DNA of 40,868 nucleotides. Origin: Candidatus Segetimicrobium genomatis (GTDB lineage Bacteria > Sysuimicrobiota > Sysuimicrobiia > Sysuimicrobiales > Kaftiobacteriaceae). The notes beneath the pieces are model-generated. The model had not been told where the DNA came from, searched no databases, and saw nothing but the letters and a program-made list of their open reading frames with translations. The stretch is from contig VBAL01000111.1 of assembly GCA_005888595.1 (NCBI GenBank), positions 9,450-50,317 on the forward strand, written 5' to 3'. Position 1 is the first letter of the stretch; every line of letters starts with the position of its first letter. Below are positions 1 to 40,868 of the stretch, piece after piece. The translations under genes were made by a program, and so were the position numbers.

Positions 1-1199
<1,199 letters not shown>

Positions 1200-1297
1200 T
1201 CACCTCCACGCGAATACGGGGTCAGGGAATCGGGATCAGGGGTCCGAACCAGACTCCGTATCGGCTCCCGGATCCCGGCTCCCGCGTCCCGCTGTTG

Positions 1298-1615
1298 CTA
1301 CTTCTTGCCGGCCGTCACGGGCTCGCGCTCAAAGACAGCCAGAATGTCGCTGTGCCGCAGGATCAGGTGTTCAACTGTATCGATCTTGAATTCGGTCCCG
1401 GAATACTTCGCATAGAGGACCTGATCGCCCACCTTGACGTCCAGGGGCAGTCGCTTCTCGCCCTCCTCGTCCCACTCTCCCGGACCGACGGCTACGATCT
1501 CACCGCGCTGGGGCTTCTCCTTAGCGGTGTCGGGCAGCACAATCCCGCTCTTGGTCCGGTCCTCGTCCTCCATGGGCTTGACCAGCACGCGGTCTCCAAG
1601 GGGCCGCAACTTCAT
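1298..1615 (-). CDS. groES: Co-chaperonin GroES
   Basis: [46 protein letters not shown] is a classic GroES N-terminus. Confidence 0.98.
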
Positions 1616-1640
1616 AGGTATTCCTCCTCTACGGCACGGA

Positions 1641-1667
1641 TTAGCACTCGAGGCTTGTGAGTGCTAG
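1641..1667 (-). promoter_or_regulatory. CIRCE element (HrcA operator)
   Basis: TTAGCACTC-N9-GAGTGCTAG, near-perfect CIRCE consensus, directly upstream of groES. Confidence 0.96.
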
Positions 1668-1675
1668 GCACCACT

Positions 1676-1704
1676 ATCTTAGAGGGGTCTTGCCTCTCGT
1701 TCAA
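1676..1704 (-). promoter_or_regulatory. Sigma70-type promoter of groESL
   Basis: Minus strand TTGAAC - 17 nt - TAAGAT immediately upstream of CIRCE. Confidence 0.8.
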
Positions 1705-1867
1705 GCCCATTCGGCGTGATCATCTCCCAAGTGTGGGGATCGTCCCCGGGGCCGCTTGGGCCCTCCTGGAGGTTACCGGCCCTTGCGTTCGCGCCACGAG
1801 CGTCTGCAGGTGTAAGCCGTCCGGGGCGGGGGCATGCAGAGAGTACCCACGGTTCCGGAGGCGCTGG

Positions 1868-4084
1868 ATGGTGGACACGGCCGGCGAGCAGGCGGGCGCC
1901 GGGCTTCAGATCGTCGCGGGGCTATTGGCCCTCGGTATGGTCGCCGGGCTGGCCGCCCGATTGATCCCCGCAATCATCGCAGTGCCGGCCGTCGCCGGGG
2001 CTGCGCTCTTACTAGCTGCGCGAGCCATCATGCGGTCGCGTGCAGCGGCCGCTTCGTCCACCGAGGCACACTCCATCCGCAAAGCCGTTGCCGCCAGTGG
2101 CACGCTCCTTCGCACCCTGGACGAGACCCGGGTGCTGCGGGCCGCGGCGGAAGCCGGCGCGCGATTGAGTGCGCACGCCGGCGGCAGCCTAGTCTATCTG
2201 ATCGGGGATGGAGGCAGTGCCGCTCTCAAGAGCACATGGGGGTTGGACGGACCGATGCAGGAACAGGCAGAACTCCCGCCGCTGGACGCCGACGTGGCTG
2301 AGGCCGCCTCGACGCGGAAGACGTTCATCATTTCCCTGCACGGGGCCGGCGGCGCATACCGGTCAGCCTGCATGCTCCCACTGCAAGGCAAATCTGCGCT
2401 GCTGGGGGTGCTCGTGCTGCTGAGCCAGAAAACCCCCTCCGCCTTCCGGCCGGAGATCCCGATGCTGGAATACTTCGCGGCGCAGACGGCGTTGGCCATC
2501 GACAACGCGCGACTGTATGGGCAGGTGCAGGACATGTTTATCTCTTCGATCACCGCCCTGGCAGCGGCGGTCGACGCTAAAGATGCCTACACCCACGGGC
2601 ACTCCGAAGACATCGCCGACCTGGCTACGATGATCGCCCGCGAACTCCAGCTGTCGCTGCAGGAAATCGAGAAAGTGCGGCTGGCCGGCCTCCTACACGA
2701 CGTGGGCAAGATTGGCGTTCCCGATGCCATCTTGCGCAAACCAGGAAAACTCGATCCGGCAGAGAGGGCCGTCATGATGACCCATGTGACACTGGGCGCC
2801 TCCATCATCGATAAGCCCGGTCCGCTCCGAGACCTCGTGGCCATCGTGCGCCACCACCATGAACACTTTGATGGCCACGGCTATCCCGACGGCCTCCGCG
2901 GCAGCGAAATTCCCATCGGATCTGCGATCCTGGCGGTGGCGGATGCCTTCGACGAGATGACCAGCCACCGTGCCTACCATACCGCCCGACCTGTCGCTGC
3001 AGCCTTGGTGGAACTGGAGCACCATGCAGGAACGCAGTTCCACCCGCAGGTCGTGGACGCGCTGGCCCGCATCGTGGCCAGGGAACGCGAAACTGGGTCG
3101 AACTGGATCCGGGCCTTGGAAACTCGGATCATCAATCCACCCACGATCCCGGCATCGGGTGACCGGCCCCCGGCGGAGTCAGGAGACGCCGCCCTGGTCT
3201 GGCAGCTGAGCCAGCAGTTACGCGATGCCGACGACCTGCCGCAGTTGTTAACTTCCCTCACCGCTACGACTGCGAAGCTGCTTCCGTGTGCGCGCTGCGC
3301 GGTACTGCTGCTGGATGAACGGGGCGCGACCCTGTCGGTCGAAGCAGCGACGTCGGAGGATCCTGCGCCAGGAACGGTGTTTCCTCGGAGCCGGTCGCCA
3401 CTGTGGCAAGCGGTGGAGCAACACGCGGCTCAACGGACAGGCGAGCACTCCGAGGTATACATGCCGCTGATGTCGGGAGGGCAGCCTGTGGGCGTCCTGC
3501 AGGCCGGAGAGGTCGACCGAGATGCAGAGCGGTTGCTGGCCGTCATCGCTGAAACCGCAGCGCCGGTGGTGCAGGCCGCTCTCTTGCGGGATCGGGCTGA
3601 GCGATCGGCCGCCGCCGACGAACTCACGGGTCTTCTCAATCGCCGCGCGCTCGTGGCCCGTCTCTACCAAGAGGCGGCGCGGCACAAGCGATACGGGACC
3701 CGCTTTACGCTGGTCCTGGCGGATATCATCGGCCTGGCACCGTTCAATGCGCAGCACGGCTACGACGCCGGGGACGATCTCGTCCGCCGCACGGCGGAGC
3801 TCCTGGCGGCTAACATCCGCCAGGTCGATTTTCCGGCTCGGCTGCAGGGCGGAACGCTGGCCTTGTTTATGCCTGAACTTGATCGCACGGAGGCGGAGCG
3901 TGCCGTTCGCCGTCTACAGGCCATGGTAAACGAGCGAGAGGTCACAATCCTGGGACGGTTCATGCGCGCCCAACCACTGCGCTGGGCGATCGCCGGCTGC
4001 CCGCAGGACGGGACCGATGCCGACGCTCTCCTGGCGGTCGCAGAGCGCCGTCTTCGCGCAGAACCCGAACCATCTCCCCACTGA
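1868..4084 (+). CDS. Membrane-associated GAF / HD-GYP / GAF / degenerate GGDEF signalling protein
   Basis: HD-GYP signatures LLHDVGKIGVPD and HHEHFDGHGYPDGL; C-terminal DELTGLLNRRAL...DIIGLAPFNAQHGYDAGDDLV with GGTLA in place of GGDEF; start taken at the internal ATG (MVDTAGEQ). Confidence 0.88.
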   Translation: MVDTAGEQAGAGLQIVAGLLALGMVAGLAARLIPAIIAVPAVAGAALLLAARAIMRSRAAAASSTEAHSIRKAVAASGTLLRTLDETRVLRAAAEAGARLSAHAGGSLVYLIGDGGSAALKSTWGLDGPMQEQAELPPLDADVAEAASTRKTFIISLHGAGGAYRSACMLPLQGKSALLGVLVLLSQKTPSAFRPEIPMLEYFAAQTALAIDNARLYGQVQDMFISSITALAAAVDAKDAYTHGHSEDIADLATMIARELQLSLQEIEKVRLAGLLHDVGKIGVPDAILRKPGKLDPAERAVMMTHVTLGASIIDKPGPLRDLVAIVRHHHEHFDGHGYPDGLRGSEIPIGSAILAVADAFDEMTSHRAYHTARPVAAALVELEHHAGTQFHPQVVDALARIVARERETGSNWIRALETRIINPPTIPASGDRPPAESGDAALVWQLSQQLRDADDLPQLLTSLTATTAKLLPCARCAVLLLDERGATLSVEAATSEDPAPGTVFPRSRSPLWQAVEQHAAQRTGEHSEVYMPLMSGGQPVGVLQAGEVDRDAERLLAVIAETAAPVVQAALLRDRAERSAAADELTGLLNRRALVARLYQEAARHKRYGTRFTLVLADIIGLAPFNAQHGYDAGDDLVRRTAELLAANIRQVDFPARLQGGTLALFMPELDRTEAERAVRRLQAMVNEREVTILGRFMRAQPLRWAIAGCPQDGTDADALLAVAERRLRAEPEPSPH

Positions 4085-4165
4085 CGAACGTCCCGGCTAC
4101 CGCCACGATCACTCCAGGAGAACTCCGGACCACGCAAGCCATTGTAGGAAGCCTTACGCACAGAG

Positions 4166-4183
4166 TTATACACATTATCCACA
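4166..4183 (+). promoter_or_regulatory. Two abutting DnaA boxes
   Basis: TTATACACA TTATCCACA, both matching TTATNCACA, in the convergent intergenic gap. Confidence 0.6.
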
Positions 4184-4230
4184 GGCCCGTTGTCCCCACC
4201 AACGCCGGCATAAATCCGAACTGATAGGAA

Positions 4231-5277
4231 TCAGGGTGAAGAATTGTTCGGGGTTTGCTCCAACGAAAGGTCGCTGTAGGCGCCCAACCCCAGGTCGGAC
4301 CGGTAACCGCGGGTGAGACGGTAATATCCTGCGGCAGCGATCATGACGGCGTTGTCGGTGCACAGCAGTGGGGGAGGCACCACCAGCCGGTATCCCGCGG
4401 CGGCGCACGCGCGCTCTACTTCGGCCCGGAGCAGGGTGTTCGCTGCTACTCCACCGACGACGATCACGGTCTTGACCCCCAGCGACCGGGCCGCCCGCAT
4501 CGTCTTATCCACGAGCACTTCGACCACGACCCGTTGAAAACCCGCAGCGAGATTGGCCTTGAACTGACCGTCTCCGGCGGCCGCGGCGTACAGCCTTCGC
4601 AGCGCCGCCGTTTTGATCCCGCTGAAGGAGAACTCCAGGGAGTCGTCTACCCGGCCTGAGCTGCGTCGAAAGGCCATCGGCGCCGGCAGCGGGACGGCGC
4701 GCGGATCTCCCATGCGGGCCAGCCGATCGATCTCGGGCCCGCCGGGATATCCCAGACCCATGGCGCGAGCGATCTTGTCAAATGCCTCGCCGGCGGCGTC
4801 GTCCCGGGTCCTGCCAAGAACGTGGTACTGTCCGTGGTCGGGCATGCCGACGAGATCGGTATGAGCTCCGGACACGACAAGGGCCAGGGCTGGAAACGGC
4901 AGGTCCGGGTCGGTGAGGAACGCCGCGTAGATATGCCCCTCCAGGTGGTTCACGCCAACAAGTGGCCGATCGAGGCTCAGGGCGAGGGACTTCGCCGCGG
5001 CCACCCCCACGGCCAGCGCGCCAACCAACCCTGGGCCGTACGTGACCGCGACGGCGTCAAGGTCCCGGAGCGCAACGCCGGACTGCTCCAGGGCTTCGTC
5101 GATTACGGGGAGCAGGCGTTCGATGTGCTTGCGGGACGCGAGTTCGGGCACCACACCGCCAAACCGGCGATGGAGGTCGGCCTGCGAGGCGATGACGTTG
5201 CTCTCGATGATCCGGCCATCCCTGACCACGGCGGCCGCGGTCTCATCGCACGAGGTTTCGATGCCGAGAATGAGCAT
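4231..5277 (-). CDS. tsaD: tRNA threonylcarbamoyladenosine synthase TsaD
   Basis: MLILGIETSCDETAAAVVRDGRIIESNVIASQ...GGVVPELASRKH is diagnostic. Confidence 0.98.
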   Translation of the reverse strand: MLILGIETSCDETAAAVVRDGRIIESNVIASQADLHRRFGGVVPELASRKHIERLLPVIDEALEQSGVALRDLDAVAVTYGPGLVGALAVGVAAAKSLALSLDRPLVGVNHLEGHIYAAFLTDPDLPFPALALVVSGAHTDLVGMPDHGQYHVLGRTRDDAAGEAFDKIARAMGLGYPGGPEIDRLARMGDPRAVPLPAPMAFRRSSGRVDDSLEFSFSGIKTAALRRLYAAAAGDGQFKANLAAGFQRVVVEVLVDKTMRAARSLGVKTVIVVGGVAANTLLRAEVERACAAAGYRLVVPPPLLCTDNAVMIAAAGYYRLTRGYRSDLGLGAYSDLSLEQTPNNSSP

Positions 5278-5281
5278 AAGT

Positions 5282-5402
5282 TAGTGAATAGTGAATCGTG
5301 AATAGTGAATAGGTTAGGACCTATCCGTTCCCCCGGCCGGCCTCGGATCCTCGGCAGCCGTTAGCTATTCACTATTCACCATTCACCATTCACTATTCAC
5401 TG
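5282..5402. repeat. Stutter hairpin 1 (7-nt unit GTGAATA), rimI-tsaD gap
   Basis: Left arm TAGTGAATAGTGAATCGTGAATAGTGAATAG (5282-5312); right arm CTATTCACTATTCACCATTCACCATTCACTATTCACTG (about 5365-5402). Confidence 0.95.
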
Positions 5403-5914
5403 TTCTGTTCGAGTTCCGCCCGCATCTTGGCCAGTTTCTGTTGATACTCCCGTTCCTGCAAATTTCCACTCCACATTACAATGGCGTCCTCGCGGTTGTC
5501 GCTGTAGTACCCTTTCCGGACGCCGATCTCTCGGAAGCCGTATTTCTTGTACAGCGTCTGCGCCGTGGCGTTCGACTGGCGCACTTCCAGAGTCATCCAG
5601 CGTGCGCCGCGTCCAAGGGCGGCGTCGATCAACCCCACCAACAGCCGTTCACCGACGTGCTGCCCGCGAAATGCGGGGTCCACCGCGATCGTGGTGATGT
5701 GCGCTTCATCGAGGATCACCCACATCCCGGCATAGCCCACGATCTCCGCGTCCGCCCGGGCGACGATGTATGCCGCCAGCCGGTTCTCGGTGAGTTCGTG
5801 CGTATAGGCGTCCCGTGGCCACGGCGTGCGGAACGACTCCCGCTCGATCTCCACCACGCGGGGAACGTCTTCCAACCGCATCGCTTCCAATGACACCCGT
5901 GTAATCTGCTTCAT
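5393..5914 (-). CDS. rimI: Ribosomal-protein-alanine N-acetyltransferase RimI
   Basis: GNAT fold sequence (RMEDVPRVVEIERESFRTPW-like), between tsaB and tsaD. Confidence 0.93.
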   Translation of the reverse strand: MKQITRVSLEAMRLEDVPRVVEIERESFRTPWPRDAYTHELTENRLAAYIVARADAEIVGYAGMWVILDEAHITTIAVDPAFRGQHVGERLLVGLIDAALGRGARWMTLEVRQSNATAQTLYKKYGFREIGVRKGYYSDNREDAIVMWSGNLQEREYQQKLAKMRAELEQNSE

Positions 5915-5917
5915 CGG

Positions 5918-6583
5918 CTAGGCTTGATCTACCGGCGCCCGCGCGTATATGGGCCAGAGCCGGTACAGATCATCCTGTTCGCCGCGGGCCAGCCGGTCCC
6001 ATCCTAGGCGTCCGACCGAGACCGCCGTCGGAGACCACTGCGCGCGCGGGGCCAGCACGGCATCGGGTCGCATCGCGGTGACCGCGTCCGCATACCTCGC
6101 CAGCGCGTCCCCGCTGAACGTCAGCGGCCCTGCCGGAAGCCGCTCCACGACGTGCGCGACCGGTCCGACGATGTCGTCCATGATCCTGTGGATCGAACCG
6201 TCGCGCGTATAGAGCGCACCCGCCACCTCCCCGCGGCGCACATCCAGCATCGCACACACCAGGCCGGCCGCGTGGGTGCCGAGGGCGACGGCGTCAAGCG
6301 TCGGGACGCCAGCCGCAGGAATCCCCTTCGCCCGGGCCCACGTGATCGCTGTGGCAATGCCGATGCGCAAACTCGTAAAGGATCCGGGACCCGTTGAGAC
6401 CGCCACTGCTTCCACCTGGGCCACTGTCCATCCGGTGGTCTCGAGTAGCTGCCGGAGCGCCGGGGCCAGCCACTCCAGGTGCCGCCGGGGGACGAACTCG
6501 GTGATCACAGCGACGGGATCGCCGTCCTGCAATAGCGCGACGCTGCCCAGGCTCGTCGCGGTCTCTATCGCGAGGATCCTCAT
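5918..6583 (-). CDS. tsaB: TsaB, t6A biosynthesis; start reset to MRILAIETATSLG
   Basis: MRILAIETATSLGSVALLQDG...STGPGSFTSLRIGIATA. Confidence 0.94.
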   Translation of the reverse strand: MRILAIETATSLGSVALLQDGDPVAVITEFVPRRHLEWLAPALRQLLETTGWTVAQVEAVAVSTGPGSFTSLRIGIATAITWARAKGIPAAGVPTLDAVALGTHAAGLVCAMLDVRRGEVAGALYTRDGSIHRIMDDIVGPVAHVVERLPAGPLTFSGDALARYADAVTAMRPDAVLAPRAQWSPTAVSVGRLGWDRLARGEQDDLYRLWPIYARAPVDQA

Positions 6584-6596
6584 TGATCTGCACGAC

Positions 6597-6665
6597 GTGA
6601 TTGGTGATTCGTCGATCTCCGGACTTTCGTGGGTTCGAATCACGAATCACAAATCACGAATCACG
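6597..6665. repeat. Stutter hairpin 2 (unit GTGATTC), tsaE-tsaB gap
   Basis: GTGATTGGTGATTCG ... CGAATCACGAATCACAAATCACGAATCACG. Confidence 0.92.
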
Positions 6666-7239
6666 CTTTTGTCAGTTTCTCGATAATCTCGACGTAGCGC
6701 GCTCCCTTCGGCGAAAAGGCCAGCTCGCGCGTGTCCTCACCGTTCATAAACCGAATGGTGATCCATAGATGTTCCGGGGGGAGCAGCGGTCGGGCTTTTT
6801 CCGCCCACTCCAGCACGACGATCCCGTTGCCGTCCAGAATCTCATCCAGCCCGAGGTCCTCGAGCTGCTGGGGACGGTCGAGCCGGTACAGGTCGGCGTG
6901 GTAGATGGTCACTGGACCGTGATATTCGCGCAGAAACGTGAACGTGGGGCTGGCGACATGACCGGCCGCACCGGCCCCCGCCGCAATCCCGCGGGCCAGA
7001 ACGGTCTTCCCGGCGCCGAGGTCTCCTGACAGCGCGATCACATCCCCGGCCCGCAGCAGGCCGCCCAGGCGGCGGCCCAGGGCCTCGGTTTCTTCAGGGG
7101 TCGCCGTGTGCAGGCGTAGTTCTAATGCGCGGCCCGAGACCGATTCGCGATCCGGGGTTCGAGGTTCGGGGTTCGGCAAAATCAGCCCCACTCCAGAGAG
7201 GGGCCGCGACCGCGCCTCAGCGCGCCAAGGGGCGGACAC
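6661..7239 (-). CDS. tsaE: TsaE ATPase, t6A biosynthesis; the true start is probably internal to the ORF
   Basis: Walker A LSGDLGAGKTVLARGIAAG, SPTFTFLREY, HADLYRLDRPQQLEDLGLDE. Confidence 0.94.
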   Translation of the reverse strand: MSAPWRAEARSRPLSGVGLILPNPEPRTPDRESVSGRALELRLHTATPEETEALGRRLGGLLRAGDVIALSGDLGAGKTVLARGIAAGAGAAGHVASPTFTFLREYHGPVTIYHADLYRLDRPQQLEDLGLDEILDGNGIVVLEWAEKARPLLPPEHLWITIRFMNGEDTRELAFSPKGARYVEIIEKLTKA

Positions 7240-8557
7240 GAAGGCGCAGACCCTCCACGCCGACGACCGTGACGCGATCGCCCTGCCGGATCGTCGCCTT
7301 ATCTTCTGCCTCAGCCGTCCACATCTCGCCCTGCGCGTAGACTATCCCCTCAGGATTCAAGTCAGTCCGGGCCACGCCGCTTGCGCCCGCCAAACCTTCC
7401 CGGCCGCTGCGGACCTTCGCGCGCTGCGCGCGCACGCCGGCGCCCACCGCGAACAGGAAGAACGCGCCCGTGAGCAGGGCCGTGAACGCGGCCAGCTTCA
7501 GCGACACCTGCAGGAACGGCGATTGCCGTTCGGTCAGCAGCAGCGCGCCAAAGAAAAACGCCAGGATGCCGCCGATGGTGAGCACCCCATGCCCCGGCAC
7601 CTTGAGATCAGCGATGAAAAACAGGACCGACAATGCGATCAGGGCCAGCCCCGCCACGTTGACCTGCAGGATGGCAAACGAAGCCAGCGCTAGAATCAAC
7701 GCGATCGCGCCGACCACCCCCGGCAGGATGGCGCCGGGATTGCCGAGCTCGAAGATAATCCCGTAGATGGCGATGGTCATCAAGATCAGCCCGACGTTGG
7801 GGTCACTGAGCAGGTCGAGCAAGCGCTCGCCGGGATCCATCGCGATGTTGCGCAGGACCGCGTGGCCGGTCGCCAGGCGCACCGGACCGGTTTCGGTCTC
7901 TACTTCACGGCCGTCAATCTTTCTGAGCAGATCCGGCACGTCCACCGCCACGAGATCGACGACGTTCAGCCTCACCGCCTCTTCTTCGTCGATGGACACG
8001 CTCTCGCGCACCGCCTTCTCGGCCCAGTCCGCATTCCGGCTGCGCCGGCGCGCGATGGCCCGAATGTTGGCCACGGCGTCGTTCGTGACCTTCTCCATCA
8101 TCGTCTGGTCCTGCTGGCCGCCCTGGCCCACGGACACAGGATGGGCCGCGCCCAGGTGCGTCGCCGGCGCCATCGCCGCAACGTGGGCCGCGTAGGTGAC
8201 AAAGACGCCTGCCGACGCCGCTCGCGCCCCTTTGGGGCTGATGTAGACGATGACCGGCACCCGGGCATTGAGCATGGCCTTCGTAATGTCATCCATGGAC
8301 TTGAGCAGCCCCCCGGGGGTGTCCAGCTCGATCAGCAACGCGGCGGCGTTCGACTCCTCGGCCTCGCGGATCGCGCGCTGGATGAAGCGGGCACTACTGG
8401 GCGCAATGATGCCCTCGACGCGAATACGAAACACCGTCGCCGCCTCGCCCGCTGCGGCGGCTGCGTCTCGGGCCAGCAGCGGGGCGGCACAGGCGACCAC
8501 CAGTGCGGCAAGGACCGCCGCGCCTCTCCACCACGGATTGTTACTGAATCTGGTCAT
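7217..8557 (-). CDS. NfeD-family membrane protein with N-terminal ClpP-class serine protease domain
   Basis: IEGIIAPSSARFIQRAIREAEE..., ELDTPGGLLKSMDDITKAML, GARAASAGVFVTYAAHVAAMAP, C-terminal TM region and OB-like tail. Confidence 0.9.
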   Translation of the reverse strand: MTRFSNNPWWRGAAVLAALVVACAAPLLARDAAAAAGEAATVFRIRVEGIIAPSSARFIQRAIREAEESNAAALLIELDTPGGLLKSMDDITKAMLNARVPVIVYISPKGARAASAGVFVTYAAHVAAMAPATHLGAAHPVSVGQGGQQDQTMMEKVTNDAVANIRAIARRRSRNADWAEKAVRESVSIDEEEAVRLNVVDLVAVDVPDLLRKIDGREVETETGPVRLATGHAVLRNIAMDPGERLLDLLSDPNVGLILMTIAIYGIIFELGNPGAILPGVVGAIALILALASFAILQVNVAGLALIALSVLFFIADLKVPGHGVLTIGGILAFFFGALLLTERQSPFLQVSLKLAAFTALLTGAFFLFAVGAGVRAQRAKVRSGREGLAGASGVARTDLNPEGIVYAQGEMWTAEAEDKATIRQGDRVTVVGVEGLRLRVRPLAR

Positions 8558-10268
8558 GCTTGATCTGACCTCTTCCCCGGCTCGCAATCAACTTTGGCGA
8601 GCTACCTCCCCGACTGGATCCCTGATGCTCGTAGATGCGCGCAACGTCTTCCAGGGTGTTGATTTCGTCGGGCGTCTTGTCGTCACGGATGCGTTTGATC
8701 CGCGGAAACCGCAGCGCATAACCGCTGGGATGCCGCGGGCTGCGGGTGATGGCATCGAACGCAACCTCGAGTACGATCTTGGGCTCCACAAGTTTCACGC
8801 GACCACGATCCACCACCGTGTGCGCGCGAAACCACTCGGTCAGCGAGGCGATCTCCGCATCCGTCAACCCGCTGTAGGCCTTGCCGATGGGCGCCAGCGT
8901 CTCGCCGTTGCGCACGGCGAACGTCACATCGCTGAGCACTCCGGCCCGCTTGCCATGCCCCTGCTCTGCGGCAACCACCACGACGTCCAGCGTGGCCAGT
9001 TCTTCCTTCAACTTCATCCACTGCCGCCCCCGCTTGCCGGGCTGATAGCGGCTCTCGGGCCGCTTGATGACCAGTCCCTCGTTCCCGCGATCCCGGGCTT
9101 CACGGAAGCGGACCTCCAGGTCCTGAGGGGTGGTGGCGACCGTTGAGTTTGCCTGCTGCACCGACGCCCCCAGCCGCAGGGCGCGTAGCCTGCGCTGACG
9201 ATCCGCCAGTGGGACGTCGAGCACATCCTCGCCGTCTACGTGCAGCAGGTCGAAGGCGAACAGCATCACAGGAACCTCAGCGATCAGTTCGCTGGGGTCT
9301 TTTCGGCGTAATCGCTGCTGCAATTGCGTGAAGGGGATGGCCCGGCCGTCCCGCCAGGCCACGATCTCTCCATCGAGGATATAGCGGCCGGCCAGCGCGC
9401 GCAGATCGCCGTGCAGCTCCGGAAACGATGGGGTGATCTCATCCAGCGTGCGGCTGAAGATGGCCAGGCGCGTGCCATCGTAGTGCGCCTGGGCGCGCAC
9501 GCCATCGTACTTGTCCTCGACCAGCAGCGCCTCCGGCGGGCCTCCTCCGTCGCTGTCGCCCCGGACGGGCTCAAACGCCTCCGCGGGTGTAAAGATTGGG
9601 TCGGCTAGCATGAACCGAAAGGGGCGGAACAACTGCAGCCGGGCTTCGCCGAGGCGGCCATGCCGCGCCAGGACCGCGACGGCACCAATATCGCTGATCA
9701 GCATGTTCGCGCGGCGCACGTCATCGAGGGACCGGCCGAACGCTTTCGCCACGGCTTCCTCCAGGAGCCCCTCCTTCAGCCCGACCCGCATGTCTGAGGT
9801 GATGATGCGGACGAGATACTTCGCCTCGAGCGGATCGGCATTCTCAAACAACGACCGCATGGCTTCGAGCTTGATCTGACGGGATCCTTTGCCCGCAGAA
9901 GCGGCCAGCCGGGAGAAGATTTCGTTGACCGTGGTGAGGGTCAGCGGAGTGGGAAAGAGCGGTGCCCGCACCTTTCGCGTGAGCAGCTCGGCGGCCACCG
10001 ACCCTAGGTCGCCGTGCGTGAGGTAGCTGCTGTCCAGATCGGCCCACGACGCGCCCGCGACGTCCAGCAACGCGTCGGCGATCGCCGACCAGCCCACGTT
10101 GAGTGCCCGCCCATCGCCGGCCGGAAACGGCGAACCGGTCAGGTAGGTGCAGGCGATCTGCAACTCGCCGTCGCTGAGAGACTGCAGGTAGGCCGCCAGC
10201 AGATCAATTTTCTGGAGTTTGCTCGTCGTCCCAGAGACCGCCTCCAGGACTTCGGCGAGTGGGCGCAT
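8541..10268 (-). CDS. ATP-dependent DNA ligase (archaeal/LigB-like)
   Basis: Adenylation motif EDKYDGVRAQAH (KxDG), YILDGEIVAW, EGLVIKRPESRY, RGRQWMKLK. Confidence 0.94.
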   Translation of the reverse strand: MRPLAEVLEAVSGTTSKLQKIDLLAAYLQSLSDGELQIACTYLTGSPFPAGDGRALNVGWSAIADALLDVAGASWADLDSSYLTHGDLGSVAAELLTRKVRAPLFPTPLTLTTVNEIFSRLAASAGKGSRQIKLEAMRSLFENADPLEAKYLVRIITSDMRVGLKEGLLEEAVAKAFGRSLDDVRRANMLISDIGAVAVLARHGRLGEARLQLFRPFRFMLADPIFTPAEAFEPVRGDSDGGGPPEALLVEDKYDGVRAQAHYDGTRLAIFSRTLDEITPSFPELHGDLRALAGRYILDGEIVAWRDGRAIPFTQLQQRLRRKDPSELIAEVPVMLFAFDLLHVDGEDVLDVPLADRQRRLRALRLGASVQQANSTVATTPQDLEVRFREARDRGNEGLVIKRPESRYQPGKRGRQWMKLKEELATLDVVVVAAEQGHGKRAGVLSDVTFAVRNGETLAPIGKAYSGLTDAEIASLTEWFRAHTVVDRGRVKLVEPKIVLEVAFDAITRSPRHPSGYALRFPRIKRIRDDKTPDEINTLEDVARIYEHQGSSRGGSSPKLIASRGRGQIKHDQIQ

Positions 10269-10330
10269 CCGTTTCCCCCTCTATGTGCCTGTTCATTCTA
10301 GCACGACCATTCGGGGGAGGATTCGAACTG

Positions 10331-10404
10331 CGTGATTCGTGATTCGACAAAACCACACTCTGCATTGCGAATCACGAATCACGAACCACGAGTCACGAAT
10401 CACC
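10331..10404. repeat. Stutter hairpin 3 (unit GTGATTC), downstream of the C26 peptidase gene
   Basis: CGTGATTCGTGATTCG ... CGAATCACGAATCACGAACCACGAGTCACGAATCACC. Confidence 0.92.
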
Positions 10405-11170
10405 GTCGCTTGCGCGCGGCCGCGACGAGGGCTTGGAAGAGCTTTCGCTGGCCGGCGTGATGGTCGACCATGCGCTCGGGGTGCCACTGCACACCCATCA
10501 CAAACGGACGTGCGGGATGTTCAATGGTTTCGATAATTCCGTCAGGCGCACGCGCCGTCACCACGAATCCCGGTGCGACGTCCTTCACCGCCTGATGGTG
10601 AAAGCTGTTTACCTCCGCCGCCGGACCGCCCAGTTGAGAGGCGACCTGGCTGCCGCGCTTGACGGCGACCGGATGCGCGGGCTTCCACGCCGGGGTTCCC
10701 TTATCTTGCACATGCGCGTCCGGGGCCAAACCCAGCAGCGTCAGGTCCTGATGCAGCGAGCCGCCGGCGGCGACATTGAGGGTCTGGATGCCGCGGCAAA
10801 TCCCCAGAATGGGCATCTCCGCCGCGAGGGCGGCGCGGGCGATCAGCAACTCCGCGGTGTCGCGCGGCGCGTCGATCTTCACGCCGGCGTCAGGCAGGAT
10901 CGTCTCACCGTAATGCCGGGGATCGATATCTTCCCCACCGCTGAGGAGCAGGGCATCAAGCCCAGCGAGCACACTGCCGGGATCTTGGGCGCGGAGCACG
11001 TCCGCGGGCTCCAGCCACACTGGCTCCCCACCGGCCGCGGCGACCGCGTCGGCGTAGCGCCGGCTGTTGGACGAGGTCGATCCGCCGGTGGTCGCCGTGA
11101 TGCCGATCCGGGGTCGAGAACGCTTCACGGCTTGCTCGTCGTGCCGCCGAGCCAGGCGCAGATGCTGCAC
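10400..11170 (-). CDS. Gamma-glutamyl-gamma-aminobutyrate hydrolase-like peptidase C26
   Basis: PILGICRGIQTLNVAAGGSLHQDL, VQWHPERM; class I amidotransferase triad. Confidence 0.92.
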   Translation of the reverse strand: MQHLRLARRHDEQAVKRSRPRIGITATTGGSTSSNSRRYADAVAAAGGEPVWLEPADVLRAQDPGSVLAGLDALLLSGGEDIDPRHYGETILPDAGVKIDAPRDTAELLIARAALAAEMPILGICRGIQTLNVAAGGSLHQDLTLLGLAPDAHVQDKGTPAWKPAHPVAVKRGSQVASQLGGPAAEVNSFHHQAVKDVAPGFVVTARAPDGIIETIEHPARPFVMGVQWHPERMVDHHAGQRKLFQALVAAARKRR

Positions 11171-11859
11171 GGCGCAAGCGCGTCGGCCTGCGATGACAGA
11201 ATAAATCCGTCCGTGGTCATCTGCAGCGACCGGATTGGAAAGTTCACCGGCCAGTCCTTCTGGCTCATCACGGGGTTGATCTGCGATTCCATAAGACGGA
11301 TGATCGGGGAGAACAAGGGGAAGCCGTTGATCCGCATGTTATCGACATGAAAGTTGATCTCTTTGGTTCCTTTGACCGAAAAGCGGCCCTTCAACCAGAT
11401 CTTGATCGGCAACCCATTGAAGGGCACGGTCCCCTCGCCGTAGATGGATGTCCCATCTGACCACAGCCGGATGTCTTTGAACGCGTTGGAGGCGAGGAAA
11501 AACTCCTGCAGGCGCTGCACGCTCACCCGGCCGTGAAAAGCCGTGCCCCGGTAATCGAGAATCTTGATGTGTTCTTGCTCCAGCGCGCGGACGTCCAGGG
11601 TGATCCCAACCAACTTGAACCAGACCTCATCCACCAGCATGCCGCCGAGGTTGGCATTCTTTGCAAAGATGCTGATCCGGGCGTAGCCGCCGTCGTAGAG
11701 GTCGGGCACCAGATCGAACTGAATATCCTGCGTCCCTAAGAAGCGACTGAAGGCCCGAAGGAGGGCGGAATCGCCCTGCCCCGCAACCGACCCGGCGAGC
11801 ACGGCGAGTAAGAGGCCGACGCCTAACACGACACCTGCACTCCTCAAGGTGATGCGCAC
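11125..11859 (-). CDS. LmeA/DUF2993-like phospholipid-binding secreted protein, GTG start
   Basis: Signal-like N-terminus VRITLRSAGVVLGVGLLLAVLAGSVAG; DGTSIYGEGTVPFNGLPIKIWLKGRFSV pattern. Confidence 0.5.
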   Translation of the reverse strand: MRITLRSAGVVLGVGLLLAVLAGSVAGQGDSALLRAFSRFLGTQDIQFDLVPDLYDGGYARISIFAKNANLGGMLVDEVWFKLVGITLDVRALEQEHIKILDYRGTAFHGRVSVQRLQEFFLASNAFKDIRLWSDGTSIYGEGTVPFNGLPIKIWLKGRFSVKGTKEINFHVDNMRINGFPLFSPIIRLMESQINPVMSQKDWPVNFPIRSLQMTTDGFILSSQADALAPCSICAWLGGTTSKP

Positions 11860-11863
11860 GATC

Positions 11864-12868
11864 TTACCCTTCCTGAAAGGCGGCGGCATGCGCGAACACG
11901 GCCGGCTGCCCGCCCGTGTGCCAGAACACGACGTTCTGGTCGGGTGTGAACCGCTCCTGTGCAATCAACCCCATAAGGCCTGCCATCGCCTTCCCAGTGT
12001 ACACAGGGTCAAGCAGCACCCCCTCGGTCCGCGCGACGATGCGGATCGCATCCAGGCATTCAGGGGTCGGTACCCCATATCGTTCCCCAACATAGTCGTC
12101 GTAGACAATGAGATCGTCTGGATGCGGCCGCCAGCGTAGATCCACGAGCTCGACCAATTCACCCACGATACCCAACACGCGGGTCGTCACCACCTCACGC
12201 CGGGGGCCGGCGCTGATCCCAATCACCTGAACGCCGCTGTCGGTGAGTTTCGTCCCGGTGTACAGGCCGGACTGCGTTCCTCCGGAGGTACTGGCATGGA
12301 CCACCGCGTCCACACGGACGCCGCTGGCATTGGCCTGGGAGAGCAGTTCCAGCCACGCCCCCAGATAGCCGGCCGCGCCGGTGGCGTTGCTGCCGCCGCG
12401 CGGGATCACAAAGGGCTTGCGTCCATCCCGGCGCAACTGGCGCGCCAGGTCCTCGACGACGCCCGCCACGATGTAGTCATCATCGGTCTGGATGATGCGC
12501 ACCTCGGCACCAAAAATGCGATCCAAGAGCAGGTTCCCCTGCGCCTGATCGGGCGGCTCCCCGTTCAGCACCACGATGGGCTCGAAGCCCAACCGCCGTG
12601 CGGCCGCGGCGGTCATGCGGGCATGGTTGGATTGAACCGCCCCCACCGTAATGACCACATCGCATCCCTGCTGGCGGGCCTGCCCCAGCAGGAACTCCAA
12701 CTTGCGAGCCTTGTTGCCACCCAGGGCCAAACCGGTCAGATCGTCGCGCTTGATCCAGATGTGTGGACCGTGGAGGTAGTCGCTGAGCCTTGGCGCCTCT
12801 TCCAGTGGCGTGGGGAGATGAGCGAGCTTGATACGGGGAAGATTTCCGAGCTGCACTTTAACCCCCAA
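11864..12868 (-). CDS. D-cysteine desulfhydrase / ACC-deaminase-like PLP enzyme
   Basis: HLPTPLEEAPRLSDYLHGPHIWIKRDDLTGLALGGNKARKLEFLLGQA, VQSNHARMTAAAARRLG. Confidence 0.93.
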   Translation of the reverse strand: MGVKVQLGNLPRIKLAHLPTPLEEAPRLSDYLHGPHIWIKRDDLTGLALGGNKARKLEFLLGQARQQGCDVVITVGAVQSNHARMTAAAARRLGFEPIVVLNGEPPDQAQGNLLLDRIFGAEVRIIQTDDDYIVAGVVEDLARQLRRDGRKPFVIPRGGSNATGAAGYLGAWLELLSQANASGVRVDAVVHASTSGGTQSGLYTGTKLTDSGVQVIGISAGPRREVVTTRVLGIVGELVELVDLRWRPHPDDLIVYDDYVGERYGVPTPECLDAIRIVARTEGVLLDPVYTGKAMAGLMGLIAQERFTPDQNVVFWHTGGQPAVFAHAAAFQEG

Positions 12869-12873
12869 ACTTC

Positions 12874-13013
12874 GTGAATAGTGAATAGTGATTAGTGAAT
12901 AGTACCACCGTCGTATGCGTCTCTTCGGTATCGGACAGTCTCGTGCGTTCCATTGAGTCCGCCGTTCCTATTCACTATTCACTATTCACTATTCACCATT
13001 CACTATTTACTGG
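12874..13013. repeat. Stutter hairpin 4 (unit GTGAATA), pxpBC-desulfhydrase gap
   Basis: GTGAATAGTGAATAGTGATTAGTGAATAGTA ... CTATTCACTATTCACTATTCACTATTCACCATTCACTATTTACTGG. Confidence 0.95.
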
Positions 13014-14643
13014 ACAGATCGCGCAGCGTCTCCTCCCAAGCGCGCAAAGCGTCAACGGCCTGCTCGATGGTCGCCGGCACGAACCGGATCCGTGTCCCGG
13101 GCCTGGCCTGCGCGACGATCCGCAGGTCAGCCGAGGCCACGACGCCGGGTTTCGGGTATCCGCCTGTCGTGGGCCCGTCAGGCATGATCACGATCGGCTG
13201 CCCGGCCTCCGGCACTTGCACCGCCCCGGGAAGCAACCCATCGGACAACATCTCGACCCGCCTGGCCGGAACGGCGGGCCCATTCAGGCGGACGCCTGCG
13301 CGGTCGCTCTGCACGCTAATGGAAAACGCCGCCTGCCAGAATCGCTCGCGGGATGCACTATCAAACCACGCGTCCTGCGGCCCGGGGAGGACGCGAACAA
13401 CTGCCTCCTCCACGGGGATCTCGAGCGAAATCGAGCTCGACGCCGCGAGGCGACTCGGTCCTTCTCCCCGCCCCAACGCGTCTCCTGCCCGCAGCCGTCT
13501 GCCGCCCGCCCCACCCAATCCGCCCGGCACGTAGGTCGCGGTGCTCCCGAGCACTGCCGCGACGGCGATCCCACCAGCGACCCCAACATATGCCCACATC
13601 CCCCGGCGGGGCGCTCCAAAGTAGAGCATCTGGCCGGTGCGCATCGCGATGGGGGTCCACGGCTGCAACTCGCGGCCGTCCAGCGACGCAGAGAAGTCGG
13701 CGCCGGTCACGGCAATCGTCACGTCATCCAGGGCGCGCAGCACCGGACCAGGAGCCGTGCACTCTACTGCGGCCGCAGATGGGCGATTTCCCACCAGAAG
13801 ATTCGCGAGCTGAAGGGCGGCGGGGTCCATCGCGCCGGCCGACGGCAGCCCCAGGCTGCGGGATCCTGTTCGGCCCAGATCCTGCACAGTCGTGTACAGT
13901 CCCGCATCGCGCACTTCCATGGCCGGGCGCCCCGCAGGCTCTACCAGGCCTGGCGATCCGAGCGGGATCTCGGGAAACACAGCCGACGTGACCGGCACGA
14001 ACCGAACATGGTCTCCGGGCCGGAGCAGAATGGGATCGGGATGCCGCGGATCGTAGATGATCCGCGGCGTGCGGCCGATGAGTCTCCACCCGCCGGGGGT
14101 GGACAGCGGATAGACGCCGGTGAGCGCGTCGGCAATCCCTACCGATCCCGCCGGGACGCGGGTGCGCGGCACCGACAGGCGCGGCCTGCGCAGGGAGGCC
14201 GCCACAATACCCAGATACGGAAATCCGGGAGCAAATCCCAGCATCAGCACCTGGTAGTCCTGGCGGCTATGAAGCTCGATGGCTTCGCGGGTGGTCAGAC
14301 CGCTCATCTTGGCGACGTCGGCGAGATCCGGGCCGGCGTCTCCACCATAGACGACCGGAAGCTCGATCAGCCGGCCGGCGCCGTCTTGGTCAGGAAGAAG
14401 GTTCTGGAGCAACTGCAGGGCGGTGCCGGCCAGACGGTTACGGTCCGCTGTCAAAGGATCGATGATCAGCAGCAGGGACCGCAACGTCGGCACGACCTCG
14501 ATTACGCCGGGCAGGTCGCGCAGCCGGCGACTCAACGCCCGGACGCAACCACTGATCTCTGTAGAGAGTTCGTCCGCGAACTCGACGACCAGTCCGCGGT
14601 CTCCGAACGGGAGGACCGAGGCCGTCCTGGACCCGCGTGTCAT
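13003..14643 (-). CDS. Fused 5-oxoprolinase subunits B and C (KipI-KipA / PxpB-PxpC type)
   Basis: N-terminal FGDRGLVVEFADELS...LGFAPGFPYLG (PxpB) joined to MEVRDAGLYTTVQDLGRTGSRSLGLPSAGAMDPAALQLANLLVGN (PxpC). Confidence 0.92.
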   Translation of the reverse strand: MTRGSRTASVLPFGDRGLVVEFADELSTEISGCVRALSRRLRDLPGVIEVVPTLRSLLLIIDPLTADRNRLAGTALQLLQNLLPDQDGAGRLIELPVVYGGDAGPDLADVAKMSGLTTREAIELHSRQDYQVLMLGFAPGFPYLGIVAASLRRPRLSVPRTRVPAGSVGIADALTGVYPLSTPGGWRLIGRTPRIIYDPRHPDPILLRPGDHVRFVPVTSAVFPEIPLGSPGLVEPAGRPAMEVRDAGLYTTVQDLGRTGSRSLGLPSAGAMDPAALQLANLLVGNRPSAAAVECTAPGPVLRALDDVTIAVTGADFSASLDGRELQPWTPIAMRTGQMLYFGAPRRGMWAYVGVAGGIAVAAVLGSTATYVPGGLGGAGGRRLRAGDALGRGEGPSRLAASSSISLEIPVEEAVVRVLPGPQDAWFDSASRERFWQAAFSISVQSDRAGVRLNGPAVPARRVEMLSDGLLPGAVQVPEAGQPIVIMPDGPTTGGYPKPGVVASADLRIVAQARPGTRIRFVPATIEQAVDALRAWEETLRDLSSK

Positions 14644-15461
14644 GGGAGGGGGGGCGGAGACTTGGGATACGAGCCAAGGATGCGCAGAAAGACCGTGACG
14701 CGTGAAAGATCCAGCAGCGCCGCGGCAGCCGGTGGGTCGTCCTGGTGGCCTTCAAAGTCCACATAAAACAAATACTCCCAGGGAACCTCACGGCGCGGCC
14801 GCGACTCCAATTTTGTGAGATTGATTGAGCGGGTGGCAAACGCGCCGAGGGCCAGATAGAGGGCGCCGGGGATGTTCTGCGTGGTGAAGACGATCGACGT
14901 TTTCGCCCCCACGATCCGCGGGGCCGGTTCTGGGGCCAGGCTGAGAAACTTCGTGTAGTTGGCCGGATTGGTCTCGATTCCCTCTGCGAGAACGGCCAAG
15001 CCGTAGATATGCGCGGCGCCTACGCTGGCGATTGCGGCTGCCCCGCGCAGGTGCCGCTCGGCCACCATCTTCGCGCTGCCGGCGGTGTCGTATGCCGGCA
15101 CCGGCTCCACCCCATGCTGACGGAGAAAGGCCTCACACTGCGCCAGGGCCTGCGGGTGTGAATATGCCCGGCGGATGGCGCGGAGCTCCTGGCCGGGCAT
15201 CGCCATCAAACAATGGCGGATGCGCAGGTCGAGCTCGCCCGTGATGAACAGGGCATGAGCGAGCAACAGGTCGTACGTCTCGTTGATCGAGCCGGCCTGG
15301 GAGTTTTCCGCGGGCACCACCGCACGATCGGCGCGCCCGGCCGTGACCGTGTCAAAGACATCACGCAACGTGGGGCGCGGGAGAGCTTCCGCCTCGCCAA
15401 AGAGCTGTGTGACGGCCTCCTCGCTGTACGCGCCTCGCTCACCCTGGAATGCGACTTTCAT
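14640..15461 (-). CDS. pheA: Prephenate dehydratase
   Basis: MKVAFQGERGAYSEEAVTQLFG, VVPAENSQAGSINETYDLL, C-terminal ACT region NLTKLESRPRREVPWEYLFYVDFEGH. Confidence 0.96.
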   Translation of the reverse strand: MKVAFQGERGAYSEEAVTQLFGEAEALPRPTLRDVFDTVTAGRADRAVVPAENSQAGSINETYDLLLAHALFITGELDLRIRHCLMAMPGQELRAIRRAYSHPQALAQCEAFLRQHGVEPVPAYDTAGSAKMVAERHLRGAAAIASVGAAHIYGLAVLAEGIETNPANYTKFLSLAPEPAPRIVGAKTSIVFTTQNIPGALYLALGAFATRSINLTKLESRPRREVPWEYLFYVDFEGHQDDPPAAAALLDLSRVTVFLRILGSYPKSPPPLP

Positions 15462-15483
15462 GGTTCACCGAGAACTGCTGTCT

Positions 15484-16722
15484 CTAGGAGACGCCGTTAT
15501 GGACGTAAATGCGGGGCACGCGCAGCCCGACCCCGCAAAGAATCTCGTAGGAAATGGTTTGCGCCCACGCCGCGACCTCGTCTGCGCTGATGGCATCTCC
15601 GAACAACTGCGCGACATCGCCCGCCGCGACCGGGTGATCACCCACATCCACCATCAGGTGGTCCATGCACACCCGGCCCGCGATGCGATGGCGCTGACCT
15701 CGGATCAGCACTTCGCCCCGCTCGCCGGCCAGCCTCGGGTAGCCGTCCGCGTACCCGCAGGCAATGGTCGCGATCGTCGTCGATGTCTTCGTGCGGTGCG
15801 CGGCTCCGTAGCTGACGGCCGTACCGGGACCCACCCGCGCCGTGCGCACGACGCGGCTGTAGAGGCGCATGGCGGGATGCAGGGATCCCAGCGACGCCAT
15901 CTGCGGCGCCGGGTACAATCCGTACATCGCCAGCCCGACCCGGACCATGTCGAAGTGCGTGTGGGGCGAGGTCAGCGCGCCGGCGCTGTTGGCAACGTGG
16001 ATCAGGGCCCGCGGCACTCGCGCGCGTATCGCCTCCAGCGCGGGCCGAAACCGCAGCAGCTGCTCCTGGGTCATCACATGGTCAGGTTCATCCGCACATG
16101 CGAGCTGGGTATAGCACCCTTCCACCGGGATGCCTTTGGCGGTCAGGCGGTCCAGCAGCACCGGGACGTCCTCAGGAAATACGCCCAGTCGGGTCATGCC
16201 GGTATCCACCTTGAGGTGGACGGGAGGGACAGCGCCGACATGGCGGAGGACGATCTCTGCCATCTCCTGCGACGTGATACTGATGCTCAGCCCGTGGGCC
16301 GTCGCATCGGCCACTTCACCTGCGGTGAGGCCGCCCAGGACCAGGACCGGCGCACTGATCTCTCCCAGCCGGAGCGCGACACCCTCGCCCAGCGTGGCGA
16401 CGCCCAGCCAGGCCGCGTCGGCGGCCAGGGCCGCCCGGCAGACGGGCACGACCCCGTGTCCGTACGCGTCCGCCTTCACCACGGCCATGAGCCGGCAGGA
16501 CCGCGACAGGAGACGGTGGACGGCCCGGATATTGCGGGCGATGGCGGCCAGATCCACTTCGGCCCACGCGCGCAGGGTCGTAGTTTCCGCCGACGGCGCC
16601 AACGGCGTGATGGCTTCGCGCGGTCGCGCCGTCACGGAATCACGCTGTCGCGTCTTCGCGGGGGCGCGTCTCCTCGTATCGATACCCGCACGTTTTCGCT
16701 TGATTGTCGTCCCCCCGCCCAT
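15484..16722 (-). CDS. alr: Alanine racemase; N-terminal start uncertain
   Basis: RAWAEVDLAAIARNIRAVHRLL...LMAVVKADAYGHG; VSYGAAHRT, GRVCMDHLMVDVGD. Confidence 0.95.
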   Translation of the reverse strand: MGGGTTIKRKRAGIDTRRRAPAKTRQRDSVTARPREAITPLAPSAETTTLRAWAEVDLAAIARNIRAVHRLLSRSCRLMAVVKADAYGHGVVPVCRAALAADAAWLGVATLGEGVALRLGEISAPVLVLGGLTAGEVADATAHGLSISITSQEMAEIVLRHVGAVPPVHLKVDTGMTRLGVFPEDVPVLLDRLTAKGIPVEGCYTQLACADEPDHVMTQEQLLRFRPALEAIRARVPRALIHVANSAGALTSPHTHFDMVRVGLAMYGLYPAPQMASLGSLHPAMRLYSRVVRTARVGPGTAVSYGAAHRTKTSTTIATIACGYADGYPRLAGERGEVLIRGQRHRIAGRVCMDHLMVDVGDHPVAAGDVAQLFGDAISADEVAAWAQTISYEILCGVGLRVPRIYVHNGVS

Positions 16723-16953
16723 CGTTTCGACGGGACCTGATGGCGCGCCTACTGACCACGCCCTGCACCGCAGGGAGGAGCGCGACGCGTGTAGTAATAC
16801 TGAGTCAGAACCTCCCTATCCCGCTGGTCAGGCTTCAACCATGCTGATGAAAAGCTATCGGTCCGCGAGGGAGATCACTCTTTCCTTGCGGGCGGAAGGA
16901 GGTGTCGGGAGTCTTTCGCAGTGCTGAGGCTACTTCTCCCAAGGAGGCACAAG

Positions 16954-18210
16954 ATGGTTCGGTACATTCGAGGGCTCACCGTGTTGAGCCTGTTGCTTGT
17001 CGTGGCGCTGGTGCCTGTCAGCCTGTCCGGCGCGGCTATGGGCGGCAAGTTGGAAATCTTTAGCTGGTGGACGGCCGGAGGCGAGGCCGAGGGGCTGTCG
17101 GGGATGTTCAGCGTCTATAAGAAACTCTACCCCGGCGTGGAGATCGTCAATGCGACGGTGGCCGGCGGCGCGGGGACAAACGCCAAGGCGGTGCTGGCAA
17201 CGCGCCTCACGGGCGGCGACCCGCCGGATTCGTTCCAGGTGCATGCGGGTCTGGAAGTCCAGAAATATGACCCCGCGGGGTTCCTCGATCCTCTGGACAC
17301 GATTTTCAAGTCCGAGGGGTGGGAGAAAGTCTTTCCCACTGGGCTCCTCACCCTGCTGCGATATCAGGGGCATTACTGGTCCGTGCCCGTAAACATCCAT
17401 CGGGCGAACGTCATGTGGTACAGCAAAAAGGTCTTTACCGCCAACTACCTCACGCCGCCGGTGACGTTCGATGAGTTCTTCAAGGTTGCCGACGCTCTCA
17501 AAGCCAAAGGCATCGTGCCCTTCGTCCTGGGAGACAAAGAAGGATGGGAAGCGGGGCATGCGTTTGAGGCGGTCTTGATCGGCACGCTGGGCGCGGATGC
17601 ATACCGCGGTCTGTGGACCGGCAAGACGCAGTGGACCGATGCGCGGGTCGCTCAGGCGCTCAACACGTTCAAGAGGATGCTCACGTATACGAACAGCGAT
17701 CATGCCGCGCTCACCTGGGACGGCGCCGGCCAGTATCTGATCGACGCCAAGGGCGCTATGGAAATCATGGGCGATTGGGAGAACGGCTGGTTCCAGTCAA
17801 AGAACTATGCCGATTACGGCTGGGCGCCCCCGCCGGGCAATACGGGTGTGTTTGACGCGCTCTCCGACTCGTTCTCCTTGCCCAAGAAGGCTCCCGACCG
17901 CGAGAACGCCATGAACTGGCTCAAGGTCGCCGGGTCCAAAGCGGGGCAGGAGGCCTTCAACCCCAAGAAGGGCTCCATCTGCGCCCGCACCGATTGCAAC
18001 CAGTCCTTGTTCAACCCCTACCTTCAGTCCGCGGCCAAGGACTGGCGCAGCAATGCGCTTGTCCCCAGCGTCATTCACGGCGCCGCGGCGTTTGAGAGCT
18101 GGGCGACCCAGTACAAAGATGCCCTGGCATTGTTCGTGACCAGCGGCGACGTGGCCAAGACGCAGGCCACTCTGCAGGCCGCGTGCAAGGACGCCGGCGT
18201 CTGCAAGTAG
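16954..18210 (+). CDS. Sugar ABC transporter substrate-binding protein
   Basis: Strong SD AAGGAGG; GGKLEIFSWWTAGGEAEGLSGMFSVYKKLYPGVEIVNA typical of glucose-type family 1 SBPs. Confidence 0.93.
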   Translation: MVRYIRGLTVLSLLLVVALVPVSLSGAAMGGKLEIFSWWTAGGEAEGLSGMFSVYKKLYPGVEIVNATVAGGAGTNAKAVLATRLTGGDPPDSFQVHAGLEVQKYDPAGFLDPLDTIFKSEGWEKVFPTGLLTLLRYQGHYWSVPVNIHRANVMWYSKKVFTANYLTPPVTFDEFFKVADALKAKGIVPFVLGDKEGWEAGHAFEAVLIGTLGADAYRGLWTGKTQWTDARVAQALNTFKRMLTYTNSDHAALTWDGAGQYLIDAKGAMEIMGDWENGWFQSKNYADYGWAPPPGNTGVFDALSDSFSLPKKAPDRENAMNWLKVAGSKAGQEAFNPKKGSICARTDCNQSLFNPYLQSAAKDWRSNALVPSVIHGAAAFESWATQYKDALALFVTSGDVAKTQATLQAACKDAGVCK

Positions 18211-18284
18211 ACTCTGTGTAACGGCCGGGCAGCGAGGCAGTCCGATCCTGGGCTGCCTCGCTGTGCACTTGGACGGAGACCCGA

Positions 18285-19247
18285 GTGGCACGCGAGACCG
18301 TTCCAGTCCAGATTCAGTCTGTCCCGGCTCCCCGCATTGCTTCGCGGCGGTGGCCCCCCAGCGCTGACCGGATCGCATCGGTCCTGCTGATTGCACCGTC
18401 GGTGCTGGCCATCGCGGTGTTCGTCTACGGGTTCATTGCCTTCACCGGGTTTGCCTCGCTCACGAAGTGGAATACCTTAAGACCCGACTTCACCTTTATC
18501 GGCCTAGCGAACTACGCCAGGCTGTTCTCCACCGTCCGTTTTCAGATTGACCTGCATAACACCGTGACGTTCACGATCCTGTTCCTGGTGCTCTGCCTGT
18601 CGCTGGGGTTTGGACTTGCCGTGCTGCTTGACCGCGGGGTCCGCGGCGAAGGGATCTTCCGCAGCATCTTCCTGTTCCCGCTGGCCCTATCGTTCATCGT
18701 CACCGGCGTGGTCTGGCGCTGGCTGCTCAACCCCGGAAGCGTCGAGTTGGGCAGCACGGGGGTGAACCAGCTGTTCGACAGAGCCGGGCTCGGCTTCCTG
18801 AAGTCTGGCTGGTACACGGACCCCGGCATCGGCATCAAGGCCGTGGTCGTGGCGGCCACCTGGCAGCTGTCGGGTTATGTGATGGCGATGTACCTGGCAG
18901 GCCTGCGGGGCATTCCCGAGGAGCTCCGTGAAGCCGCGCTCGTGGACGGCGCCAGCGAGGTGCAAATCTATCGCCACATCATCGTGCCTCTGCTCCATCC
19001 CATCACGCTGGGCGCGATCATCATCCTGGGCCACATCTCGCTGAAGATCTTCGATCTGGTCGTGGCAATGACGGGGCCCGGCCCGGGCTTTTCCTCCGAC
19101 GTGCCGGCCTTCTTCATGTTCGATACGACGTTCCGCGGCAACTACTTTGCCCAAGGGGCAGGCATCGCGGTGATCCTCCTGATCATGGTGGCCGTGCTCA
19201 TCATTCCTTACCTGGTTTTCAACCTGCGCACGGAGACGCAGCGATAG
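18285..19247 (+). CDS. Sugar ABC transporter permease (MalF/UgpA-like)
   Basis: [29 protein letters not shown] motif and TM segments. Confidence 0.93.
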
Positions 19248-19249
19248 CC

Positions 19250-20122
19250 GTGCGCGCTGCGGTGCCCAGGACTCGCGGGGAGGTCCCCTGGCTGCGCCTC
19301 GCATCCTACGCGGTCTTGGTCGCCGCGGCCCTGTTCTATCTCCTTCCCATCTATGTCCTGGTGATCACGGGGATGAAGAGTTTCGCCGAGGTGAACCTCT
19401 ACCGGATGTGGGACCTGCCGTCGAGATTTTCGCTGGACAGCTTCGTGAAGGCCTGGCTGGGGAGCGCGACTCAGGGGTTCCGGGGCCTGAGCAACAACTT
19501 CTGGAACAGCGTGCGCCTGGCGGTACCCGCGACCCTCCTGTCGGCCGCCCTGGGATCGATGAACGGGTACGTCCTGTCAAAGTGGAGATTCCGCGGCTCA
19601 GACAGCCTGTTTGCACTGCTCCTCTTCGGGATGTTCATCCCTTACCAGAGCATCTTGATCCCGCTCGTCCAGGTGCTGAGCCGCATCGGGCTCTATGGCT
19701 CAATTCCCGGCCTGATATTTGTCCACGTCGTGTACGGGATTCCGATCACGACGCTGATCTTCCGAAACTACTACGCCACCGTCCCCGGCGAACTCGTCGA
19801 GGCGGGGAAGATCGACGGCGCGGGCATCCTCGGCATCTACCGGTCGATCATGTTCCCGATCTCGATGCCGGCCTTCGCGGTAGTGATGATCTGGCAGTTC
19901 ACCTCGATCTGGAACGATTTCTTGTTCGGGGTCATCGTTACCCCGCGACCCGCGGTACAGCCGATCACGGTGGCCCTCAACAACCTCGCGGGTAGTTACA
20001 TCGTGGAATGGAACGTGCAGATGGCGGGCGCCCTGCTCGCCGCGCTGCCGACCATGCTGCTGTATATCGTGCTGGGCCGCTACTTCATGCGGGGGCTGCT
20101 GGCGGGATCCCTGAAAGCATAA
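19250..20122 (+). CDS. Sugar ABC transporter permease (MalG/UgpE-like)
   Basis: [35 protein letters not shown] motif. Confidence 0.93.
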
Positions 20123-20126
20123 CTGT

Positions 20127-20204
20127 GTCTACCTAGTCTTCCCAATCTACCTAGTCTTCCCGGTCTACCTAGTCTTCCTGGTCTACCTAGTCTTCCTGGT
20201 CTCC
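20127..20204. repeat. Left arm of stutter hairpin 5 (GTCTACCTAGTCTTCCYR)n, 18-nt dimer unit
   Basis: About four copies of GTCTACCTAGTCTTCC directly after the permease stop codon. Confidence 0.93.
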
Positions 20205-20396
20205 TTGCTTGATATCCATGAACCTCGATGAACTCACTGATCGTGCGCAGGCCGCGCGGATGCGCGACATCGTTCCCACCGATCGCGCATCAGCCGACGA
20301 ACACGAGGACTCGAGCGACATGCGGGCGGCTCGCGCGTAGCGCCTCGTCCGAGACCGTCGCTGCGTGCGAGGACACACTGAACCCTTGCGCCGAAG

Positions 20397-20570
20397 GCGC
20401 ACCACCGTACCGCGGGCCCCACCAGCCTAGCGATCCCCCGCGCACGAATCGACAGGGTCGTTAGGGCGCCGTGGTACGGCACGAATGCTACGTCAGATGG
20501 CCCGGTACGAGCCGTACCACCGCCTGAAGTTGGGAGGGGAACTACTTTAGGGGGTGGTACGGGGCGCCTC
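20397..20570. repeat. Cluster of GTAC-centred inverted repeats
   Basis: Perfect 10-bp inverted repeat GTGGTACGGC (20471-20480) / GCCGTACCAC (20511-20520), plus ACCGTACCGCG and GGTGGTACGGGG copies. Confidence 0.75.
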
Positions 20571-20612
20571 ATACGAATAGATGGAGAGACGTACGCCGCG
20601 ACTGCAGGACTA

Positions 20613-21332
20613 TTGGATCAGGCGTGGAAAATAGTTGTCGGCCACTCAACCGTTGTCGCTACCGAGGTGACGAAGATCAAATCCAAGCTTCTTCCCCGGT
20701 TAGCCGTCCTACTGGCTGTTGCGGTGGGGCTTACGGCGGTCGCAGTAACCCGCTCCATCGGACGCTTTCGGGAGCGCCCCCCCGTCACGACCCCACCCGC
20801 AACGGAGCCTCGGCAACCTCGCTCATCGAGTCAGCCTAATCCGTCTGCAGCCGCAGATCAGGCACAGCCAGCCTATACGGGAGTGCTGGGAGATTTCCTG
20901 GTGACTGCGAAGGTAGGCCAGGTTGCAGATTGGCCACCATGTCCCGAGCCGCGTAGACCGGCTCAGAATTATAAGGCCTCGGAGGTCTATTCCCCCGTCT
21001 TCGGCGATCTTGAAGTATACGAGTGTGCTGACGGCAAGATCATCGGTCTTTCGGTTTATGGGGACCCGAGCATTGGAAAACGCTACTTCGTTGGGCCAGC
21101 GAAAGTCAATTACTTCGCGCCATTAGATCGACTCGTGCTGTTGAAAGTAGCGGGTCGTCCCGCAATTGCACAACTGCCAGCACCGGGTGATCCAGAGGGC
21201 CTCCGTCTTGCGGTCATCCAACGGGTTCCCAGCAACAATCAGCCCGGCATTATGGTCTGGATTGACAACACCAGCAAAAGTGTGGCAGAAGCCGCAGCGC
21301 TGGCGGCAGAAATTATGGGGGTGCGACCATGA
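20613..21332 (+). CDS. Hypothetical membrane-anchored protein with a Pro/Ser linker; start may be an internal GTG
   Basis: TM segment LLPRLAVLLAVAVGLTAVAV, Pro/Ser-rich linker, C-terminal domain; overlaps the next ORF by ATGA. Confidence 0.6.
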   Translation: MDQAWKIVVGHSTVVATEVTKIKSKLLPRLAVLLAVAVGLTAVAVTRSIGRFRERPPVTTPPATEPRQPRSSSQPNPSAAADQAQPAYTGVLGDFLVTAKVGQVADWPPCPEPRRPAQNYKASEVYSPVFGDLEVYECADGKIIGLSVYGDPSIGKRYFVGPAKVNYFAPLDRLVLLKVAGRPAIAQLPAPGDPEGLRLAVIQRVPSNNQPGIMVWIDNTSKSVAEAAALAAEIMGVRP

Positions 21333-23023
21333 AAAGATTCTTGGTACTGATGACCGCAGTGTGCAGCGGGTTATCGCTCCCTCTGTTCGATCGTCCCGAG
21401 ATAGTGCAAGCTCAGACACCGCGTACGGACACAATCTACTTCATGGGCGCCACGCGAGGTAAGGACTACAATAATACGGGCGTTCTTTCATGGTGTGTCA
21501 GTCGGAGCTGGCATGAGAGCTATCCCAATGGTCCTGCGGATGCACTCGATGAGGTTGCACAGCAACAGGCGGTCCCAACACCCCCTCCCACTGATGACCA
21601 GTGGCCGGCGATTTGTAATAGTGATCCGACAGCGATCGACGGTTCCGGAAAGGTCGATCTTACAACCTACGGCGTTACGGGTCCGCTAGATTGCAGTTCG
21701 CCCTGCATTTCTTTAACCGTGAGAGGCAGATCTTTTGAGTACGGCGACGGCTGCGATTACATCGAGGCCGACCTTTACGATTTCGTCACTATGGACGACG
21801 GGCATAAAGTCGGTGAAAAGAAAGGGAAGCAGCGCATGATACATGCACTTGCACCTAATAGTACTAATGTCCCTTATGACCTGCCTTCCATACAAGTCAC
21901 ATCAACCGGATTGTACGCTAGCAATGAGATAGGGACACTACAAAATGACACCAATTGTAAACCCAATACTAACCCGCCTGGCTTTACACCAGGTGGTTAT
22001 CACGTCCACCATGACTTCATGCCACCGACGGGATCACAGTCTTGTTCGTGGAACCAAAACACTCCGGCGAACTTTCCTAGGCATATTACGGATCGGCAAA
22101 AACAGAATCCTTCCCACTGGGTGCATTTTGTGTCCCACAAACCTGGAGTGTCATGTTTTGCGGATGGGCCGCCAAAGTTGGCCGATAACTTGTTGGCATC
22201 GGACGGTGTGTTGGATGGAGACGGGAATGGTGGTGGGACCAGGGCGTTGGCAACAGGAGCACAATCTTCGCTCACGAGCCCGCAGACGTGCATTACAGGG
22301 ACGTCCTGGTGTGGAACAATCAGTGTGACTCCGCCTGTGGTGCAGGCGGCGTTTTCCAACTATTTGGGATTGTCGCCAACTGATTACTTGAGAGCGCAGC
22401 AGAAGCGTATTCCCCCCCGGGGGAGCACAACACCATACTATTGGTACGGTCCAGACAACGGAGGGTTCTATTTCTACGTGTTTTGGTGGATGACGTATCC
22501 GGACGGTAGTGGCTATTGGGACTGTGGCATGGGAGTACCAGGAGCAGAGAGGTATTGGGCGGGGTTTTCGAGTTGGACTGGTATTTATACTTGTCAGAAC
22601 GGGTTCATAAGCCTCGGCGGCGGTGGGGGGCCGGTGACCGCCATTGAAAATGAGTGGAGTCAGTTCCGGGGCTTGAATGGCATAAATCCGACAGCGCCGC
22701 CAACACAGCAAGACGCGAATACGTGGGCTCAGACTCAGATTGACAGTGGACACTGGGCGGATGTAGTGAAACCGGCTCTAGATGCGGTGATTCGTGCGGG
22801 GACGGGCAACATGGACATGGCGACGCTGGGGATTACGGGGGATCCTCCGTTTGATGGGGACCTCGGCCAGGTTGGGCTGGCGGGTGTAATGAACAGGATG
22901 AATACTGTAGCGTCGCGGGTTATGGACCTTCCGTTGTTTGATCCGACCCGAGCCGATATGAATCGTGATTGGATAGGTTCAACTCGCCCAAGGTGGAGTT
23001 TGACGGGAAAAGCTTTGAGGTAG
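21329..23023 (+). CDS. Hypothetical large secreted protein, Cys/Gly/Trp rich, no family recognised
   Basis: Signal-peptide-like N-terminus; 564-aa ORF; coupled (ATGA) to the upstream ORF. Confidence 0.7.
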   Translation: MKRFLVLMTAVCSGLSLPLFDRPEIVQAQTPRTDTIYFMGATRGKDYNNTGVLSWCVSRSWHESYPNGPADALDEVAQQQAVPTPPPTDDQWPAICNSDPTAIDGSGKVDLTTYGVTGPLDCSSPCISLTVRGRSFEYGDGCDYIEADLYDFVTMDDGHKVGEKKGKQRMIHALAPNSTNVPYDLPSIQVTSTGLYASNEIGTLQNDTNCKPNTNPPGFTPGGYHVHHDFMPPTGSQSCSWNQNTPANFPRHITDRQKQNPSHWVHFVSHKPGVSCFADGPPKLADNLLASDGVLDGDGNGGGTRALATGAQSSLTSPQTCITGTSWCGTISVTPPVVQAAFSNYLGLSPTDYLRAQQKRIPPRGSTTPYYWYGPDNGGFYFYVFWWMTYPDGSGYWDCGMGVPGAERYWAGFSSWTGIYTCQNGFISLGGGGGPVTAIENEWSQFRGLNGINPTAPPTQQDANTWAQTQIDSGHWADVVKPALDAVIRAGTGNMDMATLGITGDPPFDGDLGQVGLAGVMNRMNTVASRVMDLPLFDPTRADMNRDWIGSTRPRWSLTGKALR

Positions 23024-23241
23024 TTCTCAATCATAGAAGCTAGCCATGCGAACTATTGTTGAGCCGAGATTTCCCTGTGGGTCCGGCTGCTGCCTTCTCG
23101 CTAGCACAGGTGCTTTGACGGAATTCCCTTGGACTCCTTTCCTGATTCTAGATCCTGCTGCAATGAGAGATCGGAGTCGCCCCGCGCCAGTCAGCGCCGA
23201 TGTTCCCTCTTCAGGTCTTTGCTTTTCCGAACACCGACGCC

Positions 23242-23839
23242 TCAAGGTGCTGGCGGGATGATTTTGCCACGAGGACAGCCTCGCTGTAGGTCGCCGTGAC
23301 GTAACCTCACGTCGTCATCTGGCCAAAGGCGTTGGCCGATAGCGGTGGACCTTGTCCCACCGAAGGGCCAAAAACTCGTTGCCCTCCGGGTGAGTCCGGC
23401 GAGTATAGAATCCGCCACGGACCTGCCCGCCAAGTACAACACTCCCGCCCGCTTCCAAAGCGTCAGGACCTCGGCAGGGTCTTCGATGTCGACTGACTTA
23501 AAGACGGCCTGAGCAGCGGACCGTTCCACAAGAAGGACCTCGCCGCCCTTGGAGCTGGCTTGCCAGCGGCCGTGCACCGGCGCCTCCTCATCGCGGGCCG
23601 GATGCCCGATGAAGTGAAGGCCAGCGTGTTCGAGCGCCTGCAAGAACTCAATGAACCGGAGCGGGGGCCCCGCCACCGGCTCCATGCGCAGCCCCATCGC
23701 TCTTACCGCCGGTCGGGAGATCCGGACCCCAGTCCTTGACCGCGCGTGCCGTTGACACCCGTATCTCCGACGGAGGAACTTTCACGAATAGTTCCGCGAG
23801 CAGGCGCTGGATCTCGCTGGGAAGGCGCAACGCCGCCAT
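23242..23839 (-). pseudogene. Possible frameshifted remnant (ORFs 23648..23839 and 23242..23697)
   Basis: Two overlapping minus-strand ORFs in different frames, consecutive, both of plausible composition, neither with a recognised family. Confidence 0.25.
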
Positions 23840-23880
23840 CTTGCTAAACAGCAGGCAGGTAATTGCGCGCCCGTTCGCAG

Positions 23881-23913
23881 GGAGACTAGGAAGACTAGAT
23901 GGACGAGGTAGAC
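23881..23913. repeat. Right arm of stutter hairpin 5, about 3.7 kb from the left arm
   Basis: GGAGACTAGGAAGACTAGATGGACGAGGTAGAC; its reverse complement matches the apex-proximal left arm CTAGTCTTCCTGGTCTCC at 17/18. Confidence 0.85.
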
Positions 23914-23919
23914 AGTTCT

Positions 23920-25053
23920 TCAGGCGGAGCGCGTTCCCATCAGGATCTCGAACACCAGATGGTCCAATCGCTCATAGGCGAAGGTCCGGCCGGGACCGGT
24001 CGCGGGACGTTCGTCGGACCCCGGCGGCGCATCCCACCGCCTGATCTCCGCCAGCAGCTGCTGAACTTCCGCATCCTGGTTGAACTGGTGCACCTTGTCG
24101 GCCAGGATCTCATAAGCCCGGATGCAGCCCTCCACGAATCCCCAGATCCCCCGTTCATCAGTGGTCCGGTACGGATGCGCGTCGAATGTCCGTGGTCCGG
24201 GCCACCGTTCCTCTTCCAGCAACTTCACGACAAAAAATGCATCCTTGAGATTGGCACCGCCAAACCGCAAATCCTGGTCGAAGCGCAGCGGGCGCTGGGC
24301 GTTGAGGTGGATGCCATCCAGCTTGCCGGCGTACAGGGCGTGGGCGATCTCATGGGCGGGGTTGAGCCCGGCCATGGCGGCATGAGCGAATTCCAGGACC
24401 ACCCCCACGTGCTCAGGGTGTTCCAGCGTGGCGATGAATGCCAGGGCGTGGCCGGCTGTCGAGATGTAGAGGTCTCCCCGCGGCTCGTTGGGTTTGGGTT
24501 CTACCGACAGACGCATCGGGTAGCGCTGACTGGTGATGTACGCATCGAGCTCGTTGAACCCATCCCGGAGCCGCTTTAAAGCATCGACCGGGGATCGGCT
24601 CGCATCGACCTCTGCGCCGTCGCGGCCTCCCCAGATGTTGAACAATGGTGCGTCCAGCAGGTGTCCAACATCAATCGCCGCCTTATAGCGCGCGAGCGCC
24701 ATGCGCCGGACGCGGGCTTCGTTGGACACCATGCCGCCGTCTTTGAAGACCGGCTCTGTGAACATCGACGACCCGCAGGCATCGCAGACGATCCCCGTAT
24801 CTGTCATGCGCCGCCGCGCCTCGGCGATCAGGCGGTCCCGCTCGACGGTTGAACTTCCGGGCGGGAGGAGGTCCTCCGCATGCAGCTCGAAGGCAGCCGC
24901 GCCGTGGGCGGCCAACCCGCTGATGGCCTCCAGCGGATCGAGCGCGGAGCGCGTCGCCGCGCCGAACGGATCGGCCCCCCGGTTCATGACGGTCCACAAA
25001 CCGAAGCTGTAGACTCGCGTTGCCGTTTCGCGTTTCGGCACCTTGGTACTCAA
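23920..25053 (-). CDS. xylA: Xylose isomerase, class I (Actinobacteria/Thermus-like); start probably TTG or GTG near 25041-25053
   Basis: YSFGLWTVMNRGADPFG, ELHAEDLLPPGSS, TEPVFKDGGMVSNEARVRRMAL, SVEPKPNEPRGDLYIST, LDGIHLNAQRPLRFDQDLRFG. Confidence 0.9.
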   Translation of the reverse strand: MSTKVPKRETATRVYSFGLWTVMNRGADPFGAATRSALDPLEAISGLAAHGAAAFELHAEDLLPPGSSTVERDRLIAEARRRMTDTGIVCDACGSSMFTEPVFKDGGMVSNEARVRRMALARYKAAIDVGHLLDAPLFNIWGGRDGAEVDASRSPVDALKRLRDGFNELDAYITSQRYPMRLSVEPKPNEPRGDLYISTAGHALAFIATLEHPEHVGVVLEFAHAAMAGLNPAHEIAHALYAGKLDGIHLNAQRPLRFDQDLRFGGANLKDAFFVVKLLEEERWPGPRTFDAHPYRTTDERGIWGFVEGCIRAYEILADKVHQFNQDAEVQQLLAEIRRWDAPPGSDERPATGPGRTFAYERLDHLVFEILMGTRSA

Positions 25054-25063
25054 CGATTCGCCC

Positions 25064-26311
25064 CTACAAGCACATTTTGTTGTCGCCGCAGGCCTTCTGC
25101 AAGGCGCGCTGCGCCGCCCCGACATCCTTATTGGATACGAAGGCATGCACGATGTCGTTGAACGCCACGGTGAACCCTGGCGGTGCCGCAGAGCCGTGCA
25201 CCTCGCTTGGAACCACCACATTTTTGGCGAAGTCCTTCGCCGCAGACTGCATATAGGTGTCGAGTTTCATCGGATCGCAATCGGTGCGCGCGCAGAGCGC
25301 CCCTTTCAGTTGGTTCAAGGCCTCTTGCCCCTCTTTTGAGCCGTTCGGCAGGCTGAATGCGGCGCTGATGACCAGGAAGGCACCAGACGTGCCGAACGCG
25401 GGCACATACCCGTAGTCCATCCCGGGTGTCCATCCCTTACCAATGAAATAGCCGGAGGCCCAGTCTCCCATCACGGTCATCGCCGCCTTGCCATCGATCA
25501 GCATCTGCGCCGCGGAGTCCCAGGTCCCACTCGCATGGTCGCTGTTCACGTACTCCAGGACCTTCGCGTATGTCTCCAGTGCCCGTTTCACAGTATCGCC
25601 GGTCCATGAGGTCTTACCGGTCCACAGTCCGCGATATCCGATAGGCCCGAGCGCGCCGAGGAGCACATCCTCCAACAGGTGGGCGGCCTCCCACTTGTTC
25701 TGGTCACCCAGCGCCAGCGGGGTGATCCCCTTGGCCCGCAGCGTATTGGCTACCTTAAAGAACTCGTCCCAGCTGGTTGGCGCCGCCAGCTTGTTATCGT
25801 CAAAGATTTTCTTGTTGTACCAGAGGACGTTCCCGCGGTGCACGCTGACCGGCACGGAGTACTGATCGCCTTGATACGTGACAATGTTCACAAGGTTCCT
25901 GGGGAAGACGGCGAGCCACCCCTCACTCTCGAACAACTGCGTGATCGGTTCCATGTGGCCGGTGACGACCCATGCGCTCGTAAGTTCCTCGCCGCCGTGC
26001 GCCTGGAAACTGTCCGGCGGATGACCCCGCTGCATGCGGGCTTTCAGGATCGCTACGGCATCTTCAGGGGTACCGCCGGCGATTGCCGCGTTGACAATCT
26101 CCACATCAGGGTACCGCTGCCTGAAAATCTCAAACACCGCATGAAGACCGTCGGCCTCACGGCCCCAGGTCCACCAGCTGAAGATCTCCAGCTTCCCGCC
26201 CATGACCGACCCGGCCTGCAACCCCGCGCGGAATGGAGATATCATCAGCGCCGTCACGATGACGAGCACGGTCCAGAACCACACGGCAGTGCGGCTCATT
26301 CTGTGCATCAT
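25064..26311 (-). CDS. Sugar ABC transporter substrate-binding protein, paralogue of 16954..18210
   Basis: MGGKLEIFSWWTWGREADGLHAVFEIFRQRYPDVEIVNAAIAGG; colinear similarity with the first SBP including YRGLWTGKT and CARTDC. Confidence 0.93.
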   Translation of the reverse strand: MMHRMSRTAVWFWTVLVIVTALMISPFRAGLQAGSVMGGKLEIFSWWTWGREADGLHAVFEIFRQRYPDVEIVNAAIAGGTPEDAVAILKARMQRGHPPDSFQAHGGEELTSAWVVTGHMEPITQLFESEGWLAVFPRNLVNIVTYQGDQYSVPVSVHRGNVLWYNKKIFDDNKLAAPTSWDEFFKVANTLRAKGITPLALGDQNKWEAAHLLEDVLLGALGPIGYRGLWTGKTSWTGDTVKRALETYAKVLEYVNSDHASGTWDSAAQMLIDGKAAMTVMGDWASGYFIGKGWTPGMDYGYVPAFGTSGAFLVISAAFSLPNGSKEGQEALNQLKGALCARTDCDPMKLDTYMQSAAKDFAKNVVVPSEVHGSAAPPGFTVAFNDIVHAFVSNKDVGAAQRALQKACGDNKMCL

Positions 26312-26374
26312 GGATCGACCTCCACGTCTTCAACCCGGGGGCACGCGAAGTTTCTACACGGCATGCCCCACCTC

Positions 26375-26448
26375 CTAGTCCCGTACCAGCGTGACAGGCG
26401 AGAGTTCGGCAGCCGCCCACGGTGCAAGTCACGTTGGTACGGGACTAG
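26375..26448. repeat. 21-bp inverted repeat in the divergent SBP/galK promoter region
   Basis: CTAGTCCCGTACCAGCGTGAC (26375-26395) / GTCACGTTGGTACGGGACTAG (26428-26448), 20 of 21 paired. Confidence 0.9.
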
Positions 26449-26475
26449 CGGGATGGCCTTTGGCCCGCGCCGAAC

Positions 26476-27678
26476 ATGGCCGTGATGCCCGATCCGACGC
26501 GCTGGACGGCCGCGGTGGACCTGTTCACGCGGGTGTTCGACGCCCACACCACCCTCGTCGCCGGCGCGCCCGGCCGCGTAAACCTCATCGGCGAGCACAC
26601 GGACTACAACGACGGCCTGGTGTTGCCGGCCGCGATCGACCGTCACGTGTTCATCGCCGCCCGGCGAAACGACTCAGGTCGCGTGAGATTGGCGGCGAGC
26701 GCATTCGAGGACCGGGTGGAGTTCCCCACCGACGATCCCGGCCGGCCGGCTCTGCCGGTCTGGGCCCGGTATCCACAAGGCGTCGCCGTGAAGCTACGGG
26801 CCCGCGGCATCAGCATACACGGATTCGACGCGGCCATCGCCGCCGATCTGCCGGTCGGCTCAGGGCTCAGCTCGTCCGCCGCGCTGGAGGTGGCCTCGGC
26901 TCTGGTGATGGAAGCAATCAGCGACCACGCGCTTCCTCCGAGAGAACGCGCCCTGCTGTGCCGCGCCGCGGAGGTGGAGTTCGTCGGTGTGCCCTCTGGG
27001 ATTATGGACCAGTTCGCCTCCACATTGTGCCGGCGTGGCCATGCTTTGTTCCTCGACTGCCGCTCACTGGAAACACACCACATTCCATTAGGAGCGACGC
27101 TCGCCATCGCGGTCTGCGACACCGGGATGGCGCGCGTCCTGGCGGGATCGGCGTACGCGCAGCGCAGGCAGGAGTGCGCCGATGCCGTCACCGCGCTGCG
27201 GAAGGCAGGATTGAAGATTGCGTCGCTGCGGGATCTGACGCTAGATGACGTCCCACGTGTGGAGCGCCTGCCGGAACCGCTGCGGAGGCGCGCCAGGCAT
27301 GTCCTCACCGAGGATGCGCGGGTCGTGGAAACCGCGACACTTTTGGAAAGTGGGCAGCCCGGTGGGCTGCGGGACGTGTTCTCTGCATCTCACCGCAGCC
27401 TGCGCGACGACTACGAGGTAAGTTCTCGCGAGTTGGACGCCATGGCGGAGGCGGCCCTCGACGCGCCCGGCTGCGTGGCCGCCCGGATGACCGGCGCGGG
27501 ATTCGGCGGCGCAGTCGTCGCCCTGGTGCAACGCGCGGCCGGGGACGCGTTTCTCGCCGCGGCGGCGGAGGGTTACCGGAGACGCACGGGACGTGAAGGC
27601 CGATTGTTTCTCACAGAGGCGGCGGAGGGAGCGAAACTACTTGAAGGGCGGGACTCGGGACTGGGGACTGGGGACTAG
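26476..27678 (+). CDS. galK: Galactokinase
   Basis: GAPGRVNLIGEHTDYNDGLVLPAAIDRHV; LPVGSGLSSSAALEVA; RMTGAGFGGAVVALV. Confidence 0.97.
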   Translation: MAVMPDPTRWTAAVDLFTRVFDAHTTLVAGAPGRVNLIGEHTDYNDGLVLPAAIDRHVFIAARRNDSGRVRLAASAFEDRVEFPTDDPGRPALPVWARYPQGVAVKLRARGISIHGFDAAIAADLPVGSGLSSSAALEVASALVMEAISDHALPPRERALLCRAAEVEFVGVPSGIMDQFASTLCRRGHALFLDCRSLETHHIPLGATLAIAVCDTGMARVLAGSAYAQRRQECADAVTALRKAGLKIASLRDLTLDDVPRVERLPEPLRRRARHVLTEDARVVETATLLESGQPGGLRDVFSASHRSLRDDYEVSSRELDAMAEAALDAPGCVAARMTGAGFGGAVVALVQRAAGDAFLAAAAEGYRRRTGREGRLFLTEAAEGAKLLEGRDSGLGTGD

Positions 27679-27758
27679 AATTGTGAGGATCTTACCCGAG
27701 GTGATTGCTCGCACCAATCCCTAGTCCCAAGTCCCTAGTCCCAAGTCCCTAATCCCGC
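27650..27758. repeat. Stutter hairpin 6 (unit GGGACTN) between convergent galK and nnrD
   Basis: GGGACTCGGGACTGGGGACTGGGGACTAG ... CCAATCCCTAGTCCCAAGTCCCTAGTCCCAAGTCCCTAATCCCGC. Confidence 0.95.
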
Positions 27759-29314
27759 AGTTCTCTTATTGGGTCCACCTGTAATCCCGCTTCAACCCTG
27801 TGGATCGCGTGAGGCAGGCGGTCGGCCACGTCAGACGCCAGCAAACCCACCTGTCCCCGCTCGTGCGCACAAAGATCTCCGGCCAGCCCGTGCAGGTACG
27901 CTGCGGCGACCGCGGCCTCAAACGGAGCCAGCCCCTGACCGATCAATGCGGCCACCGCCCCAGTGAGTACATCTCCCATCCCGCCTGAGGCCATGCCCGG
28001 GTTCCCTGTGCGGACGATGGCGGCCTCGCCGTCGGGCTTCGCTACGACGGTGTGAGCGCTCTTCAGGACCACAACACAGCGAAAACGCGCCGCGGCCGCG
28101 CGAGCAGCGCCCAGGCGGTCTTCCACGATCTTGGGGGTCGGCTGCTTGAGCAACCTGCCGAGTTCTCCCGGGTGCGGGGTGATGACCAGCGGGGGCCGCG
28201 CCTTCGCCAAGCGATCCGCCCGACCGGCCAGTACGTTGAGCCCATCGGCGTCAAGCACCAACGGCTTGTCACGCCCCAGCAACTCCTCGACCACGCGCGC
28301 GACGCCCGGCGCAGGCGATAACCCAGGACCGGCGGCCACGACGTCACAAGAGGCCAGCAGTTCATCGACCCGGGCCATCGCAGAAGGCGACAGCGCGCTC
28401 CCGTCATCAGCCAGCGGCATGGCGATCCCTTCCGTGACCTTAGATGCAACAATGGGGTAGACGCTCTGCGGAACCGCAACGGTCACCAACCCCGCACCGC
28501 TCCGCAGGGCGCCGAACGTGGATAAGACGGCCGCGCCGGTGTATCCAACGGATCCCGCGAGGATCAGCACATGCCCATACGTCCCCTTGTGAGTGTCAGG
28601 CCGGCGCCGCGGCAGCAACTCACGCACTTTCGCGGACGTCACCAGCCAGGTTGTGATCGAGGGGTCGTCCATGAGGGCCTGCGGGTACCCGATGTCGCCG
28701 ACGTAGAGGGCGCCCGCCATTTCTGCCCCTGGAAAGAGGACGACGCCCACTTTCGGCAGCCCCATCGTGACGGTGACCGAGGCGCGGACACACGGGCCGT
28801 CCCAGGTTCCGGTGTCCGCCTGCAACCCAGACGGGACATCGACTGCCAGGATGGGCTTACCGGAGCGATTGGCCGCCTCAATCAGACCGACGGCATCGCC
28901 TCGAGCCGTGCCTCGGAATCCGGTGCCGAACAGTGCGTCGATGATAAGGTCTGCCTTCGCAATCGCGTCCTCGTGCCGCGCGGCATCGCCGGCAAGGAAG
29001 GAGACGCCCGCTTCCGACGCCGCGGCCAGAGCCTGGGCTGATTCGCCGCCAAACTCCTCCTTCGGCGCTACGAACAGCGCCGCGACCTCGGCGCCCGCCG
29101 CCAGGTACCTGGCGGCAACCAGCCCGTCTCCCCCGTTGCTTCCCCTGCCGGCCATCACGACGACCCGGCGCCCTCCGTGTTCGCGCAGCATGATCTCGGC
29201 TGCCTGGGCGACGCGCCGGCCGGCCGCGTCCATGAGCTGGGCGACGGAAATCCCGTGGTCTTTGGTAGCCCGGCGATCTAGCTCCGCGATCTGCGCACTT
29301 GTCGCGACGCGCAT
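27749..29314 (-). CDS. Bifunctional NAD(P)HX epimerase / dehydratase
   Basis: MRVATSAQIAELDRRATKDHGISVAQLMDAAG, VMAGRGSNGGDGLVAARYL; C-terminal KGTYGHVLILAGSVGYTGAAVL, GNPGMASGGMGDVLTG. Confidence 0.96.
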   Translation of the reverse strand: MRVATSAQIAELDRRATKDHGISVAQLMDAAGRRVAQAAEIMLREHGGRRVVVMAGRGSNGGDGLVAARYLAAGAEVAALFVAPKEEFGGESAQALAAASEAGVSFLAGDAARHEDAIAKADLIIDALFGTGFRGTARGDAVGLIEAANRSGKPILAVDVPSGLQADTGTWDGPCVRASVTVTMGLPKVGVVLFPGAEMAGALYVGDIGYPQALMDDPSITTWLVTSAKVRELLPRRRPDTHKGTYGHVLILAGSVGYTGAAVLSTFGALRSGAGLVTVAVPQSVYPIVASKVTEGIAMPLADDGSALSPSAMARVDELLASCDVVAAGPGLSPAPGVARVVEELLGRDKPLVLDADGLNVLAGRADRLAKARPPLVITPHPGELGRLLKQPTPKIVEDRLGAARAAAARFRCVVVLKSAHTVVAKPDGEAAIVRTGNPGMASGGMGDVLTGAVAALIGQGLAPFEAAVAAAYLHGLAGDLCAHERGQVGLLASDVADRLPHAIHRVEAGLQVDPIRELRD

Positions 29315-29359
29315 CTTAAGGTCGCCGCCTCTTTCCGCCAGGAGAATGACTCCTTCCCT

Positions 29360-29502
29360 AACTGCGTCTACAAAGTCTACCATGTCTCCTAGGTCTACAA
29401 GGTCTACTAGCATAAAGACATAAGTCGCAGTGCCTACGCGCGCGCAGAAAGGCGGGTAGACTTTGAAGACCTGGTAGACCTGGTAGACCTTGTAGACGCA
29501 GT
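29360..29502. repeat. Stutter hairpin 7 (9-nt unit GTCTACNNN)
   Basis: AACTGCGTCTACAAAGTCTACCATGTCTCCTAGGTCTACAAGGTCTACTAG ... GGTAGACTTTGAAGACCTGGTAGACCTGGTAGACCTTGTAGACGCAG. Confidence 0.95.
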
Positions 29503-29558
29503 TATGCAGTTATCCCCATCAAGCACACTGTCCACACGGTGTGAACGAAAGTTCCCGA

Positions 29559-29587
29559 TTGACCCGCTGAAGCCGCGATGATAACGT
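29559..29587 (+). promoter_or_regulatory. Candidate sigma70 promoter for the structured RNA
   Basis: TTGACC - 17 nt - TAACGT; predicted TSS falls about at the 5' edge of the closing stem. Confidence 0.45.
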
Positions 29588-29594
29588 CATGGTC

Positions 29595-29767
29595 GAGAGA
29601 GGCGCGAGCCTAGCGGCAAAATAGCCGATTCAAAAGCCGTCGCGCGTGGAGTCTGAGAGCCAGGGGAACTTCACTTCGGGAGTAATCCCGGAGAGGGGGC
29701 TTCAGGCGGTAAGACCCGGCGGCGCGGTAGAAGACGGTGAAACGTCGCTGGATCTTGCGCCTCTTTC
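29595..29767 (+). ncRNA. Candidate orphan structured RNA of unknown class
   Basis: 14-bp closing stem 29595-29608 / 29754-29767 (GAGAGAGGCGCGAG / CTTGCGCCTCTTTC); internal pairings GCCGTC/GACGGT and GTCTGAGAGCC/GGGCTTCAGGC; apical CTTCGGGA-GTAA-TCCCGGAG hairpin. Confidence 0.55.
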
Positions 29768-29785
29768 ACTTTGACAACGAAATAA

Positions 29786-29871
29786 CGCAGTCGAGCGGTC
29801 GCGGTAACTCCAAGGCGAGCGGTGCATGGCGAGACTGCGAGACTGCCCGACCGCCTGACTGCGCGACCGCG
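29786..29871. repeat. Stutter hairpin 8 (8-nt unit about GCAGTCNN), possible bidirectional terminator
   Basis: CGCAGTCGAGCGGTCGCGGT ... GCGAGACTGCGAGACTGCCCGACCGCCTGACTGCGCGACCGCG followed by TTTCTTATCTT. Confidence 0.7.
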
Positions 29872-29875
29872 TTTC

Positions 29876-30775
29876 TTATCTTCCTGGCCTGACCTCCACC
29901 TTCGCTAACTCCTCGATCAGCGTCACAAGCGCAGAATGGTCTAAGTCACTCCGTTCTAGACCGCGCAGGGCCGTGAACGCTTCCTGCACCACCGCCGTGG
30001 CTGGGAGGGGGACGCCCAGCGCCTTTCCTGTCGACAGGGCGATGTTAAGGTCCTTCTGGTGGAGCCGTACGCGGAAACCGGGTTTGAAGTTCCGCTCCAG
30101 CATCCGCTGGCCATGGACATCAAGAATGCGGCTCTGCGCAAATCCGCCGAGGAGAGCCTGCCGCACTTTCGCCGGGTCCACCCCCGCTTTGGCGGCAAGG
30201 ACCAGGGCTTCGCTGACGGCCTGAATCGTGAGGGCCACCACGATCTGGTTGCACGCCTTGGCCACCTGACCGGCCCCGGCCCCGCCGATGTGCACGATGT
30301 TCTTGCCCAACGTTTCAAACACCGGACGCACGCGCGTGAAAACCGGCTCAGGACCGCCCACCATGATGGACAGGGTCGCTTCGATCGCACCCTTCTCGCC
30401 TCCACTGACCGGCGCGTCCAGCATCTGGGCACCTTTGGCCGTTACTGCGTTGGCGATCTCTTGGGTGACAAGCGGCGAGATCGTGCTCATGTCGACCAGC
30501 ACAGAACCGGGCCGGATGCCTTCCAGCACACCGTCACGCCCGAGAACAACCTGCTGGACATCCGGGGAGTCGGGGAGCATGGTGATGACGAAATCGCTTT
30601 GCTGGGCAACCCCCCGTGGCGATTTTCCATCGGCGGCGCCGGCTCCGACCAGTTCGTCCACGGGCGCACGGCTGCGGCTGTGGACGATCAGCGGATGACC
30701 CGATTTGAGCAGGTTGCGGGCCATAGGTTTGCCCATGATGCCCAGTCCGATAAAACCGATTCTTTCCTTAGCCAT
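29876..30775 (-). CDS. garR: 2-hydroxy-3-oxopropionate reductase / 3-hydroxyisobutyrate dehydrogenase family
   Basis: RIGFIGLGIMGKPMARNLLKSGHPL; DAPVSGGEKGAIEATLSIMVGG; KACNQIVVALTIQAVSEALVLA. Confidence 0.88.
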   Translation of the reverse strand: MAKERIGFIGLGIMGKPMARNLLKSGHPLIVHSRSRAPVDELVGAGAADGKSPRGVAQQSDFVITMLPDSPDVQQVVLGRDGVLEGIRPGSVLVDMSTISPLVTQEIANAVTAKGAQMLDAPVSGGEKGAIEATLSIMVGGPEPVFTRVRPVFETLGKNIVHIGGAGAGQVAKACNQIVVALTIQAVSEALVLAAKAGVDPAKVRQALLGGFAQSRILDVHGQRMLERNFKPGFRVRLHQKDLNIALSTGKALGVPLPATAVVQEAFTALRGLERSDLDHSALVTLIEELAKVEVRPGR

Positions 30776-30797
30776 TCGGATGACCTCCTCGAACGAG

Positions 30798-30959
30798 AAC
30801 TGCGTCTACAAAGTCTACTATGTCTACTACGTCTACTACGTCTACTGCGTCTACTAGGTCTACTAGGTCTACCAGGTCTTCAAGAGTCGGCTCGTAGACA
30901 TAGTAGACTCAGAAGACGTTGTAGACTTTGTAGACATCACTTTGGATCAAGTAGACGCC
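30798..30959. repeat. Stutter hairpin 9 (unit GTCTACNNN), glpD-garR gap
   Basis: About nine GTCTACNNN copies on the left (30800-30887); GTAGACNNN copies on the right (30893-30959). Confidence 0.96.
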
Positions 30960-30966
30960 TTTGGGA

Positions 30967-32637
30967 TCATAGGGCAGTGGTACGTTGAAGGGAGCGCAGC
31001 GCGGTGCGTTCTCTGTCGACCACGGCCTCCCACGCCGCCCGCTGCCGCAATTTCTCCGCGCCGTCCCACCCACGCCCCGCTGACATCAGGTCAGCGACAC
31101 GCGCCGCAGCCGCCTGACCGGCATCCTCGCAGAGAATACTCAACCGCGTGCGCAAGAACATCATATCAGCGAGCGTTAACGCCATCTCGTGCCGGCAGGC
31201 GTAGACGACTTCCGCGGCCAGCACCGGCAACTCTTCGGCCAGTGGAGCCCGGAGCGCGGCGTCCCCGTTGGCGATGGCCAGGACGTCGGCCGCGGCGGCT
31301 CCATACGCGGCCAGGAGATGCTGCTGTACCTTGCGGGGAAGACCCTCACGCGCCAGCGCCTTGCGCGCGGCATCCAGACCCTCCGCATCCGCCAGCGGCA
31401 GCGTCGCAGTCCGGCACGGCCGTCGCTCCCCATCGCGCCGCGCCAGCACGTCGACGGTATCTTCGGCCATCTTGCGGTAACTGGTCAGCTTCCCTCCCAC
31501 GATGCTCACAAGTCCCCGTGGGGACTCAACGACGGCATGCTCCCGCGGTAGATCCGCCGACGACCGGCTGCCGGCTTCCACCAGCGGGCGGAGCCCAGCG
31601 TAAACCCCCAGAACATCGGCGGCCTCCACGGCCTGCCGTAACACACGGTTGGCCTGACGGAGGAGAAATGCGACGTCCGCCTCGGTCGCGGCCGGTGCGT
31701 CGATCTGGCCGTCGTAACTATCGTCGGTGGTACCGAGGATGACGCGGCCCGACCAGGGCACGAGAAAGGCCAGCCGGCCATCGTCGGTCTGCGGGATCAG
31801 CACGGCGGTCTCCGCCGGCAGCACCTCGCCCTGCAGCACCAGATGCACACCTTTGCTCGGCCGGATTCTAAACTGGGGCGGTCCATCCATCGACGCGGCC
31901 CGTTCAGCCCAGACGCCGGTGGCGTTCACGACGTGGCGGGCGCGCACGTCAACCGTTCGCCCGGTGAGCCCGTCTTCCACCCGGGCGCCCGCAACGCGAC
32001 CCTGCGCATACGCGAACGACCGGGCCAGGGCGTAATTCGCTGTCGCAGCTCCAAATCGCCGTGCCACAGCCAGAACACTCAGTGTCAGGCGGACGTCATC
32101 GGTGCGGGCGTCATGGAATAGAAACGCCGCGCGTAACCCGTCGGTCGATAGCGCCGGCACCAGCGAAGCCGCGTCCTCTGCCGTGAGCCGGCGGTGGTGC
32201 AGCGCCGGCATCCGGGCCAGACGGTCATACATCCACAGAACCGCCCTGACTCCCCAGGGGACGGCAGGCTGGAGGAACGCGGGAACGTGAACACCGAACG
32301 GCCGGGTCAGCCCGTCATAGAGCGGAATGAGAAATGGCTGCGGCCGGACCAGGTGCGGGGCGAGTCGCAGCAACCGCGCGCGTTCGCGGAGCGCCTCGCC
32401 GACGAGTTTCAGCTGACCGCGGGCCAGGTACCGGATGCCGCCGTGGATCAACTTGGTGGACCGGCTGCTGGTCCCGCTGGCGAAGTCCGCCTGCTCGACG
32501 AGCCCCACGCGGTAGCCGCGTGTGGCCGCATCCAGCGCCACCCCCGCGCCGGTGATCCCGCCGCCGATCACTAACACGTCCAACGGCCGCTCAAGGGCGG
32601 CGATCTGTTCTTCGCGGGACAGCACGACACTCTCCAA
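30967..32637 (-). CDS. glpD: Glycerol-3-phosphate dehydrogenase, FAD-dependent
   Basis: DVLVIGGGITGAGVALDAATRGYRVGLVEQADFASGTSSRSTKLIHGGIRYL. Confidence 0.96.
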   Translation of the reverse strand: MESVVLSREEQIAALERPLDVLVIGGGITGAGVALDAATRGYRVGLVEQADFASGTSSRSTKLIHGGIRYLARGQLKLVGEALRERARLLRLAPHLVRPQPFLIPLYDGLTRPFGVHVPAFLQPAVPWGVRAVLWMYDRLARMPALHHRRLTAEDAASLVPALSTDGLRAAFLFHDARTDDVRLTLSVLAVARRFGAATANYALARSFAYAQGRVAGARVEDGLTGRTVDVRARHVVNATGVWAERAASMDGPPQFRIRPSKGVHLVLQGEVLPAETAVLIPQTDDGRLAFLVPWSGRVILGTTDDSYDGQIDAPAATEADVAFLLRQANRVLRQAVEAADVLGVYAGLRPLVEAGSRSSADLPREHAVVESPRGLVSIVGGKLTSYRKMAEDTVDVLARRDGERRPCRTATLPLADAEGLDAARKALAREGLPRKVQQHLLAAYGAAAADVLAIANGDAALRAPLAEELPVLAAEVVYACRHEMALTLADMMFLRTRLSILCEDAGQAAAARVADLMSAGRGWDGAEKLRQRAAWEAVVDRERTALRSLQRTTAL

Positions 32638-32639
32638 CT

Positions 32640-32736
32640 ACGTCTTCTTGGTCTACTGAGTCTCCCTGGTCTACTTGGTCTCCGTAACTCTTGCGGACTA
32701 AGTAGACTAAGAAGACCAAGTAGACTAAGGAGACGT
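32640..32736. repeat. Stutter hairpin 10 (unit GTCTACTTG/GTCTTCTTG), GDPD1-glpD gap
   Basis: ACGTCTTCTTGGTCTACTGAGTCTCCCTGGTCTACTTGGTCTCCGTAA ... GGACTAAGTAGACTAAGAAGACCAAGTAGACTAAGGAGACGT. Confidence 0.95.
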
Positions 32737-33459
32737 TTTTAAGCGCGCCAGCATCTTGCGAATCAATGTGGGGTCATCCGCGATGATGCCATCAACGCCG
32801 ACGCGTAATGCCTGGCGTGCTTCCTCCTCCGTACGCACGGTCCAGGTGATCACACGCAACCCGTGACTCCGGCAGGAGGCGACCACATCGGCGGTCAATG
32901 CCGTGACCTCAGGCAGATACGCGGTCGCCCGGACAGACACCGCGGCGTACGGATCTGCGGCCGACTGCAGCAACCCTGCCGGCATTTCCGGAGCCAGATC
33001 CCGGACGTGCGCCACGACCTGCGCGTCGAAGGACGAGATAAGCACTGAGTCCACCATCTGCATCTTCTTGATGAGGTCGAGGAGCGCCGCCTCGACCCCT
33101 GCGGCCTTCACCTCGACATCAACCAGCAAGCGGCCCCCCAACGCCTCAAAGACTTTGGACAGCAGCGGAATCCGCTCTCCGCGAAACGGCGGACCGAACT
33201 TCCGTCCGGCGTCGAAGCGGCGCAACTGGTCCAGCGTCAGCGCTGCAACCCTACCGGTGCCATCAGTGGTGCGATCGACCGAGGCATCGTGGATGACCAC
33301 GAGCTGACCGTCGACCGTCCGGCGGACATCGAGCTCGACAGCGTCCGCACCGAGATCGGCGGCCAGTCGGAACGCCGCCAGGGTATTCTCAGGCGCGGCG
33401 GCAGACGCACCGCGGTGCGCGATCACCAGACAGCGGTCCGATTCGAGCCACTTGTTCAT
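32725..33459 (-). CDS. Glycerophosphodiester phosphodiesterase; start reset to MNKWLESDRC
   Basis: VIAHRGASAAAPENTLAAFRLAADLGADAVELDVRRTVDGQLVVIHDASVDRTTDGTG. Confidence 0.94.
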   Translation of the reverse strand: MNKWLESDRCLVIAHRGASAAAPENTLAAFRLAADLGADAVELDVRRTVDGQLVVIHDASVDRTTDGTGRVAALTLDQLRRFDAGRKFGPPFRGERIPLLSKVFEALGGRLLVDVEVKAAGVEAALLDLIKKMQMVDSVLISSFDAQVVAHVRDLAPEMPAGLLQSAADPYAAVSVRATAYLPEVTALTADVVASCRSHGLRVITWTVRTEEEARQALRVGVDGIIADDPTLIRKMLARLKTSP

Positions 33460-33484
33460 ACTTGCACTACAGAGAGTCCTTTTT

Positions 33485-33566
33485 CCGTCATTGCGAGGAG
33501 CGAAGCGACGAAGCAATCTCCTGCAGGAAGGAGATCGCCACGCCCCTGCGGGGCTCGCGATGACGG
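33485..33566. mobile_element. REP/MITE-like palindromic element, about 82 bp
   Basis: CCGTCATTGCGAG ... CTCGCGATGACGG terminal inverted repeat, with internal GGAGCGAAGCGACGAAGCAATCTCC; belongs to the widespread 'GTCATTGCGAGG..CGAAGCAATC' family. Confidence 0.8.
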
Positions 33567-33590
33567 ATCACCTGTTGTCTCCTGAGAACA

Positions 33591-34505
33591 TCATCCTTCG
33601 ACCAGCGCCGCCAGTTGCACCGCCGTATCGGTGGTGATCTGGTCCACGCCGGCGTGGAGCACTGCCTGCAGAGTCTCCGCCGCCCCAGACGCATCGGCGT
33701 CGAGCGTCCACGTGTCGATGAGCACACTACCGAGCTGGCGCCTGATGATCTCCACGGGATTGATCCCATCGGCGATCGCGCGGAGGATCAACTCCACGCG
33801 CAGGTAAATTTCCACGGCGCCCGGCAGCAGGCGACACAGACTCTCGATGCGATCCTCCAGGTAGGCGCGCACCGGCATGACCTGCATGTAGCCGAGAGGA
33901 TGATCGTCCAGGTACCCGTACACGTTGACGCGCAAGGGCAGTCGGGGAAACTCGGGGGCCGGCGCATCCAGATACAGAGCGAAATCGAGACCGACGGACA
34001 GGGTGGAATCGAGCCGCCGGAGCGTGCGCAGGTTCCAGTCCCCGAGGCACCCGACGACGACATTCAGTTGTGGGTTCGCGCGTAGGGGCTCAATGGCCCG
34101 CAGGAAGCGGCCGGCCTCCTCCTTGGGAAAAGGGATCTCATCTTTCAGGTCGATCTGTACCTTCAGCGGGCGGCGATGCCCTGCCAGAACCTGTGACAGG
34201 TCTGACAGGAGAGCGATAGACTCCTCAGATCCTCTCAGCCGGATGGTCTTTGCCGCCGCCCTGGTGATGTGGCGCACCGCACCGGTCCCCGTCGTCTCAC
34301 GCTCCAGGGTGTCGTCATGGATGAGCAGGTAATCCCCGCCCTCGATGGCGTGGACGTCGAACTCGATGACCTCAGCCCCGCCCTGCAGAAGCTCGCGGAG
34401 CGCGGACAGACTGTTGGGCGGAGAGGCGCCGGTCCCGGACAATAGCCGGTGATACTTCAACAGGACGCGCTGCCCGCCCGATGAGATGGCTCCGGGCAAA
34501 GTCAC
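33591..34505 (-). CDS. Divergent glycerophosphodiester phosphodiesterase paralogue
   Basis: VIEFDVHAIEGGDYLLIHDDTLERETTGTG retained; the HRG..PEN motif altered to HRLLSGTGASPPN. Confidence 0.8.
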   Translation of the reverse strand: MTLPGAISSGGQRVLLKYHRLLSGTGASPPNSLSALRELLQGGAEVIEFDVHAIEGGDYLLIHDDTLERETTGTGAVRHITRAAAKTIRLRGSEESIALLSDLSQVLAGHRRPLKVQIDLKDEIPFPKEEAGRFLRAIEPLRANPQLNVVVGCLGDWNLRTLRRLDSTLSVGLDFALYLDAPAPEFPRLPLRVNVYGYLDDHPLGYMQVMPVRAYLEDRIESLCRLLPGAVEIYLRVELILRAIADGINPVEIIRRQLGSVLIDTWTLDADASGAAETLQAVLHAGVDQITTDTAVQLAALVEG

Positions 34506-35287
34506 CGCCGAAACCCCATCATCTCAATCCAGCCGAAGGACGCATCGGTCGGTCCGGAGGGTTTGTACTCGAGCCCGACGTAGCCCTCATAGCCCATCGC
34601 GTCCAGCTGCTTAAGCACATACGGAAAGTTGATCTCGCCCGTGCCGGGTTCATGCCGGTCCGGAGAGTCGGCCACCTGCACGTGGCCGAGGCGTTCCCGC
34701 AGCCGCGCCATGGTGTGAACCAGATTTCCCTCCATGCGCTGCATGTGGTAGATGTCGTACTGAATCCGGGCGTTCGGCGCCCCGACATCATCCAGCAACC
34801 GCACCGCCTGCGCAGAGGTCGACAGGAAGAAACCCGCGATATCGTAGGTATTGATTGGCTCTACCAGCAGGGTGATCCCCTGCGACACCAATTGTCCGGC
34901 CGCGTAGCGGAGGTTGTCCACCAGGCACCGCCACTGCTCCTCGTATGCGAGGTGTTCGTCGCGCTTACCGACCAGACAGTTCACGCGCCGGCAACGGTAC
35001 CGCCGGGCCAGCTCCAGTGCCTGCCCTACTCCCCGGCGGAACTCTTCCCGGCGGCCAGGATGCACAGCCACTCCGCGATCTCCGGCCGCCCAGTCACCGG
35101 CCGGGAGGTTAAAGAGCACTTGTTCCAGCTTCAGACGATCCAGCGCCCGCGCAATGCCGTCGGTGTCTTCCTGATAGGGGAACATGTACTCCACCGCGCG
35201 GAAGCCATTGCGGGCGGCGGCGTCAAACCGCTCCAGGAAGGGCAGGTCACCGAACAGCATCGTGAGATTGGCAGCGAATTTTGGCAT
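34502..35287 (-). CDS. Hydroxypyruvate isomerase-like TIM-barrel protein
   Basis: MPKFAANLTMLFGDLPFLERFDAAARNGFRAVEYMFPYQED; RIQYDIYHMQRMEGNL; GYEGYVGLEYKPSG, all Hyi-like. Confidence 0.9.
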   Translation of the reverse strand: MPKFAANLTMLFGDLPFLERFDAAARNGFRAVEYMFPYQEDTDGIARALDRLKLEQVLFNLPAGDWAAGDRGVAVHPGRREEFRRGVGQALELARRYRCRRVNCLVGKRDEHLAYEEQWRCLVDNLRYAAGQLVSQGITLLVEPINTYDIAGFFLSTSAQAVRLLDDVGAPNARIQYDIYHMQRMEGNLVHTMARLRERLGHVQVADSPDRHEPGTGEINFPYVLKQLDAMGYEGYVGLEYKPSGPTDASFGWIEMMGFRR

Positions 35288-35297
35288 GCACCCTCCT

Positions 35298-36497
35298 TCA
35301 GATCGGCGTCCGGGCAGCCGGCGCCAGTCGCGCGTACTGCGGCAGCGGGCCGACCAGCGGCCGGATATAGTCCATATACGCGGAGGTGACATCGTAACCG
35401 GAGGGAGCGATGAACTCCTCCGGCACGCGGCGGATGTCCCCTACCACCCGGTCCAGCGGCACCGCGCCGGTCGTACTCCGATAGACCGGACCCCGCTCGC
35501 GAACGAGCGTCATCATCGTGCCGCCGCGTCCGGCCACCGCCTCGCGCACCGCCGCCTGTCCGACCCGGTAGGCTTCCTCGGCATCCACACGAGAGGACAG
35601 GAGGGCAGAGACGCGCTGCATCGTACCGGGCTTGTCGAACCGGGCCTTGATCTGCAGATGCGTCATCACCAGATCGCACAGCACCGCGCCGACGCCGCCG
35701 AACTGTGGCCGCCCCAGCGGATCGGCTTCGACGGGTCGCTGAGATGCCGCCAGGAACTGCCCGCGCTCATCGACCAGCCCTTCGGCGGCCGCGATGAGCA
35801 CATGCCCGCGCTCGCGATGGACGCGTTCCACGTCGGCGAGGAATCGCTGCCTGACAAACGGACGCTCCGGCAGATAGATCAAGTGCGGCGCGTCACCCTC
35901 TCGCTGGCGCGCCAGCGCCGTACTGGCCGCCACCCACCCGGTGTGACGGCCCATCGTCTCGACCACCTTCACCGGATCGGCCGTGCCGATGGCTTCGGTG
36001 TCAAGCCCCGCTTCGCGGACCGATACCGCCAGCCATCGCGCCACGCTGGGATGCCCGGGGCAGTGATCAGTCTCGACCAGGTCGTTGTCGATTGTTTTGG
36101 GAATCGCGATGACCCACAGGTCGTACCGCAGGTCCGCCGCCCGGCGATGCAGCCTGAGCGCCGTCGCCGCAGACCCGTTCCCCCCGATATAAAGGAAGTA
36201 CCGGATGCCGCGGGCCTGGAAGATACGCATGATCCGGTCCACGTCGTCATCGCCCAGACCCGCCCGGGAGGTGCCTAATGCCGCCGACGGGGTGCGGCGC
36301 AGTTCCTCCAGCATTTCGGAGGACACGCGGCGCAGGTCGACCAGGTCTTCCCGTAGGAGTCCCAGCACTCCGAACCGCATGCCGTAGATCTCGCCGATCG
36401 CGTCGTGACGCAGGGCCTCCTGGATTACGGCCACCAGGCTGGCATTGACCACGGCGGTAGGACCGCCGGATTGACCGACAATAAGGTTCCCGCGCAT
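35298..36497 (-). CDS. 6-phosphofructokinase family, probably PPi-dependent type
   Basis: NLIVGQSGGPTAVVNASLVAV; YIGGNGSAATALRL; PKTIDNDLVETDHCPG; start ATG overlaps the upstream stop (TGATG). Confidence 0.9.
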   Translation of the reverse strand: MRGNLIVGQSGGPTAVVNASLVAVIQEALRHDAIGEIYGMRFGVLGLLREDLVDLRRVSSEMLEELRRTPSAALGTSRAGLGDDDVDRIMRIFQARGIRYFLYIGGNGSAATALRLHRRAADLRYDLWVIAIPKTIDNDLVETDHCPGHPSVARWLAVSVREAGLDTEAIGTADPVKVVETMGRHTGWVAASTALARQREGDAPHLIYLPERPFVRQRFLADVERVHRERGHVLIAAAEGLVDERGQFLAASQRPVEADPLGRPQFGGVGAVLCDLVMTHLQIKARFDKPGTMQRVSALLSSRVDAEEAYRVGQAAVREAVAGRGGTMMTLVRERGPVYRSTTGAVPLDRVVGDIRRVPEEFIAPSGYDVTSAYMDYIRPLVGPLPQYARLAPAARTPI

Positions 36498-37303
36498 CAC
36501 GCGCTCAACAGCGGACGCAGGTGAGCAATCGCCTGCCGGGCCGCACTTACCGGATCCGGACGCGGCAGGATTTCTGCCGACAGGTACCCCGTATATCCGA
36601 GCTCTCTCAACACGCGGACCAGCGCAGGGAAATCTAGGTGTCCCCACCCGGGGGCATGGCGATTACTGTCTGCGACATGCACATGGCGGAGGCGCGGTCG
36701 GGCGCGGCGGAGACTGCTCTCGATCGACGCCTCTTCGATGTTCATATGGAAGGTGTCCGCGAGGATCCCCAACGCTGGCGAGGCCAGCCGGTTGATGAGA
36801 TCGAGCACTTCATCCATGGTGACGAGGAAGTCGGTCTCGTACCGATTCACTGGCTCGAACACAACAGGAATCTTTTCCCGCTCGGCGAGGGGAAGGATCC
36901 GGCGCAGGGCACCGCTCAGCCGTGCCTCCGTCGCGGCGCGGTCTCCGGTGATCCGCCCCCGTAGCAGGCCCACGATCACCGCCGCGCCAAATACCGTCGC
37001 TATGCGAATGTGTGTCTCCAATCGTTCGATGGCGCGCGCACGGATGCCTTCGTCGGGGTGTGAGAGGCTCAAGCCATCTTTGAGATACGCCTGGCCCGTT
37101 CCGATGGCCGGAACCGCGAGCCCTGCGTCGCGCACCGTCCGCAGCACCGCCTCAGCGTCGACCTGCGAGGGATCGCGCACGGCCAGCTCGACCCCGTCAT
37201 AACCCAGGTCCGCCGCCGTGCGCAGGGCCTCTCGCCATGATCCGCGCATCGCCACCGCGTCGAAACCGGTCTCTTCGAGCGAGACGACGAGGCTCAGCTT
37301 CAC
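36497..37303 (-). CDS. Sugar phosphate isomerase/epimerase (AP_endonuc_2 TIM barrel)
   Basis: LGYDGVELAVRDPSQVDAEAV; PVVFEPVNRYETDFL; ILADTFHMNIEEASIESSLRRA; HVHVADSNRHAPGWGHLDF. Confidence 0.92.
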   Translation of the reverse strand: MKLSLVVSLEETGFDAVAMRGSWREALRTAADLGYDGVELAVRDPSQVDAEAVLRTVRDAGLAVPAIGTGQAYLKDGLSLSHPDEGIRARAIERLETHIRIATVFGAAVIVGLLRGRITGDRAATEARLSGALRRILPLAEREKIPVVFEPVNRYETDFLVTMDEVLDLINRLASPALGILADTFHMNIEEASIESSLRRARPRLRHVHVADSNRHAPGWGHLDFPALVRVLRELGYTGYLSAEILPRPDPVSAARQAIAHLRPLLSA

Positions 37304-37314
37304 GGAAAGCTACG

Positions 37315-37400
37315 CCACCAGGGCACCAGGGAACCAGGGGAACCATGCCTGCATGTGACTGTGGCACGCGGTACCTTGGTTCCCTGGTCCCTTGGTCCCG
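37315..37400. repeat. Stutter hairpin 11 (unit about CCAGGGN)
   Basis: CCACCAGGGCACCAGGGAACCAGGGGAACC ... GGTACCTTGGTTCCCTGGTCCCTTGGTCCCG. Confidence 0.92.
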
Positions 37401-37413
37401 CCGTTGTCTTCAA

Positions 37414-38379
37414 TCAAGGTGGCCACCCCAAACTGTACAGGCTCTTGCCGCCACGGGCGGGTCCCTTCAGGACGGCCTCCAGTTCTTCCTTGTCACGCTC
37501 GGTGACCAGCTCCATCGGCGGTAGCTTCCCCGGCGGGAACGTCTTGATGACGTCGGTGACGAGCCGCTCGATGTAGTCCAGCAAAGCCTCCACCCCGGGG
37601 AGCGCCTTCTCGGCCTTCGCCAGCGACGGCTTGCCAACCACGCCTTCGATATACGCCTTGACCTCGATAGGGCCGGCTCCGATGTGGCCGTACCAGTTGA
37701 TGGGGCGGCGAAGCAGGTTGCCGGCTTTGTCCACATGGCCCTCCGGCAGGAAACCGAACGGGTTGTTGTCCACGGCCCACTCCTGTTTCATCAGCTCGGG
37801 GAACAACGCCAGGCACCAGGAGGTCTCGACCTCATCGGCATGGATGAACGGCGTCTCATACGGGCCACCCTGGGCCTTAAGTTTGAAGTGATCCTGAACG
37901 GCATGGTACCAGTTCAGGTTGATAACCAGTGCCGGCACCCGGTAGCGCTTGCCAAACTGATGGATGGCGGTGGGAATCACGTACTCCTGTCCGTGACCAT
38001 TCAGCAGGATCTGTTTCCGGAAGCCCATGTTCCAGAATCCGGCGATCATGGCCCGCAGGAAGCCCGTAAAGACCTCCTCCGGGATCACCACCGTGCTCGG
38101 CATGCCGAGATGATGATACGGATGCGATCCCCACCACAGCGGTTCGGAGACGGTACATCCCGTGCGCTCTGCCACCGCCTCCGCCATCCGCGTCACCAGG
38201 AAGATATCCTCACCAATCGGCGCATTGGGCCCATGCGCTTCCGTCGCACCGAGGGGCACGATCAGGACGTCGTTGGTTTTCAGACGTTCCTCAATGTCGC
38301 GCATCGTCATCGTTTGCAGATAGACGCCGGTGCGCTTGTCCATGTGACCGCCCTTCGGCGGCAAACTCCACTTCGCCAT
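37414..38379 (-). CDS. Creatininase-family hydrolase
   Basis: VLIVPLGATEAHGPNAPIGEDIFLVTRMAEAVAERT; LLNGHGQE; MPSTVVIPEEVF. Confidence 0.88.
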   Translation of the reverse strand: MAKWSLPPKGGHMDKRTGVYLQTMTMRDIEERLKTNDVLIVPLGATEAHGPNAPIGEDIFLVTRMAEAVAERTGCTVSEPLWWGSHPYHHLGMPSTVVIPEEVFTGFLRAMIAGFWNMGFRKQILLNGHGQEYVIPTAIHQFGKRYRVPALVINLNWYHAVQDHFKLKAQGGPYETPFIHADEVETSWCLALFPELMKQEWAVDNNPFGFLPEGHVDKAGNLLRRPINWYGHIGAGPIEVKAYIEGVVGKPSLAKAEKALPGVEALLDYIERLVTDVIKTFPPGKLPPMELVTERDKEELEAVLKGPARGGKSLYSLGWPP

Positions 38380-38395
38380 TGCTAACCTCCTCTGA

Positions 38396-38491
38396 GTGAT
38401 TAGTGATTCGTGATTAGTGATTCGTAAATTCGCGAAATCAAGTAACCGACGCGCCTCCCAAGATCTTGCGAATCACGAATCACTAATCACG
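38396..38491. repeat. Stutter hairpin 12 (unit GTGATTA/GTGATTC)
   Basis: GTGATTAGTGATTCGTGATTAGTGATTCG ... GCGAATCACGAATCACTAATCACG. Confidence 0.95.
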
Positions 38492-39562
38492 TAGTATGTG
38501 AGTCCGCTCGGGCGGAATCTCAAGGAAGACATCCCCGCCATAGACCGTCTCCCCCGGGGACGGCACGTCCACAATCCAGGTCAACCCGGCGGCTTCCACC
38601 CAGTACCGGGCGAGCGTGCCCAGGAAACTGGCGGTGGTAATCCGTCCTGGAAGGACGTTATCCATCTGTGGCGGCGCGCGGTGGAGCCGGATCGCTTCCG
38701 GCCGGAGCACCAACGTGACCCGGCCTCCGGCGGTACCACCCCGCCCCATCTCGGGCGCTGCCCGGTTCAGCGGAACGCGCAACGTCACGCCGCCGATCCG
38801 CACCACGTCGGGGCCGGCCACATCTGCCTCGACGAAATTGGCCAGGCCCACGAAATCGGCCACGAAGCGGTTTGCCGGATGGTGGTAGATTTCTACCGGC
38901 GTGCCGATCTGCTGCACCCGGCCGCGGTCCATCACCGCGATACGGTCGGACACCGCGAGCGCCTCTTCCTGATCGTGGGTCACATAGAGCACGGTCTTGC
39001 CCAGCTGTCGCTGCAGCTGCCGGATCTCGGTCCGGACCCGCACGCGCAGCTTGGCGTCGAGATTCGAGAGGGGCTCATCCAGGAGCAGGACTTCGGGCTC
39101 GACGACCAGCGCGCGCGCCAGGGCGACGCGCTGCTGCTGTCCGCCCGACAGCCTGGCGGGAAAGGTCCGCTCGACTCCACTCAGTCCAACCAAGCTTAGC
39201 GCCGCCGCCACACGGCGCGCCACATCTCGCTCGCCTACGTGGCGCATGCGCAACCCATAGGCCACGTTTTCAACCACAGTCATGTGAGGGAAGAGTGCGT
39301 ATTCTTGAAAGACCATCGCCGTCTGGCGGAGGTGGGGGGGCAGATTGTTCACGCGTCTGGCCCCGATGAACACGTCTCCGCGGTCAGGCGGGTAGAACCC
39401 GGCTACAATGCGCAGCGTCGTCGTCTTCCCGCAGCCGCTTGGCCCCAGCAGCGTATAGAAGCTGCCCTCCGGCACGTCCAGCGATACACGGTCGACGGCG
39501 GGAAGTGAGCCAAACCGCTTAGACACCTCGACCAACCGTACTTCAGCCATCGCCCATCCCAA
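38483..39562 (-). CDS. ABC transporter ATP-binding protein (PotA/FbpC/UgpC-like)
   Basis: LLGPSGCGKTTTLRIVAG; LSGGQQQRVALARALVVEPEVLLLDEPLSNLDAKLR; YVTHDQEEAL. Confidence 0.97.
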   Translation of the reverse strand: MGWAMAEVRLVEVSKRFGSLPAVDRVSLDVPEGSFYTLLGPSGCGKTTTLRIVAGFYPPDRGDVFIGARRVNNLPPHLRQTAMVFQEYALFPHMTVVENVAYGLRMRHVGERDVARRVAAALSLVGLSGVERTFPARLSGGQQQRVALARALVVEPEVLLLDEPLSNLDAKLRVRVRTEIRQLQRQLGKTVLYVTHDQEEALAVSDRIAVMDRGRVQQIGTPVEIYHHPANRFVADFVGLANFVEADVAGPDVVRIGGVTLRVPLNRAAPEMGRGGTAGGRVTLVLRPEAIRLHRAPPQMDNVLPGRITTASFLGTLARYWVEAAGLTWIVDVPSPGETVYGGDVFLEIPPERTHILRD

Positions 39563-39571
39563 GAATTCGCT

Positions 39572-40868
39572 TCATCCCACCGGCAGCCCGCGCAACCCGC
39601 GGGCAATAGCCAGCCGCGCTCCGCCCACGGCCACGAAGGTGATGGCGAGGAGCGCCGTCGTCAGCGCAGCTGCCGCCCCCCAGAATCCGCCGCTGATCAT
39701 GGACAAGATCGAGTAGGTGGCGACCAGGTTGCGGGGGGTGACCAGGAACACGACGATGCTGAGGTTTGTCACCGCGCGGATGAACGATGTAACAAACGAT
39801 GCCGTGAACGGTCCGCGCAGCAGCGGCAAGTAGATGTCGGTCAGGATGCGCAGCCCACTCGCACCGAGATCGGCTGCCGCCTCCTCAATGGAACGGTCGA
39901 TCTGCTTGAGCCCGGCGACGGCGGCCTGGTAACCAAACGGGATATGCCAGAACGTCAACGCCAGGATGAGGATCCAGGGCGTGCCGCCCAGCACGAGCGG
40001 CGGCTGGTTGAACGCCAGCAGGAAGCCGATCCCGATGAAGACGCCCGGCATCGCCGCGGGTAGTACGGCGAGTAAATCAAGCGCACGCTCCACACGGTAT
40101 TGCCTGCGGGAGGTGAGGAACGCGGCGACGAGCGCAATCACGCTGGTCAGCAACGCGCTGCCCGTGCCGACTTTCACACTGTTCACCAGCTGCCCGCCGC
40201 CCGCCGCCAACGCCAGTCGCCAGTGGTCCAGAGTAAGCGTCCAGTTGTATCCCCAGGTGCGGGCGAATGCGCCGGCCAGCACCGCCGCGTATACCAGCAG
40301 GACGAACAGCGCCACCACCGTGCAGATCGCGGTCAGCGGCCAGAGGAAGAACCAGGGCGTGGCCGGGCGGGCCAGCCGCGATCCACGCCCGGTGATTGCC
40401 GTATACAGGCGCCGGCTCACCCACACTCGCTCCAGGATGAACAAGCCGGCCGTGGGTACCAGGAGCAGGCTCACCACCACCGCCGCCCCGCTCAGGTCGG
40501 CCAGACCCTCAATTCGAAACCACGCTTCCGTCGCCAGGAGAGGGAGGTTGCCGGCGATGACAATGGCGTTGCCGAAGTCGGCCAGCACCGTAATCGCGAC
40601 AATGAGCATGGCCGCGGCCAGACCAGGACGGGCCAGGGGCGCCGTGACCGTGCGGAAGAGGGTCCATTCACCGGCGCCGAGGTCGCGGGCTGCATACTCG
40701 AGGGTCGGGTTGATCGCGTCCAGTACCTGACCGATGATCAACGTGGCATACGGAAAGAACGCCACGGTCTGGACCAGCCACAACCCCTGCCACCCGAAGA
40801 TGTTCACATCCAGGCCGAGCAGGGTCTTCGTGATCAGCCCCTGCCGTCCAAACATCAAGATGTAGGCA
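39572..40868 (-). CDS. ABC transporter permease with duplicated MetI-like domains (FbpB-type), N-terminus beyond the window edge
   Basis: Two EAA-like blocks (LEYAARDLGAGEWTLFRTVTAPLARPGLAAA; IEEAAADLGASGLRILTDIYLPLLRGPF); FADFGNAIVIAGN-like region. Confidence 0.93.
   Translation of the reverse strand, partial: AYILMFGRQGLITKTLLGLDVNIFGWQGLWLVQTVAFFPYATLIIGQVLDAINPTLEYAARDLGAGEWTLFRTVTAPLARPGLAAAMLIVAITVLADFGNAIVIAGNLPLLATEAWFRIEGLADLSGAAVVVSLLLVPTAGLFILERVWVSRRLYTAITGRGSRLARPATPWFFLWPLTAICTVVALFVLLVYAAVLAGAFARTWGYNWTLTLDHWRLALAAGGGQLVNSVKVGTGSALLTSVIALVAAFLTSRRQYRVERALDLLAVLPAAMPGVFIGIGFLLAFNQPPLVLGGTPWILILALTFWHIPFGYQAAVAGLKQIDRSIEEAAADLGASGLRILTDIYLPLLRGPFTASFVTSFIRAVTNLSIVVFLVTPRNLVATYSILSMISGGFWGAAAALTTALLAITFVAVGGARLAIARGLRGLPVG

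Follow-up and report, generated by a model that had tools for sequence, protein, structure and literature searches.

Hairpins of facing 7–9 nt tandem arrays behind bacterial genes keep one architecture while their units and loops are replaced in place

The uncultivated bacterial lineage studied here carries hundreds of hairpins located directly 3' of genes, each consisting of two facing runs of a 7–9 nt word. The elements have the anatomy AACTRC-(unit of 7–9 nt)n-unique loop-(unit')n-GYAGTT and lie downstream of a stop codon, ahead of the next ribosome-binding region. With flanks about 95% identical, sister species often differ in the unit and the loop found at the same site. We tentatively regard the hairpins as REP-like dispersed repeats that persist by being destroyed and then built anew where they stood, a reading to which we assign a probability of roughly 40%.

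All positions refer to the window, i.e., the whole analyzed stretch of 40,868 nucleotides. Hairpins were called if both arms had at least 14 nt, were at least 80% complementary and periodic, and enclosed a loop of no more than 200 nt. This strict scan yielded ten loci in the window (5282, 6596, 10331, 12874, 27650, 29359, 30820, 32660, 37317, 38396), compared to none in 20 shuffled versions (10 global and 10 local dinucleotide shuffles), and RNA fold prediction for nine of them gave z-scores between −2.9 and −9.0. Twelve hairpin places had been listed in the earlier note, ten of which coincide with these loci. Of the other two, 29786–29871 (strand unassigned) is a degenerate octamer array (GCGAGACT/GCAGTCNN) with a weak hairpin (fold z −2.0) that failed the strict test. 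The other, given as 20127–20204 with 23881–23913, represents two convergent arrays 3.7 kb apart: a nine-mer array GTCTWCCNA of about eight units with no local inverted partner (20127–20202, plus strand) and a degenerate nine-mer array (23879–23913, minus strand) that has the CTA variant in common with it. Assembly artefacts can be dismissed, because independent genomes hold the same arrays at orthologous places. The elements also extend well beyond the window, with 78 in 310 kb of this genome, G000 (0.25/kb), and further ones in sister species; two of these resemble G000 in density (0.24/kb in G001). The sampled stretches of G000, G002 and G004 were partly picked for array matches, so that densities may run somewhat high, and those of G001 were picked by synteny with the G000 stretches.

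The window hairpins, none of which was assigned a strand, do not each use a different unit as previously claimed: five loci belong to GTGAWTM and four to GTCTWCNNN. The 7-mer GTGAATA family comprises the hairpin at 5282–5405 (arms 5282–5312 and 5365–5405, fold z −9.0), which adjoins a tsaD-like gene (4231–5277, minus strand) and whose orthologous site is empty in G002, G006 and G007 and filled in G001 and G004, and the hairpin at 12874–13011, where the orthologous gap has GTGATTC in G002 and GGGATAA in G007. To the 7-mer GTGATTC family belong 6596–6665, with a corresponding gap of just 7 nt in G002, and 10331–10403, which is preceded by AACTGC and is present in G002 and absent from G001. The GTGATTM hairpin at 38395–38490 is followed by GTAGT; G002 also has GTGATTM at this site, and G001 has a CAGTAGC-type hairpin between flanks that are 97 and 90% identical. 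A GGGACTN hairpin (27649–27756) ends in CCC-GCAGTT and overlaps the end of a GHMP kinase ORF (26476–27678); here, G002 has the same loop, and G001 has GGGATT/GGGATC arms around an unrelated loop. In the 9-mer GTCTWCNNN family, the hairpin at 29359–29504 is bounded by TAACTGC...GCAGTTA and is the same in G001, while G002 carries another GTCTAC hairpin; those at 30804–30937 and 32640–32734 are preceded by AACTGC and AACTAC, respectively, and in the latter NNN is mostly TTR or CTG, with a loop of the same type in G002. Finally, the hairpin of the 8-mer ACCAGGGA family at 37316–37399 is the same in G001 and missing from G002, G004 and G007.

Across G000, the 78 elements sort into about 12–13 unit families that recur across loci. 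Among the 68 N-free loci of the non-window stretches, 41 are built of 7-mers, and 8-mers and 9-mers are also present. Array pairs are almost always convergent (128 versus 2 divergent), and polarity is fixed within each unit family. The two arms of an element are concordant: NNN variants of the 9-mers match better between own arms than between elements (2.34 versus 1.82, p ≤ 0.0005). This test replaced a comparison of own with other arm complementarity, which was dropped because detection itself requires complementarity. The terminal motif AACTRC...GYAGTT is common to several unit families, AACTRC being found at 41/347 outer array flanks and 1/347 inner flanks, in 7-mer as well as 9-mer families. 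These features contradict the view that the units are arbitrary. They also bear on a purely local origin at each site, in which arbitrary seeds expand by slippage and quasi-palindrome correction by template switching makes the second arm. The degeneracy of the arrays, the copy numbers differing between species and the arm concordance would suit such an origin, as would an apparent gain (L106:6682) where the empty gap of G002 already contains ACAATT, which is close to the hairpin's unit. However, about 12 recurring families, a 128:2 polarity and a terminal motif across families of different period are not expected from independent local origins. Therefore, slippage and template switching, as proposed earlier, are insufficient if purely local, and we consider this explanation very doubtful.

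With respect to genes, hairpins follow the stop codon at a median distance of about 2–5 nt and precede the next start by about 21–25 nt. Most occupy short, operon-like gaps between co-directional genes. Considering gaps longer than 60 nt, 187/432 tandem gaps are occupied, compared to 8/73 divergent ones (p = 2.5e-8), and 18/42 convergent ones; in being extragenic, close to 3' ends and placed in gaps that are unidirectional or convergent, the hairpins match REP/REPIN elements. That most gaps of this length carry exactly one hairpin was true for the window (about 12 of about 19 by our reading), but not for the 310-kb sample (71/175); in G000, no gap holds more than one. Large hairpins at 3' ends, including those of convergent gaps, could be taken for intrinsic transcription terminators. 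However, not one of 65 hairpins has at least six T within the 10 nt behind it, and because this T tract is missing they do not qualify as such; terminator scans of the window picked out none of them, and the operon-like gaps also argue against this role. Together with the mostly uncompensated changes at paired sites (see below), these results leave the earlier idea of a structure-selected terminator scarcely credible.

Alternatively, the hairpins could function at the RNA level, as mRNA stabilisers, attenuators or signals for processing inside operons. The fold would then be selected at this place whatever its sequence, replacement being a selected compensation after loss. This would be in line with the slot between stop codon and next RBS, the limit of one per gap in G000, the rare use of divergent gaps and the strong predicted RNA folds. 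Furthermore, arms of retained hairpins have changed less than loops (4.2% versus 12.2%). However, 20 of the 26 changed paired sites in retained hairpins break the pair and only one is compensatory, so that structural selection in retained hairpins was rejected. In addition, the T tract is missing, many orthologous gaps are simply empty, and relatives manage without the elements, some other genera of the same family having essentially no hairpins. Overall, we regard a selected RNA function as unlikely.

The comparison of sister species bears out the earlier proposal of a lineage-specific process that builds hairpins whose architecture is kept while the sequence changes. At three sites, G000 and the outgroup G002 share the loop (z 6.6–15.1) and G001 has another unit and another loop; judged with this outgroup, these are true replacements. 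Ten further sites show replacement at the unit level, in both directions. At equal flank identity, hairpin gaps are 61% identical, compared to 84% for hairpin-free tandem gaps, a far faster divergence than that of neighbouring gaps which hairpin turnover explains. In-place replacement may also occur by recombinational import of divergent alleles. Among the compared genomes, we saw no broken intermediate and no empty-to-full event at nucleotide resolution, and the empty sites examined showed no clear target-site duplication.

The hairpins could also be non-autonomous REPIN/MITE-type elements moved by a transposase such as RAYT (Y1_Tnp), with the arms as recognised ends and a loop free to vary. 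The shared terminal motif could equally mark such a transposable element, and head-to-head symmetry and the REP-like location at stop codons point in the same direction: REPs have GYAG tags, supply stop codons and lie near 3' ends (PMC3733652). Within the family, Y1_Tnp is found where hairpins are, with two genes in each of G000, G001 and G002. However, copies of an element should bear its spacer, and none of 30 loops searched against the whole 2.94-Mb G000 genome occurs a second time; loops are no more alike among themselves than in shuffles, and transposition of whole elements was rejected for these reasons. At the level of the order, G012 has nine-mer arrays without Y1_Tnp, whereas G011, G025, G026, G028, G031 and G037 have Y1_Tnp without arrays (two patterns tested), and hairpins are not near either Y1_Tnp locus of G000, nor near seven of eight loci examined in the family. 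On these grounds, RAYT appears doubtful as the mover, and a mobile element in general appears rather unlikely to us. MITEs are copied as whole elements with a target-site duplication, which was not found here. The bodies of REPs/REPINs are one-consensus self-palindromes (stem 5–13 bp, GTAG/CGTC tag); here, pairing runs between the arms, and a GYAG-like tag is found at a minority of ends. CRISPR repeats measure 21–40 nt, with unique spacers of similar length, whereas the units here have 7–9 nt and no spacers. As in STRR/heptamer SSRs, tandem 7-nt units recur at many intergenic loci, but the hairpins also use 8- and 9-mers, and nearly all their neighbouring arrays form convergent pairs.

For the rebuilding of REP-like repeats in place, which we favour, we infer the following course. 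A long inverted repeat would be broken, either in its cruciform state or where a fork has stalled, and the same short unit would re-extend both broken ends, slippage or invasion serving to copy it from homologous arrays at other loci. Two 3' ends growing towards each other would then account for the fixed convergent polarity. Sealing of the ends, for which the Ku pathway of these genomes is one candidate, would leave a loop of new, non-repetitive sequence, and selection would clear insertions from coding, promoter and RBS sequences until the slot behind the stop codon remains. Like REPs, a transcribed hairpin may then stabilise messages or keep them apart. Ku was found in 11/11 genomes and does not explain the distribution of hairpins, since hairpin-free relatives equally have it; it was therefore discarded as a distinguishing factor. 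Telomerase- or RT-templated repeats were likewise rejected, as RVT_1 (PF00078) was not found in G000, G001 and G002, three hairpin-rich genomes that are 88–93% complete. A dedicated non-RT enzyme system of this lineage might instead heal intergenic breaks: templated repeats of 7–9 nt would be added to the two 3' ends, which would then be joined. Each hairpin would be a scar resembling two telomeres fused head to head, with the unit families reflecting changing templates; we consider this highly improbable. If the rebuilding model is true, it would constitute a new route generating bacterial intergenic structure; if the hairpins are a mobile element, it would be one whose spacer is not inherited.

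Comparable arrays are known from several bacteria. In Geobacter metallireducens, Gmet_I1–I3 are array pairs on opposite strands at variable distance, with tens of copies and several classes per genome (GTTGCTYN octamers, TCTCCGTS[Y] 8-9-mers, MTYCTGA heptamers); the paired sites are missing from the sister species G. sulfurreducens and were named 'putative global regulator binding sites', with IHF/HU suggested (PMC2700814). By its text description, this arrangement of opposite-strand tandem pairs with variable spacing is also that of our hairpins; the text mentions neither turnover nor anchoring at stop codons nor a terminal motif (PMC2700814), and the copies here run to hundreds, in about 12 families. 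The degenerate heptamer arrays of Xanthomonas (GGGAATC) and Nostoc (GGGGA(C/T)T) resemble the hairpins in lying between aligned ORFs near stop codons, in being scarce between divergent ORFs and, in Xanthomonas, in often forming convergent inverted pairs (70 such pairs in Xcc and 75 in Xac); they have one G-rich unit, are discussed as G-quadruplexes and are 83% kept in place between species (PMC4692102), whereas our units are swapped in place and mostly not G-rich. In the Nostoc trnL group I intron, both sides of the P6b stem consist of 7-nt repeats, and one repeat class has repeatedly and independently given way to another in the same position with the structure kept; this concerns a single intron locus, two classes and a reported one-way replacement (PMC4476775), unlike the genome-wide, many-class and bidirectional exchange observed here. 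REP/REPIN doublets with RAYT are dispersed, extragenic and hairpin-forming, and share an outside GTAG/GYAG tag, a less conserved spacer, a location at ORF 3' ends and repeat-supplied stop codons, but their bodies are single self-palindromic sequences of 20–40 nt with one consensus (PMC3733652, PMC3116915); the hairpins have tandem-array arms of many families and unrelated loops, and across the order their occurrence does not go with that of RAYT. In Beggiatoaceae and others, TAACTGA repeats likewise form intergenic heptamer arrays throughout a genome, in distant phyla, but are direct, upstream of start codons and almost never inverted (PMC4679880). Precedents are scattered across Geobacter, Xanthomonas and the Nostoc trnL P6b, and many-family in-place turnover lacks a precedent among them. 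Earlier convergent heptamer-type arrays were classified as binding sites, as G-quadruplexes or as variation of an intron; a single lineage that combines many unit families with one anatomy, position and polarity and with in-place swaps brings these isolated observations together as one process whose rules can be tested.

The window belongs to a 2.94-Mb draft genome (G000; 325 contigs) and has the gene content of ordinary chromosome: tsaD/tsaB/tsaE-like genes, an ATP-dependent DNA ligase, a carboxyltransferase, and genes for ABC sugar transport and for glycerol and sugar metabolism. For one of its proteins, the nearest relatives with a name (59% identity) come from Armatimonadetes/CSP1-3 genomes, which belong to Candidatus Sysuimicrobiota. 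The earlier note had placed hairpins, i.e. two convergent tandem arrays (arms) of a 7-9 nt unit around a short loop, at 12 places. Inverted-repeat and tandem-repeat searches recovered the listed structures, but two places fall short of a strong local hairpin: 29786-29871 is a degenerate array only, and the arrays at 20127 and 23881, though convergent, stand 3.7 kb from each other. A strict detector (arms of at least 14 nt, at least 80% complementary and each periodic, loop up to 200 nt) found 10 loci in the window versus none in 20 dinucleotide shuffles, and the predicted RNA fold of most hairpins lies far below that of shuffles. The 3.7-kb stretch (20123-23919), bordered by convergent nine-mer arrays at 20127 and 23879, gives only a weak coding signal, and its ORFs matched nothing in Pfam or PADLOC; it may have been inserted into what was once a loop.

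The elements use many units, as had been claimed, with at least 12 families, but these are dispersed over loci rather than different at each. They comprise 7-mers (GTGAATA/GTGATTC, GGGACTN, CAGTCNG, ATTGNGR, GCAGAAC, GATCCTG, AGGGAAG), 8-mers (CGTTGAAN/AGTTGGAN, GGTCGNGC, ACCAGGGA) and 9-mers (GTCTWCNNN, TTGAATCTA, CGTCTNTTG). With each strand searched independently, neighbouring arrays of one family were convergent in 128 cases and divergent in two. Outside the arrays we found a consensus, AAC-T-R-C, in the GGGAYTN, GTCTWCNNN and GTGAWTM families; AACTRC stood immediately at 41/347 array starts versus 1/347 inner ends. Dispersed families, fixed polarity and shared termini argue against independent slippage at each site, one of the processes suggested in the earlier note.

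Loops measure 6-172 nt. They showed no relatedness in loop-to-loop comparison, and each of 30 loops searched against the whole genome was found only once, which argues against the copying of whole elements. At the free positions of the 9-mers, the arms of one element agree more than different elements within one genome. At L113:330, another G000 stretch, and in its ortholog in the sister species (G001), the loop carries a GC-rich stem, differing between the species, with T-rich sequence behind it, an arrangement that resembles an intrinsic terminator enclosed by the arrays. Some loops also contain a second dispersed repeat, GTCATTGCGAGG..GCAATCTCC..CGCGATGAC, which has a copy at 33483-33568 of the window and many in G001, the outgroup (G002) and two other genomes of the order, G004 and G007.

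Three further elements lie in the window. A candidate conserved structured RNA (29524-29742, plus strand), between YjeF-like and 3-hydroxyisobutyrate dehydrogenase-like genes, has 90% identity in G002 versus about 80% for its coding flanks, and occurs also in G001, G004, G006 and G007; its consensus fold (-72 kcal/mol) has both-side changes at seven pairs, and Rfam gave no match even at E<=1. The gap behind an HD/GGDEF gene holds TTATACACATTATCCACAGG (4150-4195), conserved in G002 and G006, which resembles DnaA boxes. A non-periodic hairpin, GGCAGCGAGGCAG..CTGCCTCGCTG (18210-18285, between transporter genes), is strongly conserved in G001 and G002.

The hairpins extend beyond the window: we counted 78 in 310 kb of G000 (0.25 per kb), and found them also in G001, G002, G004 and G007. 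Extrapolation gives roughly 700 for the whole of G000, although this number and the density may be high, since stretches were selected in part for array matches. Density was 0.24 per kb in G001 (syntenic stretches), 0.17 in G002 and G004 (likewise partly selected) and 0.075 in G007; G005 has a few, and in G003, G006 and G008 there is practically nothing apart from chance GC-rich palindromes. Whole-genome pattern counts agree with these densities: three consecutive GTGAWTM units occur 93, 46, 59, 21 and 1 times in G000, G001, G002, G004 and G007, and in 0/36 other genomes of the order (reversed control, 0 matches), while GTCTWCNNN x3 occurs 148, 126, 175, 8 and 33 times, 18 times in G012, a genome of the order, and once in one other genome.

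With gaps defined by a simple codon-usage gene caller, G000 hairpins occupy 65/241 co-directional, 6/15 convergent and 0/19 divergent gaps; no gap carries two. Across four genomes, gaps above 60 nt were occupied in 187/432 co-directional, 18/42 convergent and 8/73 divergent cases (co-directional versus divergent, p=2.5e-8). Hairpins lie close behind the stop codon, at a distance of about 2 nt (G000) or 5 nt (the other genomes), and the stop frequently falls within the array. The next start follows after about 21-25 nt, and no T tract was found behind hairpins. Once the hairpin is subtracted, the median length of G000 gaps is 28 nt, a spacing like that within operons. REPs (repetitive extragenic hairpin elements) show the same distribution relative to genes (PMC3733652).

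At about 95% flank identity, 67 of the 78 sites could be compared with G001, with classes assigned by our reading. The same hairpin was kept at about 23; at about seven the unit was shared but the loop unrelated, about 27 had another unit (related or unrelated) with an unrelated loop, as a hairpin or half of one, and about ten were empty or remnant. Some changes recur from G000 to G001: four CGTTGAAN sites are AGTTGGAN, and GGGACT or GGGACC sites are GGGATT/GGGATC; periods also shift, from GTGATTC to a 9-mer (L113:16053) and from ATTGCGG to an 8-mer (L115:6361). In a three-way comparison at 59 sites with G002 as outgroup, G000 and G002 share the loop at window 27649 (z 15.1), L106:2370 (z 13.0) and L113:7875 (z 6.6), where both unit and loop differ in G001; at L103:3137 replacement was confined to the loop. 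Ten more sites had an odd one out at unit level (G001 at six, G000 at four), and four hairpins were retained in all three by loop homology. At equal flank identity, hairpin gaps were 61% identical versus 84% for hairpin-free co-directional gaps. Retained hairpins changed by 4.2% in arms and 12.2% in loops, and changed pairs were mostly broken, not compensated. G001 has two head-to-tail copies of an entire GTCTAC hairpin, loop and flanks included (L194:14132 and L194:14271), against a single copy in G000 (L107:12685).

Replacement in the same place points to the existing hairpin as the site of repeated loss and rebuilding. We infer a route of break, copying and joining: an existing hairpin would break, both 3' ends would be extended with one and the same unit, and the extended ends would be joined. 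The outcome would be just such convergent arrays, with arms that agree and a loop that is new. The end-joining protein Ku is present in hairpin-bearing genomes and equally in relatives without hairpins; a search of the hairpin-bearing genomes for reverse transcriptase gave no match. The main rival to this route is a mobile element whose spacer is not inherited.

We found no prior description of Sysuimicrobiota hairpins in the literature searched, most subscription journals being outside its reach. In Geobacter metallireducens, arrays of 7-9 nt units, of several classes, form inverted pairs that were interpreted as regulator sites (PMC2700814), Xanthomonas has convergent GGGAATC pairs close to stop codons (PMC4692102), and in the Nostoc trnL P6b stem one 7-nt repeat class is swapped in place for another (PMC4476775). 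Precedents thus exist for the architecture and also for the swap. The novelty here lies in how many families one genome holds, in the scale, in termini common to several families, in a strictly kept polarity and in genome-wide replacement between close species.
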